Shown here: piece by piece, positions 1 to 64,000 of the stretch
How the letters are laid out: the number at the start of each line of letters is the position of its first letter
Numbering within the stretch: the stretch's first letter is position 1
Source of the DNA: Chitinophagaceae bacterium
GTDB lineage: Bacteria; Bacteroidota; Bacteroidia; Chitinophagales; UBA10324
NCBI GenBank assembly: GCA_947469485.1
Contig: CANIPU010000001.1
Coordinates: 232,001-296,000 of the forward strand
Reading direction: 5' to 3'
Length of the DNA: 64,000 nt
Made by a program: the position numbers and the translations under genes
Notes under the pieces: generated by a model
What the model was told of the DNA's origin: nothing
The model's input: only the letters and a program-made list of their open reading frames with translations
Database searches by the model: none

Positions 1-64
1 TTCATAACTTGTAGGTTATGTAAACATGATTATTTTTGCGCTCATTAAAAAAATTAAACCCAAA

Positions 65-244
65 ATGAAAAAAATTTTCACCATCCTTGCTGCTGTAGCT
101 GTAGTATCCCTCGCTGCCTGCAATTCATCAACTGAAAGTACTGAAGCTACTGATTCAACAGCGGCTCCAACTGAAGCAGTTGATTCTGTAAGTGCTCCTG
201 CACCTGTTGATTCTACTGCTCATGTAGATTCTGCTGCTCACTAA
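65..244 (+). CDS. Small Ser/Thr/Ala-rich lipoprotein
   Basis: This encodes a 59-residue protein if read from the ATG at 65. An upstream in-frame ATG at 26 would add 13 residues but would spoil the signal peptide, so I prefer 65. The N-terminus is a basic start followed by a hydrophobic stretch and a lipobox ending in LAAC, so it should be exported and lipid-anchored at Cys19. The mature part is only about 40 residues, built from repeated Asp-Ser-Thr and Ala-Pro stretches, and ends in His. I recognise no domain. It stands alone and is followed by a strong hairpin terminator. Its function is unknown, and it may be a linker-like surface peptide. Confidence 0.7.
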   Translation: MKKIFTILAAVAVVSLAACNSSTESTEATDSTAAPTEAVDSVSAPAPVDSTAHVDSAAH

Positions 245-311
245 GTTGAAATCTTAGTCCGGCTTAATGGATCCGGTTGGACTGATAAAAAGTTGATCAA
301 CTTAAAATTTT

Positions 312-343
312 AAAACCCTCATCATAAACGGTGAGGGTTTTTT
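312..343 (+). terminator. Rho-independent terminator, probably bidirectional
   Basis: A 10-bp perfect stem (312-321 paired with 332-341, AAAACCCTCA/TGAGGGTTTT) with a 10-base loop is followed by a T run. It lies between the small lipoprotein gene and the convergent protease gene, whose stop codon begins at 342. The A-rich left flank would give a T tract on the other strand, so it may serve both genes. Confidence 0.85.
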
Positions 344-1886
344 ATTTCTTTTCCAATAGTGATATTGCTTTAAGAACATCATTGTCGGTTTTATTCAGAA
401 AACGGAAATATTCGTTTTCATCATTCAGCATTCGAGCCGATAAACTTTCAATAGTATTCAACAATTGCTTTTTCTGCATAGCATTTAAGGAATTAAAGTT
501 GATTTTTAAAACAGGCTCAATCAATTTAGCATCGCTTAAAGAAAAAACTCTTGAATAATTTACAGCAAATTGATAAGCTGATTCCTGAATTAATGTTTGA
601 CTTAATCCTGAAATTGAAGCACCGAATAAACTAGTATCTATACTAACAAAAACATCAGGTACAATTCCACCTCCACCATACACAACCCTTCCTGATTCGG
701 TATAATATTTTGTAGTATCTGTTAGTTTAATACTATCCCTGCTGGTCAATTCGCCATTTCCGTAACGATTTACCATTTCATGATAATAGTTTTCTGTACC
801 GTCTTTATATGATTTCTGTATACTTCGTCCAGAAGGAGTAAAATACCTGGCAATAGTTAATCGCAAACCGCTGCTATCACTTAAAGTATATTGTTCTTGT
901 ACCAACCCTTTACCAAATGAGCGACGACCAACAATTGTTGCCCGATCATAGTCCTGTAAAGCACCAGCGAGGATTTCACTAGCCGACGCACTCTCGTCAT
1001 CAATCAGTACACATATCTCGCCCTTTTCAAACAAACCTATTTTGCCTGTATAATATTCCTTCTTTGGATAAACTCGTCCAACAGTATAAACCACTAATTT
1101 TTTCTCTGATAAAAATTCATCCGCAATATAAACAGCAATTTCAAGCACTCCGCCACCATTGCCGCGCAAATCAAGAATCAGTTTTTTCATTCCCGATTCT
1201 TTAAGTTTGTTTAAAGAACTATGCATTTCGTCTTCAGTAGTTTCACTGAATCGCTCCATTTTTATATATCCTATATCTGACGAAATCATATAAGAAGCAG
1301 TTACACTTGATAGTGGAATTTTTCCTCTGATGATTGTGAAATATTTTGTATCAGGTATCCCTCTTCGCCTTATTCCAAGTTTAACTTTTGTTCCACCAGC
1401 TCCTTTCAATTTACCTTTTATGGAATCATCGGTATAGTTTTTTCCGGTAACCAAATCGTCATTAACACTCACAATTTTATCTCCCTTTTTAATTCCTGCC
1501 TGTGCAGAAGGCCCACCCTGAAATACATTTACAACTGTGATAGTATCAAACACACGAAAAAATTCAATCCCAATTCCGTCAAAGCTTCCTTTCATTTGTT
1601 GATTTACTTCCAGTAATCGCTTGTATGGAATAAAAACCGAATGAGGATCCAACTGTAACAACAATGCTTCAATTCCCTTTTGATTTATTGAATTAAGATT
1701 AACAGTATCTACATATTTAGCAGATACATATGAAATCACTTCGTCCATTGTATTCGGTTTTCCATTGCCACTGAATGATATTTTATTGCCCCCGGAGAGC
1801 AACATTCCCATTTGAATTCCCATTACGAGAACAACAGCAAGCATCACCGGCATCCATATTTTAATATTTCCTTTCATTGTTGGCAA
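342..1886 (-). CDS. ctpA: C-terminal processing peptidase, S41 family (CtpA/Prc)
   Basis: This is a 514-residue periplasmic serine protease that trims or degrades envelope proteins. An N-terminal membrane anchor spans residues 11-31. A PDZ domain lies at about 100-185, with the carboxylate-binding stretch GGPSAQAGIKKGDKI. The S41 catalytic domain follows. The motif ESASASEI places the catalytic Ser at 301 and the general-base Lys at 326 (SFGKGL), the 25-residue spacing known from E. coli Prc. Length matches the Bacteroidota S41A family. A second ATG three codons downstream (1877) is an equally good start. It is divergent from murQ and transcribed alone. Confidence 0.93.
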   Translation of the reverse strand: MPTMKGNIKIWMPVMLAVVLVMGIQMGMLLSGGNKISFSGNGKPNTMDEVISYVSAKYVDTVNLNSINQKGIEALLLQLDPHSVFIPYKRLLEVNQQMKGSFDGIGIEFFRVFDTITVVNVFQGGPSAQAGIKKGDKIVSVNDDLVTGKNYTDDSIKGKLKGAGGTKVKLGIRRRGIPDTKYFTIIRGKIPLSSVTASYMISSDIGYIKMERFSETTEDEMHSSLNKLKESGMKKLILDLRGNGGGVLEIAVYIADEFLSEKKLVVYTVGRVYPKKEYYTGKIGLFEKGEICVLIDDESASASEILAGALQDYDRATIVGRRSFGKGLVQEQYTLSDSSGLRLTIARYFTPSGRSIQKSYKDGTENYYHEMVNRYGNGELTSRDSIKLTDTTKYYTESGRVVYGGGGIVPDVFVSIDTSLFGASISGLSQTLIQESAYQFAVNYSRVFSLSDAKLIEPVLKINFNSLNAMQKKQLLNTIESLSARMLNDENEYFRFLNKTDNDVLKAISLLEKK

Positions 1887-1969
1887 AGAAACAATGATTT
1901 TACTATCAACAACATTTGAGCAAAAATTTTTCTTTTTTTAGAAAATTATTTCTGCTCTTATGAAGTAAT

Positions 1970-1977
1970 TACTTTTG
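1970..1977 (+). promoter_or_regulatory. Bacteroidota-type -7 element (TAnnTTTG) for murQ
   Basis: TACTTTTG matches the Bacteroidota -7 consensus TAnnTTTG exactly. It ends nine bases before the murQ ATG at 1987, so transcription would begin almost at the start codon. I see no clear TTG -33 element at the usual spacing. It overlaps a possible TTG start at 1975, which argues against that start. Confidence 0.5.
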
Positions 1978-1986
1978 CAACTGATT

Positions 1987-2799
1987 ATGCAAAAAACAAC
2001 CGAAGAAAGCAGCAGATATAACAATCTCGAGCAAATGAGTATTCACGATTTGCTCATTAACATTAATCGTGAAGACAAAACTGTTGCTGATTCGGTGGAA
2101 AAAACAATTCCCCAGATTGAAGCCTTGGTCAACCAAATTGTCTCTAAAATGAAGGAAGGGGGCAGATTATTTTATATTGGAAGTGGAACCAGTGGAAGAT
2201 TAGGAATTGTGGATGCCTCTGAATGCCCTCCTACATTTGGGGTAGAGCAAGGTGTTGTTTTTGGAATAATTGCAGGAGGTGATGCCGCGATTCGCAAGGC
2301 ACAAGAATTTGCTGAGGATGATTTTGAACAAGGATGGAAAGATTTGCAATTACACAATATCAATATCCATGATACAGTTATTGGAATTACTGCGTCAGGT
2401 TCTACACCATATGTGATTGGGGCGATTGAAAAATGCAAAAAAGAAGGTATTGGTACCGGATGCATTACATGTAACAGTGGATCTGTATTAGCAGCCATTA
2501 CCGATTTCCCAATTGAAGTTGTAGTTGGTCCTGAGTTTGTTACAGGCAGTACAAGAATGAAATCAGGCACTGCTCAGAAATTGGTGTTGAATATGATTTC
2601 AACCTCAGTTATGATTCAACTGGGTAAGGTGCTCGATAATAAAATGGTTGATATGCAGCTCACAAATGAAAAACTTATTGAGCGTGGAGCAAAAATGCTG
2701 AGTCGTCAGTTTGCTTGGGATATTAAAAGAGCAAGAGGAATATTATTGGAATATGGAAGTGTACGCAAAGTGATGGATGCTCACCGCAGAAAAAAATAA
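1987..2799 (+). CDS. murQ: N-acetylmuramic acid 6-phosphate etherase
   Basis: MurQ cleaves the lactyl ether of MurNAc-6-phosphate to give GlcNAc-6-phosphate and D-lactate, a cytoplasmic step in recycling cell-wall sugars. The SIS-domain phosphosugar site GSGTSGRLG is clear. It is followed by VDASECPPTFG with the expected catalytic Glu, and by FAEDD with the second family acid. The protein begins in the family style with TTEESSRYNNLE, which supports the ATG at 1987 (270 residues). The reading frame also opens at a TTG at 1975, but that codon lies inside the likely -7 promoter box. A small unknown gene follows 37 bases downstream on the same strand. Confidence 0.95.
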   Translation: MQKTTEESSRYNNLEQMSIHDLLININREDKTVADSVEKTIPQIEALVNQIVSKMKEGGRLFYIGSGTSGRLGIVDASECPPTFGVEQGVVFGIIAGGDAAIRKAQEFAEDDFEQGWKDLQLHNINIHDTVIGITASGSTPYVIGAIEKCKKEGIGTGCITCNSGSVLAAITDFPIEVVVGPEFVTGSTRMKSGTAQKLVLNMISTSVMIQLGKVLDNKMVDMQLTNEKLIERGAKMLSRQFAWDIKRARGILLEYGSVRKVMDAHRRKK

Positions 2800-2836
2800 T
2801 TTCTATAAATTGAACTTAAAATTTTGATTAACAAAG

Positions 2837-3418
2837 GTGCAAAACATTGAACCGTATTATAACTGGAAAGATATTTATTCAGCTGATGAAGATGAATTAT
2901 CGCCTTTTTATAAAAGAAAATATAGCGAGTTTGAATTCACCAACACAATTTATAATTACTATATACACCCACAATGGGATGATATTGGTTCTTCAACTCT
3001 TTTTATAAAAATTCTGTTTGTTGACTATTCATCTCGTTCCGCAGTGATAGAATTGATGGGTGAATGGAATGATGCCCTACATAACGATATAATGATTCTG
3101 AAAAGAGAAGTGATTGATATCTTGATTGAAAATAAAATCACCAGATTCATTCTCATTGGAGAAAATGTTCTGAACTTTCATGCCTCAGATGATTGTTATT
3201 ATGAAGAATGGTACGAAGATATTTCAGATGAAGGAGGCTGGATTGCTGCAGTAAATTTTCGCGAACATGTTTATGCTGAAATGCGAACAGTACATCTTGA
3301 ACACTATATGTACATGGGCGAGAAATTTTCAACTCTTAATTGGCGAACAGTAAAGCCTCAATACCTGCCCGATTTAATTGAAAATATTTTACTAAAGAGA
3401 TTGGCACCAGGGGAATAA
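2837..3418 (+). CDS. Conserved hypothetical protein
   Basis: This is a 193-residue soluble acidic protein with no signal peptide or membrane segment. It is rich in Tyr, Trp, Asp and Glu, with acidic aromatic clusters such as CYYEEWYEDISDE in the middle. It starts at GTG (2837), because no ATG lies near the N-terminus. I recognise no enzymatic motif. It probably shares a transcript with murQ, 37 bases upstream. Its TAA stop directly abuts the stop codon of the convergent dehydratase gene, leaving no space for a separate terminator. It may be a lineage-specific cytoplasmic protein. Confidence 0.75.
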   Translation: MQNIEPYYNWKDIYSADEDELSPFYKRKYSEFEFTNTIYNYYIHPQWDDIGSSTLFIKILFVDYSSRSAVIELMGEWNDALHNDIMILKREVIDILIENKITRFILIGENVLNFHASDDCYYEEWYEDISDEGGWIAAVNFREHVYAEMRTVHLEHYMYMGEKFSTLNWRTVKPQYLPDLIENILLKRLAPGE

Positions 3419-5332
3419 TTATTTCTCGACCAATTTCAAATCCAACTCTTCATAAACCGAGTTGTTACTAATATATTCAGGAACTATTTGCTTCATCTTG
3501 CTAACAATGGCATTATTATTCTGCTTGTCGAAAAGAGAAATAAGAGTTTCAATTTCTTTGCTAACTTCTTCAAACTCATATTCACGAACTTTTGCTATTA
3601 GTATTTTAGGGTGGTGTGTTGGAACAGTGTTTTCAGCATTAGCCAGTAACTCTTCATATAATTTTTCGCCAGGGCGCAAACCTGATATTTCAATTTTTAT
3701 ATCCTTATCTAATTGCAATCCACTCAATTGAATCATCTTCTTTGCAAGGTCAATAATTTTGACGGGCTCACCCATATCAAAAATAAATATCTCCCCTCCT
3801 TTTCCAATTGCCCCGGCTTCCAAAACCAGCTGACAAGCTTCAGGAATTGTCATAAAAAATCTTGTGATTTCAGGGGCAGTAACTGTAATTGGTCCACCAG
3901 ATTCAATTTGATGGCGAAATCTTGGAATTACAGACCCGTTTGAACCAAGCACATTCCCAAATCTTGTTGTAATGAAGTGAGTTGTTTTATCACCATGTTC
4001 AGTAAATAATTTTCTGTTCAATGATTGCACATAAATTTCGGCAATGCGCTTAGATGCGCCCATAACATTCGTTGGATTTACAGCTTTGTCGGTACTGACA
4101 AGCACAAAAACCTCGACCCCGTATTTTACAGCAAGGTCTGCACAATTTTTGGTTCCTAAAACATTTGTAAGCACAGACTCAGATGGATTGTTTTCCATCA
4201 ACGGCACATGCTTATATGCAGCGGCGTGATAAACGAGTTCAGGATTCAATAAGCGAAAAACCTTTTCCATTCGCTCTTCCACACGAATATCTCCCAGCAC
4301 AATTTCAAATTTCAGATTCGGAAAATCGTGTTGCAGTTCTAAATCAAGTTCGTGCAAAGGGCTTTCTGCCTGATCAAAACATATAAGCAACGAAGGATTA
4401 TATTTTGCCAATTGTCTTACAATTTCCTGTCCTATTGAGCCAGCTGCGCCTGTAACAAGGATTTTTTTTCCCTGTGTCTGTTCTTTAATTATTTCTTTAT
4501 CCAACCTGATTGGTTCACGCTCCAATAAATCTTCAATGCGAACCTGTCGAATCTGGTTTACACTTAATTCGCCATTAATCCATTTTGAAGCCTGGGGTAC
4601 TGAAAGAATTTTAACATCATATTTTAAACAAGCATCAATTACTTTGTTTTTGATCGATTGCTTAACTGTAGAATCACTGATAATTAACATATCCGCCTCC
4701 CCTGTAGCTAATAATTTGTCAAGGTCCCGATCTACATTAAGAATCTTAACTCCTTCAAGGTTTTTAGTTTGCATTGAAAGGTTGTTATCAATAAAAGCAA
4801 CCACATCATAATTCTTTTTTCGATCTTGTTCCAATGTTCTTTTGGTAATAATTCCATTATTATCAGCCCCATAAATGACAACAGTCATTTTTGGCTTTTT
4901 AGATTTAACTACTTCTTCATAAATAGTTTTAACTGCTATTCGATATGCTGCAAGAAGAAAAATTGAAATGAAATAATCAATCAATAAAATAGAAAATGGC
5001 ACCAAATAATTAGGTTGATATTGTGCAATAAAAAAATTAAGAATTCCTAAAGTGGCCGATCCAAGCGTAACAGACAAAAATATCCGCTGTGCATCTTCCG
5101 AACTCGTGTATTGAATCATACCGGCATATGTTCGGAATAAAATAAAAAAAATAAACCTAACGGTAAACAAAGACAAAACAGCCTTAAATATTAATGGTTG
5201 TTCAACAGAAGGAACATTAAAATTAAATCGTAACTGGTATGCAAGAATCAGGGAAATAATAACAATTAAACAATCAACTGCAAGCACTGCCCAATGGGTC
5301 AATAAAGCTTTGAAATTGATTTTCTTATTCAT
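3419..5332 (-). CDS. Membrane UDP-N-acetylglucosamine 4,6-dehydratase family protein (PglF/WbpM/CapD-like)
   Basis: This is a 637-residue nucleotide-sugar dehydratase that probably converts UDP-GlcNAc to the 4-keto-6-deoxy sugar. About four membrane helices occupy residues 1-135. A first Rossmann-like (CoA-binding type) domain covers about 148-260. The catalytic SDR domain begins with GAAGSIG at 295-301. The usual catalytic Tyr of YxxxK is Met424, paired with Lys428 in TNVMGASKR, which is characteristic of the PglF/WbpM group. It lies directly upstream of a PglC-like transferase and a PglE-like aminotransferase in the same orientation, so the first steps of a bacillosamine-type or other 4-amino-6-deoxy sugar route are likely. 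It is full length. Confidence 0.93.
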   Translation of the reverse strand: MNKKINFKALLTHWAVLAVDCLIVIISLILAYQLRFNFNVPSVEQPLIFKAVLSLFTVRFIFFILFRTYAGMIQYTSSEDAQRIFLSVTLGSATLGILNFFIAQYQPNYLVPFSILLIDYFISIFLLAAYRIAVKTIYEEVVKSKKPKMTVVIYGADNNGIITKRTLEQDRKKNYDVVAFIDNNLSMQTKNLEGVKILNVDRDLDKLLATGEADMLIISDSTVKQSIKNKVIDACLKYDVKILSVPQASKWINGELSVNQIRQVRIEDLLEREPIRLDKEIIKEQTQGKKILVTGAAGSIGQEIVRQLAKYNPSLLICFDQAESPLHELDLELQHDFPNLKFEIVLGDIRVEERMEKVFRLLNPELVYHAAAYKHVPLMENNPSESVLTNVLGTKNCADLAVKYGVEVFVLVSTDKAVNPTNVMGASKRIAEIYVQSLNRKLFTEHGDKTTHFITTRFGNVLGSNGSVIPRFRHQIESGGPITVTAPEITRFFMTIPEACQLVLEAGAIGKGGEIFIFDMGEPVKIIDLAKKMIQLSGLQLDKDIKIEISGLRPGEKLYEELLANAENTVPTHHPKILIAKVREYEFEEVSKEIETLISLFDKQNNNAIVSKMKQIVPEYISNNSVYEELDLKLVEK

Positions 5333-5442
5333 CTAATACCTGTTGATTTTGCTTGCTTAGTTATTTCTTCCAAAGTACTTAGTAAGAGGAATTATTTTAA
5401 TGCGCGAATTTAATCTTAATATAACTATTGAATATTTTTTTA

Positions 5443-6033
5443 TCAGTTGAGGATTTTGAATATCGTTTTTAAAATAATTTTCATATCGTTTATAAAATTC
5501 TGCTGGTTAATATAATTCAGGTTCAGATTCAACTTTGCAGGCATAACGATTTCAATATAGGCTTTTTCTGCATCAGCATATTTTCCTAAAATTTCATTTT
5601 CATTTGAAAACTCAATAGAAGCATTATCGGTAATTCCAGGCTTCACCATTAATACTTTCTTCTGTTCTTCGTTATATAAATCAACATATTTTTTTACTTC
5701 AGGTCTCGGTCCAACAAAACTCATTTCACCTTTAAAAACATTAATTAACTGTGGTAATTCATCCAACTTATATTTCCTCAAAAAATAACCTGCTTTTGTA
5801 ATTCTGGAATCTCTTCCGCCTACGGTTAACAAACCTCTTTTATCGGAATCAGGTCTCATTGTTCTGAATTTAATAATTCCGAACTCTATAAAATTTTTCC
5901 CAATTCTTTTTTGAATATAAAAAACTCCTCCTTTTGAATCGAAGATTATTAGTAAAGAAATGACAAAAAATAATGGAGATAAAATAATCAGTCCTATCAA
6001 TGAAAAAACAAAATCGAATATGCGTTTCAGCAT
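5443..6033 (-). CDS. Small monotopic phosphoglycosyl transferase (PglC-like sugar transferase)
   Basis: This 196-residue enzyme transfers a sugar-1-phosphate to undecaprenyl phosphate, starting a lipid-linked oligosaccharide on the cytoplasmic face. One reentrant hydrophobic segment lies at residues 6-31. The conserved KFRTMRP stretch follows, then the catalytic Asp91-Glu92 in KLDELPQL, then SFVGPRPE and VKPGIT. The size is that of the minimal PglC class, without the four-helix WcaJ N-terminus. It lies one base from the stop of the upstream aminotransferase gene. Pairing with a PglF-like dehydratase suggests a 4-amino-4,6-dideoxy-HexNAc phosphate as substrate. It is one of two initiating transferases in this locus. 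Confidence 0.92.
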   Translation of the reverse strand: MLKRIFDFVFSLIGLIILSPLFFVISLLIIFDSKGGVFYIQKRIGKNFIEFGIIKFRTMRPDSDKRGLLTVGGRDSRITKAGYFLRKYKLDELPQLINVFKGEMSFVGPRPEVKKYVDLYNEEQKKVLMVKPGITDNASIEFSNENEILGKYADAEKAYIEIVMPAKLNLNLNYINQQNFINDMKIILKTIFKILN

Positions 6034-6034
6034 T

Positions 6035-7249
6035 TTATTTTTCGGCTAAAACTTTTTCAACGGATTCAATAACTGTATTCGAAACAAAATCAACCTGTTC
6101 GCCTGTAAGATTGAAATAAACAGGCAATGATATTTCTCTGGAATAATTATCAAAAGCAATTGGGTAATCTTCCATTTTATAACCAAGCGATTTATAAAAA
6201 CTGAGTAATGGCAGTGGTTTAAAATGAACATTAACCGAAACATCTTTTTCGCTTATCAATTGTATAATTTTATTACGCTGTTGCTCAGAAATATTTTTAA
6301 TCCTAAGTAAAAACAAATGATATGAACTTTCAGAATTATCGGTTTTATAAACCGGTAATTGGGCCCAGTCTTTTTTTGAAAAATTAACCAGGTATTGATC
6401 AAATATTTCCTTTCTACGCGGTAAGGTCTCAGAATCATATCTCTCCAGTTCAACCAACCCAATTGCAGCAAGAATATCAGGCATATTCCATTTGTATCCG
6501 GCTTCAACAACATCATATTCCCAACTTCCCTTTTGCATTTTTGCCAGCGCATCTTTATTCTGGCCATGTAAAGCTTTAATATTTAAAGCCTGGTAAATTT
6601 CTTCATTATTCAACGGTGCAGGTAAATTCAAACACACTGCTCCACCTTCTGCAGTTGTTAAATTTTTAACTGCATGAAAAGAAAAAACACTTGCATCAAC
6701 ATCTCCCCCTACCTTCTTACCGTTATATAATGCACCAATTGAATGGGCAGTATCACTTAAAACCAATATTCTTCCCAGTTTTTGCTGAACATCGTTACTT
6801 GCTTTAAATAATGCCGAACTTCCTTTTGCCAGATTCATTATGGATTCATAATCACAAGGCAACCCACCTATATCAACTGGCATTATTACTTTGGTTTTTG
6901 AATTGATTGCATCAGCAATTCGTTGCAATGAAATATTGAAATCATTTGCATTAACATCAACCAAAACAGGTTTTGCACCGCAATGAATAACCACATTTGC
7001 AGTTGCTGAATAAGTATACGCTGGTAATATAACTTCATCACCTTCTTTCACTCCAAACCAACGAAGCATTATTTCAAGCCCTGCTGTCGCAGAATTCAGG
7101 CATAAAACCTTTTCTACTCCAGTATATTCTGCAATTTGTTTTTCAAATTTTTTGGTTCTTGGGCCAGTGGTTATCCACCCTGATTGCAATGCTGCTACAA
7201 CTTCATCAATAATTTTCTGATCAATACGAGGAGGTGAAAATGGAATCAT
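6035..7249 (-). CDS. DegT/DnrJ/EryC1/StrS aminotransferase (PglE-like)
   Basis: This 404-residue PLP-dependent sugar aminotransferase probably aminates the 4-keto sugar made by the neighbouring dehydratase. The N-terminal substrate loop (SGWITTGPRTKKFE) is followed by the DTAHSIGA stretch and the PLP lysine at 195 in SFHAVKNLTTAEGG. It carries a roughly 20-residue insertion near 140-160 relative to compact family members. It is the first gene of a tight three-gene unit with the PglC- and PglF-like genes and is divergent from the ligase at 7352. No acetyltransferase of the PglD type follows it in this window. Confidence 0.9.
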   Translation of the reverse strand: MIPFSPPRIDQKIIDEVVAALQSGWITTGPRTKKFEKQIAEYTGVEKVLCLNSATAGLEIMLRWFGVKEGDEVILPAYTYSATANVVIHCGAKPVLVDVNANDFNISLQRIADAINSKTKVIMPVDIGGLPCDYESIMNLAKGSSALFKASNDVQQKLGRILVLSDTAHSIGALYNGKKVGGDVDASVFSFHAVKNLTTAEGGAVCLNLPAPLNNEEIYQALNIKALHGQNKDALAKMQKGSWEYDVVEAGYKWNMPDILAAIGLVELERYDSETLPRRKEIFDQYLVNFSKKDWAQLPVYKTDNSESSYHLFLLRIKNISEQQRNKIIQLISEKDVSVNVHFKPLPLLSFYKSLGYKMEDYPIAFDNYSREISLPVYFNLTGEQVDFVSNTVIESVEKVLAEK

Positions 7250-7328
7250 TTAATTGCTTAATTGAAGCACAAAAATGATTAAATAATTTTTAGTTCATAA
7301 ATATTCATTCCTCAAGAAAAGAACAATT

Positions 7329-7336
7329 TACTTTTG
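7329..7336 (+). promoter_or_regulatory. Bacteroidota-type -7 element for the ligase/polymerase gene
   Basis: TACTTTTG, identical to the element before murQ, ends 15 bases before the ATG at 7352. It overlaps the TTG at 7334 that would extend the reading frame by six codons, so that start is unlikely. No convincing -33 TTG is visible. Confidence 0.5.
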
Positions 7337-7351
7337 GCTGCAAGAATACAA

Positions 7352-8593
7352 ATGATACTATCAAAGAAATTAATTGATAAAATTGTTTATTGGTTGCTTC
7401 TGGCATTTGCGTTTTCGTTTCCCTTCGGAAATATTTATGGAACAATCATCATCATTTTACTTTCCGTTTTATGGATTATAAATGGGGATATTATTCATAA
7501 ATTAAAGACAGCTTTCAGGAATCGCTTATTTTTATCCTATACTTTTTTATTTCTTATACAGTTCATATGGTTGTTGAACACTTCTGATTTAAATCGAGCC
7601 TTTTATTTAATAAGGTGTAATGTTTCAATGTTTGCCTTGCCCTTATTATTTCTGACTTTTGAAAATGAATTGTTGATTTTAAAAAGAAGAAATATAATTA
7701 TTGCATTGATTCTGGGTTGTATTACAATATCAATTATTACACTTAGCAGAGGGTTTTATAGGTTTGGTTCTACCAGAGATTTTGAAATGCTTTTTTATAG
7801 CCAGCTCACAAAAAATTTTTATCACCCGGGCTTTATGTCAATACATTTTTCACTATGCATAATTGTATTGCTGCTTGATGTTTTGGGCGTTGAAAAATTT
7901 TTTTCCTCTGAAAAAACATTACTTAAATCAATAATAATCGGCTGGTTTATTCTGTTTCTTGTTTTTCTTTCTTCAAAAATCGGATTGATTGTTTTGATTC
8001 TGATCGTGATAATCTCGGGCACCTACGGTTTTATTAAAATTAAAAACAATTTAATTCGTGCATTGATTTTACTCGTTCCTTTTCTCTTGTGTTTTTTTAT
8101 TTACAAATCTGAATTCAAGATCAGAATTGATAATGCTATTCTTTCCTTAACTACGAAAGAAAACCTGAATTCCAATGAAGAATCTACTGCATTACGAATT
8201 ACTGCTGTTAAAACAACTTCGGAATTAATAAAAAACAATTTGCTTTTTGGAGTTGGAACCGGTGATGTTTGGGGTGATTTAAGACGATATTATTTTGTAG
8301 ACGGAAAATCAGCTTGTCTCAAAGAAAAAGTGATTCCACATAATCAATATCTTAATTCATTTTCAAAACATGGTGTTATTGGCCTTATATCTCTTTTGGT
8401 TCTATTATTTTTTCCTGTTTTTATTTCAAGGAAAGAAAAATATTGGGCTGCACTTTTTTTTATGGTACTTATAATTCTTAACTGTTTAGTGGAAGATGTA
8501 TTTGAAGTTCAAAATGGTGTTGTTTTTACAAGTTTTTTTTATTCTTACTTCTTTCTGCTTCATCCAAAAAATAAAGGGATTTTACCTGGATAA
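7352..8593 (+). CDS. O-antigen ligase/polymerase family membrane protein
   Basis: This is an integral membrane protein of 413 residues from the ATG at 7352. It has many hydrophobic helices and the large periplasmic loop typical of the O-antigen ligase fold (Wzy/WaaL). The signature GVGTGDVWGD followed by VIPHNQYLNSFSKHGVIG is the classic ligase-family loop with a conserved His. It either polymerises repeat units or ligates glycan to an acceptor. It is the only plus-strand gene between 3419 and 33828, has its own likely promoter, and its last 12 bases overlap the convergent glycosyltransferase gene. Which reaction it performs cannot be told from sequence. Confidence 0.85.
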   Translation: MILSKKLIDKIVYWLLLAFAFSFPFGNIYGTIIIILLSVLWIINGDIIHKLKTAFRNRLFLSYTFLFLIQFIWLLNTSDLNRAFYLIRCNVSMFALPLLFLTFENELLILKRRNIIIALILGCITISIITLSRGFYRFGSTRDFEMLFYSQLTKNFYHPGFMSIHFSLCIIVLLLDVLGVEKFFSSEKTLLKSIIIGWFILFLVFLSSKIGLIVLILIVIISGTYGFIKIKNNLIRALILLVPFLLCFFIYKSEFKIRIDNAILSLTTKENLNSNEESTALRITAVKTTSELIKNNLLFGVGTGDVWGDLRRYYFVDGKSACLKEKVIPHNQYLNSFSKHGVIGLISLLVLLFFPVFISRKEKYWAALFFMVLIILNCLVEDVFEVQNGVVFTSFFYSYFFLLHPKNKGILPG

Positions 8594-9601
8594 AGTTTGA
8601 TGAGCCCCTGCTGATTTTTTTTGTAACAGGAAAAAATCAATCACACCTTTTAAATATCCAAAACCATAGGACATATGCAAAATAAAAAATGCATAAACTA
8701 TTTTAGAGATTGCAATAACAGATTTAGATAATCTTGCTGCAAATGCTATAGCACTAATTATATAAATAAAAAGCACAGACATAAAAATTTCAAGTAATAC
8801 AAAAGAAAAACAACTTGAAACTATTCCTGCAATTAAAAAAAGCACGAAAAAAAATGGAATTAACTGACGAATTGTAGTTACCATTTTATGCTTTCGGTTG
8901 ACAAAAACTTTCCAATAGCCATATTGAAAATATTGCGACCATAATTTTTTCCAGTTTCCACGGACAAAATATTTTACAGATGTATCTGTGGCTAACCAGA
9001 TTTTTTTTCCTGCCTTCGTCAATCTGTAATTGAATTCATCATCTTGATTTCTTGTAAGTTCATCATCAAAAAATCCAATTAATGAAAAAACTTCTTTTCT
9101 ATAAGCGCCAAATGCAACTGTATCAACATAACCTTCCTTAGCTCCTGTTCTGAAGTGAGCGCTACCAACACCAAATGGAGATGTCATAGCCAGAGAAATA
9201 ACTTCTCCAGTTTCATCTTTCGCTTCATTTTTTAAAACTCCTCCACAACACCACACATCAGGTTTTTTATTTAAAATATCAACGCAGGTATTTAAATAAT
9301 TTCCGTGCATCTCAGCGTGAGCACCTAAAATAATAACAACATCCCCTGTTGAATTTTTAATTCCAAGGTTTAGTGCATATGGTGTTGTTCGCTTTTCATT
9401 CTTCAAAATTATAAGTTGCGGATACTTTTCTGCGTGGTTTTTAAGTAATTCAAAAGTTCCATCATCACTCATTCCATCACATACAATTACTTCAATTTTT
9501 TCGCTTTTATAATTATTATGCAAAACAGATTGAATGCAGGCAATTATATAATCTTTCTCATTTCTGCATGGTATTACAACAGAGACTTTCAGTTCGTCCA
9601 C
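8582..9601 (-). CDS. Glycosyltransferase family 2 with C-terminal membrane segments (ExoA-like)
   Basis: This is a 339-residue GT-A enzyme. The N-terminus SVVIPCRNEKDYI and the nucleotide-binding VCDGMSDDGT are typical. The acceptor/base region is RNQDDEFNYRL at about 200. Three hydrophobic segments follow residue 235, as in succinoglycan-type ExoA enzymes. The position usually read as DGH or DAH in that group is GAH here (IILGAHAE), so the first metal-binding Asp appears absent; this may be a subfamily trait. It starts at GTG (9601), two bases from the stop of the upstream polymerase gene. The sugar donor is unknown. Confidence 0.87.
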   Translation of the reverse strand: MDELKVSVVIPCRNEKDYIIACIQSVLHNNYKSEKIEVIVCDGMSDDGTFELLKNHAEKYPQLIILKNEKRTTPYALNLGIKNSTGDVVIILGAHAEMHGNYLNTCVDILNKKPDVWCCGGVLKNEAKDETGEVISLAMTSPFGVGSAHFRTGAKEGYVDTVAFGAYRKEVFSLIGFFDDELTRNQDDEFNYRLTKAGKKIWLATDTSVKYFVRGNWKKLWSQYFQYGYWKVFVNRKHKMVTTIRQLIPFFFVLFLIAGIVSSCFSFVLLEIFMSVLFIYIISAIAFAARLSKSVIAISKIVYAFFILHMSYGFGYLKGVIDFFLLQKKSAGAHQTLSR

Positions 9602-9603
9602 TT

Positions 9604-11028
9604 TTATTTATTTATAATTTTTTTTTGAATAAAATGCGCAAACCAAATCACAATTACCGGGAATAATATTCCTTCGATAAATAATGGTTTATAGACTTCA
9701 ATTCCCGCCCGGATAAACAAAGGAATAAATGAAGCAATAGAACAAGGAAGCAGAATAAAAAATATTCTTTTAAAGCTATTCCCGAATTGAGTTTTACTAA
9801 TCGAAACCAAAGAATAGTGCCACAGCCAGCCAAATAATAGTCCCCCAAATAGAATACCTAGCCATCCAAAATTCAAATACCATCCTGTAACATGATGTAT
9901 TGTAAATCCTTGCTCATCATTATAATGAACTCCTTTTGCATAATAAGGGTAAATATCTGGTGGGCGATTTCCCCAAAAAATTCTTGGCACAATTGAAGCG
10001 CCCAAACTAACTACACTGCTTCCATATGTAAGCGGGATTTTGTAATGAATAGCACCATACATCGACATATGCGCGGCAAACATTTCATTACTAAATAAAA
10101 TATTTTGAATCAATGAAACGCTTGAGATATTTTCTGTTACTGTTGTTGATGGAGCACTAATTACTGGTGATGGTTTTGAAATTACCTGCCCAAAATATTT
10201 CCCCCAAGGAAGTGATCTTATTGTATCTGTTGTTAGTAACGGAATAGCTATCATTAAAATAAAAGCGATAAAACGAAATGGCTTTATGATTTTATTTAAA
10301 TTAAAATACAACAGGTATAAACCAATTAATCCACCAAAAATCAGATCATGCCGATTTCCCAGGATTACCAGATACAACATTACAATAGTGAATGAAAGCA
10401 AATAAAGAACTAATAAAACAACCGACTTCTTTCCTCTAAGATATTTTGCATCTTCTCCGCTAAGTAAAATTGCAATTCCCATCAACAGCGTAACAACTGC
10501 AATTTCGTTGCATAATTGATGTAATGTAAAAAACTTCCCTTGATGAAATCTTGTGTATATATAAATTGATTCTCCATTCTGAATGGCTTCAATAATTTTT
10601 TCATAATTAAAAAAAATACTTCCACCTAAAGCTAATAAAGCAATTATGATTAACGCAGGATGATAAATCGAAATTGATTCAATCTTTTTTTCAGAAAAAT
10701 TGGCTTTTATAGGAAATAAAAATAAAACCAATTCTACTGTTATAATAAAAAAACCATATGCAACTATACTATACAAATAATCAACATTGAGATTTATACG
10801 AAACAGCTTTTCAAAATAATAATAATAATGCACACCCCATTTTTCTCCTGCATTTGACGATAACAAATCATAAATAATAAACCACGCTCCTGATAACGAC
10901 CAATAATAAAGCATTGCAATTCCAATTACAATGGTCCAGTTGCCATGCTTTTTCCAAATAAAAAACAACAACCCAAATATTGTTAAGGTCAGAATCGTAA
11001 GTGTTCCAAAATAAATTAATCCTTCCAT
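9604..11028 (-). CDS. Oligosaccharide repeat-unit polymerase (Wzy-like membrane protein)
   Basis: This is a 474-residue polytopic membrane protein with roughly a dozen helices and a long non-hydrophobic loop at about 265-365 containing RIFWGNRPPDIYPYY. That arrangement is typical of Wzy-type polymerases, which join lipid-linked repeat units in the periplasm. Sequence similarity within this family is always weak, so the call rests on topology and context: a GT2 gene follows, a GT4 gene overlaps its start by 13 bases, and a flippase lies just upstream. A run of nine A residues on the coding strand falls near its 3' end and does not disturb the frame. Confidence 0.8.
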   Translation of the reverse strand: MEGLIYFGTLTILTLTIFGLLFFIWKKHGNWTIVIGIAMLYYWSLSGAWFIIYDLLSSNAGEKWGVHYYYYFEKLFRINLNVDYLYSIVAYGFFIITVELVLFLFPIKANFSEKKIESISIYHPALIIIALLALGGSIFFNYEKIIEAIQNGESIYIYTRFHQGKFFTLHQLCNEIAVVTLLMGIAILLSGEDAKYLRGKKSVVLLVLYLLSFTIVMLYLVILGNRHDLIFGGLIGLYLLYFNLNKIIKPFRFIAFILMIAIPLLTTDTIRSLPWGKYFGQVISKPSPVISAPSTTVTENISSVSLIQNILFSNEMFAAHMSMYGAIHYKIPLTYGSSVVSLGASIVPRIFWGNRPPDIYPYYAKGVHYNDEQGFTIHHVTGWYLNFGWLGILFGGLLFGWLWHYSLVSISKTQFGNSFKRIFFILLPCSIASFIPLFIRAGIEVYKPLFIEGILFPVIVIWFAHFIQKKIINK

Positions 11029-12008
11029 TTACATGCCTCCTTATAAATTTCTATTATTTTATCAGCAACCATTTTATCGTCAAGCTCTTGACTAATTAAT
11101 AGTTGTCGTCCGTTACTTCTGGTTTCCATTTTTAATAAATCAATTAATCCCGCTGCAATTGATTGTGCATTTTGTTTAACTACTGCAACCGGAGAGGATT
11201 CTTCAATTCGCTCCTTCACATCTCCTACATCAGTTCCACATACAGGCAAATTGCATGCAAGTGATTCCTTTACAATTAACGGACTTCCTTCATTATCAGA
11301 ACATATCAATAAACAATCGGAAGCATTTAAATAGACCGGAACCTTTTGAGGATCAATTCCACCTCTTAAAATTTCAAGTCGAGCCTCAGGTATTTTATTT
11401 TTCACAATTTCAATTGCAGCTTCAGCAATATCTAATCTTTTAATTACAGGATTATTAGCATTGAATAAAACTACTTTATCATTTAGTCTCCAATTTAATT
11501 TATTCCTTGCTACTGATTTTTCTATCAATTCGAATGTATCCAGATTAATTCCATTAGCAATGGTTATAGCATTTTTACTATTCCATAATCTTTCCTTTAA
11601 TCTCCGACTAACACAAACAATTTTTTTTGCTTTCAAACAAGAAACCTGTGTAAAAACCCGCCCGAATAGATCCCTGAAAAAACCATCTGCAGGAGTATAA
11701 TTAATATCACTCCCCTGTAATGTAATAACGAGTGGAAGAGAAGAAAATATTGCAGGAATTAAAGAGGTAACTGTGCCATAATGAGAATGAATTACATGCG
11801 GACTAAACTCATTGCAATTTTTTTTAAATCTTATTATTTCTTTTATAACTCCCCGCGGATTTGATCTTGATGAAAGATAAAATGTTCTGATATTAATATT
11901 CTTTGCTTTTATACTATCTACTTGTCGCTTTGCAAAAATAAATGAAGACCCCTTTTCCTCTCCGGGAATAATTGCAAGAACACGCATAGAGTGGTTATCT
12001 TCTTTCAT
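11016..12008 (-). CDS. Glycosyltransferase family 4 (GT-B)
   Basis: This is a 330-residue retaining GT-B glycosyltransferase. The N-terminal half contains HVIHSHYGTVTSLIPA and VITLQGSDIN. The C-terminal donor site has LICSDNEGSPLIVKESLACN, with the conserved Glu residues of the family's E-x7-E motif, and GTDVGDVKE. A second ATG seven codons in (MRVLAIIPG) gives a more usual GT4 start, so the first seven residues are uncertain. It overlaps the polymerase gene by 13 bases, which indicates translational coupling. It presumably adds one sugar of the repeat unit at the cytoplasmic membrane. Confidence 0.88.
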   Translation of the reverse strand: MKEDNHSMRVLAIIPGEEKGSSFIFAKRQVDSIKAKNINIRTFYLSSRSNPRGVIKEIIRFKKNCNEFSPHVIHSHYGTVTSLIPAIFSSLPLVITLQGSDINYTPADGFFRDLFGRVFTQVSCLKAKKIVCVSRRLKERLWNSKNAITIANGINLDTFELIEKSVARNKLNWRLNDKVVLFNANNPVIKRLDIAEAAIEIVKNKIPEARLEILRGGIDPQKVPVYLNASDCLLICSDNEGSPLIVKESLACNLPVCGTDVGDVKERIEESSPVAVVKQNAQSIAAGLIDLLKMETRSNGRQLLISQELDDKMVADKIIEIYKEACKWKD

Positions 12009-12075
12009 TATTTACAAAGATGAAGAGAACAATTAATTAATCAGAAAGCTTTTTAAACATAAACCAGATAATTGT

Positions 12076-13353
12076 TTAAGACAACATTTTGATATCTCGG
12101 AAATGAGATAGATTGTATTTCCATCGTATCAATATAATAGTGAAAATGGTCATGCAAATTGAATAGGCAAAAAGTGCATAATCAACTTCAAATTGTTTTA
12201 ATGCTATAAGAGTTAATGCAGCAAACGCACAAATGTTTGACAATAATGTTATTAAAAAATATTTGCTCTGTCGCTGCAGAACATTGGGGAGTTGTGATAT
12301 TGGTGATAATATAAAATTAAAAAATAGCCATGGAGTTAATATCTGCGCATATCGTCCTGCAATTTCCCATTCAGCACCAAAAGCAATTTTAAATAACCAA
12401 GGGCCAGTAAAAAACAATAATAAAAAAGGTAAGATTCCAATCAGAAATAGTGTTTGAACTGAATTCCAAACCAAGGGCTTCATTGGCTTATTTGTATTGT
12501 GTGCTTCGCTAAACCTTTGAAATAAAACTTGTGACATTGCTGAACCGATCATTGCCAAAGGTGCACGAAGAGTTCGAAAAGCAATAGCATAAAATCCTAA
12601 AACACCATTGCCGTAAAAGACAGATAACAGATATGTAATTCCATTTAGCTGAACTGCATCAACTAAAGCGTGTGCAGTATTAATTCCTGGAAAGTTTTTA
12701 TACCGGATAGCAAGATCTTTTATAAGACTTCGATCCAATACCTCTTTTTCTTTTTCAAGAAAAATCCAAATCATTACGAGTGTGGCGGAAATTATCTGGC
12801 CAGCAATCAAGCCATATATCAAACCACCATTTTCCCACCCATAGTATCCAAGAAATATAGAGGAGCCAACCCAAATAAAATTTTGTGTAAATCGTGCAAT
12901 TGAAACTTTACGAAATTTTTTGTGTCGTAATAACCAATAATATCCGCTCATATAAAATCCGGAGAACAAAACAGAAAGTGGTATAAAAAGAAAATAAAAT
13001 ATAACCGCAGGTTCATGAAACCATTCCGCCAAATTATATCGCAATAAAAAAACAATTGGAATACTGATAATTGAAGTTGCTAATGCAATTAATAAGGCAA
13101 GCCCAAATAAATTAAATGCTTCCTTCTTTTTTTCAGGAAGCATGATTGCCATTTCATAACGAAGAGTAGCAAGTAATGCGAAAATATTTGAAGTAGAATA
13201 GTATAGGGTAAATACGCCAAATTGTTCACTGGTAAAAATTCTTGTAAGTATCGGTGAAGCTAAAACCGGCAGTGCCTGTGAAAGTGCAGTACCTGCCATG
13301 ACCAATAATACATGACGATTGAATTCAGAAACTTTAAGTTTACCTTCAATCAT
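12076..13353 (-). CDS. Wzx-type oligosaccharide flippase
   Basis: This 425-residue protein of the MATE/polysaccharide-export superfamily has about 12 membrane helices. It flips undecaprenyl-linked repeat units across the inner membrane. The N-terminal pattern GTALSQALPVLASPILTRIF and the early YEMAIMLPEKK cytoplasmic loop are typical of bacterial Wzx proteins. It sits four bases after the oxidoreductase gene and 67 bases before the GT4 gene. It is one of two flippases in the locus, the other being at 30032-31399. Low sequence identity between them would fit flippases serving different repeat units. Confidence 0.9.
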   Translation of the reverse strand: MIEGKLKVSEFNRHVLLVMAGTALSQALPVLASPILTRIFTSEQFGVFTLYYSTSNIFALLATLRYEMAIMLPEKKKEAFNLFGLALLIALATSIISIPIVFLLRYNLAEWFHEPAVIFYFLFIPLSVLFSGFYMSGYYWLLRHKKFRKVSIARFTQNFIWVGSSIFLGYYGWENGGLIYGLIAGQIISATLVMIWIFLEKEKEVLDRSLIKDLAIRYKNFPGINTAHALVDAVQLNGITYLLSVFYGNGVLGFYAIAFRTLRAPLAMIGSAMSQVLFQRFSEAHNTNKPMKPLVWNSVQTLFLIGILPFLLLFFTGPWLFKIAFGAEWEIAGRYAQILTPWLFFNFILSPISQLPNVLQRQSKYFLITLLSNICAFAALTLIALKQFEVDYALFAYSICMTIFTIILIRWKYNLSHFRDIKMLS

Positions 13354-13357
13354 TCAA

Positions 13358-14383
13358 TCAACTATCATATTTGATCTGATGATATATTCTCTCAATAATA
13401 TCTACAACTTTTAATCCTTCCAAAGCATTTGTTGTAATGGTAGATTTGCCTTGCAAGGTTTCCACTACATTATCAATAACATAATGATGATTGGCAGCAC
13501 TTCCTTTATAAGTACCATAATCATTGGGTGGGTTACTTGGTGCTAATTCGGGCATTACATAATCTTTGATATGACAATATTCAACTTTATCCATGTATTG
13601 TCCGCCAACTTTTACGCTTCCGTTTTCGCCAATAATTGTAATGCTGCTTTCTAAATTTTTATCCCAGACAGAAGTAGTGTAGTTAATGCATCCAATTCCT
13701 CCATTGTTAAAATGGAAGTTCACAATGCCTGAGTCATCAATGAATTCAGTACTTTTTGTATGATTAAAATTTTCGCAACGGGCGTTAATATCCTTAATAT
13801 CACCAAACAACCAATACATAATATCAATAAAATGACTGAACTGAGTAAACAAAGGGCCACCATCTAAATCATATAGGCCTTTCCAACCGCCTTTTTTATA
13901 ATATCGATCATCTCGGTTCCAATAACAATTAACCTGAACCATAAATACATTTCCAAAACGGTTTTCTTCGATTAAAGACTTTAGCCAAGCAGAAGGTGGG
14001 CTGTAGCGATTTTGCATTACACAAAATACTTGCCTTGAAACCTGAAGTGATTTAAAAATCACCTGCTCACAATCAGCTTTTGTTAATCCCATAGGTTTTT
14101 CACAAACCACATGGCATTTTTTTTCAAGTGCTAATAATGATTGCGAAGCATGTAAACCATTAGGAGTACAAATATTCACAACATCCAAATCCAGATTAGA
14201 TTTAAGCAATTCTTCTATTGAATTAAAAAAAACAGTTGCATAATTTTTTTCAACCAGATCTTTCAACTGGATGTTTGTATCAACAACTGCCACTAATTCA
14301 GTATCAGTTCTTCTTCTAATCATTTCAGCATGTCGCATTCCAATATGTCCGAAACCAATAACCGCAAAGCGTATTTTACTCAT
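13358..14383 (-). CDS. Gfo/Idh/MocA family sugar dehydrogenase (WbpB/WlbA-like)
   Basis: This is a 341-residue NAD(P)-dependent oxidoreductase. The Rossmann motif GFGHIGMRH lies at the N-terminus, and the family signature CEKPMGLTKADCE lies at about 90-105. The C-terminal substrate domain includes GGWKGLYDLDGGPLFTQFSHFID, with the conserved catalytic-region Asp and His. In WbpB/WlbA proteins this fold oxidises the 3-hydroxyl of UDP-GlcNAcA before transamination. A WbpE-like aminotransferase (47571) and a UDP-HexNAc 6-dehydrogenase (43099) in the same locus make that role plausible here, though they lie 30 kb away. Confidence 0.85.
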   Translation of the reverse strand: MSKIRFAVIGFGHIGMRHAEMIRRRTDTELVAVVDTNIQLKDLVEKNYATVFFNSIEELLKSNLDLDVVNICTPNGLHASQSLLALEKKCHVVCEKPMGLTKADCEQVIFKSLQVSRQVFCVMQNRYSPPSAWLKSLIEENRFGNVFMVQVNCYWNRDDRYYKKGGWKGLYDLDGGPLFTQFSHFIDIMYWLFGDIKDINARCENFNHTKSTEFIDDSGIVNFHFNNGGIGCINYTTSVWDKNLESSITIIGENGSVKVGGQYMDKVEYCHIKDYVMPELAPSNPPNDYGTYKGSAANHHYVIDNVVETLQGKSTITTNALEGLKVVDIIERIYHQIKYDS

Positions 14384-14400
14384 ACCAAAATTTAAATTTT

Positions 14401-16035
14401 TTAAAAATCATAATAGTGATTGAACAATGAAGTCTTTATGCCAAAAGTAATGAAATTCGAAATGTTGCTTTTTCCGTCTATAATTTGATTTCGATTAGTA
14501 TAAGAAAGCTCAATGAGCAAATTATTGTGTTGATTAAGCAGATAATTCAATTTGAATTGAGAATACAATATCGAAGATGAAATCCCTTGTCCTATATAGT
14601 TTCCATAAGTACCAATAAACTTTCCATTTAAATCAAAACTGTTTGGGATTGAATAATCAGAAGAGTAAATATTTTGTCCAACATTGCCAGAAGCTGAATC
14701 AATTCCTGTTAAAACATACATAATTTCAACACCGGCAAACCAGCGATGAAAATTATATTGCAACAACAATAAAGATTCACGAAAATTTGCCCCAAGAGGA
14801 TTGGCTAAAGGCTGGTTATAGTGAGCATAGTTCATTACAGAAATTTTATGGGCATATGTATATGGCCACACTTCATTGTATTCAGCCCGAATAAATAATC
14901 CTTTAAGTCCAAATACATCAAAACATTTTAACCCCAACTGATAGGCATATTTATTTCTATAAAATCCCTTTTTCCCCTTTGACTTTGCCAGATCAAAATC
15001 ATCCAATAAAAATTGGTTATAAAATGAAAGCTTATTTGAAATCTTCCATTTAAAATTAAATCCGATTAATGAATTATCAGGCGAACCTAAATTCCATTGA
15101 ACCGAGTGATAATAAATTATTGGATTTAAATAGTTCAAATCAAAGCCTCTATAAGAAGTTGAATCCTGAGCTTGCCAAACAATCGCTTCAAATAAACCAA
15201 GTTCAACACTTTTGCCAATTAAAAAACTTAAATGATGCAGTGCTAAAAATTTCCTGCGGAAACCAACTCCTAATTGGGAGTTTTCTCTTTTATCGATCAT
15301 TTGAGCCCACATATTTGTGTACTGAATAACTCCTGCATTTGTAGTAATTCTTAACAACGGATACGAAGAGGAGTTATCTGATAATATCAACGAACGATAA
15401 CCATCGCCTATAAAAATTTTATTCTGACCAAATTGAAAATTAAAATGTTTTGAAGGAGTGTATGAAATATATCCTGATCCTGATGCATAATCGTAGCTGC
15501 GATCATTCTTAAAACCTATTGCCCTTCCTTGCCCAGGAACAACATTAGAATCAATAACAAAGTTTGTTATATACCTTGGGAATAGTGATTGATTTTCTGA
15601 ATAATAAGTTTCAAAAGAAAATTTATTGCCAATATCGCCGCTTATAATTGCCCCTCTTGAATTAATATAAGTTGTTTTATCCCAATTAAAATCTTTACCT
15701 AATTCAAAATCTACATATGGATTAATAGCAATTCGGAAATCGTCATCTTTTATGCTTAAAAAATTCTCATTAACTATATGGTTATAAACCCAGGGTAAAA
15801 ATTTCTTTGTTTTTTGAGTAGTGACAATATAACTATAGATTGAATCATTATCACAGCTGTTTGGCAAAGAAGAAACAATGTATGGTTTGAATGATGTGTG
15901 AAAATTAATTCCTTTCCTGTTCAATCTTGATTCGTATGAATTTAATAACTGTTTATTAAGAGGAATATATAATTGCTGAGCGGATAGATTGCCCCCACCA
16001 CAAATTAAAAATATTAAAAACAAAAATCGATTCAT
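14401..16035 (-). CDS. Outer-membrane beta-barrel protein, RemB/Wzi-like
   Basis: This is a 544-residue exported protein with a short signal peptide ending in NLSAQQ. The rest shows alternating aromatic and polar strands typical of an outer-membrane barrel. The central GQNKIFIGDGYRSLILSDNSS and SGYISYTPSKHFNFQFGQ stretches resemble the RemB (gliding) and Wzi (capsule assembly) group as I know them. It ends in a terminal strand with aromatic residues (NHYYDF). Wzi-like barrels help attach or organise capsule at the cell surface, so a role in holding the polymer made here is likely. It lies 17 bases before the Gfo/Idh gene. Confidence 0.72.
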   Translation of the reverse strand: MNRFLFLIFLICGGGNLSAQQLYIPLNKQLLNSYESRLNRKGINFHTSFKPYIVSSLPNSCDNDSIYSYIVTTQKTKKFLPWVYNHIVNENFLSIKDDDFRIAINPYVDFELGKDFNWDKTTYINSRGAIISGDIGNKFSFETYYSENQSLFPRYITNFVIDSNVVPGQGRAIGFKNDRSYDYASGSGYISYTPSKHFNFQFGQNKIFIGDGYRSLILSDNSSSYPLLRITTNAGVIQYTNMWAQMIDKRENSQLGVGFRRKFLALHHLSFLIGKSVELGLFEAIVWQAQDSTSYRGFDLNYLNPIIYYHSVQWNLGSPDNSLIGFNFKWKISNKLSFYNQFLLDDFDLAKSKGKKGFYRNKYAYQLGLKCFDVFGLKGLFIRAEYNEVWPYTYAHKISVMNYAHYNQPLANPLGANFRESLLLLQYNFHRWFAGVEIMYVLTGIDSASGNVGQNIYSSDYSIPNSFDLNGKFIGTYGNYIGQGISSSILYSQFKLNYLLNQHNNLLIELSYTNRNQIIDGKSNISNFITFGIKTSLFNHYYDF

Positions 16036-16073
16036 CAGAATTTAAAATTCGATTTGACTATTATTTGATTTAT

Positions 16074-17471
16074 TTAATACCCGTTCTTGTCACCTTTAAC
16101 CATATTAATTATCGTCAAAAGAATTATTTTAATATCTAACAGGAAACTCCAATTTTCGATATAAAATACATCAGCCACAATTCTTTTCTTCATTATATCC
16201 TGATTAGCAGTTTCGCCTCTAAACCCTTTTACTTGTGCTAAACCAGTTACCCCTGGTTTCACCAAATGTCGAATCATGTATTTAGAAACAATTGATCTGT
16301 ATTCTTCATTCAGTTTTAAAGGATGAGGCCGAGGTCCAACAACACTCATATTACCAATAAAAACATTTATGAATTGGGGCAATTCATCAATATTTGTCTT
16401 CCTCATAAATTTTCCAAACCTGGTAATTCGGGGATCATTTTTCTTGGCCTGAATAAACTCCTCATCAGACTCCATAACATTCATTGTTCTGAATTTAAAA
16501 ATTCTAAAAGTTTTATAATTCAATCCAGAACGATTTTGCCTGTAAAACAATGGCCCTCTCGATTCAAATATCATTATTAAGCCAACAAGTGGTATTAGCC
16601 ATGAAAGTACAAATACTATAACAATAAGGCTAAATGAAACATCAAAAAATCTTTTTATTAAACTATTAAAAAAATTACTTAATGGTTCCGGAGCCGGAGA
16701 AATAACAGGTACAAAACCATAATAATCGATAGCAAAAGGTTTATTATGAATAGAAGTAAAATCCGGAACAATTTTAAACCGAATTAAATTCTTTTCTGCA
16801 AATGATAACATTTTTGAGATTTTCAAAGATTCTGATATTGGCAAAGCACAAAAAATATCTTCAATATTTTTATTTTCACAAAAAGTCAAAGCATCATTCA
16901 GGGTACCATCAATTTTAATTTCCTGATTATTAGCTGAATTATCAGAATCATCAAAAACTCCTAAAACTCTGTATCCATATCCTTTATGTGTTTGAAGGAT
17001 TTTAAGGATCTGACTTGCCATTTGACCTGAACCTATAATGACAGCTGTTCTATAATGATCTGTTGTATTTCTAATGTTTCGCAGCCAAAAAAGCAAGAAA
17101 AGCCTCCATATCAGATCAAAAGGAATAAAAAGCAAATATGCCTGCAAAATAATATCCCGAGTTAACTCAAAGTTTTTCAACAAAAATACAAGCGAAAAAA
17201 CCACGAGTACATGAATAAAAAGTGTTTGAAATAAATGATTGAATGATTGCTCAAACCGCTCAATTCTGTTTGCGTTATATAATTTAAATGAATACCCCAG
17301 ATATATCCAAGCCATTGTAACCCACAATGCAATTTTTATAGTAAACTCATTTTGATTTTGAGTAGTAAAATCATTTGAAAAATATAATGCCAGAATGAAT
17401 CCTGCATTAAGTATGAATAAATCGCCTAATAAGGTTATAGCACGATAGACAAGAAATTTCTGTTTGAACAT
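16074..17471 (-). CDS. Polyprenyl-phosphate sugar phosphotransferase, WcaJ/WbaP type
   Basis: This is a 465-residue initiating transferase with the long architecture: four N-terminal helices (about 10-130), a CoA-binding-like Rossmann domain (about 140-260, VIIGSGQMASQIL), a further hydrophobic segment near 290, and the catalytic domain. Key motifs are FKFRTMNVMES, TNIDELPQFINVF with the catalytic Asp-Glu, SVVGPRPHPLKLNEEY and VKPGVTGLAQVKGFRGET. It should load glucose-1-phosphate or a related hexose phosphate on undecaprenyl phosphate. It is the second initiating enzyme in the locus. Its spacer upstream (17472-17547) carries a possible TAGCTTTG -7 box at 17497-17504 on the minus strand. Confidence 0.93.
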   Translation of the reverse strand: MFKQKFLVYRAITLLGDLFILNAGFILALYFSNDFTTQNQNEFTIKIALWVTMAWIYLGYSFKLYNANRIERFEQSFNHLFQTLFIHVLVVFSLVFLLKNFELTRDIILQAYLLFIPFDLIWRLFLLFWLRNIRNTTDHYRTAVIIGSGQMASQILKILQTHKGYGYRVLGVFDDSDNSANNQEIKIDGTLNDALTFCENKNIEDIFCALPISESLKISKMLSFAEKNLIRFKIVPDFTSIHNKPFAIDYYGFVPVISPAPEPLSNFFNSLIKRFFDVSFSLIVIVFVLSWLIPLVGLIMIFESRGPLFYRQNRSGLNYKTFRIFKFRTMNVMESDEEFIQAKKNDPRITRFGKFMRKTNIDELPQFINVFIGNMSVVGPRPHPLKLNEEYRSIVSKYMIRHLVKPGVTGLAQVKGFRGETANQDIMKKRIVADVFYIENWSFLLDIKIILLTIINMVKGDKNGY

Positions 17472-17547
17472 TTACACCTCAGTTGAAGTCAGCAAGCAAA
17501 GCTAATTCAAAGAATGTGTGGTAATAATATATAGGTAAGATTTAATA

Positions 17548-18705
17548 CTACTTTTTATCAGTGGTTGTAGCATTTAACTTCCACTTTTTATTATTAATCA
17601 TTTTAATAAAAAGTTCATCATATTGATTACAAACTGTTTCCCATGTATAAATTCCGGAAATTCTTTCTCTGCTGATTTTCTTCTTAAACAACACCTCTTC
17701 GGTTTTAGTGTCAATAAATTTTATTACTTCACTAATTGATTCCGGTTGTGATTTAAAATAATAACCATGTTTATCATCTAAAAGGGTTTCTCTGTTATAT
17801 ACATTTTCATGAGCCAAAATACAGCATCCATATGCTAATGCTTTAAGTAGTGATGGGTTTGTCCCTCCATAAGCATGACCGTGTAAGTAACAATAACTAT
17901 TCGAAAAGAGCTCCTTCAAAACCAATTGATCTTTAACATAACCTGTAAAAATTACATTTTCGTTTGCCATTGCCTTTACCCGATCAGCAAAAGCATCTTT
18001 ATAGGTCACATCTCCTACTATAACTAACTTCTTATTTGATCCGCTTATTATAAAGCCCTTTACAATTTCTTCAATATGATTATCAGGCACCATTCTACCA
18101 ACAACTAAATAATATTCATTCGCCTTAATATTAAAGCGATTAATCAATTCAGGATTGGTACTTTCTTTGGGGTATGCTCCGTAAGCAATCATTACGGAAT
18201 CAGTTTTGAAGTGCTCTCTATAATATTTTTGAATATTCAGTGAATCAGAAACAAGAACATCAAAATTTCTCGACGAAATTGATGCGCCCCATTTGAAGTA
18301 TTTCCCCCCGAAACCTTTCCATTTTGGCCTCTCCCACTCTATTCCATCAGTATTTATTGCCGTTCTCTTTCCAAACCATTTTAATATTACTCCAAACGGC
18401 CCATTTGAAACATTTACAAAAAAATACAAATCATAATTACAAAAAAGACTATGTATTGTGCTCAAAGCACTATGAGTTATCTGACTTAAACTTTTTGTTT
18501 TGATTGTTGGAATATAATGAAGATGAACACCGTTCACTACTTTAGGTTTTTCAGAAAAGAAAGAACGATGACAGTAAACATGAAACTCATAATTATCATT
18601 TAAATGGTCGCACAATTCTTTAAGCCATGTTTCATAACCACTATAAACAGCAGGATAACCACGGGTTCCTAAAATAGCAATTCGAGGTTTATTAGGAGTA
18701 CCCAT
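17548..18705 (-). CDS. Glycosyltransferase family 4 with DUF1972 N-terminus
   Basis: This is a 385-residue GT-B glycosyltransferase. The N-terminus IAILGTRGYPAVYSGYETW is the hallmark of the DUF1972 group, which often includes rhamnosyl- and related transferases. The donor domain has VVGRMVPDNHIEEIVKGF, VIFTGYV and HGHAYGGTNPSLLKALAYG. It lies one base from the stop of the upstream sulfotransferase gene, so the two are probably co-translated. It likely acts on the lipid-linked repeat unit in the cytoplasm. The exact donor sugar cannot be deduced. Confidence 0.9.
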   Translation of the reverse strand: MGTPNKPRIAILGTRGYPAVYSGYETWLKELCDHLNDNYEFHVYCHRSFFSEKPKVVNGVHLHYIPTIKTKSLSQITHSALSTIHSLFCNYDLYFFVNVSNGPFGVILKWFGKRTAINTDGIEWERPKWKGFGGKYFKWGASISSRNFDVLVSDSLNIQKYYREHFKTDSVMIAYGAYPKESTNPELINRFNIKANEYYLVVGRMVPDNHIEEIVKGFIISGSNKKLVIVGDVTYKDAFADRVKAMANENVIFTGYVKDQLVLKELFSNSYCYLHGHAYGGTNPSLLKALAYGCCILAHENVYNRETLLDDKHGYYFKSQPESISEVIKFIDTKTEEVLFKKKISRERISGIYTWETVCNQYDELFIKMINNKKWKLNATTTDKK

Positions 18706-18706
18706 T

Positions 18707-19708
18707 TTATACAGCCAACCTTTTTTTTATTGTTTCAGAAATATTTTTCATGCGATGCAAATTCAATAGCAATGCACCGGCAATCTTAAAAGGGAAAATT
18801 AAAACATAAAACATAAAACCAAACAGTGGCATTTTAAGGTTCATTAAATTATAACCAACTGAATTCATATTGATTCGGCAAATTTTTTCACAGATATAAA
18901 GCTCACTTTTACTCAACCCGCCTCCTTTCCATGATTCAATCCGGTCTTTTCTAATTCCTTTTTTTTCAGCAATATCTTTTCCAATGGAAGAACCGACTTG
19001 AGGTACTTCTAACATTTCTTTGTCATATTTTATATTTAAGAAATTACAAATCTCATTTACAGTTGATTCAGGAGTATTAATTAAATCTTCAAATTTTACA
19101 ACAAGAAATCGACGATCATTTTTAAATTTTATCCCAGCTAAAAAAGCAGCATTCCACAACTTGCCGATTGTAAATGGGTGGTAATTAAACCATGCTCTGA
19201 CAGTTTCAAACCAACCGGCATGCTTACCGCCTAAAAATTTTCGTCGCCATTTATTTTTTTGAGACAGCATAACAGCTCTTGGGTCTCTTATAAGAAAAAT
19301 AAATTTTGACTCCGGAAAACTGGATAAGATTTCTTTTACATAAAATACATTCTGGGGTGTTTGCTTACAAGAAATATTTTTCTTATTTCTTATAGTCTCA
19401 TACTCTAATACCTTTTTATAAACTTCTAATCCAGTTAATTCTGAATTTTCAATTATTAAATCTGCTTCATTTTTAAAGTCTGACAGATGCCTTTTTGAAA
19501 AGTATCCCTCCCTTGAAATATTTAAAATTAACGAACAAAGTTCTACACCTGTGGGAACAGTGAGTTTTTTTTCAGTATCTGCCTTCGACCATAATTGCTC
19601 AAAAAAATGAATTTCAGGAAAGGTATGTACTTCTGAATTATTATTCAAAATCCTACCAAGCATAGTAGTTCCACTACGGCCATTCCCAATAATGAATATT
19701 GTCTTCAT
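18707..19708 (-). CDS. Sulfotransferase family protein (1 of 3)
   Basis: This 333-residue protein should transfer sulfate from PAPS to a hydroxyl or amine of a glycan or related acceptor. The 5'-phosphosulfate loop GNGRSGTTMLGRIL lies at residues 8-21, and the 3'-phosphate-binding IFLIRDPRAVMLSQKNKWR is in the middle. The WFETVRAWFNYHP stretch is typical of the Sulfotransfer_3 type. A C-terminal hydrophobic segment (about 295-315) may attach it to the membrane. It is directly followed by the DUF1972 glycosyltransferase gene. Its acceptor is unknown; the polysaccharide is the obvious candidate from context. Confidence 0.9.
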   Translation of the reverse strand: MKTIFIIGNGRSGTTMLGRILNNNSEVHTFPEIHFFEQLWSKADTEKKLTVPTGVELCSLILNISREGYFSKRHLSDFKNEADLIIENSELTGLEVYKKVLEYETIRNKKNISCKQTPQNVFYVKEILSSFPESKFIFLIRDPRAVMLSQKNKWRRKFLGGKHAGWFETVRAWFNYHPFTIGKLWNAAFLAGIKFKNDRRFLVVKFEDLINTPESTVNEICNFLNIKYDKEMLEVPQVGSSIGKDIAEKKGIRKDRIESWKGGGLSKSELYICEKICRINMNSVGYNLMNLKMPLFGFMFYVLIFPFKIAGALLLNLHRMKNISETIKKRLAV

Positions 19709-19771
19709 TCTTGTAATAATACTTTATCTTTTGAAAAAGGCCTTCAATTCAACTATATTACAATTATTTTC

Positions 19772-21826
19772 TTACCAAATTTTTACTCTTAAACTATCCG
19801 GTAAAAACATTTTATCACCCTCTTTTACATTGAATACCTCATAAAAAGCATCGACATCGCAAAATGGTCCGTTCACACGAAGAAAATTTGGAGAGTGAAC
19901 ATCGGTTTTAATTTGCTGAGCGAGAGATTCGTCACGAGCATGGCCCATCCAACTTAAAGCATAACCAAGAAAATATCGTTGACCAGGAGTCATTCCGCTT
20001 ATCAGTTCACCTTTTTTAAATTGATCGGTTTTCTTAAAAGCTTCGTAACCCAAAACCACACCTCCAAGGTCTGCAATGTTCTCACCTAAAGTGGCTTCAC
20101 CATTAATATGAATGCTGTCAAGAACAGTATACCCACTGAACTGTTTTACTAATTGATGAGCACGCTTGTTGAATTCATCCCCATCTTCCTTGCTCCACCA
20201 GTCACGCAAATTTCCTTTTTCATCAAACTGCCTTCCTTGGTCATCAAAGCCGTGAGTGATTTCGTGACCAATTGTGCTTGCTCCGCCATAACCATAAACA
20301 ATTGCATCATCCACCAGTGAATCTTCCAACCCAGGAATAATAAAGATAGCAGCAGGCAGAACAATTTCGTTGTTAGATGGATTATAATAAGCATTCCAGG
20401 TTTGAGGGGTCATTTCCCATTCTGTACGGTCAACCGGTTTGTATAATTTCGAAACAGCATAATTGTAGTTCCAGATATTTCCTGCAATAATATTTTCGAC
20501 ATATGAACTACGACCAATTTCCATTAATGAATAATCTCTCCACTTTTCAGGATAGCCTACTTTTTTTACAACTGTACTTAACTTGTAAATCGCTTTTTGT
20601 TTAGTGGAATCGCTCATCCAAGACAAACCTTGTATACGCTCTTTGTAAACAGTAAAAATATCATCAACCAGTTTTTCATAACGATGCTTTGTTTTTTCTG
20701 AAAAATATTTTTGTACATATAATTGTCCAAGAGCTTCTCCTAATAATCCTTCTTCAGCATTCAACACGCGCTTCCAACGAGGTCGTTGTTCTTTCACTCC
20801 ATTTAATACTGTGCGATAGAAGTGAAAATTTTCTTTATCGAAATTACTACTGATGTATGGTGCAAAAGCTGATATCAGGTTGTAACGAAGGTAAGTTTGC
20901 CAATCCGGGATGGAAATTGATTTTAAACTTAATTCAACTTGTTTGTAAAATTCAGGCTGGCCAACAATAACAGAATCAATGTTTTTGATGTTCATTTTGT
21001 CAAGCATCATTTTCCAATTCAGCGATGGGGTTATTTTAGTGAAAGCATCAACACTCATCTTATTATAATTCGCATACGGGTCGCGCAGGTCTTCCAGTTT
21101 TCTTGAAGCTTTTGCGAGTGCTGTTTCAAGCTTCATCATTGCAGAGGCATTTTTTGCGGCAGTCACCGAATCTTCGCCCATCAATTGCAACATCTTAGCT
21201 ACATGTACTAAATACTCCGCACGAATTTTCACATAGCGTTCGCCCATATCAAAATAATAGTCGCGGTTAGGTAAGCCAATTCCGCCTTGTGAAAAATGGA
21301 GCACTTCTTTTTCACTATTCATTTCATCCTGGTAAACATCAACCTGAATTAATGCTCCCGCACCAATCATTTGCAAGTGAGCCAGTTCATTTATCAAAGT
21401 TTCTCTATCCTTCACACCTGATATCAAATCAATTTCAGTTTGAATTTTAGTAATACCTTGTTGTTCAATTGTTGTTGAATCCATGCCTGTGAACCAGAAA
21501 TCGCCAATCTTTTGTGCATTACTTCCTTTGACAGCATCTTTTTGTGCTGCTGCTTCATTGTTTATTAATTTCAACCGTGTATATGATTCTTCATTCACTA
21601 AGCTCCATATACCCCAACTGTTTTCTGATGCAGGAATGGGGTTGTTCTTTACCCAATTACCAACCGCATAATGAAAAAAATCATCGCCTGGCTTTACTGT
21701 AGTATCGCGGTAGCTTGCTATCAGGTCGGGGGTTTGTTGTTTTGGTGCAGCAGTGTTATTACAAGAGGTAAAATAAACAACTGATAAAATAGTAAGGAGG
21801 ATGAGTGGTGGTGAAATTGTTTTCAT
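19772..21826 (-). CDS. pepO: M13 family metallopeptidase (neprilysin/PepO-like lipoprotein)
   Basis: This is a 684-residue zinc endopeptidase. The N-terminal signal ends in a lipobox-like YFTSC, so it should be lipid-anchored in the envelope. The zinc site GHEITHGFDDQG places His521, Glu522 and His525. The third ligand is in ENIADLGG (Glu582). NAYYNPSNNEIVLPAAIF and the C-terminal VNGPFCDVDAFYEVF with PDSLRVKIW complete the M13 pattern, so it is full length. M13 enzymes cut peptides and small proteins. It is unusual in the middle of a polysaccharide locus and may simply be a resident gene around which the locus grew. Confidence 0.95.
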   Translation of the reverse strand: MKTISPPLILLTILSVVYFTSCNNTAAPKQQTPDLIASYRDTTVKPGDDFFHYAVGNWVKNNPIPASENSWGIWSLVNEESYTRLKLINNEAAAQKDAVKGSNAQKIGDFWFTGMDSTTIEQQGITKIQTEIDLISGVKDRETLINELAHLQMIGAGALIQVDVYQDEMNSEKEVLHFSQGGIGLPNRDYYFDMGERYVKIRAEYLVHVAKMLQLMGEDSVTAAKNASAMMKLETALAKASRKLEDLRDPYANYNKMSVDAFTKITPSLNWKMMLDKMNIKNIDSVIVGQPEFYKQVELSLKSISIPDWQTYLRYNLISAFAPYISSNFDKENFHFYRTVLNGVKEQRPRWKRVLNAEEGLLGEALGQLYVQKYFSEKTKHRYEKLVDDIFTVYKERIQGLSWMSDSTKQKAIYKLSTVVKKVGYPEKWRDYSLMEIGRSSYVENIIAGNIWNYNYAVSKLYKPVDRTEWEMTPQTWNAYYNPSNNEIVLPAAIFIIPGLEDSLVDDAIVYGYGGASTIGHEITHGFDDQGRQFDEKGNLRDWWSKEDGDEFNKRAHQLVKQFSGYTVLDSIHINGEATLGENIADLGGVVLGYEAFKKTDQFKKGELISGMTPGQRYFLGYALSWMGHARDESLAQQIKTDVHSPNFLRVNGPFCDVDAFYEVFNVKEGDKMFLPDSLRVKIW

Positions 21827-21916
21827 GTTTTAATTTAATGAGGCGAATGTAGGGGGGAAAGATGAAAAAGGAGGAAGGAATAAATAATCGCTGATAAATT
21901 TGAAAATAAGTTCAGT

Positions 21917-22882
21917 TTATTTTTTTAAGTATTCGAACATATTTTCAATTGTCTCATCTAAAGAATACTTCTGTTGCCAGCCTGTTTGAGTTTTGAGTTT
22001 TGTTGAGTCACCGTATATAATTGGTTCGTCGGTTGGGCGCAGGAGCGACTCGTCGGTTTGCAATATGAATTTGCGGTTGCAAACTTTTTCTATGACCTCA
22101 ATAACCTGATGCATGGAATATACTTTTTCGCCACTAATGTTATAAGCTTCGCCAGCAATTCCCTTTTCGGAAAGCAAAACGAGCGCGCTTACAAGATCGC
22201 GCACATCTGTAATGGCACGAAGCGAATCAAGGTTGCCTACGCGAAGTTTATCACTTTTACCATTGATAACTTCTAAAGCGCGCTGCACAAAATCGCTTAC
22301 TGCATCGTTTGTTTTTCGAGAACCTGTGGTATTGAAAATGCGCGCGCGAATGCCCCGAATTCCCTGGCCTTTGAAGTATTGGTAGGTTAGTAAATCCTGC
22401 GCAACCTTACTTACACCATAAGGGTGCAAAGGCAGAAGGTCGGCACTTTCTTTTATGGGAACATTTTGTGGAGTGAGTGAGGCACCGTATTGAGCACTGC
22501 TGCAAGCCACAACCACAACAGGATTGTATGCTGCGTCGATCTTTAGGACTGAAATTATTGCCTCGAATAAATTAATGGTTCCGTTTGCGTTAATGTCCAT
22601 GGTTTCAACCGGACGGAGCCAGCTAACAGTCGGGAAACTTTGAGCGGCAAGGTGAAATATTTTCCCAGGTTTGAATTCGTGAATTATTTTTTCAACGGCG
22701 ATTGCATTTCGAACATCAAGTTGAAGGGGCACACATAAATCAATAATATCGTTAAGCTTTATTGTAGGATTGAAATAGGTACCTATTAAAAATTCTTTTT
22801 TCACCTTGTCCGAATAGTATTCGAGCAGGTGTGAACCTACCATGCCTGCTGTACCGGTTATTAAAATGTGTTCTTTACTCAT
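21917..22882 (-). CDS. GDP-4-dehydro-6-deoxy-D-mannose reductase-like SDR (RMD)
   Basis: This is a 321-residue extended SDR enzyme. TGTAGMVGSHL binds NAD(P), SSAQYGASL holds the active-site Ser region, and YGVSKVAQDLL gives the catalytic Tyr-Lys pair. IFNTTGSRK, LRVGNLDSLRAITDVRD and the C-terminal LRPTDEPIIYGDSTKL closely follow the RMD family, which reduces the 4-keto group to make GDP-D-rhamnose or a related sugar. The partner GDP-mannose 4,6-dehydratase is not in this window. It overlaps the next glycosyltransferase gene by eight bases, so that transferase could use its product. GDP-mannose dehydratase activity is a less likely reading. Confidence 0.82.
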   Translation of the reverse strand: MSKEHILITGTAGMVGSHLLEYYSDKVKKEFLIGTYFNPTIKLNDIIDLCVPLQLDVRNAIAVEKIIHEFKPGKIFHLAAQSFPTVSWLRPVETMDINANGTINLFEAIISVLKIDAAYNPVVVVACSSAQYGASLTPQNVPIKESADLLPLHPYGVSKVAQDLLTYQYFKGQGIRGIRARIFNTTGSRKTNDAVSDFVQRALEVINGKSDKLRVGNLDSLRAITDVRDLVSALVLLSEKGIAGEAYNISGEKVYSMHQVIEVIEKVCNRKFILQTDESLLRPTDEPIIYGDSTKLKTQTGWQQKYSLDETIENMFEYLKK

Positions 22883-24044
22883 TGAGCGCTAAACTATAAA
22901 TCGCTTTTACTTTTTCGCCAATCAATTTCCACGAAAACTTTTCATTGGCTGTTTGTTTGGCTCCTGCTTTTAATTTTTCTTGTAATTGTTTGTTGGCTAA
23001 AAGGTTTTGCATTTTAATGGAAAGGTCATCTGGGTTTTCGGTTTGAAACAGAATTCCGTTTTGACCATCGGCAATGATGTCTTTAAAAACATCTAAGTCA
23101 CTTGCTACTATTGCGGCACCATAGTCCAGTGAGCGAATGAGCACACCACTTGAATAAATTTTTCTATACGGCAAGGCAACAATATCAGATGCTCGAAAAT
23201 AATATGGAATCATTTCGTTTGCTATGTACTCCAATCTCATAATACAATCGCCTTCCATATTGTTTTCGCGAATAATATTCAGAAATTCTGTTTCTTCTAC
23301 TTTCCAGGTTGGACCAGCAACCACTAATTGAACTTCTGAATTTTGTTTTCGAAGCTGCGCAAAAGCTTTCAAAAGCACATCAAGTCCTTTCACTTTTTTA
23401 ATCTGTCCGAAAAACAGAATAAGCTGTTTGTTTGTTGGGAGTTTTAATTTTTCTCTTGCTTCAGTTACTGAACAATTTGCAGCATAGAGAAAATCAGTAT
23501 CGCCATGCGGAACTTTGTGGATGTGCGAAGGAATAGTTTTTGAAAAATATTTTTCAACTGACTGTTTAGCGAAGTCAGAATGAACAATAATTCGGTCAAT
23601 TAGTTTTTCGAATTTTAAATATTTATCTGAATTAACTGTTGTTCCATATTTCTGAAAATCCTCAACATCGTGAATGGTTGTTACAATTTTAAAACCATTG
23701 TTCTTAAACATTCGAAGAATCAATAACTCAAGGCGCGAGAAATGATAAATGTTTGCATGAAGCACATTGTACCCTTTTGCCTTTGCATCTTGTAATGTTT
23801 TTCTGATTGCAAGTACATACCTGACACCTCTAATAATCTTTAATTCCTTTCCATATACCCGATTGAAAGTTTTTATAGTTTTAAACGAAAAAGGGAACTG
23901 TTCATCCAAGTGAGTTTCATCACATGTGTAAAATGATAATTCTATGCCAGCATCATTCACTGCTTTACACAAACCAAAATCATAAAATTCATTTCCTCGA
24001 TGCCCGCCAATTGGTTCTACAAAAGCTACTTTACTATTATTCAA
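22875..24044 (-). CDS. Glycosyltransferase family 4 (GT-B)
   Basis: This is a 389-residue GT4 enzyme. The N-terminal domain has ANIYHFSRLELLIL and VTTIHDVEDFQKYG. The C-terminal domain has LILFFGQIKKVKGLDVLLKA, VVAGPTWK and YRKIYSSGVLIRSLDYGAAI, where the second Glu of the usual E-x7-E motif is not obvious. It overlaps the RMD-like gene by eight bases and is separated from the glycosidase-like gene by 20 bases. It probably adds a sugar to the growing lipid-linked repeat; the overlap makes a GDP-linked 6-deoxyhexose a reasonable guess for the donor. Confidence 0.87.
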   Translation of the reverse strand: MNNSKVAFVEPIGGHRGNEFYDFGLCKAVNDAGIELSFYTCDETHLDEQFPFSFKTIKTFNRVYGKELKIIRGVRYVLAIRKTLQDAKAKGYNVLHANIYHFSRLELLILRMFKNNGFKIVTTIHDVEDFQKYGTTVNSDKYLKFEKLIDRIIVHSDFAKQSVEKYFSKTIPSHIHKVPHGDTDFLYAANCSVTEAREKLKLPTNKQLILFFGQIKKVKGLDVLLKAFAQLRKQNSEVQLVVAGPTWKVEETEFLNIIRENNMEGDCIMRLEYIANEMIPYYFRASDIVALPYRKIYSSGVLIRSLDYGAAIVASDLDVFKDIIADGQNGILFQTENPDDLSIKMQNLLANKQLQEKLKAGAKQTANEKFSWKLIGEKVKAIYSLALNE

Positions 24045-24064
24045 TCGTATGAATTTAAAAACAA

Positions 24065-25666
24065 TTAATTCTTAACCTCAAAACATCCTGTACTAAATCC
24101 AGGTAATTTTATTGCTGAAATATTTACTTTTTCTTCGGTCCATTTACACAACTCATTAATTTTAAATTCGGTTTGAAATTTTGTTGCTCCAAAACTAGAG
24201 TACAAACTCGGGCCTGAGAGGCAATAAAACTGAGAAGTTGAATTTATTTTTGATTTAGAATCTATAGTGATACCAGATAAAGAAATTTCATTCCCGGTTT
24301 TATTTACAAAATATATCCAATTGCTATTTGTTGTAGAATTGAAATATGAATAAAAAGAAATTTCAAGATCTGCGTTCTTACTGCCATTCTTTTTGACTTC
24401 AACAGAAGTCATTTTAGTTTTATCATTAAAAATATTTTTCATTAGTATATGAGAATAAAATGAGGTTCGCCTGATAATATCACCACCCACTGGATCCCTA
24501 TATGATTCATTTTTCCATGGTTGCAAAATTGTTGAGCTGGCTAATAATCCATTCGACATGCCAAAATAAGTTGCTGCTTCAATTAAATTATTTCTTTTAC
24601 CATTTTCTTTATTTAAAGTGTTATAGAATTCAGTAATGAATATTGCCTGCAACAAAGTATTACCATATGTTCCCTTGGTCATGGTTTGAGCAATGTTCCA
24701 TTCAGTTATATACATTTTTCTATCTGTACCAAATATTTTCTGGTAGTAATCAAATGAGTTTGATAAAAAACTCCCAGCCAATTCAGTAATATCTTCAGAA
24801 GCACAATCGAATATCTTATCAATTTCTTTCAATTCATCCTGACACTGCACAGGAATATAATAATGATTAATGTAGAAATCATACCACTTCTCTCTTGCAA
24901 CAACTTCATTCCAGTTTTTAAAATAATCGGAACTAGTTGAACTGTTTTCGTCATCGGCAATACGGGTAAATGGAGCAGCACAAATTCCGATTGGAATTTC
25001 AGGGAAGTATTTCTTTAATGAATCGGCAAATGGTTTACAAACCAACAAATATTTTTCAGGGCTGTTAATAATAGTACGGGCTTGTTTTAAATACATTTCA
25101 TTACCTAATTCTACGGCTTTAATAGTTACTCCCTGTCTTCGAATCTCTCTAAGTTGTTCATTTAATTCATGCGGTGTTCCGGTAATGATATTAGCAACAA
25201 CAATTAAATCTGCATTTATTCTTTTAGTCAATTCCATTTCCTTGTCAAAATATTTATAGTTGACGGTTTTCTTTTTATTAAAAAAATCCTGTTTAATAAA
25301 ATTCTCATATGACTTTTCATTTATTGCCTTTACCTCTGATTCAATATAGCCATATCCTAGTCCGTTCCAATGATAAAAAGTAGATAATCCTCCTCCTGGC
25401 CATCTCAACACATTCGGACTCATTTTATTTTCAAATTCAATCATTATTTTATCATCTTGTTTATCATTTAATGTAAAAGATATCTTTTCTGTTGCCATTC
25501 CAAAAACTGAAGGAACAACCTTAAAAGCAGATGAATTATTTATTGATAAGGATATTTCAACCCCTGAAAGAGGCACTGTATTTATTTGATCGACATTACA
25601 CTGAGGATTCATTATTGAAATCAACAAGGGAAGACCTGCTATTATTAAAATTCTGTTCAAAATCAT
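24065..25666 (-). CDS. Exported glycoside hydrolase-like protein, clan GH-A type
   Basis: This 533-residue protein has an N-terminal hydrophobic export segment. Cys23 follows it but lacks a good lipobox, so anchoring is uncertain. NVLRWPGGGLSTFYHWNG (about 85-102) resembles the barrel start of arabinofuranosidase-like families such as GH51 and GH79. The pair VELGNE (Glu190) and MYITEWN (Glu322) sits where clan GH-A enzymes place the acid/base and nucleophile, about 130 residues apart. A beta-rich C-terminal domain follows. Substrate is unknown. A secreted glycosidase inside a polysaccharide assembly locus may trim or release the polymer. I am sure of the general fold only. Confidence 0.65.
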   Translation of the reverse strand: MILNRILIIAGLPLLISIMNPQCNVDQINTVPLSGVEISLSINNSSAFKVVPSVFGMATEKISFTLNDKQDDKIMIEFENKMSPNVLRWPGGGLSTFYHWNGLGYGYIESEVKAINEKSYENFIKQDFFNKKKTVNYKYFDKEMELTKRINADLIVVANIITGTPHELNEQLREIRRQGVTIKAVELGNEMYLKQARTIINSPEKYLLVCKPFADSLKKYFPEIPIGICAAPFTRIADDENSSTSSDYFKNWNEVVAREKWYDFYINHYYIPVQCQDELKEIDKIFDCASEDITELAGSFLSNSFDYYQKIFGTDRKMYITEWNIAQTMTKGTYGNTLLQAIFITEFYNTLNKENGKRNNLIEAATYFGMSNGLLASSTILQPWKNESYRDPVGGDIIRRTSFYSHILMKNIFNDKTKMTSVEVKKNGSKNADLEISFYSYFNSTTNSNWIYFVNKTGNEISLSGITIDSKSKINSTSQFYCLSGPSLYSSFGATKFQTEFKINELCKWTEEKVNISAIKLPGFSTGCFEVKN

Positions 25667-25716
25667 TTATGATTATTTGTTTTTTTTAAAGTTAATTTTT
25701 TAACCTAATTATATTA

Positions 25717-26604
25717 TTACTGCCATGTATTAAGGTCTCGGTTCAACAATTTCTCAAGCTGTTTAATATCCGGGGTATATATCTGTTTCAAAAATTTCAT
25801 TGTTGCTTCATCAGGTAATTTCTTTTTATTCTTTGTAAGAATTATTGACTTAATTAAGTCTGAAATAAACTGTGGAAATAATTTCTTTAAAACCACACGG
25901 AGAAATTTAATCCTGTATATTGATCTAATCAAAGAATTTCTGGGTGTTTTGAAAGTATTATATTTTGCACTTGTATCTGTTTGAAAATCTGAATCAACAT
26001 CAAGAAATTCAAATATTCTCTTCACCTCATGAGGAGCATCGTTTTTAAAATCTTCAAAAAAAATAATCAAGACATTTTCTCTACCAAATAATTCAATATA
26101 TCGTTTGACTTGGTTATAATATAAGCCAAGTTCAATAAATTGCTGGTAGTACAATTTATTCAAATGTGAATCATCCTTTTTTTGAATAACATTTTCAAAA
26201 GTCAAGTCAACATATCCTAATTTATAATCCATGTTATAATGCGATATTGCTCTTTCTACAGGATTCCGTAACATTATAATTATCCGCGATTTCGGAAATG
26301 CATTCTTTATTTTAATTGCTGCTTCAGGATAAAATAAATATGACACACTCGCTTCTCCAATGGCTTTTTTATTTCCGGCTTTTTCAAAAAGAGAAATGTA
26401 TTCTTCTCGATTATTTATCCCTCTTTCATTATAATAAAGGTTCTGATTTAAGCTTGATTGATATGAAAAATAATTTGGCTCCTTAACAGATGACATAAAA
26501 ACCTGAGGGTGCGCTTCAAGATAGTGATATAAAGAAGTGGTTCCCGCCTTAGGAGCTCCGACAATAAAAAAATTTGGACTTAATTCAGAATTTGTATTAT
26601 TCAT
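25717..26604 (-). CDS. Sulfotransferase family protein (2 of 3), NDST-like
   Basis: This is a 295-residue sulfotransferase of the Sulfotransfer_1 type, reminiscent of heparan N-deacetylase/N-sulfotransferase domains. The PAPS 5' loop GAPKAGTTSLYHYL begins at residue 16. KEPNYFS contains the Lys-Glu pair common in this group, and IIIMLRNPVERAISHYNMDY forms the 3'-phosphate site. The C-terminus KQLEKLLNRDLNTW is also typical. It is soluble, with no signal. It lies 21 bases from the upstream membrane-protein gene and 50 from the glycosidase-like gene. A glycan intermediate is the likely acceptor, by context. Confidence 0.91.
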   Translation of the reverse strand: MNNTNSELSPNFFIVGAPKAGTTSLYHYLEAHPQVFMSSVKEPNYFSYQSSLNQNLYYNERGINNREEYISLFEKAGNKKAIGEASVSYLFYPEAAIKIKNAFPKSRIIIMLRNPVERAISHYNMDYKLGYVDLTFENVIQKKDDSHLNKLYYQQFIELGLYYNQVKRYIELFGRENVLIIFFEDFKNDAPHEVKRIFEFLDVDSDFQTDTSAKYNTFKTPRNSLIRSIYRIKFLRVVLKKLFPQFISDLIKSIILTKNKKKLPDEATMKFLKQIYTPDIKQLEKLLNRDLNTWQ

Positions 26605-26625
26605 ATTAAACAGTCAATAATATTT

Positions 26626-27945
26626 TCATTCGAGAGAATAATTTTTTTCAGTTTTATTCTCTCGGTAATAATAAAAATAGATAAGTGAAACAATTACGGT
26701 TGTTACTCCTGCTCCCGGATAAAAATAACTACCACCAGTTGGGATGCTTCTTATATAGAAAAACAGGAGATAATATTTTAATGCAACAAAAAAAGCATCA
26801 TTTGCTTTTTCTTTCACTTTTCTCATCCACCACATTGCTTGTAAATATTCGAATTGAACTACCAGAATACCGAATATCCCATAAATAAAATACGCGCCAA
26901 TAATCCCAAGATCTGAAGGATAAAATCTTCCATATAATCTTAAAGGTGAGCCCTCCCAGTTGTCATTCCATTTGCCATTCCCAAAAAAAATGGAACTGGG
27001 ATGCTTTGCATAATAAAGACCTATATAAATCACTTGTGTTATTCTGCTGTTGGCTGATTGATCAGTACTTTCTTCTCCCTGAAATACTTCAAGAATACTA
27101 CTATACATATCTGCAAAACGAGTAAAAATCTCTGGTTTAATTATAAAAATTATTCCTCCTAAAAAAATAAGGATGATTGTAAATAAAGATATGTAATACA
27201 ACTTTTTCTTAAATGAAACCTGAAAATAAAAATATACCATTGTCGTTCCGACTAATGAAGCAGTTAAAGCTCTTTTTTGATATTCAAAAACTATATAAGC
27301 TAGAAAAACCAGAACCGGAATTAAATATTTCCATTTATTAGTTTTAATAAAAACTATTAAGTAATAAAAATATGAGAAACTCATAAACATAATATCAAAC
27401 ATCCAACCGCACCCTTTTACAGAAGAACAATAAGCAAAACTTGTATCTAAAAATTTATGCGGGTCTAAAACAAAACCTAATAAAATATAAACTGGTAATT
27501 GAATCCATGATATACTAAGTATTATATCCCGAAGTTGATATAATGTAATTTTCTCCGTTTTTAACAGATAAAATATGAGAAAGGCAATAGTGGAATAAAA
27601 CCATAATTGTTGAGTAATTATTCCATAAAACAAAGGTTGTTTCCAATAAATATTTGCTACAATGGCAGAATAAAGTGGCATTGCTATCAATATGAAAATG
27701 TAAAGTCTTTCAAATCCATTCCAATTCTTTCTTTTAATAGTTTTATCTAAAAAATAAAAGCCCATAAAAGAAAAAGTAATCAGATATATAGTTGGGTCTG
27801 TAAATTTGATTAGAAAAAAAAGAGGGCTACGGGCAAGTGTACCAAAGGCTCCAATGAATAAAAGTCCAATCAATATCTTTTTTAAAGACTCGTTTTTCTT
27901 TGATTTTAATTCAGGAGTTATGTTTTCCAAATTTTCAATATTCAA
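26626..27945 (-). CDS. Polytopic membrane protein, probable Wzy-like polymerase or ligase
   Basis: This is a 439-residue protein with roughly ten to twelve membrane helices. A polar loop at about 275-345 contains SANSRITQVIYIGLYYAKHP, SIFFGNGKWND and LYGRFYPSDLGIIGAYFIYG. The GNGK...SDLGIIG arrangement recalls the periplasmic loop of O-antigen polymerases. It starts at TTG (27945), because no ATG occurs until well inside the first helices. It lies between a GT2 gene and a sulfotransferase gene. It is the third polymerase- or ligase-like protein in the locus. Family identity is weak by nature, so the exact role is open. Confidence 0.7.
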   Translation of the reverse strand: MNIENLENITPELKSKKNESLKKILIGLLFIGAFGTLARSPLFFLIKFTDPTIYLITFSFMGFYFLDKTIKRKNWNGFERLYIFILIAMPLYSAIVANIYWKQPLFYGIITQQLWFYSTIAFLIFYLLKTEKITLYQLRDIILSISWIQLPVYILLGFVLDPHKFLDTSFAYCSSVKGCGWMFDIMFMSFSYFYYLIVFIKTNKWKYLIPVLVFLAYIVFEYQKRALTASLVGTTMVYFYFQVSFKKKLYYISLFTIILIFLGGIIFIIKPEIFTRFADMYSSILEVFQGEESTDQSANSRITQVIYIGLYYAKHPSSIFFGNGKWNDNWEGSPLRLYGRFYPSDLGIIGAYFIYGIFGILVVQFEYLQAMWWMRKVKEKANDAFFVALKYYLLFFYIRSIPTGGSYFYPGAGVTTVIVSLIYFYYYRENKTEKNYSLE

Positions 27946-28019
27946 TTGACTTAAACCTTTTTCTTCTTTGACTAATGGTGTAAATGTAAATATTGAAGTA
28001 TTATAGTTAAGGTAACCTC

Positions 28020-29072
28020 TTAAACCTTTTCATTTATAACTGAGCAGTTTCTAAACCCAAACAATATCTTAAGAATTAACTTTGATTCATTAAAGTTTCC
28101 ATTGGCAAAACTTAAATTCATTTTTAAAAATAATCTTAACCATGCAATTGGATACAGAAACGGATAAAATTTCCAGTAAAATTTTAAAAGATTTGAATAC
28201 ATCAAACATGCTATAAATAACGGCTTTCTCTTTTTAATTTTTTTTCCTGTTGATACTCCTTGTTTATGGTAAACAATTGAATTCATACAAATGGCTGATT
28301 TATATCCATTTTTTTTTCCTCTAATTACCCAATCTAATTCCTCAAAATATAAAAAATAGTCCTCACTCATTAAGCCAACAGATTTTATATACTCTGAACT
28401 AAAAAATAATGATGCCCCATATGGATAATCAAAACGGAACTTTTCATTATCAAATTGTCCATGATCTTTCTGGTTCAATCCAATATGAAATGCATTAGTT
28501 GTGAAAAAATTAAACCTGTCGCCAACTGCTTGTATAATTTCAGGATTAGAATAAAATAAAATTTTACTCCCTATCAACCCAACCTCACTGCCATTTGATT
28601 TTGTATAAATAAAGTAATTTATGAGGTTACTTAAAGTGTCGTTTTTAATTACAGTGTCATTGTTAAGCAGCCATATATAATCCGCTGAAAATTGCATTAA
28701 ATATTTTATTCCAATATTATTTGCTGCAGCAAAACCAACATTATTTGAATTCTTAATTATCGTCAACTCATTTGCTTTAAAATGGTGTGAACTTTCAGAT
28801 AAATATGATTCGTTATTTCGGGCATAAATCAACTTAACTGATTCGGGTCTTCTATTGGACAAACAAGTCTGAAGCAGACCAGGGACTTGATATTTTGGAG
28901 TATATCCTCCTTTTACCCAGTTGCAAATTTTATCTATTGAATTATCATCTGCACTATTGTCTACCATTACTATTGATATATCTGAAATACTACTTGCCAA
29001 GATTGAGTCAATACATTCAATTGTATCATCTGGAGAATTATAATTAACTAATACAATACCTGTTAAAGGCAT
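28020..29072 (-). CDS. Glycosyltransferase family 2 (rhamnosyltransferase-like)
   Basis: This is a 350-residue GT-A enzyme of the WbbL/rhamnosyltransferase type. GIVLVNYNSPDDTIECIDS opens the protein. NNVGFAAANNIGIKY and YIWLLNNDTVI carry the nucleotide and metal site (the NND variant is normal in this group). FLYFEELDWVIRGKKNGYK holds the catalytic acid region. A roughly 40-residue stretch after residue 45 is longer than usual. The locus makes dTDP-rhamnose precursors, so rhamnose is a fair guess for the donor. A nine-A run in frame (RGKKNGYK) is harmless in this assembly. Confidence 0.88.
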   Translation of the reverse strand: MPLTGIVLVNYNSPDDTIECIDSILASSISDISIVMVDNSADDNSIDKICNWVKGGYTPKYQVPGLLQTCLSNRRPESVKLIYARNNESYLSESSHHFKANELTIIKNSNNVGFAAANNIGIKYLMQFSADYIWLLNNDTVIKNDTLSNLINYFIYTKSNGSEVGLIGSKILFYSNPEIIQAVGDRFNFFTTNAFHIGLNQKDHGQFDNEKFRFDYPYGASLFFSSEYIKSVGLMSEDYFLYFEELDWVIRGKKNGYKSAICMNSIVYHKQGVSTGKKIKKRKPLFIACLMYSNLLKFYWKFYPFLYPIAWLRLFLKMNLSFANGNFNESKLILKILFGFRNCSVINEKV

Positions 29073-29129
29073 ATTTGTTTTTTTTCCTTTTTCAATTGTG
29101 GTTAAGACTTTTATTAATTTTTATTGTTG

Positions 29130-30035
29130 CTAATAATTATTCCAACCCGAAAAATCTTTTTTAATAAGTGTACCTAAAGCATCATTACTTTTTGCAAAAT
29201 ATTTTTCATTCAATACTTTTTTCAATTTAATATCAAGAGGACTTAAGGGAGATTTTGTAGAATTCCAACTGAGTATTTTCTTTTTAATCGATTTTCTTAT
29301 TTCCTTATTTGAAATAACATTAGAAGCTAATTGTTTGAAAATATTTTTTCTGCTTACTAAATCCCTGATTCTTTCCGACTTAACTTCTGAAGCAATATTT
29401 TCTTTGATGTTAGTATTAAGTTTTACTTCAGATATATTTAAAAACAAAAATATTTTTTTCAAAGCACCTTCCAAATCTTTATTAAACTCTTCTTCATAAT
29501 TAAAAAAAAGAAAATTTTCTATTGGAAAAAATTTAAAATATCTTTTTAATTGTTCATCGTACATCCCCCTGCTTATATAACTAAAGTTGTTTTTTTCTTC
29601 GCGGCTATTTGATTTCAGTCTAGTCTGTTCTTGTTTAATTGCTTCATTGAAATTAAGAGTTTCAAAACCTTTTCTTACACTCATTAAGTAATGGGAATAG
29701 GCTCGATCCACAGGATTCCGGAGAATTACAATAAATTTTATACTTGCTCCTAAGTCCTTGAAAATTCTTTCAGGAACATATGGAAAATACAAATAGTCAG
29801 GATCGAATTCCCCTATTGCTTTTTTGGGGGTGTCGTAAGAAAAAAATTTAGAATAATATTCCAATCCTAAAGCATATTCCTCATCACGGTAAAAAAACTT
29901 TGTTTCCTTTCGAGGTTTACTAACTGTTATCTCAGGATGGTTTTTTAATATATGATATAAAGCAGTTGTGCCGGTCTTTTGTGCACCAATACACATGAAA
30001 TCAGGAAGGACTAACGGTACATTTTTCTTCATCAA
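29130..30035 (-). CDS. Sulfotransferase family protein (3 of 3), NDST-like
   Basis: This is a 301-residue sulfotransferase. The PAPS loop is IGAQKTGTTALYHIL at residues 16-30. The glycan-type SKPRKETKFFY has the conserved Lys-Glu pair, and FIVILRNPVDRAYSHYLMS forms the 3'-phosphate site. FNYEEEFNKD matches the later acidic stretch of the family. It ends with LIKKDFSGW, as in the paralogue at 25717. Its start overlaps the stop of the upstream flippase gene by four bases (ATGA-type), so sulfation and export genes are translationally coupled. The three sulfotransferases differ clearly, which suggests different acceptor positions. Confidence 0.92.
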   Translation of the reverse strand: MMKKNVPLVLPDFMCIGAQKTGTTALYHILKNHPEITVSKPRKETKFFYRDEEYALGLEYYSKFFSYDTPKKAIGEFDPDYLYFPYVPERIFKDLGASIKFIVILRNPVDRAYSHYLMSVRKGFETLNFNEAIKQEQTRLKSNSREEKNNFSYISRGMYDEQLKRYFKFFPIENFLFFNYEEEFNKDLEGALKKIFLFLNISEVKLNTNIKENIASEVKSERIRDLVSRKNIFKQLASNVISNKEIRKSIKKKILSWNSTKSPLSPLDIKLKKVLNEKYFAKSNDALGTLIKKDFSGWNNY

Positions 30036-31399
30036 ATCTGTTTAAGAAATCCTTTTTTACTAAATGAAAATATGTGTTTTACATCAAAAGTATAAAAACC
30101 AAAATACCGTTTAACAAGGAAATAAGGAATGACATTGTATAAAAAAACTCCAATGACATTTACAACTGAAGCACCAATAATACCATATTGCGGTATAACA
30201 AAGGCATTCAATGCAACAGTAAAAATCGTTGTGCCAATAACAATGTTCCTATTAACATCCTGTTTTCCAGTCATCATTAATAAATTTCCAACCGGACCAG
30301 TTGAAGCATTAATGAATTGCCCAAATGATAAAATCATCAATGCTAATTCACCAATTAGAAATTCTTTTCCAAAAATGCCCATGAAAAAATATGGGAAAAC
30401 AATAAAAAGTATAAGAATTGGAGCCGAAGTCCAAAAAATCAATTTAGTTGTATTCTGCACAACAATTGCAAGTCTTTTCATTTCACCTTTTGCATGTAAC
30501 TCTGCAATTTTTGGTGCAACTGTTAAGAGAAATGCAGTTAAGGTTAATGAAGTAATAGTTGCAATGCGAAATGCAACTTTGTAAACTCCAACATCGGCTT
30601 CAGTATAATACCTTCCTAAAAAAACAGTATCTGTCCACCCACGAACTACTTGTAATATTGCAGTTAAAAATAAGCTGAAAGCAATTTTGGTCTTTTCACC
30701 TAATACAATTTTTTCACCATCGCCTCCTTCCATAAACGGAGATTTATTCCACCAAAACCAAGCAGAAATTATAGAGGATATAAACACAGCGGTTACGAAT
30801 ATTATTACCGGAACATTCCGATCATGAATAATAAAATACGAAGCACATAATAGTAATCCAGTTATAGCTATTGTAAGAACATTCTGAAAAAATGAATAGA
30901 ACAATATTTTTTTCATGCCCCTGAAACAATCAGCATGAACTGAATGAAGAACAAAAGGCAAAATGGCGATTGAACTAATCTGAAAATACTTACCAAGTGT
31001 TGGTTTAAGAAATATATAAGTGGATATCCAATCGGAACTAAAATACAACACAAACGAACAAATTACGGATGCTGTGACATTTACCTTAATTACTTTAAAA
31101 TACAAATCTTTAATTGAGCCCCATTGATTTTTCGCATTGTATTGAGCAACTTCACGAACCATTAATATATCATATCCTAATTTTCCGAAATTGGCAAAAA
31201 ACTGAAACACAGTCTGGAAGATGGAATATATTCCACTGCCGGTTGCTCCATATAATCTTGCCAAAACAAAAACAAAAAGATAGTTGAACCCCATACCGGT
31301 TATCTTCATAACAAATGCAAATGCTCCGCCCTTAACAAGTTCTTTGTTATCCTGGTCCTTTACCTTTCCGAAAAATAGTCTGCGAATTTTTTTTATCAA
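30032..31399 (-). CDS. Wzx-type oligosaccharide flippase (second)
   Basis: This is a 455-residue polysaccharide-export/MATE-fold protein with about 14 hydrophobic helices. KGGAFAFVMKITGMGFNYLF, RLYGATGSGIYSIF and YDILMVREVAQY near the N-terminus are characteristic of flippases. It should translocate lipid-linked repeat units to the periplasm. It overlaps the downstream sulfotransferase gene by four bases and lies 22 bases from the upstream SGNH-type gene, so export, sulfation and acylation genes form one transcription unit. It is distinct from the flippase at 12076. Confidence 0.91.
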   Translation of the reverse strand: MIKKIRRLFFGKVKDQDNKELVKGGAFAFVMKITGMGFNYLFVFVLARLYGATGSGIYSIFQTVFQFFANFGKLGYDILMVREVAQYNAKNQWGSIKDLYFKVIKVNVTASVICSFVLYFSSDWISTYIFLKPTLGKYFQISSIAILPFVLHSVHADCFRGMKKILFYSFFQNVLTIAITGLLLCASYFIIHDRNVPVIIFVTAVFISSIISAWFWWNKSPFMEGGDGEKIVLGEKTKIAFSLFLTAILQVVRGWTDTVFLGRYYTEADVGVYKVAFRIATITSLTLTAFLLTVAPKIAELHAKGEMKRLAIVVQNTTKLIFWTSAPILILFIVFPYFFMGIFGKEFLIGELALMILSFGQFINASTGPVGNLLMMTGKQDVNRNIVIGTTIFTVALNAFVIPQYGIIGASVVNVIGVFLYNVIPYFLVKRYFGFYTFDVKHIFSFSKKGFLKQI

Positions 31400-31421
31400 T
31401 TCTTGAATATCATTTTAGGCA

Positions 31422-32420
31422 TTAATGCAAAACACTTTTTAGTTTTTCAGAAAGTATTGATGAAAAAAAAGTTGAACCCACTTTATTCATATGATTATCT
31501 GCAAAATATTCAATGTTATTGAAACGGCTATCATCAGTAAAGTCGAAGAAGGAAATATTGTGGCTGAGTGAGATCGACTCAATTAATTTATATACCGGAT
31601 CATCAGCATATTTTTTTAATACCGGTGACATAACCAGCACAACTTCTACCCGTTTTTGTTTACATAGGTTTATTATTCCTTTAAGAGATTTAACCTTATT
31701 CGGATCTATGTGTCTATTGCGCTCTCGTTTTATTGTCAATTCGAACTCCTCTATATATTTCTGCTTTTCACTTTCAGTAATTGTTTTATTCAAAGGAAGA
31801 TAACCGCTATCTGTTTTTTGCTTTTTAAATATTCCTTTTATTAAATCAAGCCACATCGAATTGTATCTATAAGATTGTGATAACAATTTAATTTTTTCAG
31901 TATTAAACGGAAACAATTTATAAGAAAATGATAAAGTATCTTCATTTCGAGTTCCTCTCCAATTAGCTATTTCTCTTATTTCCGGATAGTCGGAATAATA
32001 TGGAAGTAAAATATTTAACCGATCATAATGCACTTCTTTATAATACAGTTCTTCAGGAAACATTTCGACCACAATCATTTTAGGTAAGTGATGAGATAAA
32101 ATCATTTTAGTCATTGCATAACTGAATAGCAACGATTGCCCATCGTGTCCCGCGTTATAACAAGAGAGTTTTAATATATCGGATATCAGAGGAGTATTAT
32201 AATTCCGTCTGGCTTTTGATGATCCTGTAATTATCACATCTGCATTGACTTTTGTAAAACCAAAAGTGGTTTCATATTCAGGACCTGAGGCAGAACTGAA
32301 ATATAATTTATGCATAACTATTCCAACCAGCTGATCTAAAAGTATCAGTACTGCTAATAGCAGTAAAATTCGTTTTAGGAATTTAGTTTTAGAATTGGAA
32401 ATAGATGAATTGGCTTGCAT
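31422..32420 (-). CDS. Membrane-anchored SGNH-hydrolase-like protein, partner of MBOAT acyltransferase
   Basis: This is a 332-residue protein with one N-terminal transmembrane helix (about 16-36) and an extracytoplasmic domain. VIITGSSKARRNYNTP carries a GSS nucleophile candidate at 67-68 as in DltD/AlgJ/AlgX-type proteins. FADNHMNKVG near the C-terminus supplies the Asp308-x-His310 pair of the SGNH triad. Such proteins move acyl groups onto polymers outside the membrane together with an MBOAT. The start overlaps the MBOAT gene by 32 bases. If translation starts there the overlap is long, but no later ATG precedes the helix. The acyl group, probably acetyl, is inferred. Confidence 0.75.
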   Translation of the reverse strand: MQANSSISNSKTKFLKRILLLLAVLILLDQLVGIVMHKLYFSSASGPEYETTFGFTKVNADVIITGSSKARRNYNTPLISDILKLSCYNAGHDGQSLLFSYAMTKMILSHHLPKMIVVEMFPEELYYKEVHYDRLNILLPYYSDYPEIREIANWRGTRNEDTLSFSYKLFPFNTEKIKLLSQSYRYNSMWLDLIKGIFKKQKTDSGYLPLNKTITESEKQKYIEEFELTIKRERNRHIDPNKVKSLKGIINLCKQKRVEVVLVMSPVLKKYADDPVYKLIESISLSHNISFFDFTDDSRFNNIEYFADNHMNKVGSTFFSSILSEKLKSVLH

Positions 32421-33828
32421 CGAAAACTCCTGTTAGTAAAATGTAAATTATTATCGAACTATAAAAAGCAATTTTTAAACCACCTGATTTTGGTTCCGGA
32501 AGCGCATCACTTTTACTATAATATTCCTGGTAAATTTCAACAGCATAAAGTATTAACACCCCAATAACAGCATAAATAAATGTGCTTGTGTTGCCTAAAG
32601 ATAATGGTTCAGTACCAAAATTGAATAGTGATTTTAAAATAAACAATGCATCAGATAAATTATGTGCTCTGAAAAATGAAAATGGTATACAAATCATTAT
32701 AAAGGCTACTGCTGTATGCAATATATTATTCCATCGTTTGTTATGCTTTGACTCTAAGTTGCCGAAAACCCAATTTATTTGTTTTTTAAAATACAATCTG
32801 AAAACAAGCTGAGCACCGAATATGAAAAAACAAATTACAAAAGTCCAAGCCGCCCCATGCCACAATCCTGATAGAAAATAAACGATTAATAAATTAATTG
32901 CTCCACGATCTCTTCCTTTCCTATATCCTCCAAGTGGCCGAAATACATAATCCATAAACCAAGAGGTAAGTGAAATGTGCCATCGTTGCCATATTTCTCC
33001 AATAGATTTTGATAAATACGGCCGCTTAAAATTGGTCATTAATTTTATTCCCATTACCTGTGCAGCTCCAATTGCCATATCGCTATATCCTGAAAAATCA
33101 CAGTACAATTGCCAGGCAAAAAAGAAAAGACCAAACCAAAAAGTCAGGGTCTCTCCTTCATGCTGGTAAGGATAATCAAAAACATTTCCAACATAAGCAC
33201 CACATCTATCAGCAATAACCACTTTTTTAAATAACCCCCAAAGCATCAGTTTTAAACCGCTAACTATTCTGTCATAATCAAATAAATGTTCTTCTTTAAA
33301 TTGATGTAGTAAATTCTGCGGTCGTTCAATTGGTCCGGCAACCAATTGCGGATAAAACATTACATATAATGCGTATAACAATATATTTTTTTCTGGCTTT
33401 TGATTTCCTCTATATACTTCAATTGTATAACTCATTGCCTGAAAAGTGTGAAAGCTAAGCCCAATTGGCAATACCATGTTTAATAATGGTATATCAGGAT
33501 GCCATCCCATCATTCCAGCTAATCCTTCAATGTTCCCAACAAAAAAATTATAGTATTTAAAAATTGAAAGAACCCCAATATTGGCTATGATGCTAATGAT
33601 TAAAAAAAGTTTTCGCCTCTTTCCGTTAGCATTTTCAATTAATATTCCGGCGAAATAATCAATGAGTATTGTAAATAATAAAATAAGAATATACGATGGA
33701 ATGAAAAACATATAAAAAATGCAACTCGCAACAAGAAGCATTGTCCATCGTAAATTTTTAGGTAGAAGGAAGTATAATAATGTTACAACCGGAAAAAAGA
33801 TAATAAAGGCGAATGAGTTAAACAGCAT
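32389..33828 (-). CDS. MBOAT family O-acyltransferase (AlgI/DltB-like)
   Basis: This is a 479-residue polytopic membrane acyltransferase. The family-defining blocks are present: FYPQLVAGPIERP, FSGYSDMAIGAA, FKRPYLSKSIGEIWQRWHISLTSW with His284, and SGLWHGAAWTFV with the presumed catalytic His324. AlgI and PatA homologues pass acetyl groups from a cytoplasmic donor to an extracytoplasmic partner that acylates polysaccharide. The gene overlaps the SGNH-like gene by 32 bases, which strongly links them. It is the first gene of the minus-strand unit that begins after the 211-base divergent spacer to the ArsR-type gene. Confidence 0.94.
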   Translation of the reverse strand: MLFNSFAFIIFFPVVTLLYFLLPKNLRWTMLLVASCIFYMFFIPSYILILLFTILIDYFAGILIENANGKRRKLFLIISIIANIGVLSIFKYYNFFVGNIEGLAGMMGWHPDIPLLNMVLPIGLSFHTFQAMSYTIEVYRGNQKPEKNILLYALYVMFYPQLVAGPIERPQNLLHQFKEEHLFDYDRIVSGLKLMLWGLFKKVVIADRCGAYVGNVFDYPYQHEGETLTFWFGLFFFAWQLYCDFSGYSDMAIGAAQVMGIKLMTNFKRPYLSKSIGEIWQRWHISLTSWFMDYVFRPLGGYRKGRDRGAINLLIVYFLSGLWHGAAWTFVICFFIFGAQLVFRLYFKKQINWVFGNLESKHNKRWNNILHTAVAFIMICIPFSFFRAHNLSDALFILKSLFNFGTEPLSLGNTSTFIYAVIGVLILYAVEIYQEYYSKSDALPEPKSGGLKIAFYSSIIIYILLTGVFDASQFIYFQF

Positions 33829-34039
33829 ACCGGATTAAATACTGGCTTTTTGCGGAGGCGAAAATAGTCGGATGAAAGGAAATAAGATATTTAAGAATTA
33901 CAACAAATGACCGTTCGTTAGAAACAATCTCTAAAAAAAACTACATATTCTGAACAACCGTATATTTAAAATTTACTGTAATACAAAATATAAAACCTTT
34001 AGAAATAATTTTAAAGACCAAACGCTAAAAGCTTATATC

Positions 34040-34384
34040 ATGCAGGAAACTAATAAAGCGGATCTTTCAGGTTCAGCTGATTTTTCAAATGAATTTAATC
34101 TCTATAACCCCGATGAAACTCGGAAAGCTGCAAACATTCTTCGTGCAATGAATCATAAGTTACGCAGAAATATTTTATCCTTTATTGATAAAAAACAAAA
34201 AACAAATGTTACTGAAATTTACAATGCAATGGAAATTGAACAATCGGTAGCTTCACAGCATTTAGCAATTTTAAGAAGAGCAAAAATTGTTTCAACAAGC
34301 AGAATAGGCAAACAAATTATATACAGCGTCAACTATGACAGAATTGCCCAGTATTCTAAAAATGTAAAAGAACTACTTGCGTAG
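34040..34384 (+). CDS. ArsR/SmtB-type winged-helix transcriptional regulator
   Basis: This is a 114-residue DNA-binding protein. ILRAMNHKLRRNILSFI starts the winged helix. TEIYNAMEIEQSVASQHLAILRRA is the helix-turn-helix with recognition helix, and IVSTSRIGKQIIYSVN is the wing. It contains no cysteine, so it lacks the usual metal-sensing ELCVCDL box. It is divergent from the MBOAT gene across 211 bases and is the only obvious regulator inside the polysaccharide locus. It may control that operon, though I found no clear operator palindrome. Its TAG stop abuts the stop of the convergent cysQ. Confidence 0.9.
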   Translation: MQETNKADLSGSADFSNEFNLYNPDETRKAANILRAMNHKLRRNILSFIDKKQKTNVTEIYNAMEIEQSVASQHLAILRRAKIVSTSRIGKQIIYSVNYDRIAQYSKNVKELLA

Positions 34385-35167
34385 TTACCAGTTGCAGAGG
34401 AAATATGGATTCAATAAATTTTCCTTATTGTAAATAAGAGGCTTCATTGTTGTTACATCAATTACATGTCCTCCTGCTATTTCAATCACAGCCTGGCCAG
34501 CTGCCGTATCCCACTCCATTGTTGGTGCATACCGGGGATATACATCTGCAAGACCTTCCGCAAGCAAGCAAAATTTTAAAGAGCTACCAGCTGACACAAA
34601 ATCAATTTCCTTTCCGTCGGTCTTTAATTGTTGAATAAAAGACTCAGTTTCAGGATTCATATGACTACGACTTCCTATTACTCTGACTTTAGATATTGAA
34701 TTGAAATTAACACCATTTGTCAATTCACTTCTTTCATTTAATTTATTTATGCAAAAACAACCTTCTCCCTTTTTAGCACTCCACATTTTATTTAATGCCG
34801 GGGCATACACCACTCCTAATACTGGCTTTCCATTTTCAACTAAAGCTATATTAACAGTGAACTCCCCATTTTTCTTTATAAACTCTTTTGTTCCATCAAT
34901 TGGATCAATCAGCCAACAATGCGTCCATTTTTTTCTATCGTTATAATCAATGGTTTTAGTTTCTTCAGAAATAAAAGGTATCTCAGGGTAATAAAAATTT
35001 AATTCTTTAATAATTATTTCATTTGAAACTTTGTCAGCTTCTGTCAACGGAGATTTATTCTCTTTCATTTCAACAGTAAATTCTCCTTTATAAATTTCCA
35101 TTATTGATTCCCCTGCTTTTCGGGCAATATTTTCAATTAATTTCAATTCAATTTTTTCAACTATCAT
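34385..35167 (-). CDS. cysQ: 3'(2'),5'-bisphosphate nucleotidase
   Basis: This 260-residue inositol-monophosphatase-fold enzyme hydrolyses PAP (3'-phosphoadenosine 5'-phosphate) to AMP. The metal-binding triad is visible: ISEETK supplies the Glu, LIDPIDGTKEF the DPIDGT motif, and MEWDTAAGQAVIE the C-terminal WD. PAP is the product of every sulfotransferase reaction and inhibits those enzymes. A cysQ gene beside a locus with three sulfotransferases therefore fits a supporting role. It is three bases after rfbD and probably co-transcribed with it. No PAPS-making genes (cysD, cysN, cysC) are present in the window. Confidence 0.94.
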   Translation of the reverse strand: MIVEKIELKLIENIARKAGESIMEIYKGEFTVEMKENKSPLTEADKVSNEIIIKELNFYYPEIPFISEETKTIDYNDRKKWTHCWLIDPIDGTKEFIKKNGEFTVNIALVENGKPVLGVVYAPALNKMWSAKKGEGCFCINKLNERSELTNGVNFNSISKVRVIGSRSHMNPETESFIQQLKTDGKEIDFVSAGSSLKFCLLAEGLADVYPRYAPTMEWDTAAGQAVIEIAGGHVIDVTTMKPLIYNKENLLNPYFLCNW

Positions 35168-35170
35168 TTT

Positions 35171-36034
35171 CTAATTAATAAGTTTTAAGCATTCAGCCAG
35201 ACTTTGTTTCCATAGTTTGGGATGTATGCCAAATGTTTTGATAATTTTTTGTTTGCTCATTACACTATATGCTGGCCGCTTTGCAGGTGTAGGAAACTGT
35301 GCAGTGGAAATTGGATGAACCGGTGTTTCTATTCCCTTTAACAAAAAAATTTCTTTAGCAAAATCAAACCATGATATTTCACCTTCATTACTGAAATGAT
35401 ATATCCCCCAAGGCTTTAATGCATCACTTAACAATGTAATTTTTAATAGCGCATCAGCTAAATCACGCGCATAGGTAGGGCAGCCAAACTGATCATTCAC
35501 AACTCGCAACTCAGGCCTTTCGTTTCCTAGCCGCAACATTGTTTTAACAAAATTATTTCCATAAGAAGAATAAACCCAGGAGGTTCGAACGATAATAGTC
35601 TTTGTGTGATTTTTTAATGCAAGAATTTCTCCCTCAAGTTTTGATTTAGCATATACCCCTAAAGGGTTTGTTTCATCTGTTTCTAAATATGGTTGTGCTT
35701 TTCTCCCATCAAATACAAAATCGGTTGATACATGAATAAAAGGAATATTAATTAAGTTGCATGCTTCAGCCAGGTAACCGGTTGCAGTAGCATTAACAAG
35801 CGTAGCTGCTTCTTGTTCTGATTCGGCTTTATCGACAGCTGTATATGCCGCGCAGTTAATAACTGCTTTGGGTTCGTTATCGATAAAATATTTTCTTACG
35901 GCCTCTCTATTTGTTATATTCAGTTCATCTTTCCCGGTAAACAAAATATTTAGTGATGGAAAGCTTGTTGCAATTGCACGAATTTCATTTCCCAACTGCC
36001 CATTTGCTCCGGTAACTAAAATTGTTTTTTTCAT
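35171..36034 (-). CDS. rfbD: dTDP-4-dehydrorhamnose reductase
   Basis: This 287-residue SDR enzyme performs the last step of dTDP-L-rhamnose synthesis, NAD(P)H reduction of the 4-keto group. The NAD site is TGANGQLGNEI, the family block NCAAYTAVDKAESE follows, then HVSTDFVFDG, and YAKSKLEGE holds the catalytic Tyr-Lys. RTSWVYSSYGNNFVKTML and the C-terminal RPAYSVMSKQKI are typical. It lies between rfbC (29 bases upstream) and cysQ. The thymidylyltransferase rfbA is not in the window. Confidence 0.95.
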   Translation of the reverse strand: MKKTILVTGANGQLGNEIRAIATSFPSLNILFTGKDELNITNREAVRKYFIDNEPKAVINCAAYTAVDKAESEQEAATLVNATATGYLAEACNLINIPFIHVSTDFVFDGRKAQPYLETDETNPLGVYAKSKLEGEILALKNHTKTIIVRTSWVYSSYGNNFVKTMLRLGNERPELRVVNDQFGCPTYARDLADALLKITLLSDALKPWGIYHFSNEGEISWFDFAKEIFLLKGIETPVHPISTAQFPTPAKRPAYSVMSKQKIIKTFGIHPKLWKQSLAECLKLIN

Positions 36035-36063
36035 TTTTATTCAAACAGAAATATTTGGCGAAT

Positions 36064-36636
36064 TCAAAATGGGTTTTCCGGGTTGAATACAAAATTCTTT
36101 GTAGCCTCTTCAAATGATTTATTCAATTTATCTTTTTCAGAAAGAATAATTTTTTCTGATGGAATCATCCAATCAATATTCAACGATGAATCATTATAAG
36201 AAATTCCGCCTTCTGCATTTTTATTATAGAAATTATCACATTTATAAAAAAATAAAGCTGTTGAACTCAATACCGCATACCCATGAGCAAACCCTCGAGG
36301 TACATATAGCTGCTTATTATTTTCTTCTGACAAAATAATACTGAATTGCTTTCCGAAAGTTGGAGACCCAACCCGTAAATCAACTACAACATCTAAGACT
36401 TCACCCTGAATAACGCGTACTAATTTCGCTTGTGCATAAGGATCTAACTGATAATGCAACCCTCTTAAAATTCCGTATGATGAATATGCCTGATTATCCT
36501 GAACAAAGTCTCTTTTAATACCTTGTTCTTCAAAATTTTTTGAATTAAAACTTTCAAAAAAGTAACCCCTGTCATCTCGGAAAACTTTAGGGTTAAAAAC
36601 AAGTAAGCCCGGAAATCCGGTTTCTGTAAAGGCCAT
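36064..36636 (-). CDS. rfbC: dTDP-4-dehydrorhamnose 3,5-epimerase
   Basis: This is a 190-residue cupin-fold enzyme that epimerises C3 and C5 of dTDP-4-keto-6-deoxyglucose. FFESFNSKNF, the catalytic-His block LRGLHYQLDPYAQAKLVRV, VLDVVVDLRVGSPTFGK and VPRGFAHGYAVLS are all diagnostic, and the later SYNDSSLNIDW matches the family C-terminus. Length is normal. It is two bases from the stop of the upstream cpsB-like gene and just before rfbD, so the three are probably one transcript. Confidence 0.96.
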   Translation of the reverse strand: MAFTETGFPGLLVFNPKVFRDDRGYFFESFNSKNFEEQGIKRDFVQDNQAYSSYGILRGLHYQLDPYAQAKLVRVIQGEVLDVVVDLRVGSPTFGKQFSIILSEENNKQLYVPRGFAHGYAVLSSTALFFYKCDNFYNKNAEGGISYNDSSLNIDWMIPSEKIILSEKDKLNKSFEEATKNFVFNPENPF

Positions 36637-36638
36637 AA

Positions 36639-37381
36639 CTATTCCGTTAATGTGTTATTTAAAAGATTTCCTGATTCACACAGCATCTGATAATAATCGT
36701 TTTGAATTGCTTTTTTGAAGGCTTCAAAGTAGCGTTGATTATGCATATCACTTCCGACCCATTCAATCCAATTATTTTTTACGAGCTGATGTGCAAATTT
36801 CTGAACTTTAGGTGAATAAAACCCAACTAAAGAAAGCGCATTTAACTGAAATAAAACACCCATGCTTTTTAATTTTTCCAGAGATTCCAATCCGGATTCT
36901 TGAAAATATGGGTAGCGTTCGGGATGAGCAAGAACAGGCTTATATCCTTTCAAGGTCATTTCAAAAACTGCATCTTCAACTTGTTGGGGTTTACTCATAA
37001 CCGGTAACTCAAATAAAACATATCGTTCTCCAAAAGTCAAAAGCTTCTCCTCTTTTATATAAATTAAAAAATACTCGTCAAAATAATATTCTGCTGCTGC
37101 TTCTAATTCCAATTTAATTCCGGATTGTTTAATCACAGTTTTCATTCTCTCCAATCCTGGAAGTATAGTATCATAAGAATTATTGTAAACACCATTAAAT
37201 ATATGAGGAGTTGTAATCAGTTTTTTATAACCCAGATGATAAAGCTCTGTTATAATTTCTAACGATTCATTCTCAGTACTAACTCCATCATCAATTCCGG
37301 GTATAAAATGAGAATGAATATCAATTTTTACAGGATTGACGAAGTTTTTTTTTTACTGAATAAATCTTTAAAAATCGACAT
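36639..37381 (-). pseudogene. CpsB/YwqE-type PHP tyrosine phosphatase, frameshifted at an A10 run
   Basis: In this assembly only a 171-residue product (TTG 37154 or ATG 37145 to 36639) is open. The missing N-terminus is present just upstream. From an ATG at 37381 the frame reads MSIFKDLFSKKK, then stops after a run of ten A residues (37345-37354 on the plus strand as T10). In the next frame the sequence continues as VKIDIHSHFIPGIDDG, the PHP metal-binding block, straight into the open part. One extra A would restore a protein of about 247 residues, the normal family length. Such phosphatases dephosphorylate tyrosine kinases of capsule export. It could be a sequencing error, a real loss, or a slippage or phase-variable gene. 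Confidence 0.82.
37345..37354 (-). repeat. A10 homopolymer in the cpsB-like gene
   Basis: Ten consecutive A on the coding strand at about codons 10-13 of the phosphatase gene. This run is where the reading frame breaks. It is one of the two longest homopolymers I saw in the window. Confidence 0.95.
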
Positions 37382-37430
37382 GGTTTAAAATCAATTAATA
37401 GATTTTTGATTAAATACGGGAGGCAAAATA

Positions 37431-38513
37431 TTATACAACATCTTGTTCTGCAGTGCTTTTAATAAATTTAAAAACAATTAATCCAATTGCAGTTAAAAAC
37501 AAAACAAAAATTCCTGAGGCAATTGAAACTAATATTACCATAGGAACATTTGTGTCAGTAGAAAAATTAGGATCATCAATTATATCAAGAATTGGTGTTT
37601 GGCTTAACAACGAAACTTTTGCAATTTCAAAATTATTTACAGCAGACGAGTATTGAATGTTAAGCAACGACTGATCTCTGATAGCTGCATTCAAATCAAC
37701 ATAACCCGACTGCCTAACCATATTATTTGAATTATCTTTCAATCTGGCAACTTTAACATCAAGATCTCTAATAGCATTTGCCAATGAATCAACTCTTTTT
37801 TCAGCTAAAGAAAAATTATTAGTATTTAAAGAATACATTTCTCTTAAATAATATGAGCTTGTGTTATTTAGAAGTTTTTTTAAAAAATGTTTTGACAATT
37901 CATAATTTGATGAAACGAACTTCGCTGAGTTAAACGGATTATCTACATTAAATTCAACTGATAGATTTTCATCAAGAATCAAATCATAAATTGTTGTAAG
38001 AATTGAATCTTCTAATCGGGTTAATTTTTTTAAATTTTTATTTTTAAATCTAAACCCTTCATAAGAAAGTCCTTCCCAATCTTCATCAAGTTCATAAATA
38101 TTTATATAATGATTAACTAAAATATCCTTCTTTTTAAAAATCGTGTCTTCTTGCAACAAAGTTTCCTTAACAATTCTTCTTGATTGCATAAGATTTGCAA
38201 AAAAATTGTTGTCATAAGATGATGGTCCACCTGATTTACTTGAAATTCCTAATGATGATGCCAAAGAAAGTGCAGAACTTAGCAAAGAAGAAGAAGCTGA
38301 TTGCCCCTGAACAGTAAAAGTGCAATTTGCTGTATATGTAGTTCCTTTTAAAAAGCAGTAGCCCCAACCTAGTCCAACACCGATTACTAAAGCTATTGTC
38401 AATATCCACCATTTTTGCAATAAATATTTTGCGTTCGTTTTAATGCTTTGCAAAATTTTATTAAAACTGATGTCAACTTCTTCACCAGTATTTTTTTTTT
38501 CTGTTTTTTGCAT
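37431..38513 (-). CDS. Wzz/Wzc-type polysaccharide co-polymerase without kinase domain
   Basis: This is a 360-residue chain-length determinant protein. Two membrane helices (about 36-54 and 328-352) flank a periplasmic domain with a helical region (about 235-300, SLAEKRVDSLANAIRDLDVK). The N-terminal Wzz part contains TCTFTVQG and a Ser-rich stretch typical of Bacteroidota homologues. The cytoplasmic BY-kinase domain of Wzc is absent: the protein ends 12 residues after the second helix. It lies ten bases after the wza-type gene and 49 bases before the phosphatase start. An in-frame A10 run occurs at codons 5-8. Confidence 0.88.
   Translation of the reverse strand: MQKTEKKNTGEEVDISFNKILQSIKTNAKYLLQKWWILTIALVIGVGLGWGYCFLKGTTYTANCTFTVQGQSASSSLLSSALSLASSLGISSKSGGPSSYDNNFFANLMQSRRIVKETLLQEDTIFKKKDILVNHYINIYELDEDWEGLSYEGFRFKNKNLKKLTRLEDSILTTIYDLILDENLSVEFNVDNPFNSAKFVSSNYELSKHFLKKLLNNTSSYYLREMYSLNTNNFSLAEKRVDSLANAIRDLDVKVARLKDNSNNMVRQSGYVDLNAAIRDQSLLNIQYSSAVNNFEIAKVSLLSQTPILDIIDDPNFSTDTNVPMVILVSIASGIFVLFLTAIGLIVFKFIKSTAEQDVV
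38491..38500 (-). repeat. A10 homopolymer at the start of the co-polymerase gene
   Basis: Ten consecutive A on the coding strand, spanning codons 5-8 (Glu-Lys-Lys-Asn) of the Wzz-type gene. Here the frame is intact. The only other run of ten that I saw is in the adjacent phosphatase gene. Confidence 0.95.
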
Positions 38514-38523
38514 TAATTGATGG

Positions 38524-40965
38524 TTATTGAATTCTTGTTAGTAATATATATATAGTTGCGATACCCGTTAAACTAACTGTAAATGTAGAAATTGCCTGAT
38601 TCCAATTTATAGGTTCCTTTGGTCCAGATTTTTGTTTCAATTCCTTTGGCGGAATAGTGGTAGCAACTACTGTTGAAGAATTTTTAACTTTAGGATATAT
38701 ATTAAACAATATAAACTTCCTACATCCATTAACATTCTGTCCGGGATTAACAACATAAGTTCTGCTTCTGATAGCTCTTTTTTCAAACCCTAATCCATAA
38801 TGTTTAATGTAAAATTTTGCTCTTTTACCTTTAGTAAATGGAACATTTATTTGTTTTAATGAATCAATATATGGGAAGCGAATAAGCCCGGTTATTGTTA
38901 CAACATTTGATTGTTTGGGTATTGTTATTTCGTCACCTGGTTTTAAAATATAATCGAATTTAGAATTTGGTTTTTTTAGTGCTTTATCCAAGTGAGAAAG
39001 GATTATACCTTTCCCGTTTTCTTTACGGTATATATAACCATCTTCTGAATAAGCTGATGCATTTAATCCGCCTGCTCGGTTTAATAATGATGTCCATGTT
39101 TCTAATTTATCAATCATAACATAATTACCAGGGTATTGCACTTCCCCTGAAACAGAAACCATTGTTTGCTTATCATAATCAGATGAGACACGAATAATTA
39201 CCTGATCAGAGGGTTGCAATTCAAACCCAGCGGATGCATCATCTAATGTCAAATCCTTATTTATTGAGATAGATTTTATTATAACCGGAACAGCAGAAAT
39301 TCCACTGCCTTTTTTTACCTCAAGAATTCTGGAAATTTCTATTCGGTTACTTGCTGCTTCAGGTTTTAATCCTCCTGCAAAATATAATGCATCTTTTAAG
39401 CTCATCCCATTTCCATATAAATAATCGCCTGGAGATCGAACAGAACCTGTCACACTAACAGTAAGATCATCTTTGAAAGAAGCTTTATTAAAAAAGTTAA
39501 TTACATCTTCGTTCTTTAACAATATATTATCAGGTGAATTTTTACTTTGAATAATAGCTGAAGGAGAAAAAGAAATATATTGTTTAGATAAATCTTCATT
39601 TGTTCTGATTATATATCCTTTATTATACAAGGCATCATTTCGTAATGGATTTTTGTCTAATACATCTGAAATTCGCTGACCGTTTTTAAAACTATATATT
39701 CCTGGTGCTGTTACCGGACCATTAATTTTAATCTGATTAGTAACTAAATCTGGAACGGTATTAATCGTAATCTTATCGCCGTTTTTTAAATTAAAATCTC
39801 CTTTATTCTTTAATAAACTATCAAGATTTACACTTATTAATTTATTCTCCAAACCTTCATACCTCTGAATAATTACATTATTCATATATGCATTAGGTGT
39901 TACACCTCCCGCAAATTTTAATAGCGAAACAAGGTTTTCGTTATCTAATAACTCAAATCCATCTGGCCGTAAAACTTCCCCGAAAATCCTAACTACCTTA
40001 CTGCTAAGAGGAATAAAAATGTAATCATTATTTTGGAGATAAAAATCCTGCTTTGAATCAGGATCTAACAAAAACGAATAAACATCTAGTGTTTTAATTG
40101 TTTGACCATCCCGTTTTATATAGATTTTTCTAAGCGACCCAATGTTAGTAGGACCTGATGCAGACATCAGGGCATTAAATGCAGTATTTGTTGCCGGCAT
40201 TGTATAATTACCTGGTTCAAAAACCTCGCCTACAATGTTCACCCCTATCACCCGGCTATAGACAAGCGAAACATCAAGGCTGGAATTACTCATATCAATA
40301 ACAGTAGAAAACCGACCTTTAATAAGTTTTTTTGCATCTTCAAATGCTAATCCTTTTAAATATATCCTCCCTGTCTGAGTTGGCAAAATCGCTCCTGACT
40401 GGTCAATCGTATAACTTCCACTATAGCTACTATACCCCCAAATGTTAATAGTTAATTGGTCTCCGACACCCAGAATATAATTATCTGGTGCTTGCATATC
40501 AGTTGAATGATTAAAAGTAGATATGTTTTTATCTCGAAAAAAAGATTGACCAAATATTATGGCAGGGGGTAATTCGGGCGTTTCTTTGTTTTCTTGGTGA
40601 TTATTATCAATTATATTAGAAATTGTACTTGGAGAAATATTAGGGGAATTATTAATAACCGGTGTTTGACTATTTAAATTATTCTCCTGCTTTGATTCAG
40701 ATTGGTTTACTGATGGATTTATGCTTATAGTTCCACTTTGTATCTGTGGTAATACTTGATTGGCAATATTTTGAGCATCAGTAGTACTTATACCAAGCAT
40801 TTGAAGTTTACTTGCATTCGCTTGAATCAGAGCCTGAACATTTGTGCTATTTAGAGACGAGGAAGTTGAATTACCTGATGATTGTTTAATGGTATCTTGT
40901 GCTTTTACGCAAGAAATTGTTGAAATCAATGCCAACGATAAACAAAGGCAACTGAAAATTTTCAT
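38524..40965 (-). CDS. wza: Polysaccharide export outer-membrane protein, Wza-like with multiple SLBB domains
   Basis: This is an 813-residue exported protein, more than twice the length of E. coli Wza. A signal peptide ends near residue 22 (VKAQ); a Cys at 19 might be lipidated. A Gln/Asn/Ser-rich linker spans about 30-150. The polysaccharide export domain begins with YILGVGDQLTINIWGYSS (about 163). Successive SLBB-type repeats follow: VNIVGEVFEPGNYTM, VRIFGEVLRPDGFEL, IKINGPVTAPGIYSF, VSVTGSVRSPGDYLY, VSVSGEVQYPGNYVM and a last partial one. A C-terminal hydrophobic helix may cross the membrane. It should form the periplasm-spanning export channel with the Wzz-type protein encoded next. Confidence 0.93.
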   Translation of the reverse strand: MKIFSCLCLSLALISTISCVKAQDTIKQSSGNSTSSSLNSTNVQALIQANASKLQMLGISTTDAQNIANQVLPQIQSGTISINPSVNQSESKQENNLNSQTPVINNSPNISPSTISNIIDNNHQENKETPELPPAIIFGQSFFRDKNISTFNHSTDMQAPDNYILGVGDQLTINIWGYSSYSGSYTIDQSGAILPTQTGRIYLKGLAFEDAKKLIKGRFSTVIDMSNSSLDVSLVYSRVIGVNIVGEVFEPGNYTMPATNTAFNALMSASGPTNIGSLRKIYIKRDGQTIKTLDVYSFLLDPDSKQDFYLQNNDYIFIPLSSKVVRIFGEVLRPDGFELLDNENLVSLLKFAGGVTPNAYMNNVIIQRYEGLENKLISVNLDSLLKNKGDFNLKNGDKITINTVPDLVTNQIKINGPVTAPGIYSFKNGQRISDVLDKNPLRNDALYNKGYIIRTNEDLSKQYISFSPSAIIQSKNSPDNILLKNEDVINFFNKASFKDDLTVSVTGSVRSPGDYLYGNGMSLKDALYFAGGLKPEAASNRIEISRILEVKKGSGISAVPVIIKSISINKDLTLDDASAGFELQPSDQVIIRVSSDYDKQTMVSVSGEVQYPGNYVMIDKLETWTSLLNRAGGLNASAYSEDGYIYRKENGKGIILSHLDKALKKPNSKFDYILKPGDEITIPKQSNVVTITGLIRFPYIDSLKQINVPFTKGKRAKFYIKHYGLGFEKRAIRSRTYVVNPGQNVNGCRKFILFNIYPKVKNSSTVVATTIPPKELKQKSGPKEPINWNQAISTFTVSLTGIATIYILLTRIQ

Positions 40966-41069
40966 ATTATTGGTTAAAAAGTGCGTGCAAAAATAAACAT
41001 CCTATGCTCAATAACTAATATTGCATTTACTAAAGACACAAACTTAAAATAAGTCCATTTTAAAAAACA

Positions 41070-42041
41070 TTACTTTCTAACAGTAATTTTTAATCCTTCA
41101 TTAAAAGCAAACGAAGGATTGTATTTTAGTAAGGTTTTTGCCTTGTTCACATCAGCAAGCGATTGAGAAATATCACCCTCACGGTTAGGGCCAAAAACCG
41201 GTTCAATATTCGAGCCGATAATTTCTTTAAGCGAGTTAAATAAATCCATTAATGAAAACTGATTACCACATGCAATGTTATAAATCTGTCCGAATGCACT
41301 CTCATTGTCAGTACACATAGCTTTGATGTTTGCCTGCACTGCATTTTCCACAAAAGTGAAATCGCGCGTGTTGCTTCCGTCGCCATTAATAACGGGGCGC
41401 TCATTTTTTTTAATCATATCAATCCACTTCGGTATCACGGCCGCATATTGTCCGTTCGGATCTTGACGCGGACCGAAAATATTGAAGTACCTAAGTCCGA
41501 TAATTTTCATTCCATAATTCAAACCAAAAACATGTGCATACAATTCATTGGTGTATTTCGAAACCGCATAAGGTGAAAGTTGCTTTCCTATTTTGTCTTC
41601 TACCTTAGGTAATCCGGGATGATCGCCATAGACAGATGAGGAGGAGGCATAAACCACACGCTGAATTCCGGCATCTCGTGCAGCAACCATCATGGTTAAA
41701 AATCCATCCACATTAATTCTGTTTGTGGCAACCGGATCTTTGATGGAACGGGGAACTGAACCAAGAGCTGCCTGGTGCAACAGTGCATTCATTCCATCAC
41801 AGGCTCGATCGCAATCTGCTTTGTTGCATATATCACCTTCGATAAATTCGAAGCGCGGATTGTTTATGAATAGATCGATATTTTCTCTTCTTCCTGTCAT
41901 GAAATTATCAATGACACGAACTTTTTCAGCACCGAATTTCAATAAATATTCAACCAAGTGCGAACCAATAAAACCTGCGCCGCCGGTGATTAATATTTTT
42001 TGATTTGATAAATCGGTGTGATGATATTTTGTTTCGTACAC
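41070..42041 (-). CDS. UDP-N-acetylglucosamine 4-epimerase, WbpP/TviC-like
   Basis: This extended SDR epimerase has 323 residues if read from the GTG at 42041, two bases after the rfbB stop. The open frame continues back to an ATG at 42110 inside rfbB, but those extra 23 residues are not family-like. [16 protein letters not shown] binds NAD, SSSSVYGDHP and YAVSKYTNELYAHVF give the catalytic Ser and Tyr-Lys, and YFNIFGPRQDPNGQYAAVIP is the WbpP/TviC signature. The enzyme interconverts GlcNAc and GalNAc (or their uronic acids) as UDP sugars. With the dehydrogenase at 43099 it should yield UDP-GalNAcA. Confidence 0.9.
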   Translation of the reverse strand: MYETKYHHTDLSNQKILITGGAGFIGSHLVEYLLKFGAEKVRVIDNFMTGRRENIDLFINNPRFEFIEGDICNKADCDRACDGMNALLHQAALGSVPRSIKDPVATNRINVDGFLTMMVAARDAGIQRVVYASSSSVYGDHPGLPKVEDKIGKQLSPYAVSKYTNELYAHVFGLNYGMKIIGLRYFNIFGPRQDPNGQYAAVIPKWIDMIKKNERPVINGDGSNTRDFTFVENAVQANIKAMCTDNESAFGQIYNIACGNQFSLMDLFNSLKEIIGSNIEPVFGPNREGDISQSLADVNKAKTLLKYNPSFAFNEGLKITVRK

Positions 42042-42043
42042 AA

Positions 42044-43099
42044 TTAGCGTTTGATGTATTGGCCTTCGTAATATTTCTGATAATCGCCGCTTGTTACATG
42101 TTGCAGCCACTCTTCATTCGACAAATACCAGTCAACAGTTTTTTCTAATCCCTCTTCAAATTGCAGTGAAGGTTTCCATCCCAATTCTCTATTCAGTTTG
42201 GCAGCGTCAATTGCATAACGCAAATCATGACCGGCTCTGTCTTTCACATAGGTAATCAGTTTAGCCGAAGTGCCTTCTTCTCTGCCTAATTTCTGATCCA
42301 TGATTTTGCAAAGCAGCTGAATGAGGTCAATGTTTTTCCATTCATTGAATCCGCCGATGTTGTAAGTGTCGCCGACTTTTCCTTTATGAAAAATTAAATC
42401 AATTGCTGATGCATGATCTTCCACATACAACCAGTCGCGTACATTTTCGCCCTTGCCATAAACCGGAATCGGTTTACTATTCTTGATATTATGAATGGCA
42501 AGTGGAATTAATTTTTCAGGAAAATGATTCGCGCCATAATTGTTGGAACAGTTCGAAATTTTTATTGGCAATCCAAAAGTATCATGATAAGCGCGCACTA
42601 AATGATCGGAACTTGCTTTCGATGCTGAGTAAGGTGAATGCGGATCGTACTTGGTTTCCTCAGTAAAAAATCCTTCTTCTCCCAATGAACCATACACTTC
42701 ATCAGTACTCACATGATAGAATAATTTCCCTTCAAAATTTTTCCAGCTTGCTTTTGCAGCATTGAGCAATGAAACAGTTCCGACAATATTGGTCATGATA
42801 AATTCCATTGGATTGCTGATACTTCTGTCCACATGACTTTCAGCAGCAAGGTGAATCACTCCATCAAAATTGTGTTCCTGAAAAAGCGATTGCATTTTTT
42901 CACCATCAACAATATCTGCTTTAATGAAAGTGTAATTCGGTTTCGATTCCACATCGCGAAGATTTTCAAGGTTGCCCGCGTAAGTGAGCTTATCAAGATT
43001 ATAAATGTGGTAATCGGGATAGCGATTCACCATGAGGCGAACCACATGTGAACCAATGAAACCTGCACCTCCTGTTATTAAAATTTTTCTTGATGCCAT
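42044..43099 (-). CDS. rfbB: dTDP-glucose 4,6-dehydratase
   Basis: This 351-residue SDR enzyme makes dTDP-4-keto-6-deoxyglucose, the second step toward dTDP-rhamnose. TGGAGFIGSHVV, NLDKLTYAGNLENL, AAESHVDRSI, STDEVYGSLGEEGFF and YSASKASSDHLVRAYHDTFG (catalytic Tyr-Lys) are diagnostic, as is NCSNNYGANHFPEKLIPLAI. It overlaps the upstream dehydrogenase gene by one base and lies in a nucleotide-sugar gene block. It is 5 kb from rfbC and rfbD, with the export genes between them. No rfbA is present in the window. Confidence 0.97.
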   Translation of the reverse strand: MASRKILITGGAGFIGSHVVRLMVNRYPDYHIYNLDKLTYAGNLENLRDVESKPNYTFIKADIVDGEKMQSLFQEHNFDGVIHLAAESHVDRSISNPMEFIMTNIVGTVSLLNAAKASWKNFEGKLFYHVSTDEVYGSLGEEGFFTEETKYDPHSPYSASKASSDHLVRAYHDTFGLPIKISNCSNNYGANHFPEKLIPLAIHNIKNSKPIPVYGKGENVRDWLYVEDHASAIDLIFHKGKVGDTYNIGGFNEWKNIDLIQLLCKIMDQKLGREEGTSAKLITYVKDRAGHDLRYAIDAAKLNRELGWKPSLQFEEGLEKTVDWYLSNEEWLQHVTSGDYQKYYEGQYIKR

Positions 43100-44394
43100 T
43101 ATAATCCCCAGTAGGTAAAAGTTTTTATTTTATTTCTGAAAACTCCTTTCACATCCACAATTATTCCACCGCCATTCATAATGGTTTTAAAATAATTTTC
43201 ATCGAGCGATAAATATTCTTTGTGATTGACTGCTACAATAATTGCATCGTACATTCCATTTGGTTTCGGCACCAATCCAAATCCGTATTCGTGTTGCAGT
43301 TCATCGCCATCAGCATGCGGATCCACCACTTCAACTGTTACACTATAGTTTTTTAATTCATTCACGATATCTGCAACTTTTGAATTGCGTATGTCGCTCA
43401 CATTTTCTTTAAAAGTTGCCCCCATAATCAATACACGCGATGCACTCACATCTTTATGTGCCTTTGTTAATTTCTGAACTGTCCGACGAGCAACATATGG
43501 CCCCATATCATCATTGATTCTGCGTCCTGATAAAATTACTTCGGGATCATAGCCAAGTGCATTGGCTTTGTAAGTGAGATAGTATGGATCAACACCAATA
43601 CAATGACCACCAACCAATCCCGGAAAAAATTTGAGAAAATTCCACTTGGTTCCGGCTGCTTCCAACACATCGTAAGTATTGATTCCGATTTTGTCGAAGA
43701 TTCGTGAGAGTTCGTTCATCAACGCAATGTTTACATCGCGCTGTGTATTCTCAATAATTTTTGCTGCTTCAGCTACCTTAATACTTGCAGCGCGATGCAC
43801 CCCGGCTTTCACCACAATTTCATAAGTTTTTGCAATAACTTCAAGTGATTCTGTATCGCATCCTGAAACTACTTTAATAATTTTTGAAAGTGTGTGTTCT
43901 TTATCTCCCGGATTAATGCGCTCAGGTGAATAACCCAATTTATAATCAGTAATATTTTTCAATCCTGAAATTTTTTCAAGAACAGGATTGCAATCATCTT
44001 CAGTACAACCCGGATAAACAGTTGATTCAAATACCACATAATCTCCTTTCTTTAAAACTTTTCCGATTGCTTCGGATGCAGACAAAACCGGTTTTAAATC
44101 CGGAACATTGTGCTGATCAACAGGAGTTGGAACGGCGACAATAAAAAATTTCGCCTGCTTTAAATCTTCCATGTTAGCGGTGAATTGAATATCACACCCC
44201 TCGAAAGCTGATTTTTCCAATTCATTGCTCGGGTCAATTCCATTCTTCATCATCTCAACACGCTTGGTGTTGATGTCGAAACCAATCACTGAAATTTTTC
44301 GGGCGAACTCCAGTGCAATTGGTAACCCTACATATCCCAATCCTATTACGGCGAGTTTCTCTTGCTTGCTTATCAACTGATCGTACAAACTCAT
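43099..44394 (-). CDS. UDP-N-acetyl-hexosamine 6-dehydrogenase (WbpO/TviB/WbpA family)
   Basis: This is a 431-residue NAD-dependent dehydrogenase that oxidises C6 of UDP-GlcNAc or UDP-GalNAc to the uronic acid. The Rossmann site is [42 protein letters not shown] and [16 protein letters not shown] follow. The catalytic Cys is in [19 protein letters not shown], the signature that separates this branch from UDP-glucose dehydrogenases. It is coupled to the uxs-type gene by a four-base overlap and to rfbB by one base. With the WbpP-like epimerase it gives UDP-GalNAcA. Confidence 0.94.
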
Positions 44395-45329
44395 TTCATT
44401 ATTTTTTTAAAGTAGTCGTAAGTAATTTTTAATCCTTCGGCACGCTGCACTTTGGGTTCCCAACCAAGCAACGATTTTGCTTTAGTTATATCTGGTTGGC
44501 GCTGCTTCGGATCATCTTTCGGCAAAGGTTCGTAAATAACTTTTTGTGTGGTTGCTGTAAGTTTAATTATTTCATCCGCAAATTGAGTGATTGTGATTTC
44601 ATCCGGGTTACCCATGTTCACCGGTTGCGCATAATCACTGAAGAGCAATCGATAAATTCCTTCTACCAAATCACTCACATAACAAAACGAACGGGTCTGA
44701 CTTCCATCTCCGTAAATCGTTAAATCTTTTCCGGATAATGCCTGGTAGAAAAAATTAGGCAACACACGACCATCATTCAATCGCATACGAGGACCATAAG
44801 TGTTGAAGATGCGGATGATGCGTGTTTCCAACCCATGATAGGTGTGGTATGCCATTGTGATACTCTCCTGAAATCTTTTCGCTTCATCATATACTCCACG
44901 CGGACCAACCGGATTTACATTTCCCCAGTACTCCTCTGTTTGCGGATGCACCAATGGATCGCCATAAACTTCGGATGTAGAGGCAACTAATATGCGTGCA
45001 TTTTTCACTCTTGCCAACCCCAGCAAATTATGAGTGCCCAGTGACCCAACTTTTAAAGTCTGTATAGGCCATTTCAGGTAATCAATCGGGCTTGCCGGAG
45101 AAGCGAAGTGCAAAATATAATCTAGCTTATCGGGCACATGCACAAATTTCGATACATCATGATGGTAGAAAACAAAATTCTTTTTGGGAAAAAGGTGTTC
45201 GATATTTTTCAAATCGCCGGTAATCAGGTTATCCATTCCCACGACTTCAAAATCTTCGTTCACAAAACGATCGCACAAATGCGAACCAATGAAACCTGCA
45301 GCGCCTGTTATTAAAATTCTTTTGCTCAT
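44391..45329 (-). CDS. uxs: UDP-glucuronate decarboxylase (UDP-xylose synthase)
   Basis: This 312-residue SDR enzyme converts UDP-glucuronate to UDP-xylose with loss of carbon dioxide. [16 protein letters not shown] and [13 protein letters not shown] open the protein. [30 protein letters not shown] (catalytic Tyr-Lys) and [20 protein letters not shown] are the well-known Uxs blocks. The substrate would come from the UDP-glucose dehydrogenase encoded at 46254. It overlaps the following dehydrogenase gene by four bases. It is full length without the membrane domain of animal enzymes. Confidence 0.95.
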
Positions 45330-45412
45330 TTAATCATTAATCTTTCTCTGAATGAGAATTAGACTTTTTGTTTAGGTGTGCAAAGAAAATAAGAAATGAC
45401 TGAAGTTGAAAT

Positions 45413-46204
45413 TTATCCTGTTATATAATAGCAGCAGGTAGTAAAAAAATCTCTGATATATGGAATAGATTTCAGAATCGGAATTTGTTTGAGGGGTTTT
45501 AACCCGAATTTATATCTATAAATAGGATTGATTAAAAACAACTCTCTCTTTATAATTTTCATTCCTGCCTGTTCAACACAATGCTCAAAACGGTTGATCG
45601 AAATTTGGGTGTCGTGAACTTCTAGCAATTCTTTAATCGTAATTTCTGACTGTTGCAAAATATTTTTCAATACGAATTTATAAATCCCTTTTGGAAGAAT
45701 GTGGTAGTAGGGCATTTTTCCGAATTTGCCTTTTGCAACTTGCTGATGGCCGCCGAATGGCATAAACCATGGAGGAAATCCGAAAAAAATAATTCCATCT
45801 TTTTTCAAAAACTGTTTCAGCGTTTTCATCACCGATTCCTGATTCGGTAAATGTTCAATTACATCTTTTAAAATGATGACATCAAATTGTCCGACAAATT
45901 CCTTTTGTATCTGTTCATCATAAAAATTACCGATTCTTAAATTCAATTTATACTGACTGATAAAATCTTTTGCATATCCTTTTCCACGCTCTACACGCCA
46001 ATCTGCCAATTCCAATCCAACACAATCGGAACCGAGTTCAGCAAAAGCACATAAAACACCACCTTCCCCTGCGCCAACTTCCAATACTTTTAAATTTTTT
46101 ATATCGCGTTTAACCTGTTGAATAAACGGAACAACATATTGCCGTGCATTGTCCAACTGTTGTTGAAACATAATTTCCGGCTTACTATGATGATCGAGTC
46201 CCAA
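45413..46204 (-). CDS. Class I SAM-dependent methyltransferase
   Basis: This is a 263-residue methyltransferase of the Methyltransf_11/23 type. Motif I is VLEVGAGEGGVLCAFAELG. The acidic ribose-binding residue follows in GLELADW, and DVIILKDVIEHLPN is the motif with the catalytic-region Asp. The open frame begins at TTG (46204); the next in-frame ATG is 11 codons on, and the similarity pattern suggests the longer form. Being between ugd and uxs, it may O-methylate a sugar, or act on a lipid-linked intermediate. No substrate evidence is visible. Confidence 0.85.
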   Translation of the reverse strand: MGLDHHSKPEIMFQQQLDNARQYVVPFIQQVKRDIKNLKVLEVGAGEGGVLCAFAELGSDCVGLELADWRVERGKGYAKDFISQYKLNLRIGNFYDEQIQKEFVGQFDVIILKDVIEHLPNQESVMKTLKQFLKKDGIIFFGFPPWFMPFGGHQQVAKGKFGKMPYYHILPKGIYKFVLKNILQQSEITIKELLEVHDTQISINRFEHCVEQAGMKIIKRELFLINPIYRYKFGLKPLKQIPILKSIPYIRDFFTTCCYYITG

Positions 46205-46253
46205 AATTCAGTTCAAAGTTTTTAGATCTAGGTTCAAAGAGGGGTTTTCACCT

Positions 46254-47564
46254 TCACTTAACAATTTCACGACCGATACTGTTGTAATAAAATCCGGCTT
46301 CTCTAACCTGATCTAACCCATATAGGTTACGACCATCAAAAATCACTTTGTTATTTAAATTCGAAGCTATTTTTTCAAAATCCGGTGTTCTGAATTCAGC
46401 CCATTCAGTAAGAATGGCTAATGCATCTGCTCCTTTCAACATTTCGTACATATCATCAGCAAAGTCCACAGTATTTCCGAAAAGCTTTTTAGCATTTTCA
46501 ATAGCTTCTGAATCGTACGCAATTACACTGCAACCTTCTTTAAGCAAATCTTCCATTATATATAACGAAGGTGCTTCCCTGATGTCATCTGTATTTGGCT
46601 TAAAGGCGATTCCCCATAGTGCAATTCGTTTACCTTTTAAATCTCCCCCAAAATAGTTTCTGATTTTTTCAACTAATACATGTTTCTGAATATCATTTAC
46701 TTCCATTACAGCATCCAGAATTCGAAAATTGTATTTGTTATCTTCTGCTGTTTTATAAAGCGCCTGAACATCTTTTGGAAAACAACTTCCACCATATCCT
46801 ATACCCGGAAATAAAAATCTTTTTCCAATGCGGTTATCGCTGCCAATACCTTTACGAACCCAATCAACATTGGCCCCAACTTTTTCGCAGAGATTTGCAA
46901 TTTCATTCATGAAAGAAATTCTTGTTGCCAAATATGCGTTTGCTGCATACTTGGTCATTTCGGCACTTCTTTCATCCATAAAAATTACCGGATTTCCCTG
47001 ACGAACAAAGGGGTCATATAATTTTTCTATCAATTTACGAGCTTTCTCACTATTGGTTCCAACTACTACACGGTCTGGCTTCATAAAATCTTCCACTGCA
47101 ATACCTTCTCTCAAAAATTCAGGATTCGATACCACATCAAATTCAACTTTTGCGTTTTTTGCAATTGCGGCACGAACTTTTTCAGCAGTTCCAACCGGTA
47201 CTGTACTTTTATCAATAATTACTTTATAATCGGTGATTATTTTACCAAGATCTTCTGCAACACCTAAAATATACGACAAGTCGGCACTACCATCTTCACC
47301 CGGAGGAGTTGGGAGAGCAAGAAATAAAATCTTTGCGTCCTTAATCGCTTCAGCCAAATTGGTAGTAAATTTCAAACGGCCATGCTCTACATTTCTTGCA
47401 AACAACACATCAAGGTCAGGTTCAAAAATCGGAAGTTTACCATTCCGAAGCATTTTGACTTTTTCCTCATTAATGTCGACACAGATTACATTGTTTCCGG
47501 TTTCGGCAAAACAAGTTCCGGTTACTAAACCTACATATCCAGTTCCAATTACTGCAATATTCAT
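46254..47564 (-). CDS. ugd: UDP-glucose 6-dehydrogenase
   Basis: This 436-residue enzyme oxidises UDP-glucose to UDP-glucuronate with two NAD. The N-terminus IAVIGTGYVGLVTGTCFAE, the block LALPTPPGEDGSADLSYI, VIDKSTVPVGTAEKV, NPEFLREGIAVEDF and the catalytic-Cys loop GIGYGGSCFPKDVQAL are diagnostic. Its product feeds the uxs enzyme and may also be a polymer component. It lies six bases from the upstream aminotransferase gene, in the same transcription unit. Confidence 0.97.
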   Translation of the reverse strand: MNIAVIGTGYVGLVTGTCFAETGNNVICVDINEEKVKMLRNGKLPIFEPDLDVLFARNVEHGRLKFTTNLAEAIKDAKILFLALPTPPGEDGSADLSYILGVAEDLGKIITDYKVIIDKSTVPVGTAEKVRAAIAKNAKVEFDVVSNPEFLREGIAVEDFMKPDRVVVGTNSEKARKLIEKLYDPFVRQGNPVIFMDERSAEMTKYAANAYLATRISFMNEIANLCEKVGANVDWVRKGIGSDNRIGKRFLFPGIGYGGSCFPKDVQALYKTAEDNKYNFRILDAVMEVNDIQKHVLVEKIRNYFGGDLKGKRIALWGIAFKPNTDDIREAPSLYIMEDLLKEGCSVIAYDSEAIENAKKLFGNTVDFADDMYEMLKGADALAILTEWAEFRTPDFEKIASNLNNKVIFDGRNLYGLDQVREAGFYYNSIGREIVK

Positions 47565-47570
47565 GATTAC

Positions 47571-48701
47571 TTATTTAAGAAATTCTAAAACTGATGAAGC
47601 AATATAATTCAATTGTTCTTCGTCCATTTCTGTATGGATTGGCAGAGATAATACTCTTGGTGATAACCACTCTGTATTTTTTAAATCGCCAACTATACGA
47701 GCTCCCTTTTCAAATGCCTTTTGTTTATGACAAGCAAGAGGATAATAAAGCATGGTTGGAATACCTTTTTCTTTTAATGAATTAATCATTGCTTCACGAT
47801 CAACATTATCAGAAAGTATTAAAGTGTATTGATGGTAAACATGCTTTGCATATGATGCACGAAATGGTGTTTTGATTTTGGGATGATTAGCAAATGCTTT
47901 ATCATAAAAATTAGCCACAGTTCTTCTTGCATTACAATATGAATCAAGATGCTTCAATTTGACCCTAAGAATTGCTGCCTGAAGAGTATCAAGGCGACTA
48001 TTGCAACCAATTAAATCATGATAATATTTAATTCGCTGACCATGATTCGCTATCATTTTTAATTTAAGAGCCAGCTCATCATTATTTGTAAAAATTGCAC
48101 CTCCATCACCATAGCAACCTAAATTCTTTGAAGGGAAAAACGAAGTGGTTGAAATCAGAGCCATTGAACCATTCTTAAAAGTATCACCATTGCTAAAAGT
48201 GTACTCTCCGCCTATTGCCTGAGCATTATCCTCAACAACAGCAATTTTGTGTTTTGCTGCAAGTGCAAGAATGGGCTCCATGTTGGCTGCCTGGCCATAT
48301 AAGTGAACCGGAACTATAACTTTTGTTTTTGGAGAAATTGCTTTCTCAATTTCAGTAACATCAATAGTAAAAGTTTCAGCATTCACATCCACAAAAACCG
48401 GAATACATTTTAACAATGCAATCACTTCAACAGTAGCAAAATAAGTGAACGAAGGAGTTATTACTTCATCTCCGGGTTGTAAATCCAACGCCATCATTGC
48501 TATCTGCAAAGCATCTGTACCATTCGCACAGGGAATCACATTTTTTACTCCTGCATATTTACCTAAATCAACTGCAAACTCCTGAACCTGCTTTCCGGCA
48601 ATAAACGAGGCATTATCTAATACTTCTTGTATGCCTTTATCAATATCAGGTTTGATTTTTTGATATTGAGATTTCAGGTCGACCATTTCTATATTTCTCA
48701 T
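47571..48701 (-). CDS. wbpE: UDP-3-keto-uronate aminotransferase, WbpE-like (DegT/DnrJ family)
   Basis: This is a 376-residue PLP enzyme. VDLKSQYQKIKPDIDKGI opens the protein as in WbpE. CANGTDALQIAMMAL binds PLP phosphate, VVEDNAQAIGG holds the PLP Asp, and TTSFFPSKNLGCYGDGG carries the Schiff-base Lys192. HGQRIKYYHDLIGCNSRLD is also typical. WbpE transfers an amino group to C3 of UDP-3-keto-GlcNAcA, made by a WbpB-like dehydrogenase (candidate at 13358). The N-acetyltransferase WbpD and epimerase WbpI are not here. It is the first gene of the nucleotide-sugar operon and has a good promoter upstream. Confidence 0.85.
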   Translation of the reverse strand: MRNIEMVDLKSQYQKIKPDIDKGIQEVLDNASFIAGKQVQEFAVDLGKYAGVKNVIPCANGTDALQIAMMALDLQPGDEVITPSFTYFATVEVIALLKCIPVFVDVNAETFTIDVTEIEKAISPKTKVIVPVHLYGQAANMEPILALAAKHKIAVVEDNAQAIGGEYTFSNGDTFKNGSMALISTTSFFPSKNLGCYGDGGAIFTNNDELALKLKMIANHGQRIKYYHDLIGCNSRLDTLQAAILRVKLKHLDSYCNARRTVANFYDKAFANHPKIKTPFRASYAKHVYHQYTLILSDNVDREAMINSLKEKGIPTMLYYPLACHKQKAFEKGARIVGDLKNTEWLSPRVLSLPIHTEMDEEQLNYIASSVLEFLK

Positions 48702-48729
48702 CGTGCGTGCAGTCTTTTTTAAGGAGCGG

Positions 48730-48757
48730 CAAACTTAATTGAATTAGATTTAAACAA
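48730..48757 (-). promoter_or_regulatory. Promoter of the nucleotide-sugar operon
   Basis: On the minus strand a TTG (-33, at 48757-48755) lies 17 bases before TAAGTTTG (48737-48730), a perfect match to the Bacteroidota TAnnTTTG -7 element. The first gene starts at 48701, so a leader of about 20 bases is expected. Confidence 0.55.
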
Positions 48758-48791
48758 GAAGCATATAAACCAAGTTCCGCTGATAAAAATT

Positions 48792-49181
48792 TTATCGGGC
48801 TTGCTTGAGGCTGTTAAGAAAACTGATACCCTCGGTGGTCAGTTTTTTTACGAATAATGTATCATTGAATTTATAACTAACCTGCTCGCAACCTTCTTGT
48901 AAACTGAATTGCATTTCAGTAGAATCTTCATATACTTTGAAAATGAGTTTTCCTTCGTAATTGCAATCGCCGGTTGCATTTGATTTTTCATCAATATAAT
49001 TCCACCACTTTTGAATTTTATCAATGTCATTTGTCTCATAATGAACCATTGGAATCGTAGAACCTGACGATATATAAACTTTAACCACATCACTTTCCTG
49101 AATCAGTTGATGCAAATCAGATTGTTTAGAGCATGATGTAAAAAACAAAATGCAAATTGAAACCAAGAATAAATTTTTCAT
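48792..49181 (-). CDS. Small lipoprotein of unknown function
   Basis: This is a 129-residue exported protein. The signal peptide ends in a lipobox, FFTSC, so Cys16 should be lipidated. The mature part contains DIDKIQKWWNYIDEK and NYEGKLIFKVYED, a mix of strand and helix with two further cysteines (NYEG preceded by DC, and EGCEQV). I recognise no family. It stands between the nucleotide-sugar operon and the efflux operon, with 90 and 55 bases on either side, and probably has its own promoter. Confidence 0.75.
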   Translation of the reverse strand: MKNLFLVSICILFFTSCSKQSDLHQLIQESDVVKVYISSGSTIPMVHYETNDIDKIQKWWNYIDEKSNATGDCNYEGKLIFKVYEDSTEMQFSLQEGCEQVSYKFNDTLFVKKLTTEGISFLNSLKQAR

Positions 49182-49236
49182 TTGTAATTTTTTTATGAAC
49201 GATGAACTTTCCTGACAAAGTATTTAATAGAATTTT

Positions 49237-50358
49237 TTAACCGGCTCTTTTTCTGTAAAAAAAAGTTGCAAGTGAACACATCACTAATCCACCCAAACTG
49301 ATTGCACTTAGTTGTGGAAGAATATCCTTTAATGATGAACCCTTTAAAACAACCATTCGCATAACAGCAACAAAATAAGCTATTGGATTAAACTTGGTAA
49401 TATTCTGAGCCCACTGCGGCATTGCCTCAATTGGTGTGAACAACCCACTCATTAAAATAAATATCACCATAAAGAACCAGGCAAGAAACATGGCTTGCTG
49501 CTGGGTATCCACCATGGTCGAAATCAATAACCCGAATCCAAGAAGTGTAATGAGATATATAGTTGCGAATAAATAAATGAGTGGAATTGACCCGAGAATG
49601 TGAATGCTAAAAACCCATCGTGCAACCAACAACCCTATTGTTAGTTGAACCAATCCGATAATTAAAAAAGGAATTTGTTTACCAATGATGAAGTGTGCTT
49701 TCTTAATGGGGGTAACATTTATTTGTTCAATTGTTCCGATTTCTTTTTCGCGCACAATGTTTTGAGCGGACATGAACATGCCGACCATCGTGAGTAACAT
49801 AACAATCAACCCGGGTACCATGAAAGTTTTATAATTCATGTATGGATTATACCAGAATGAATATGGCGTACTTAAAACCTTCTGCTGATCAAATTGTTGC
49901 TGGTTTATCCATTGGATATTTATCTGTTGATTAAAACTCTGAATGATGTTGAGAGCATAAGTATTTATTACACCTGCAGCAGCCCCATCAATTGCATTGA
50001 TATTGAGCAACAGTTTTGTGTGCTGCTCCTTCATCAAATCATGTTCGAATCCTTTCGGAATCATGAGTATACATCGGTCTTTACCCTGCATAATATCTTC
50101 ATCTGCATGCTTTTCGTCAAACGAAAAATCGGATAACTCGAAATAATTACTCGCTTTAAACTTTCCGATCAATTGTCGCGATGCCTGACTTTGATCCTGG
50201 TCTATCACATGCATATTCAGGTGACGGATTTCAAATGTTGCTGCATTGGATAGTATGAGCAACTGTATAAGAGGCATCATTATTATTTGCGGCAACATTG
50301 CTCGGTTACGAAATATTTGCAAAAACTCTTTTCGGATAATTACGAGGATTGTTCGCAT
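49237..50358 (-). CDS. ABC-2 type transporter permease (YbhR/YbhS-like)
   Basis: This 373-residue inner-membrane permease has the ABC-2 layout: one N-terminal helix after IIRKEFLQIFRNRAMLP, a large extracytoplasmic domain (about 45-175), and five more helices. The conserved REKEIGTIEQINVTPIK cytoplasmic stretch precedes the helical bundle. It is the last gene of the efflux operon and starts one base from its sister permease. With the two ATPases, HlyD and TolC encoded upstream it should form a drug- or lipid-type exporter. Confidence 0.92.
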   Translation of the reverse strand: MRTILVIIRKEFLQIFRNRAMLPQIIMMPLIQLLILSNAATFEIRHLNMHVIDQDQSQASRQLIGKFKASNYFELSDFSFDEKHADEDIMQGKDRCILMIPKGFEHDLMKEQHTKLLLNINAIDGAAAGVINTYALNIIQSFNQQINIQWINQQQFDQQKVLSTPYSFWYNPYMNYKTFMVPGLIVMLLTMVGMFMSAQNIVREKEIGTIEQINVTPIKKAHFIIGKQIPFLIIGLVQLTIGLLVARWVFSIHILGSIPLIYLFATIYLITLLGFGLLISTMVDTQQQAMFLAWFFMVIFILMSGLFTPIEAMPQWAQNITKFNPIAYFVAVMRMVVLKGSSLKDILPQLSAISLGGLVMCSLATFFYRKRAG

Positions 50359-50359
50359 A

Positions 50360-51472
50360 TCAACTGAGCTTCATTTTAAATCTGCGTGAAGCCAAAAACA
50401 GAAACACAACCGCCATGAAAGCAAGAACGCAAGTGTCTTTCCAAACCACACTCCATCCTGCTCCCTTCAGCATAATATCACGCAACATACTGATAAACCA
50501 GCGCGCGGGAATTATATTACTGAGTACTTGGAGTGGCACAGGCATGTTATCAATCGGAAAAATATATCCACTGAGAATTATAGTTGGCAACATTAATCCC
50601 ATCATGGAAATCAACATCGCTGCCATTTGATTCGGAGCAATGGAAGAAATCAGAATTCCGAATGAAAGAGCAGTAATTACAAACAACAAAACTTCACCGA
50701 GCAACAGGAAAATATTTCCGCGAATAGGAACATGAAACACAAACATAGAAAGCCCAAGAGTAACGAGTGTTATGCAGAATGAAAGTACCAGATAAGGAAT
50801 CACTTTTCCTAAAATCACCTGCCAAGATTTAAGTGGTGAAACCATGAGCGCTTCCAAAGTACCCGTTTCTTTTTCGCGTGCGAGCGAAATACTTGTCATC
50901 ATTGCACTCACCAGCATCATGATTATGGTCATAACACCAGGAACAAAAAGATAAACTCCTTTTAACTCTTCGTTGAACCACATGCGCACTTCGGTTTGAA
51001 TAATAGCTGGTGGTTTCGAACCTTTGTTTAATTCTTGCTGGTAATTCAACAGTATTGCACGCGTGTAGGCAACAATTGTATTGGCAGTATTCGGGTCTGT
51101 TGCATCGCCAATAAGTTGAATGTTCCCTGTGTTTTTTGAATAAATATTTTTCGCAAGATTATTTTCAAACACAATAACCTCCTTCACCTTACCGCTTTTA
51201 AAGGCCGTTTCAATTTCTTTTTCAGAACGGAGATTCTGATAAAGATGGAAATATTCGGAAGAGAGAATCCGGTTGGTGATATCGCGCGACACATCGTCGT
51301 GCGCCAAATCAAGCACCGCCACATTCACATTTTTAATTTCGTTGGTAATTGCAAATCCAAAAAGTAAAATTTGTACAACAGGCATTCCAAACAGAATAAG
51401 CATTGTTCTTCGGTCGCGGAAAATGTGACGAAATTCTTTTTGCAAAAACCCGAAAAATCTCCGTCTGTTCAT
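50360..51472 (-). CDS. ABC-2 type transporter permease (YbhS/YbhR-like)
   Basis: This is a 370-residue paralogue of the next gene. FLQKEFRHIFRDRRTMLI precedes the first helix, an extracytoplasmic domain spans about 45-175, and AREKETGTLEALMVSPLK begins the C-terminal helical part. The two permeases presumably form a heterodimer, as YbhR and YbhS do. It lies 25 bases after the transglutaminase-like gene, which separates it from the ATPase genes of the same operon. Confidence 0.92.
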   Translation of the reverse strand: MNRRRFFGFLQKEFRHIFRDRRTMLILFGMPVVQILLFGFAITNEIKNVNVAVLDLAHDDVSRDITNRILSSEYFHLYQNLRSEKEIETAFKSGKVKEVIVFENNLAKNIYSKNTGNIQLIGDATDPNTANTIVAYTRAILLNYQQELNKGSKPPAIIQTEVRMWFNEELKGVYLFVPGVMTIIMMLVSAMMTSISLAREKETGTLEALMVSPLKSWQVILGKVIPYLVLSFCITLVTLGLSMFVFHVPIRGNIFLLLGEVLLFVITALSFGILISSIAPNQMAAMLISMMGLMLPTIILSGYIFPIDNMPVPLQVLSNIIPARWFISMLRDIMLKGAGWSVVWKDTCVLAFMAVVFLFLASRRFKMKLS

Positions 51473-51497
51473 TTGAATAAATTAAAACTCTTCATAA

Positions 51498-52646
51498 TTA
51501 GATAAAACCATTTTTTGTTCCAAATGCAAATCGCTGATTCAGCTTATAAAATTTTTTGTAATCATGGTAGAACCTTGATTCAGTAATTGGTATAATTAAA
51601 ACTTCATTCTTCTCAGTATTGTATTCTTCAATAATCAAAAATTTTTCCATTGAAGGATCATTAATTGAATAATAAAACTCAATAAAATTCAAAGGATACT
51701 TCTCCTTTCCATTTACATATACTTTTAATAGATTAAAGGTGAGGTCAACAAGATACCATTGCTTTTTTTGATTATCATAAACTTCAGTGGTTGTATGCCC
51801 TTCAGCATTCATTATTACGGGGTCTTCAATAGAATCATAAGTGCTTCCCAATCCAATTCTGCGAATCGGGATCTTCAAACACGCTCCTGCATAAGAAAAA
51901 ATATCTGCAAAATTCCCACACCAAACTTTATCTTTTCCTTTCATTGCTCTCTGATATTGAGCAAACGAGGAAATACCATTCATGGAATCAGAAGGTGTAC
52001 CCTGATGATCAGATAAATTTTTTATTATTTTTTTTGCAATTATTTCAACTTCATTGGCTTCAGTAAATTTATTATTGGTGAATTCATTTCTCGCAAAGTT
52101 TATTTCATCAGTTGTAGGGGAATAAATTATAAAATCAGAAACTTGTTTTTCAACCATAAATAAATCAGTTTCCCCAATAGTAATCAGGTCGTTAGAATAA
52201 GATGATTTTCCTGCTGACTGAAAGAGCTGCTTCGGTTCATAAGTAATATTCATTGAATATTTTTTTGTGGTTGCATTTTCAGTTGATGCCCAGATATATA
52301 AAACAACCTTTTGAAGTTTCAAGGAATCAGAAAAGAATGGTATAAACATTTTACCATCAGACTTTTCAGATTTTGAATTATTTATTTGAAAATAATACGC
52401 TTTGAAATCAGAAAGAGTATTCGTCAGATAAATATTAAGCCCGCAAATGTTCTGGCCATTCCTTTTAACTCTTTCTAACTTTGAATAAAATATTTCTTCA
52501 GCCGGCGGATATAAAGCCAAATACTGACGAGAATATTTATAAGAAATATTTTCTTCCTGAATCCGGGGTTTACAACTAATTGTTAATGTCAAAACAACTA
52601 TATAAAACCATGAAGAATATTTTAAAAACATGTTTCCGGTTTTCAT
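51498..52646 (-). CDS. Transglutaminase-like lipoprotein
   Basis: This is a 382-residue exported protein. The hydrophobic signal ends in LTISC, giving a lipidated Cys25. The C-terminal half is a transglutaminase/protease-like domain with a visible catalytic triad: Cys243 in VWCGNFADIF, His284 in GHTTTEVY and Asp301 in WYLVDLTFN. The N-terminal half looks beta-rich. It probably acts on peptides or proteins at the envelope. It lies within the efflux operon, one base from the ATPase gene and 25 from the permease gene, which is an unusual place for such an enzyme. Its substrate is unknown. Confidence 0.82.
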   Translation of the reverse strand: MKTGNMFLKYSSWFYIVVLTLTISCKPRIQEENISYKYSRQYLALYPPAEEIFYSKLERVKRNGQNICGLNIYLTNTLSDFKAYYFQINNSKSEKSDGKMFIPFFSDSLKLQKVVLYIWASTENATTKKYSMNITYEPKQLFQSAGKSSYSNDLITIGETDLFMVEKQVSDFIIYSPTTDEINFARNEFTNNKFTEANEVEIIAKKIIKNLSDHQGTPSDSMNGISSFAQYQRAMKGKDKVWCGNFADIFSYAGACLKIPIRRIGLGSTYDSIEDPVIMNAEGHTTTEVYDNQKKQWYLVDLTFNLLKVYVNGKEKYPLNFIEFYYSINDPSMEKFLIIEEYNTEKNEVLIIPITESRFYHDYKKFYKLNQRFAFGTKNGFI

Positions 52647-52647
52647 T

Positions 52648-53400
52648 CTACAAAACTTGCTTTTGAGTTGGTCTTGCTAATCGAAGAAAAACTTCATCCA
52701 TACTTACTGCATTGAATTGTTTTTTCAATTGGGTGGGAGTATCAAGCGCTTCAATTCTTCCATCTACCATTATGCTCACCCGATCGCAGTATTCCGATTC
52801 ATCCATGTAGTGAGTGGTGACAAATACAGTTGTGCCTTTTTCCGCAGCATTGTAAATCAAATCCCAGAATTGTCTGCGTGTAATCGGATCAACACCGCTT
52901 GTTGGCTCATCCAAAAAAACAATTTTCGGTTTGTGAATCATTGCAACAGATAACGCCAATTTCTGTTTCCAACCGAGCGGAATATTTTTTATTAATTCTT
53001 TCCTGAAACTTTCCATTCCTAATTCTGAAATCAATTCTTCTGCTCTTTCTTTTAAAATATTTTTTCGCAAACCATAAATGCCTCCGTAAAACTGAATGTT
53101 TTCAATCACTGTTAAATCTTCGTACAACGAAAACCGTTGCGCCATGTAGCCGATATTTTTTCTGATCTGATTTGCCTCGGTAAACAAATTGAAACCAGCA
53201 ACATTTGCTTTACCTGCAGTCGGCGACCACAAACCGATTAACATCTTTATTGCCGTAGTCTTACCAGCGCCATTTGCTCCGAGAAAGCCAAATACTTCTC
53301 CTTTCTTCACCTGAAAAGAAATATTATCAACCGCTGTGAACGAACCAAATCGTTTCACTAAGTTTTCAACTTCAATAATATTTTCTCCGGTGAGTTTCAA
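52648..53400 (-). CDS. ABC transporter ATPase (second NBD of a YbhF-like pair)
   Basis: This is a 250-residue ATPase. Walker A is GANGAGKTT, the Q-loop is GYMAQRFSLY, Walker B is IVFLDEPTSGVDP, and the H-loop is VFVTTHYMDE. The ABC signature is degenerate: IPLGWKQKL replaces the usual LSGGQ. This resembles the second half of E. coli YbhF as I recall it, so it is probably a family trait rather than damage. It pairs with the ATPase encoded 18 bases upstream (53419) to form an asymmetric motor for the two permeases. Confidence 0.92.
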   Translation of the reverse strand: MKLTGENIIEVENLVKRFGSFTAVDNISFQVKKGEVFGFLGANGAGKTTAIKMLIGLWSPTAGKANVAGFNLFTEANQIRKNIGYMAQRFSLYEDLTVIENIQFYGGIYGLRKNILKERAEELISELGMESFRKELIKNIPLGWKQKLALSVAMIHKPKIVFLDEPTSGVDPITRRQFWDLIYNAAEKGTTVFVTTHYMDESEYCDRVSIMVDGRIEALDTPTQLKKQFNAVSMDEVFLRLARPTQKQVL

Positions 53401-53418
53401 TTATTCAATTTTTGTTAT

Positions 53419-54336
53419 TCAGTTTTTGTTGTGCTCCATCAAATGCATAAAACAATCTTCAATTCCTGCTTCAATTATTTTCACTTCGGTGTGCTGATGA
53501 CCTTGTTGTTTTAAAAGTGTTTCAATTTTTTCTGTTGATGAATTTTCCTTTTTCATCGTGATGTGCAAAAATTCGCCAAAGCCATAAACACTTTCAGCAT
53601 CTTCCACTTTTAAAATATCCTTTCGCAGCTTCGGCATATTCTCAGATTTCACAGCAATAACATGCAACGGAAATTTTTTTGTAATCACACCCGGAGGATC
53701 TATATCCAGAATTTTTCCTTTTTGAATTAATGCTACACGATCGCAACGGCTTGCTTCATCCATGTATGGAGTGGAAACCAAAATAGTGAGTCCGCTTTGC
53801 TTTAATCTGCTGAGCATTTCCCAGAATTCTACTCTGGAAACCGGATCCACTCCTGTTGTTGGTTCGTCTAAAAATAAAACTCGAGGTTTGTGAATGAGTG
53901 CGCAGCACAAGGCAAGTTTCTGTTTCATTCCGCCACTCAGTTTTCCTGAACGGCGATCTTTGAATGGTTCCAGCTGCACATAAATTTCTTTGATGATGGA
54001 ATAATTTTCCTGCACAGTTGTTCCAAAAACTTTTGCAAAAAACTCCAGATTTTCCTGAACAGATAAATCAGGATACAACGAAAATTTTCCGGGCATATAT
54101 CCAACTCTCGAACGAATGGCAATTTCATCTTTCAGATGAAAACCATCTACCAACGCATCACCACTATCTGCATTCATCACCGTAGTAAGTATGCGAAAGA
54201 GTGTGCTCTTGCCTGCGCCATCGGGGCCAATGAATCCAAACAGCTCACCTTCATTCACTGTGAATGAAACATCATCCAAAGCTTTTGTGCTGTGGAATGA
54301 TTTGGTGATGTTGGTGGCAATTACTCTTTCTTTCAT
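53419..54336 (-). CDS. ABC transporter ATPase (first NBD of a YbhF-like pair)
   Basis: This is a 305-residue ATPase. Walker A is GPDGAGKST, the Q-loop region is GYMPGKFSLYPDLS, the signature is an intact LSGGMKQKLAL, Walker B is VLFLDEPTTGVDP, and the switch region is ILVSTPYMDEA, where the usual His of the H-loop is Pro. The C-terminal 80 residues form a small accessory domain common in ABC-2 exporters. It lies 60 bases after the HlyD gene. In E. coli the two ATPase halves are fused as YbhF; here they are separate genes. Confidence 0.92.
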   Translation of the reverse strand: MKERVIATNITKSFHSTKALDDVSFTVNEGELFGFIGPDGAGKSTLFRILTTVMNADSGDALVDGFHLKDEIAIRSRVGYMPGKFSLYPDLSVQENLEFFAKVFGTTVQENYSIIKEIYVQLEPFKDRRSGKLSGGMKQKLALCCALIHKPRVLFLDEPTTGVDPVSRVEFWEMLSRLKQSGLTILVSTPYMDEASRCDRVALIQKGKILDIDPPGVITKKFPLHVIAVKSENMPKLRKDILKVEDAESVYGFGEFLHITMKKENSSTEKIETLLKQQGHQHTEVKIIEAGIEDCFMHLMEHNKN

Positions 54337-54396
54337 CTTCTCAAATGAATTTTACTGATAGTCATTAGAGTTTAAAATAAGTTTTAGGAATAAAAC

Positions 54397-55290
54397 TCAT
54401 TTTGAAAATTTTACTTCTCCAGGCATTCCGATTTTCAGTGAGCCGTCATTCTTCACCAGCACTTTCACAGCATATACCAGATTCACTCGCTCTTCTTTTG
54501 TCTGAATAATTTTTGGAGTGAATTCAGCCGTCGGAGAAATCCACGAAACAGATCCGCTGAGCTGCGTATTTTCTTTTTCGTTTTTGTCAACGAACACTGT
54601 AACAATTTGTCCGAGTTTAACTTTTGGCAACTGGTCTCCGCTTACAAACACACGAAGAATCATCGTATCAAGCGGAGCAATTTTAAACAGCGGTCTTCCA
54701 GAGGCAGTCACTTCACCCATCTCAGAATATTTATCGAGCACTACACCGCTTATTGGAGAAGCAATCAATGATTTCTGAATCTGGTCATTCACCTGATCCA
54801 CCTGCACATTCAGTGATTTCAAATCGCTGCTCACCGGCTCAAATTGTGTTTGCAGACTTTCAATTTGTTTGTCAATCACCTGAATAGTTCCTGTTATATC
54901 ATCTAAATTTTTTTGCGTGGCAGCTCCTTCTTTTACTAAACCTGCAATGCGGTTTTTTTCTTTCTCCTGAACTGACTTCTGCTGTTTCAGCACTTCTATC
55001 TGCGCACCTATATTCGGATTGCGCGATTGCGAACCCTGCATCATGGCAAACAATTGTTGTTTCTTTAAATGCAATGCATTCGTATCAATACAACCAACAA
55101 TTTCTCCAGCTGCAAGAGTCAATCCTTCGCGAAGATTCAGCTGAATGATTTGTCCGCTTGCCTGTGATGAAACCATCACTTCATTGGTTTCAAAATTTCC
55201 GTAAGCATCGGAATTTCCGTTTCCGTTATTACACGAAGCCCATAACACGATGAGCATTGGTAAAATGTATTTCATGAGTTTTGATTTCAT
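54397..55290 (-). CDS. HlyD-type membrane fusion (periplasmic adaptor) protein, YbhG-like
   Basis: This is a 297-residue adaptor. The signal ends with LWASCNN, a lipobox-like site, so it is probably lipid-anchored. A biotinyl-lipoyl half-motif, VSSQASGQIIQLNLREGLTL, is followed by a coiled-coil hairpin (about 75-165, QKSVQEKEKNRIAGLVKEG). ASPISGVVLDKYSEMGEVTASG is the second lipoyl half, and a beta-barrel domain follows. It should bridge the ABC permease to the TolC-type protein encoded one base upstream of it. Confidence 0.92.
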   Translation of the reverse strand: MKSKLMKYILPMLIVLWASCNNGNGNSDAYGNFETNEVMVSSQASGQIIQLNLREGLTLAAGEIVGCIDTNALHLKKQQLFAMMQGSQSRNPNIGAQIEVLKQQKSVQEKEKNRIAGLVKEGAATQKNLDDITGTIQVIDKQIESLQTQFEPVSSDLKSLNVQVDQVNDQIQKSLIASPISGVVLDKYSEMGEVTASGRPLFKIAPLDTMILRVFVSGDQLPKVKLGQIVTVFVDKNEKENTQLSGSVSWISPTAEFTPKIIQTKEERVNLVYAVKVLVKNDGSLKIGMPGEVKFSK

Positions 55291-55291
55291 A

Positions 55292-56608
55292 TCAGTATCC
55301 TCTTGTGTTTTTTAATTTCATTTCGGCTTGCAGCAATTGCAATTGATGAATTTTCCAATTCAACTCCGCCTGTGTTGCATTGTTTTGTTCGGTCACATAA
55401 TCTGTTGCAGTTGCTGTTCCATTTTCCATTTGATTTTCTATTGTAGCAGCAATTGATTTTCGCAATGTTATCAACTGTGCATCGTACTCTAATATTTTAT
55501 TGTATTTAGCAATATCCGCATTCTGCTGAATGGATTGCAAGTCGGTATTCAACACAAAAGTTTCCTGTTGCTTCAGAATAATTTGTGTGTTGAGCGAATA
55601 AATTTCCGATTCATGATTGGCAGTGTTCCAACCTAAAATATTCCAGTTTAGTTTTAATCCAACTGTGAAGAATGGCTGAAATGTATTATCGAAAATATTA
55701 TAACCCGGGCGACCATAACCTCCCTGACCGAATGCGCTAAGTTTTGGCAATCGCTTATTGTGACTCAAATCAGATTGCAACGATAAATTTTTTTGTTGCA
55801 AAGAAAAAAGCGTCAGTTCAGGTCGTCCAGCATGTACTGCATCGTCATTAGTAATTGTTGAGGGCAAACTGAAAGTAGTGTTACTGTTAATTTGTTTTCC
55901 AGTGAGCAAATTCAAAATCTGAAAGGCGGCATCGCGGTTTGCATCAATCTCTATTACACTTTGATCAATGCTGATTTTTTGTGCATTTATAATATCTGCC
56001 TGCGCCTGTAACACTGTCCCGAATTTGATTCCCGAATTAACTTGTTGCAGCTTTTTATCGAAGGTGCTTTTCTGTAACAATAAAATTTCTTTCTGCTGAT
56101 TCAATAGCAACACATTGAAGTATGCCTGCAACACCATATCACGCACTTTGTATAAATCAACCTGTACTTGCTGTTGCTGCACCTGAGAATTGAGTTGCAG
56201 AATTTCATTTTGCTTTTTTACTAATCCACCATCGTAAATCAACTGACTTGCATCAACAGAAACTTTGTACTGGTCATGATTTTGTTCTGGAATATCAACT
56301 CCCTGAATTTTAATAGGTACCGAAACAACCGGCGATTGATACACTGCCTGTCCGTTCAACTGCACCTGCGGAAGAAAAGCAGTTTGCAGATTCTTAGATT
56401 GCAAATCAGCAATTTGTTGGTACAATGTTGTTTGAGATGCAGTGGGATAATGCCCTGCTGCTGCAGTGTAACACTCATCGAGCGAAATGGTTTGTGCTTG
56501 TGTTTTTGAATGGTGAATAGTGAATAGTGAAAACACAAGTAAGCAGAAAAACTCTCTGCTAAAATTTCTAAGTGCCTTAGTGTCTTTATGACAAATTATT
56601 TTCTTCAT
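55292..56608 (-). CDS. TolC-family outer-membrane efflux protein
   Basis: This is a 438-residue outer-membrane channel. The signal peptide is long (about 39 residues) and ends at KTQAQ. The mature start TISLDECYTAAAGHYP is typical of TolC/OEP proteins, and two Gln-rich helical repeats follow (DLQSKNLQTAFLPQVQLNGQ and LKNTRGY at the end). It overlaps the tetR stop by four bases. The first 15 or so codons could be non-native, because the N-terminus before the hydrophobic core is unusually long. Confidence 0.91.
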   Translation of the reverse strand: MKKIICHKDTKALRNFSREFFCLLVFSLFTIHHSKTQAQTISLDECYTAAAGHYPTASQTTLYQQIADLQSKNLQTAFLPQVQLNGQAVYQSPVVSVPIKIQGVDIPEQNHDQYKVSVDASQLIYDGGLVKKQNEILQLNSQVQQQQVQVDLYKVRDMVLQAYFNVLLLNQQKEILLLQKSTFDKKLQQVNSGIKFGTVLQAQADIINAQKISIDQSVIEIDANRDAAFQILNLLTGKQINSNTTFSLPSTITNDDAVHAGRPELTLFSLQQKNLSLQSDLSHNKRLPKLSAFGQGGYGRPGYNIFDNTFQPFFTVGLKLNWNILGWNTANHESEIYSLNTQIILKQQETFVLNTDLQSIQQNADIAKYNKILEYDAQLITLRKSIAATIENQMENGTATATDYVTEQNNATQAELNWKIHQLQLLQAEMKLKNTRGY

Positions 56609-57231
56609 CTTTTTATGGCGTTGATGATAAAAACAGGAATTTCTTTTTTGCGGTTAGCCAGAAGCTGATTGAATTTTTTGTCGTTCACATTTAATACAGT
56701 CTTTAACATTGGTCTCCCGATAAACGGAAACACGCACATCGAAAGCATATTCATGAATAATTGTTCTGGTTGAATGGCGATGATGTTCTTCTTTTTCACT
56801 TCTGATTCTACATGCAGAAAAAATTTAGCAAGATTTGGTCGCTTGTTTCCATTTGAAATATCATTCACCAGTTTTTCAGGATTTTTTGTGATTTCGTGCA
56901 ATATAAATCCGGGAAGCAGTGGATTCTCAGTTACAAAATTGATGTAACTCTCCACAAATTTTTCAATCTTTATAAATAACGAATCATCACCACCAAGTAT
57001 CGGGTGCAGGCGACTGAACATTTGCATTTTTGCTTCGCTCATTATTACTTCAAATAATTTCTCCTTCGATCGGAAATAGTAATGCAGCATTGCTTTATTA
57101 ATACCAGCAGCTTTAGCAATTTCTTCCATACGCGCGCCAGCCATTCCTTTGCGCAGGAAAATTTCTCTTGCAGCTGCAATAATTTTTTGCTCTGCCCCCT
57201 CCTCTATTTTAACTTTCTTGTTTAACTGCAT
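56605..57231 (-). CDS. TetR/AcrR family transcriptional repressor of the efflux operon
   Basis: This is a 208-residue regulator. The N-terminal helix-turn-helix is clear: IIAAAREIFLRKGMAGARME, then EIAKAAGINKAMLHYYFRSK with the recognition helix. The C-terminal ligand domain is not conserved in sequence. It is the first gene of the tolC-hlyD-ABC operon and overlaps tolC by four bases. A perfect inverted repeat four bases upstream of its start codon is a likely self-operator, so it probably represses its own operon until a ligand binds. Confidence 0.93.
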   Translation of the reverse strand: MQLNKKVKIEEGAEQKIIAAAREIFLRKGMAGARMEEIAKAAGINKAMLHYYFRSKEKLFEVIMSEAKMQMFSRLHPILGGDDSLFIKIEKFVESYINFVTENPLLPGFILHEITKNPEKLVNDISNGNKRPNLAKFFLHVESEVKKKNIIAIQPEQLFMNMLSMCVFPFIGRPMLKTVLNVNDKKFNQLLANRKKEIPVFIINAIKR

Positions 57232-57234
57232 TGT

Positions 57235-57250
57235 TTAACCAAATGGTTAA
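57235..57250. promoter_or_regulatory. Candidate TetR operator, 7-2-7 inverted repeat
   Basis: TTAACCA-AA-TGGTTAA is a perfect palindrome with a two-base centre. It is located 4-19 bases upstream of the tetR start codon and downstream of the permease gene. Size, symmetry and place are those of TetR-family operators. Confidence 0.7.
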
Positions 57251-57308
57251 TAGTGCAAAATAAATACACGAACTTGGATTGTGCAAGAAAAAAAACAACA
57301 AGAAAGGA

Positions 57309-59000
57309 TTAACTCTTATTCAACTTACTATGCTTGTATCCATAAAGCAGGTAAACCACCAAGCCGATAATCAACCAAATAGCGAACCACGACCAATTGG
57401 AAACAGCCATACCAGTAAGCAGGTAACAACACGATAAAACCCCAAGAACCGGAATGAGAGAAAAGTTTTTAAGGAAAGAAAAAACTGCCATCACAGCGCA
57501 CAGCGCAATGAACACCAGCATCGGAATATTCTGCGCAGCATTTTCTGCATTTACATTCAGTAAATTTTTGAAGTATTCAGGAAACTGATAATAGAGAAAC
57601 GAAAATGCACCAACGATTAAAAGAGGAACAATAAATCTTCCATTGATGTATGGAAGTTGAAATGAGTTGGATGAAGTTTTTTCTTTCCGTGGCAACATCA
57701 GTACACCACCACACACCAATACGAACGCAAACAAGGTTCCGATGCTGGTAAAGTCGAGCACAAAATTTTCATCTGTAAAAAATAATGGAACACCAACCAC
57801 TAAACCGGTTATGATAGTTGCGAATGCCGGAGTTTTATATTTCGGATGAATGCTTGAAAATCTTTTCGGCAACAATCCATCGCGGCTCATACTCATCCAG
57901 ATTCGTGGTTGCCCCATTTGAAAAACAAGAAGCACACTCGTCATTGCCACTACTGCTGCAATCGAAACAATAAATAACATCCACTTCACACCGGTGATTT
58001 TAAAAACTTCGGCAAGCGGGTCACTCACTCCAAGCATATTATATCTCACCATGCCTGTTAGCACCAACGAAAGAATGATGTAGAGTACTGTACAAATCAC
58101 CAGTGAATAAATCATTCCACGCGGCAAATCGCGTTGCGGGTTTTTGCTTTCTTCAGCAAGAGTTGACACGGCATCGAAACCGATGTATGCAAAAAATACT
58201 GCTGCCACTCCGCTCATCACACCACCAAAACCATTGGGCATAAACGGAGTCCAGTTATCAATGTCAACATAAAAACATCCGACTACAATCACCAATACAA
58301 TTACAATCAGTTTTATGGCTACCATGGTGTTACTGAAATTACGCGACTCTTTCACTCCCACATAAACCAACCATGTGATGAGTCCATTCACAATCACAGC
58401 AGGTAAATCAAAAATGATTCTGAGGTTGCCAATCATCGGCGCCATGTTCCATGCAATCATTCCTTCGCCTGCCACATTTTTCAGTGCTGCCTGATGAGCT
58501 GCGGTATAATTTATCGTGAGCCATTCTGGAATGTGCAAACCAATTGCTCCAATGAGATTAGTAAAATATCCGCTCCATGCAAATGCGACATAAATATTTC
58601 CGATTGAATATTCCATCAGTAATGCCCAACCGATAATCCACGCAAACATTTCGCCGAAGGCAACATAAGAATAAGTGTAGGCACTTCCTGATGTTGGAAC
58701 ACGCGATGCAAATTCTGCATAACACAAAGCAGTGAAGCCACATGCCACCGCACAGATGATGAATAGAAAAATTACAGCAGGCCCGCCACTGAAACATGCC
58801 ATACCCATTGAACTGAAACTTCCCGCGCCAATGATTGCAGCTATTCCGAATGCAGTAAGGTCGCGTACACGAAGTGTTCGGTTCAATGCAACTTCACCGG
58901 TATCCATTGATGGATTGTGTTCTGATTTGTGTTCGCCGTGTTTTACTTCTTCAAGTAATTGTGTAAGAGGTTTTGTGCGAAAAAGCGATTTAAAATTCAT
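57309..59000 (-). CDS. Amino-acid permease, APC superfamily (cationic amino-acid transporter type)
   Basis: This 563-residue inner-membrane transporter has about 14 hydrophobic helices. The soluble N-terminus begins FRTKPLTQLLEE, a feature of the CAT-like bacterial group. The first transmembrane block, RDLTAFGIAAIIGAGSFSSM, contains the glycine-rich substrate-binding loop, and FFAYIGFDAVSTLAEESKNP is the conserved TM6 region. It should import an amino acid by proton- or sodium-coupled transport; the substrate is not predictable here. It is a single gene with a recognisable promoter. Confidence 0.93.
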   Translation of the reverse strand: MNFKSLFRTKPLTQLLEEVKHGEHKSEHNPSMDTGEVALNRTLRVRDLTAFGIAAIIGAGSFSSMGMACFSGGPAVIFLFIICAVACGFTALCYAEFASRVPTSGSAYTYSYVAFGEMFAWIIGWALLMEYSIGNIYVAFAWSGYFTNLIGAIGLHIPEWLTINYTAAHQAALKNVAGEGMIAWNMAPMIGNLRIIFDLPAVIVNGLITWLVYVGVKESRNFSNTMVAIKLIVIVLVIVVGCFYVDIDNWTPFMPNGFGGVMSGVAAVFFAYIGFDAVSTLAEESKNPQRDLPRGMIYSLVICTVLYIILSLVLTGMVRYNMLGVSDPLAEVFKITGVKWMLFIVSIAAVVAMTSVLLVFQMGQPRIWMSMSRDGLLPKRFSSIHPKYKTPAFATIITGLVVGVPLFFTDENFVLDFTSIGTLFAFVLVCGGVLMLPRKEKTSSNSFQLPYINGRFIVPLLIVGAFSFLYYQFPEYFKNLLNVNAENAAQNIPMLVFIALCAVMAVFSFLKNFSLIPVLGVLSCCYLLTGMAVSNWSWFAIWLIIGLVVYLLYGYKHSKLNKS

Positions 59001-59019
59001 AGTGCTGATAGTATTGAGT

Positions 59020-59051
59020 CAAACCTAAACTTTTGAAGTTGCCAATGCAAA
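59020..59051 (-). promoter_or_regulatory. Promoter of the amino-acid permease gene
   Basis: On the minus strand TTTG (59051-59048) lies 20 bases before TAGGTTTG (59027-59020), a perfect TAnnTTTG element. The permease start codon is at 59000, about 20 bases further downstream. Confidence 0.55.
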
Positions 59052-59141
59052 TGCCTGAGTTCACAAATTTTTATACTTGAATAAATTTGAAAAATTCTTT
59101 TTTGAATTATTGCAAATCTCCTGTTCGAGTATATTTATCCC

Positions 59142-60281
59142 GTGCAGTTTAAAAATATAATTGGCCAGGAATCTCTAAAACAACAACTTATTCAGAGTGT
59201 TGCAAACAAACGAGTACCTCATGCTATCATGTTGTTGGGGCAAGAAGGAAGCGGGAATCTTTCGCTTGCAGTTGCATTTGCACAATACCTGAATTGTGAG
59301 AACCGGATTAATAATGAAAGTTGCGGAGAATGTTCTTCATGTTTGAAATCACAAAAGTTGATTCATCCCGATATACATTTTACTTATCCTGTTGTTTCAA
59401 CAAAGGGAAGCAAACCAAAAAGCACCGATTTTATTGAAGAATGGAGAAAAGCATTTTTCGAAAACCCATATCTCAATATTCAGGATTGGATTGAATCGCT
59501 GGATGCTGAAAATAAACAAGGGAACATTAGTGTAGAAGAGTGTCACGAAATTATTCGATCGCTCAATTACAAATCATTCGAATCATTGTATAAAATTTAC
59601 ATTATCTGGATGCCGGAGGTTCTAGGTAAAGAAGGAAATATCTTATTGAAATCATTGGAAGAACCTCCTGAAAATACAATTTTTATTTTGGTTGGAAACA
59701 GTGAAGAGCAAATTTTAACCACTGTTTTATCCAGAGTGCAAATAATGAAGGTTCCACGATTAAAAGATGAAGAAATTATTTATCAGTTAGAAAAAAAAGA
59801 AGGAGTTGGTAATAAAGAGGCGCATGCAATTGTACGCCAGGTTGATGGAAATTTTAATGAAGCATTAAAACTGGCAAAGAACAGCGAAGACGATAATGAA
59901 AAACTTTACCTGCTTTTTTTAAGAATCTGTTTAAAGGGAACTCACGAAGGAAAAACCCTTATTGACTTTTGTGAAAAAATTAATGCCGATTTAGGCAGAG
60001 AAAACATGAAAGGACTTTTGCGGTACGGTCTGGATTTAATGCGTGAAGTTTTTGTGCTCGAATATATCGGTGAATCAAAAGCGCGATTGACAGAAAACGA
60101 ACTGAAACTAGCTCAATACATGAACCAGCGATTGTCGTTTCAGAGCAAGGAAGAAATAATTAAGCGGCTAGAAGAATCGTGTTTTCATTTGGAAAGAAAT
60201 GCCAATCCGAAAATTCTGTTCATGAATCTCGGCATATTCCTGTCGCACCTGTTAAAAAGGAATGAAGTAGTTTTGGCCTGA
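59142..60281 (+). CDS. holB: DNA polymerase III subunit delta'
   Basis: This 379-residue clamp-loader subunit helps load the sliding clamp during replication. FKNIIGQESLKQQLIQSV opens the AAA+ fold. The P-loop position reads GQEGSGNLS, without the Lys needed for ATP, as expected for delta'. A zinc-binding module is visible (NCENRINNESCGECSSCL with four Cys), then LIHPDIHF. SLEEPPENTIFILVGN and TVLSRVQ (the SRC-like arginine finger region) follow. It starts at GTG, the only good start near the conserved N-terminus. It lies 135 bases before ricT. Confidence 0.94.
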   Translation: MQFKNIIGQESLKQQLIQSVANKRVPHAIMLLGQEGSGNLSLAVAFAQYLNCENRINNESCGECSSCLKSQKLIHPDIHFTYPVVSTKGSKPKSTDFIEEWRKAFFENPYLNIQDWIESLDAENKQGNISVEECHEIIRSLNYKSFESLYKIYIIWMPEVLGKEGNILLKSLEEPPENTIFILVGNSEEQILTTVLSRVQIMKVPRLKDEEIIYQLEKKEGVGNKEAHAIVRQVDGNFNEALKLAKNSEDDNEKLYLLFLRICLKGTHEGKTLIDFCEKINADLGRENMKGLLRYGLDLMREVFVLEYIGESKARLTENELKLAQYMNQRLSFQSKEEIIKRLEESCFHLERNANPKILFMNLGIFLSHLLKRNEVVLA

Positions 60282-60416
60282 ATCAATTATCGTTGAATAA
60301 AATTTGCGGAGAGAAATTATTATCACTTCATTTTATTCAGCTAAAAAAGTCATTAATGAAAAAATTAATTTTAAAAAATTCTATACTCATAAATTTAAAA
60401 GTCACAAAATTTACTT

Positions 60417-61832
60417 ATGAGTTGTAACGGATGCACCTCCGGTGCCGGAAAAGAAGGAAAACCATCAGGATGTAAAAGCAATGGCTCTTGTTCAAGTGGC
60501 GGTTGCAATCGCTTAAACACTTACGACTGGCTTTCAGGAATTGCTGTTGGATACGATGATGAAATCACACGATTTGTTGAGGTGAGCTTTAAGAATGGTT
60601 CGCGCAAAGAAATTTTTCGCAACACCAATAAATTATTAATCGACACACACGATATTGTAGTGGTTGATACTGAAATGGGAGGATACAATGTTGGAGTTGC
60701 ATCATTAACCGGAGAATTGGTTCGACTTCAGATGAAGCGAAAAAGAATTCAGGAAAACAATGCGAACATTCGATCTGTAATTCGCAAAGCCAGTGAGAAT
60801 GATCAGAATAAATGGGAAGAAGTCAGTAAGCGTGACAAAGAAACAATGGTTCGAGCCAGAGCAATTGCGCGCTCTTTAAATCTGGACATGAAAATAGGTG
60901 ATGTGGAATTTCAGGGAGATGGAAAAAAAGCAACCTTCTATTATATAGCCGAAGACCGAGTTGATTTTCGTGAACTTATAAAAGCCTATGCAACAGAGTT
61001 TAAAGTAAAAGTTGAAATGAACCATATTGGCGCGCGGCAGGAAGCTGCTCGTATTGGCGGCATAGGTTCATGCGGTCGAGAATTATGCTGCAGTACCTGG
61101 TTAACAGAATTTAAATCGGTGACAACTTCAGCTGCCCGCTATCAGAATTTATCAATCAATCAGGCAAAACTTTCAGGACAATGCGGCAGATTAAAATGCT
61201 GCTTGAATTATGAATTAGATACCTATCTTGATGCTTTAATTGATTTTCCAAAGAATGTAGAAAAACTGGAAACAGAAGGAGGAACTGCATACCTTATGAA
61301 AACTGATATTTTCAGAAGACTAATGTTCTTTGCTTATAAGGAAAAAAATATATTTCATCCTGTGCCTGTAGATAAAGTGAAGGAAATAGTTGAAATGAAT
61401 AAGAATGGAGTAAAGCCTGCAGATCTTGGTTCGTTTGCCGTTAAAGCTCCAACAAGAAAAACAGATGTTGAAGAAGAATTAAAATATGCTGATGTTGTTG
61501 GTCAAACAACACTGGAATCATTAACTTCTAAAAAGAAAAAGAAATCTAAAGGAAGAGGCGACAGAGATAAAGACAGAGGTGGTGATAGAAATCAAAATCG
61601 TTCTGTCACTGAAAAACCAAATCAGCCAACTGCAAAACCTCAAAACCAACCGAAGCCATTGCAGAGTGGTGAAAGAAAACAACAATCGCAAAAACAAAAC
61701 CCGAATCAGCGACCTCCGCAAAAACAAAATCCAAATCAGAAGCCGAATCCGAATAAAAACACCAATCAAAATTCAAATCGTCCGAAACCAAATAAAGACG
61801 ATAGCGGTCCCACACGCCCATCTATTGGATAA
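60417..61832 (+). CDS. ricT: PSP1-domain iron-sulfur protein RicT (YaaT)
   Basis: This is a 471-residue member of the RicT family, known in Bacillus as part of a complex affecting RNA processing and development. It has a Cys-rich N-terminus (MSCNGCTSGAGKEG and GSCSSGGC). The PSP1 core includes ARIGGIGSCGRELCCSTWL and SGQCGRLKCCLNYE, the clustered cysteines that bind iron-sulfur. From about residue 375 to the end the protein is a low-complexity Lys/Asn/Gln/Pro-rich tail (repeated QNPNQ-type units) absent from Bacillus. It is followed 14 bases later by gldH, a conserved pairing in Bacteroidota. Confidence 0.93.
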   Translation: MSCNGCTSGAGKEGKPSGCKSNGSCSSGGCNRLNTYDWLSGIAVGYDDEITRFVEVSFKNGSRKEIFRNTNKLLIDTHDIVVVDTEMGGYNVGVASLTGELVRLQMKRKRIQENNANIRSVIRKASENDQNKWEEVSKRDKETMVRARAIARSLNLDMKIGDVEFQGDGKKATFYYIAEDRVDFRELIKAYATEFKVKVEMNHIGARQEAARIGGIGSCGRELCCSTWLTEFKSVTTSAARYQNLSINQAKLSGQCGRLKCCLNYELDTYLDALIDFPKNVEKLETEGGTAYLMKTDIFRRLMFFAYKEKNIFHPVPVDKVKEIVEMNKNGVKPADLGSFAVKAPTRKTDVEEELKYADVVGQTTLESLTSKKKKKSKGRGDRDKDRGGDRNQNRSVTEKPNQPTAKPQNQPKPLQSGERKQQSQKQNPNQRPPQKQNPNQKPNPNKNTNQNSNRPKPNKDDSGPTRPSIG

Positions 61833-61846
61833 TTTCTTAATAAAAA

Positions 61847-62329
61847 ATGAAAATTAGATTAGTCATACTTTTTTCCATTTTTATTTCAACTTTTGTTTTT
61901 CAGAGTTGCGAGAAAAATCGTGTGTTTGAGAAAAATATTTCCATTGAAAAATCTTCATGGAAAAATTCTGATAGAATAAAATTAGAAGTGGATGTTCAGG
62001 ATACTTCTGCAACCTATAATGTATACATTAATGTTCGTCACAATTCTGTTTATCCATACTGCAATTTGTGGGTGTTAATCACAACAACCTCGCCGGATGG
62101 AAATTCTCAGAAACAGAGAGTCGAAATTCAATTAGCAAATGAAGATGGCGCATGGCATGGTGAAGGAATGGGCGATATCTGGGATTTAAAACACCTGGCA
62201 CAACAAAATGCAATCTTTAATAAGAAAGGAATATATTCTTTTGAATTCGAACAGATAATGCGCGAAGATCCATTGCCCGGAATAATGGCAATGGGTATAA
62301 GAGTGGAGAAAACAACCCCAATAAATTAA
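61847..62329 (+). CDS. gldH: Gliding motility lipoprotein GldH
   Basis: This is a 160-residue lipoprotein. The signal peptide ends in VFQSC, giving a lipidated Cys20. The body has a beta-sandwich look with VYINVRHNSVYPYCNLWVLI, the Gly-rich WHGEGMGDIWDL, and a final PLPGIMAMGIRVEK, all typical of GldH. GldH is needed for gliding in Flavobacterium and belongs to the envelope machinery linked to type IX secretion. Its place directly after ricT matches the usual order in this phylum. Confidence 0.9.
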   Translation: MKIRLVILFSIFISTFVFQSCEKNRVFEKNISIEKSSWKNSDRIKLEVDVQDTSATYNVYINVRHNSVYPYCNLWVLITTTSPDGNSQKQRVEIQLANEDGAWHGEGMGDIWDLKHLAQQNAIFNKKGIYSFEFEQIMREDPLPGIMAMGIRVEKTTPIN

Positions 62330-62362
62330 TTAAAACACCAAATCTCTTTTTTATTATTCCGG

Positions 62363-62770
62363 TTAATTGTCCCTAGCACCCTGCAAAATCCAATTATATA
62401 CTATTTGAATCTGATCATTTGGCAAATTCCATGTCGGAGGCATTTTCTCTTCACCATTTCCTAATATCGATTTATAAATCTTGCTTTTATCAGGTTTACC
62501 CGCCTTTACTTCCCCATAATTAATAACATCGTTGTAAGTTACTAGAGGAAATTCAGAATAACCCGATGCTCCATGGCAACCTGTATTTTGACAGCTACTA
62601 CTAAGCACCAATTGAACATCGTTTTTAAAACTAATCTCTGTTTGATTGGGATCTGAAACAGGATCGTGAACACAGGAGAATAAAAACAATGATGCTAAAA
62701 TAACAGCAGTTGCATTATACCTAACTGCCGTATGGTCAATTCTTAAACTTTGATTAAAGGAGGCTTTCAT
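62363..62770 (-). CDS. Small lipoprotein with cytochrome c-like heme motif
   Basis: This is a 135-residue protein. A hydrophobic segment ending in LFLFSC gives a probable lipidated Cys33. The mature part has LSSSCQNTGCHGASGYS: Cys-x4-Cys-His, one residue longer than a standard CxxCH heme site. MPPTWNLPNDQIQIVYNWIL near the C-terminus supplies the Met ligand region of class I cytochromes. Together these suggest an envelope-attached c-type cytochrome domain of the kind found in Bacteroidota. It lies alone, convergent with gldH. Confidence 0.75.
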   Translation of the reverse strand: MKASFNQSLRIDHTAVRYNATAVILASLFLFSCVHDPVSDPNQTEISFKNDVQLVLSSSCQNTGCHGASGYSEFPLVTYNDVINYGEVKAGKPDKSKIYKSILGNGEEKMPPTWNLPNDQIQIVYNWILQGARDN

Positions 62771-62826
62771 ATATCAAAATTAAATTTAAAAGTCATCTTA
62801 AAATATGATTAAATAAGTTTTAAAAG

Positions 62827-62859
62827 AAAAAAAAAGCCCCTTCAAATTGAAGAGGCTTT
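62827..62859 (-). terminator. Rho-independent terminator after the type IX cargo gene
   Basis: On the minus strand a stem of eleven positions with one C-A mismatch (62859-62849 with 62843-62833, AAAGCCTC/GAGG type) and a five-base loop is followed by nine consecutive T. It ends transcription of the gene at 62880-63536. Confidence 0.8.
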
Positions 62860-62879
62860 AAAATATCTTTAAAAAATAA

Positions 62880-63536
62880 TTACTGAACAAAAAGTTTAAA
62901 TACTCCTCTCTTTCCATCTGACAATTTTACCTCCAGCAAGTAAATTCCGGTTGAAAAACCATTTAAATGAAACTCCTTTTTCTCTCCTGCATATTCTTCA
63001 ATCATTTTTCCATTTAAATCAAAAATTCTTGAAAAAGATATAGCAGATTGAGTCAGGTTATGAATCTGAAATTCATTGTTAGTTAATGAAGTTATGAATA
63101 ATTTAGAATTTAATTCAGGGTCATTAATACCAACATTATTTTTCAGATAAATTATTTCAATTGCTGAATCACATGGGGAAGTATTTATTATTGGCCAAAT
63201 CACCACCACATTATCTCCGACCTGAAAAGCAACAGGCATTAGATTTAAAGTATTTGAGAACTGATAAGATTGCCCAGGGTTAAAAGATAAATTGGTTGTA
63301 TTTACCTGATCAGGTATAACTCCATGATTTAAGACTAACCCTTTAACTTTAACAGAATCAACCAATATAGTATCAGCAGAAATATTAGTTAAAGAAAAGA
63401 ATAGTGTTGCATTGCCTTGCCAATTGGCAGTATCAACAAGTGATACATTGGTAAGAACAATATCACCACACTGTGCAAATACTTTCGCAGAAGTTACTGC
63501 GAAAAAAATCAGGAAGGCAAGTAAAATTTTTTTCAT
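62880..63536 (-). CDS. Type IX secretion cargo protein with type A sorting domain
   Basis: This is a 218-residue secreted protein. The signal peptide MKKILLAFLIFFAVTSAKVFAQ is cleaved after Ala-Gln. Residues about 25-130 form a beta-rich domain of unknown family, with Cys at DIVLT's left (QCGD) and at SPCDSAIE, which may bond. The last 75 residues are the type A C-terminal sorting domain: FDLNGKMIEEY, then STGIYLLEVKLSDGKRGVFK. It is exported through the outer membrane by the type IX system. It is a single gene with a strong promoter and a terminator. Confidence 0.9.
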   Translation of the reverse strand: MKKILLAFLIFFAVTSAKVFAQCGDIVLTNVSLVDTANWQGNATLFFSLTNISADTILVDSVKVKGLVLNHGVIPDQVNTTNLSFNPGQSYQFSNTLNLMPVAFQVGDNVVVIWPIINTSPCDSAIEIIYLKNNVGINDPELNSKLFITSLTNNEFQIHNLTQSAISFSRIFDLNGKMIEEYAGEKKEFHLNGFSTGIYLLEVKLSDGKRGVFKLFVQ

Positions 63537-63553
63537 TGTGTTTAATTATTGTT

Positions 63554-63582
63554 CAAAGTTAAATGTATAAAAGGTTTTGCAA
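63554..63582 (-). promoter_or_regulatory. Promoter of the type IX cargo gene
   Basis: On the minus strand TTG (63582-63580) lies 18 bases before TAACTTTG (63561-63554), a perfect Bacteroidota TAnnTTTG element with normal spacing. The start codon at 63536 is about 17 bases downstream. Confidence 0.65.
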
Positions 63583-63627
63583 TTTCAGAAAATATATATT
63601 TCTTACGCCTTCATAAAATTTAATAAT

Positions 63628-64000
63628 ATGGATATCTTGAATCAGGTCATTGGCCGAATGAACAAAGAAGACATTCGACATTATAAATTGTATGCATCCA
63701 GAATGGAGTATAGCCATGACAGAAAAGATATTTCATTGTTTGATCACATTCGTGAAGAAGGTGAAAATTACACTGAGTCTGCAGCAATAAAAAAATTCTA
63801 TCCGCCATATAACCGCAATGCTTATTACCGACTCAAGCACCGCCTGCTGCAAGTGCTTAACAAATCCTTACTACTTCAATATGTAGAAAGCCAGGATGAA
63901 ATATTTATTCATGCATTATTTGGTTTGTACAAACACCAGTTCAACCAAAATAATTTTAGTGTTGCCCGTTATTATTTAAAGAAAGCCGAAAGCAAAGCAA
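63628..64000 (+). CDS. Unknown protein, N-terminal part (runs off the window)
   Basis: This open frame starts at the ATG at 63628 and is still open after 124 codons at the window end. The visible part is soluble, helical and rich in basic and aromatic residues: MDILNQVIGRMNKEDIRHYK, then NRNAYYRLKHRLLQVLNKS and FGLYKHQFNQNNFSVARYY. The last segment resembles a helical repeat of the TPR kind. I do not recognise a named family. No promoter match was found in the 91-base spacer that it shares with the divergent gene. Confidence 0.7.
   Translation, partial: MDILNQVIGRMNKEDIRHYKLYASRMEYSHDRKDISLFDHIREEGENYTESAAIKKFYPPYNRNAYYRLKHRLLQVLNKSLLLQYVESQDEIFIHALFGLYKHQFNQNNFSVARYYLKKAESKA

Follow-up and report, generated by a model that had tools for sequence, protein, structure and literature searches.

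The window, by which we mean the whole 64,000-nucleotide stretch of Chitinophagaceae DNA analysed here (lineage label UBA10324, for which a literature search returned no paper), carries the following polysaccharide-related features:

7334-8593: O-antigen-ligase-like gene, adjoining the locus (Wzy_C, 54 bits)
9604-11028, minus strand: Wzy1, probable second polymerase-like protein (10 hydrophobic segments; no family match in Pfam/NCBIfam profile searches)
12076-13353, minus strand: Wzx1, second flippase (Polysacc_synt_3, 81.4 bits)
14401-16035, minus strand: presumed Wzi-like outer-membrane protein, named by eye from sequence features (no match to Pfam or NCBIfam profiles; homologues beside PHPT in relatives G007 and G042)
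16074-17471, minus strand: initiating hexose-1-phosphate transferase of WcaJ type, PHPT (TIGR03023, 443.4 bits; cut-off 410.75)
17548-18705, minus strand: DUF1972/GT4 glycosyltransferase, Cps2T-like (DUF1972, 66.5 bits)
18707-19708, minus strand: ST1, Sulfotransfer_3-type enzyme, 333 aa (Sulfotransfer_3, 95.2 bits)
21917-22882, minus strand: SDR nucleotide-sugar dehydratase/epimerase (GDP_Man_Dehyd, 186.6 bits; no equivalog above cut-off)
22875-24044, minus strand: GT4-type glycosyltransferase (Glycos_transf_1, 92.9 bits)
24065-25666, minus strand: putative secreted clan GH-A-like glycoside hydrolase (N-terminal hydrophobic segment, low-confidence fold match)
25717-26604, minus strand: ST2, heparan-sulfate-type sulfotransferase, 295 aa (Sulfotransfer_1, 77.6 bits)
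26626-27945, minus strand: Wzy2, probable polymerase-like membrane protein (6 hydrophobic segments; place near GT2 and ST2 conserved; no family match in Pfam/NCBIfam profile searches)
28020-29072, minus strand: GT2-type glycosyltransferase (Glycos_transf_2, 45.3 bits)
29130-30035, minus strand: ST3, heparan-sulfate-type sulfotransferase, 301 aa (Sulfotransfer_1, 71.3 bits)
30032-31399, minus strand: Wzx2 flippase (Polysacc_synt, 66 bits; MatE, 41.8)
31422-32420, minus strand: SGNH-like partner, probable periplasmic O-acetyltransferase (follows MBOAT in family loci; no Pfam match, one orthologue weakly matching ALGX at 20.2 bits against a cut-off of 26.5)
32389-33828, minus strand: MBOAT O-acyltransferase (MBOAT, 93.7 bits; kept in the core of relatives)
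34385-35167, minus strand: CysQ, PAP phosphatase (TIGR01331, 293.6 bits; cut-off 228.8)
35171-36034, minus strand: RmlD (RmlD_sub_bind, 358.9 bits)
36064-36636, minus strand: RmlC (dTDP_sugar_isom, 235.6 bits)
36639-37154, minus strand: CpsB/CapC-type phosphatase (CpsB_CapC, 96.1 bits)
37431-38513, minus strand: Wzz-like co-polymerase (Wzz, 21.9 bits, under the 25.5 cut-off; the orthologue adjoins Wza in relatives)
38524-40965, minus strand: Wza/OPX-type outer-membrane export protein (Poly_export, 69.6 bits; SLBB, 116.1 bits)
42044-43099, minus strand: RmlB, dTDP-glucose 4,6-dehydratase (TIGR01181, 474.5 bits; cut-off 365.1)

A core block at about 21917-33828 holds ST2 and ST3, and a second block, 8582-19708, holds ST1, PHPT, Wzx1 and Wzy1. 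The first-pass annotation had described three distinct PAPS-dependent sulfotransferases set among glycosyltransferases, a flippase and polymerase-like proteins; this setting stands with two corrections: flippases and polymerase-like proteins number two each, and ST1 belongs to a separate block from that of ST2 and ST3. All three sulfotransferases score above the Pfam cut-offs, and their intact frames rule out pseudogene status. The close packing it had pointed out is also present: the ST3 gene overlaps the flippase gene at 30032-31399, by 4 bases with a TTG start or by 1 base with the next ATG start (TGATG), and ST1 ends 1 base from the glycosyltransferase gene at 17548-18705, the product of which scores 202 bits against the Cps2T rhamnosyltransferase model, far under the cut-off of 500. 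The Wzx, PHPT and OPX parts of a Wzx/Wzy-dependent pathway are all matched by family profiles. PF00685 has six matches in the whole 3.08 Mb genome, and a simulation of six such matches puts the probability of three falling within 11.3 kb at random at about 7e-4; chance clustering is rejected on this result together with conservation in relatives, the latter being the stronger evidence.

Close to the N-terminus of each of the three enzymes is a P-loop-like PAPS motif, and each also has an RDP/RNP motif (GAPKAGTT and RNPVERAIS in ST2, GAQKTGTT and RNPVDRAYS in ST3, GNGRSGTT and RDPRA in ST1), which we take to be the 5'-phosphosulfate loop and the 3'-phosphate motif, respectively. Among PDB sequences, ST2 and ST3 both match the bacterial sulfotransferase 3rnl first, followed by heparan sulfate (HS) 3-OST-3 and NDST1 for ST2, and by HS 3-OST-5, -1 and -3 and NDST1 for ST3. 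The predicted structure of ST3 (pLDDT 85.9) gives Z-scores of 22.7-24.8 to HS 3-OST/NDST enzymes, compared with about 13 to tyrosylprotein sulfotransferases (TPST), about 10-12 to cytosolic SULTs and 10.0 to Stf0. ST2 and ST3 belong, both by sequence and ST3 also by predicted fold, with the HS 3-O-/N-sulfotransferases rather than with SULT or TPST enzymes. A 3-OST glutamate, presumably the catalytic one, has aligned counterparts in ST2 (E84) and ST3 (E76), both invariant in orthologues; the ST2 motifs are invariant across 11 aligned sequences, as are GAQK.GTT and GE of ST3 across 17. A sulfotransferase tree was built from 73 rows, leaving out sulfotransferase-like ORFs below 215 aa (including a 202-aa fragment in G014) and window ST1 with its relatives. 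The second motif occurs in all 73 and the P-loop pattern in 62; the 11 misses comprise one orthologous group of eight with a GKSATRS variant and three shortened frames. The glutamate pattern, present in 57 of 73, missed among others the group of a displaced fourth sulfotransferase that this genome encodes outside the window, at C1:206 kb; designed on the basis of ST2 and ST3, it carries little information on that group. The cytosolic look attributed to the enzymes at first pass fits ST2 and ST3, neither of which has a hydrophobic segment; ST1 has a C-terminal one (residues 297-315).

We consider it very improbable that the neighbourhood is incidental and that the true substrates of the sulfotransferases are unrelated small molecules, lipids or proteins. 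PF00685 is broad and also covers lipid and small-molecule enzymes, the nearest PDB sequences to ST1 are CurM-like and SULT-type enzymes with weak scores, and rhizobial and mycobacterial sulfotransferases are described as modifying lipo-oligosaccharides (PMC8205485); however, the predicted ST3 fold is of glycan type, and placement inside a polysaccharide cluster is conserved over the family and extends into a second family.

CysQ, also claimed for this locus at first pass, is the genome's sole TIGR01331 match over the curated cut-off, one weaker paralogue adjoining cysH. It sits just before MBOAT in 7 of the 10 family relatives whose contig spans that spot, and away from the core in G003, G004 and G005. 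In the genome-wide check for cysD, cysN and cysC that had been proposed, profile searches found cysC (208 bits) and cysD (150 bits), adjacent on contig C8, a different contig from the locus, and the 421-aa ORF that follows them is taken as CysN from its position and GTPase-like start. All but one of the 16 family genomes have a cysC gene, the exception being only 74% complete, and in G001 it lies about 11.6 kb past the cluster on the same contig. The CysH protein shows a CC...CxxC pattern, which we take to mark iron-sulfur APS reductases, and PAPS may therefore be dispensable for sulfur assimilation in this genome, although this motif alone cannot separate APS from PAPS reductases.

Of 15 family relatives, 14 retain the cluster, with a conserved core order of MBOAT, SGNH-like, Wzx, ST3, GT2, Wzy-like, ST2, GT4 and SDR; in all 14 the gene immediately after that for the flippase encodes an ST3 orthologue. 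Seven of these have six sulfotransferases in the cluster, each from a different orthologous group, and two glycosyltransferase genes are all that stand beside them on the three contigs examined. Compared with these relatives, the three sulfotransferases of the window are a reduced state, the displaced enzyme at C1:206 kb being an orthologue of a fourth.

As the window carries two Wzx/Wzy pairs, it is possible, if somewhat unlikely, that two polymers are made, with the core (ST2, ST3, Wzx2 and Wzy2) producing one sulfated polysaccharide and the 8582-19708 block (ST1, PHPT, Wzx1 and Wzy1) another. Such a division would fit G007, which lacks the core and has an ST1 homologue with GT, PHPT and Wzi-like homologues in the order of the window, and also the congeners, which have the core without ST1; no ST1 homologue was found at E 0.001 in any of the five (G001-G005), so ST1 is not part of the genus core. 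Six family members, however, have ST1 orthologues of 50-55% identity, which adjoin the core at 0.5-6.2 kb in all six relatives having one of at least 50% identity, and in these six no second flippase was seen within the fetched flank.

From its genes, we consider it likely that the locus makes a sulfated, probably O-acylated and rhamnose-containing surface polysaccharide via the Wzx/Wzy route. The sulfated polysaccharide proposed at first pass is supported by family membership, the glycan-sulfotransferase fold, the PAPS supply, CysQ and a gene order conserved across the bacterial family. A sulfated O-antigen or glycolipid on lipid A, in place of a free or capsular polysaccharide, would share the same early cytosolic steps and could draw on the adjoining O-antigen-ligase-like gene, but it is an unlikely product: Wza/OPX, Wzz and CpsB proteins serve capsule or exopolysaccharide export, all three types are encoded at the locus (the Wzz being Wzz-like), and Wza and Wzz accompany the cluster in relatives.

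For the surface polysaccharide, PAPS would be made by CysC and an ATP sulfurylase (CysD and the CysN-like protein), all encoded at another place in the genome. The WcaJ-type transferase is predicted to load hexose-1-phosphate onto undecaprenyl phosphate, with GT2 and GT4 enzymes extending it, and the lipid-linked unit would be sulfated in the cytosol by the soluble ST2 and ST3, by ST1 and by the displaced fourth enzyme, while CysQ would clear PAP, the inhibitory by-product of sulfation. The sulfated unit would then be flipped by Wzx2, encoded next to ST3, and acylated by the MBOAT protein and its SGNH-like partner; polymerisation may fall to the Wzy-like protein, and length control and export to Wzz and Wza. 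We infer sulfation before flipping because ST2 and ST3 are without a hydrophobic segment, PAPS is cytosolic and, in each of the 14 family relatives that have the cluster, a sulfotransferase gene comes directly after that for the flippase; on the first two points we reject the idea that these enzymes sulfate extracellularly. In some congeners, a secreted hydrolase resembling clan GH-A may trim or clear the polymer. The model of the window's hydrolase (pLDDT 55.5, built from 4 sequences) matches GH51, GH44, GH79 and GH30 folds in Foldseek, with E from 4e-11 and TM of at most 0.36 by query length, and E190 and E322 are invariant, in 4 homologues only; given these values the clan assignment is not accepted as proof and the enzyme is kept as putative. 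The six PF00884 (sulfatase) matches in the genome are uninformative as a clue to recycling, four of them lying in frames of about 630-720 aa that we presume could be phosphoglycerol transferases.

The likeness to animal HS 3-O-sulfotransferases and NDST1 extends from the fold of the ST3 model (Z 22.7-24.8) to the PAPS motifs and, in ST2 and ST3, the aligned glutamate, whereas the animal enzymes reside in the Golgi membrane and modify completed chains and ST2 and ST3 are short and free of hydrophobic segments. Gammaproteobacteria provide two further cases, in Cobetia and Vibrio. Sulfated capsule structures have been established for Cobetia marina KMM 1449 and Vibrio sp. KMM 8419; the clusters are similar in having PAPS synthesis and sulfotransferase genes, with CysQ in Cobetia, but the capsule is made by an ABC-transporter route with no Wzx-linked repeat unit (PMC11766843, PMC11641403). 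The synechan xss cluster of Synechocystis PCC 6803 is, like the window's locus, of Wzx/Wzy type with sulfotransferases; sulfation of its polymer was shown chemically, the sulfate/sugar stoichiometry roughly tracking gene number (PMC8205485). The cyanobacterium is described as having two sulfotransferases to eight glycosyltransferases, compared to up to six or seven to two in the Chitinophagales family, and CysQ and MBOAT/SGNH, present here, do not appear in the available sections of the synechan account (PMC8205485). In Actinoplanes missouriensis, wps-1 encodes two sulfotransferases, one of HS type as here, and a glycoside hydrolase alongside Wzx, Wzy and Wzz, and normal sporangia require both sulfotransferase genes (PMC13390465). 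The wps-1 cluster differs in belonging to an actinomycete, in the assignment of its hydrolase to GH26, in having only two sulfotransferases and in that sulfation is putative (PMC13390465). Sulfotransferase-bearing Wzx/Wzy clusters are already known (synechan, wps-1); the cluster described here is unusual for its extreme number of sulfotransferases and for pairing a sulfotransferase with a flippase. Searches of the open-access PMC literature found no description of a Wzx/Wzy cluster rich in sulfotransferases from Bacteroidota.

Measurements have found sulfated GAG-like material in granular sludge, where the producing genes are unclear; a 2023 study reports few matches with its reference sulfotransferases and calls the bacterial pathways not well known (PMC10483923). 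The locus offers a conserved, defined set of genes from whose presence a sulfated polymer can be predicted, and this prediction is testable because related Wzx-ST loci occur in named isolates such as those of Xanthomarina (for example sp. F1114), Winogradskyella (for example W. wichelsiae), Formosa and Allomuricauda. Among 79 named loci, Wzx-ST pairs were seen in 30 and a Wzx match above 90 bits in 44, some of the contigs ending within the locus; since the scan was seeded with ST3 itself, this count is not an unbiased frequency. More speculatively, and with considerable doubt, some family members might sulfate a very short repeat, built by two extending glycosyltransferases and the initiating one, with six or seven enzymes, giving heparin-like charge density; the Wzx-adjacent sulfotransferase would finish the unit and Wzx would take sulfated units only, a checkpoint that Wzx-ST pairs would have spread through Bacteroidota and some Pseudomonadota. 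If the enzymes are indeed bacterial sulfotransferases of heparin type that work on lipid-linked units, they would be useful for making defined sulfated glycans. Record names suggest a lake or groundwater origin for some relatives; sampling in Rimov and other lakes is described elsewhere (PMC11039613), and the record labels may refer to these lakes. If these sources are correct, sulfated polymers would reach beyond the saline settings stressed in the account of cyanobacterial sulfated polymers (PMC8205485).

The polysaccharide locus, delimited from window ORFs and profile matches, spans 40965 down to 8582 on the - strand. Window ORFs and Pfam matches confirmed that three sulfotransferase genes, here ST1, ST2 and ST3, lie where the first-pass annotation had placed them, and its assignment of CysQ to the same locus was borne out by an equivalog profile match, which is the genome's only match above the CysQ cut-off. 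That annotation had also described one sulfotransferase gene as overlapping a flippase gene and another as lying one base from a glycosyltransferase gene; in the window ORFs these are ST3, which overlaps the first flippase gene of the reading order (Wzx2), and ST1, respectively.

Gene order of the window locus
41070-47564, upstream of the locus: RmlB and nucleotide-sugar dehydrogenases
First stretch, - strand: Wza, Wzz-like protein, CpsB, RmlC, RmlD, CysQ
Second stretch, - strand: MBOAT, SGNH-like protein, Wzx2, ST3 (29130-30035), GT2, Wzy-like protein
Third stretch, - strand: ST2 (25717-26604), putative hydrolase, GT4, SDR, then M13 peptidase
After the M13 peptidase, - strand: ST1 (18707-19708), DUF1972/GT4 enzyme, WcaJ-type initiating transferase, Wzi-like protein
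Last stretch, - strand: GFO/IDH/MocA oxidoreductase, Wzx1, GT4, second Wzy-like protein, GT2

CysQ and MBOAT are separated by a lone ArsR-type HTH gene in the opposite orientation (34040-34384, + strand), a possible regulator of the locus. Upstream, at 49237-57231 (-), is an ABC-2/HlyD/outer-membrane-efflux export system, and the congener G003 carries the same set beside its sulfotransferase cluster, beyond the M13 peptidase.

The MBOAT-to-SDR core (about 21917-33828) is conserved among relatives, which, judged by record titles, are largely metagenome assemblies. A search with ST3 of 149 genomes, the window's own among them, gave matches in 68 at E 0.001, including every one of the 15 same-family relatives; in 14 of these the match is at least 37% identical and lies within a cluster, and the sole match in G007 (34%) is outside any cluster. 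When the loci were fetched and inspected, the ST3 orthologue directly followed Wzx in 14/14 family relatives having the cluster. As far as contigs allow, the kept order is MBOAT, SGNH-like, [ST], Wzx, ST3, [ST, ST], GT2, Wzy-like, [ST], ST2, GT4, SDR; in G003 and G010 a sulfotransferase (ST) of a different group sits between ST3 and GT2, and the G003 cluster is without ST2. In a second family, f13 (G042, G054, G066, G076), the cluster occurs in a related form whose order differs and which includes additional genes. The f13 clusters hold a conserved 243-aa protein (L058:14841-15572, L052:14536-15267, L051:2968-3699), which had no Pfam match in the single copy scanned and, on visual inspection, looks like the beginning of a Golgi-type sulfotransferase.

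Considering the number of sulfotransferases, the core has two in the window genus and six occur in one stretch in G006, G008, G011, G012, G013 and G015; G014 has six across two contigs, one cut at a contig end. All six in G008, together with its ST1 orthologue, score above Pfam cut-offs. In a maximum-likelihood tree of 73 sulfotransferases, the clustered enzymes fall into orthologous groups by position, with strong support for most, and some of these groups, that of ST3 included, extend into f13. One group takes in the fourth enzyme of the window genome, at 206 kb on contig C1 (L012); its members are cluster genes in the six-enzyme genomes as well as in G003 and G010, and in the congeners G001 and G005 a copy flanked by similar neighbours sits outside the cluster. 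The sulfotransferase set of the window species therefore seems to be reduced and partly displaced. ST1 orthologues (50-55% identity) were found in six family members, in all six 0.5-6.2 kb from the SDR end of the core, and a search of the five congeners G001-G005 turned up no orthologue.

Three further sulfotransferase observations can be recorded. In L054:12210-13106 and its orthologues in seven other family genomes, GKSATRS replaces the usual GK.GTT phosphosulfate loop, and this group keeps a conserved position adjoining Wzx. On contig C2 of the window genome (about 105-107.6 kb; L014:4093-6636), an 847-aa protein combines a C-terminal sulfotransferase domain with a type I phosphodiesterase/sulfatase-like domain and TPR repeats, an odd fusion that may pair the removal of sulfate with its addition in a single polypeptide. 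On C11 (about 60-63 kb; L013:4216-7125), two adjoining Sulfotransfer_3 genes next to a GT4-type glycosyltransferase are a possible second sulfation locus.

The clusters of G008, G011 and G013 have one PF00534 and one PF00535 gene each, and their initiating transferase is located elsewhere; since the search covered these two profiles, two extending glycosyltransferases is a lower bound. The nearest further match on the same contig is >340 kb off in G008 and about 180 kb in G013, and G011 has none on the cluster's contig. For synechan, made with two sulfotransferases and eight glycosyltransferases, passages of PMC8205485 indicate that sulfate and sugar numbers roughly track gene numbers. Applied to these clusters, that rule would predict a polymer unusually rich in sulfate, the boldest reading here and one drawn from gene counts.

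The PDB sequence matches of ST2 and ST3 are led by bacterial 3rnl, followed by heparan sulfate 3-O-sulfotransferases and NDST1. A structure model of ST3 (17 aligned sequences, pLDDT 85.9) superposes on 3rnl with Z 27.2 and on HS 3-OST and NDST with Z 22.7-24.8; all other structures listed reach 14.9 or lower, with tyrosylprotein sulfotransferases at about 13, SULTs at about 10-12 and Stf0 at 10.0. A glutamate aligned with the conserved glutamate of the animal enzymes is invariant among orthologues of ST2 and of ST3. ST1 is Sulfotransfer_3-like and more distant, with a hydrophobic C-terminal segment.

As PAPS is cytosolic, a hydrophobic-segment check revealed no export or membrane segment in ST2 or ST3, and Wzy polymerisation comes after flipping, these enzymes most likely have the undecaprenyl-linked unit as their substrate. 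A flippase that accepts sulfated units would fit the tight Wzx–sulfotransferase gene pairing. In the alginate system, periplasmic acylation is carried out by an MBOAT with an SGNH-like partner, and such a pair here suggests, by analogy, acylation in the periplasm.

For donor supply, a genome search for cysC, cysD and cysN, as proposed in the first-pass annotation, found a single APS kinase gene (cysC) on contig C8, adjoining cysD and a CysN-like ORF. CysC was detected in 15 of the 16 family genomes, and in G001 its gene is on the cluster's own contig, about 11.6 kb past the cluster. Besides cysD, the sole PAPS_reduct match in the window genome is CysH on C23, whose sequence has the CC and CxxC pairs typical of iron-sulfur APS reductases; if CysH is such an enzyme, sulfur assimilation would bypass PAPS and CysC would serve sulfation, a reading that is suggestive only.

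The nearest Wzx/Wzy systems, in the parts of the sources drawn on, are synechan (PMC8205485) and Actinoplanes wps-1 (PMC13390465), the latter also having a heparan-sulfate-type enzyme plus a hydrolase in the cluster, where the window locus has a putative one. The sulfated capsules of Cobetia and Vibrio are described in sections of PMC11766843 and PMC11641403 as relying on ABC export, unlike the Wzx/Wzy route here, and part of PMC7356697 describes a single putative GAG sulfotransferase gene within a glycosyltransferase cluster of Pontiella. From these precedents, this kind of system is already known and the window cluster is a variant of it; literature searches of open-access PMC gave no report of such a cluster in Bacteroidota.

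Scanning a contig database with the ST3 alignment gave 79 kept loci, whose counts, the scan being seeded with ST3, show spread and not frequency. By record titles many are Bacteroidota, with Gammaproteobacteria, Desulfuromonas and further groups also present; a Wzx match of >90 bits occurs in 44, and in 30 the sulfotransferase gene starts at most 400 bases from the end of a Wzx-like gene. ST3-like genes were seen on two archaeal-labelled contigs, Candidatus Harpocratesius (L109, 36%) and Thermoplasmata (L078, 45%), the latter a short contig that may be contamination.

Follow-up and report, generated by a model that had tools for sequence, protein, structure and literature searches.

A genus-wide frame break at an A10 run in a putative capsule phosphatase gene, and its probable dependence on transcriptional slippage

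Background

The locus described here raises the question of whether a phosphatase gene that is broken at a run of ten A residues (A10) is an artefact or a relic, a switch, or a working gene whose full product is obtained by slippage. Slippage-dependent genes are easily annotated as pseudogenes, and to our knowledge those whose main product depends on transcriptional slippage are few. The gene lies in a window (the whole stretch of 64,000 nucleotides analysed) of a Chitinophagaceae genome, which is available as a 3.08 Mb draft assembly of 45 contigs.

The split gene and its neighbourhood

The gene is of the CpsB/YwqE type (PHP) of tyrosine phosphatases and occupies positions 37381-36639 on the minus strand. 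According to a preliminary description of the window, its frame is split at the A10 run, and reading the frames on both sides of the run (T10 on the plus strand, 37345-37354) proves this correct. From the ATG at 37381, the start frame reads MSIFKDLFSKKKTSSIL and ends with a TAA after 17 codons (37328..37381, minus strand). The phosphatase body is in the -1 frame (36639..37352, minus strand, stop included), which is open from 37352 to 36639, encodes 237 amino acids, begins with KKNFVNPVKIDIHSHFIPGIDDG, and carries DIHSHFIPGIDDG.

The 17-codon frame ends in a stop that overlaps the beginning of the body frame. Such an arrangement could permit coupling, so that the body might be translated alone, by re-initiation past the short frame or from a non-standard start. 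This explanation is hardly credible, because the body frame has no ATG, GTG, or TTG before the metal motif (the first such codon is at 37154, well past the motif), candidate ATT codons are not common to all species of the genus compared, and intact relatives retain an N-terminus resembling the upstream frame.

The body matches the Pfam family CpsB_CapC with an E-value of 3.9e-43 and 148 bits (cut-off 27), and a profile built from it recovers YwqE (5e-34) and CpsB (5e-25), both phosphatases of solved structure. The AlphaFold model of the body (mean pLDDT 91) shows a confident PHP fold with YwqE and CpsB as the top fold matches, and its metal and active-site motifs show no change across the genus and two relatives outside it. 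By family profile, motifs, and modelled fold, the body is a CpsB/CapC PHP-type tyrosine phosphatase with putative activity. It resembles CpsB and YwqE (PDB 2wjd, 3qy6) in fold, in these motifs, and in its setting in a polysaccharide cluster. In contrast to the gene here, those of the CpsB/YwqE type form a single open frame in the 78 other loci examined.

Upstream in the cluster are a wzz-like gene (37431..38513, minus strand), of which the Wzz match is below the cut-off and in which the family search detected no kinase domain, and a wza-like polysaccharide export gene (38524..40965, minus strand) with SLBB and Poly_export matches. Directly downstream is an rmlC-like gene (36064..36636, minus strand), named by sequence resemblance and not by family search, which is close enough to the phosphatase gene for translational coupling. 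The phosphatase gene thus sits between wzz and rmlC with wza upstream, and this order is kept in the congeners.

Conservation of the break and constraint on the body

The locus was compared with those of five other species of the genus, and the gene is readable in four of them, with protein identities of 83-88%. All four have exactly A10, equally far from the metal motif, with an identical frame offset and an upstream frame that a stop ends after 17 codons. Therefore, including the genome of the window, the frame break and the A10 are kept in 5/5 species with a readable locus, and no extra stop or frame break is present in any of the five bodies. In the fifth congener, loss of the gene was considered and rejected; its wza export gene runs into the end of a contig, so that this species counts as missing data.

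Outside the genus, the phosphatase of the 78 loci is encoded by one open frame, with an ATG, GTG, or TTG in frame ahead of the metal motif. The typical N-terminus of these intact relatives is MGLFSKLFGKKK, which resembles the 17-codon frame. Since the gene is intact outside the genus, the break is a derived trait common to the genus, and the 17-codon frame is the old N-terminus. In another genus of the family (G014), the phosphatase gene has A9 at the same linker, 39 bases before the metal motif and in frame, possibly representing an intermediate state.

Over the five species, the mean dN/dS of the body is 0.049 at a mean dS near 2, and such ratios are only rough because the synonymous sites are saturated. 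The body has the lowest ratio among the cluster genes compared, the others being 0.071 for wza (four species), 0.168 for wzz, 0.082 for rmlC, 0.079 for rmlD, and 0.078 for the epimerase gene. To judge from these values, the body is maintained as a working protein and is no pseudogene. That the downstream part of the gene is well preserved is borne out by the catalytic motifs, the dN/dS of 0.05, and the PHP-fold model.

The preliminary description had also considered an assembly error, and had named accumulating stops and decay in relatives as evidence against regulation. Homopolymers are error-prone and the genome is a draft, but the same A10 break is found in five separate genomes, which contradicts an error. 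In the close relatives in which decay was checked, the bodies are intact and constrained as above. An assembly error or a decaying pseudogene is therefore very improbable.

A10 runs elsewhere in the genomes

Long A runs are scarce in this genome. The window contains 7 A9 runs against 28 expected from shuffles, and the 3.08 Mb genome contains only 13 A10 runs. A pattern search for runs of A10 or longer in six genomes, four of which were covered fully or almost fully, yielded about 100 contexts, among which only the phosphatase run and a run in dnaX recur throughout the genus; one more pair is common to two species and looks intergenic. Two in-frame A10 runs serve as controls. Where one of them lies in an NDP-sugar gene, the congeners have A3-A5; the other, in a MazG-like gene, is shorter or broken up in those congeners that were read, although the Lys residues persist. 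AAA is used in all five species at 32 of the 53 conserved Lys positions. Codon usage alone thus leaves three AAA Lys codons likely enough, and the case for selection therefore rests on the frame break and the control runs.

A second A10 in the cluster (38491-38500, 1.1 kb upstream) is in frame at codons 5-8 of the wzz-like gene and is found in this genome only. It suggested coordinated slippage within the cluster, an idea rejected on account of the absence of the run from the congeners. Three A10/T10 runs also occur within 540 bases (C20:2523-3062) in one 636-codon open frame, the product of which is likely a membrane protein.

These comparisons bear on the phase variation that had been proposed along with slippage, in which the run would lengthen and shorten in the population and switch the gene on and off. 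A runs of such length mutate readily in DNA, and phase variation often affects capsule genes (PMC3711429). The run, however, is exactly A10, the off length, in all five assemblies, with no variation in length or alternation of on and off states between these species, whereas the length of other A10 runs is free to change from one species to the next. The strong constraint on the body is also ill-suited to a gene that is off everywhere. Phase variation is therefore quite improbable. Of the two options, it is slippage that the species comparison favours, as does the dnaX run described below.

The A10 run of dnaX

The gene dnaX is the textbook case in which RNA polymerase slippage on poly-A gives rise to two products, in Thermus (PMC1088944, PMC5009743), and a survey predicted dnaX recoding with ten A's in several genera. 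The same survey measured frameshifting in E. coli with Mg-chelatase cassettes and obtained 63%, 40%, and 10% for 11, 9, and 7 A's, respectively (PMC3711429). In the present genus, the dnaX run is A10 in five species and A11 in one. In the genome of the window (C9:87024-88811), it is A10 at codon 385; a stop follows immediately in the -1 frame, just as a short gamma-like product would require.

The run is near-universal in the order. A pure run of A9-A11 is present in 28/28 readable dnaX genes (one truncated gene was left out), 21 of them with A10, in the region of codons 372-436 (numbered from the start of the open frame). Its codon phase drifts, being phase 0 in nine genes, phase 1 in five, and phase 2 in fourteen. 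Length is thus kept while phase is not, as would be predicted of a polymerase slip site, whereas a ribosomal site could do with seven A's in a single phase or with the stronger A_AAA_AAG. This sequence argument for the polymerase is strong but not absolute, because any run of at least nine A's holds A_AAA_AAA in every phase.

Ribosomal frameshifting

The full protein might also be made from unslipped mRNA by programmed -1 ribosomal frameshifting at A_AAA_AAA in the run, alone or in addition to slippage. An A_AAA_AAA heptamer is indeed present within the A10 in the right phase for a -1 shift. A weak possible hairpin of 7 pairs (37320..37340, minus strand), a candidate stimulator, begins four bases past the run, and 94% of its cells are paired over the five species. 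It displays no two-sided changes and ordinary energies in these species, however, and its 3' arm encodes a conserved Val-Asp, while no consistent RNA structure was seen upstream of the run and no Shine-Dalgarno-like stretch is visible there.

Furthermore, all ten A's are invariant though seven would suffice for the ribosome, none of the five species uses the stronger site A_AAA_AAG, and shifting in E. coli is much weaker at A_AAA_AAA (PMC5009743). The conserved dnaX runs of the same genomes, moreover, fall in all phases. Considering both sides, we regard ribosomal frameshifting as unlikely, but as an explanation to be taken seriously.

Transcriptional slippage and phosphatase dose

Production of the full phosphatase probably depends on programmed transcriptional slippage at the A10, a process that we infer from the sequence comparisons and the parallel with dnaX. 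Genes of this kind are recognised by a homopolymer of A or T, roughly nine or more bases long, where the frames meet (here A10 in 5/5 species), and by selection across species for the break and the run, both of which are kept here while the control runs are not. By analogy with dnaX, the same polymerase should slip on the phosphatase run also.

Under transcriptional slippage, RNA polymerase would slip on the A10 and produce transcripts with mixed run lengths. Those of template length would yield only the 17-residue peptide, and those in which the run length joins both frames would yield the full phosphatase. The result would be a set, reduced share of phosphatase, with wza and wzz of the same cluster read normally.

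The genome encodes a single clear tyrosine kinase of the Wzc type, which would be the likely target. This kinase has 819 amino acids and a C-terminal tail rich in tyrosine and glycine, and it is encoded in a different cluster (C8, L289:5352-7811) with its own export gene adjoining. No phosphatase gene was seen beside it among the neighbouring open frames read, and only one phosphatase match was found in the genome.

The efficiency of slippage, the target kinase, and any regulatory benefit are likewise inferred. Holding the phosphatase at a low, set level relative to the export proteins could plausibly be beneficial, and slippage at the A10 may in this way tune capsule export; the data agree just as well with the mere tolerance of an old frame break that slippage rescues. 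More broadly, and with slightly less than even confidence, we suggest that slippage of RNA polymerase on A10 runs may be a standing expression mechanism in the order, near-universal in dnaX, and that one genus has recruited it to set the capsule phosphatase dose against that of the export genes.

The genus-wide case of capsule control, together with the phase-independent dnaX run, constitutes a testable system for asking whether slippage sets a dose or is merely tolerated. It also cautions that a gene which looks 'broken' at an A10 run in a draft genome may still work.

Comparison with known systems

The phosphatase gene is, putatively, a new client of a known mechanism. In a literature search, with subscription papers mostly outside its reach, no earlier report of slippage was found for a capsule phosphatase or in this order.

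The nearest precedent is tssM1 of Citrobacter rodentium, in which RNA polymerase slippage on an A11 leads to a longer protein (PMC4256274). The poly-A run lies ahead of a stop in both genes, and the longer product would likewise be made by slippage in the phosphatase. The tssM1 case differs in that disruption of the run by AAG was shown to abolish slippage, while the phosphatase case is known from sequence. The short form of TssM1 is itself a large functional protein that is needed alongside the long one, whereas the short phosphatase form has 17 residues. Unlike tssM1, the phosphatase carries its break genus-wide.

In Thermus thermophilus dnaX (A9, PMC1088944), as in the phosphatase gene, at least nine A's are in the coding strand and the products differ by the frame after the run, and the dnaX of the present genus has a run like that of T. 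thermophilus. The direction is reversed, however: the long product of Thermus dnaX comes from the template frame and the short one from slippage, whereas slippage would be needed for the long product of the phosphatase gene. The mxiE gene of Shigella flexneri (PMC1088944) resembles the phosphatase gene in having two overlapping frames, which in mxiE are joined only by the slippage that its longer product requires. It differs in being a regulator gene with a U run in the mRNA, and the run of the phosphatase gene consists of A's near codon 10.
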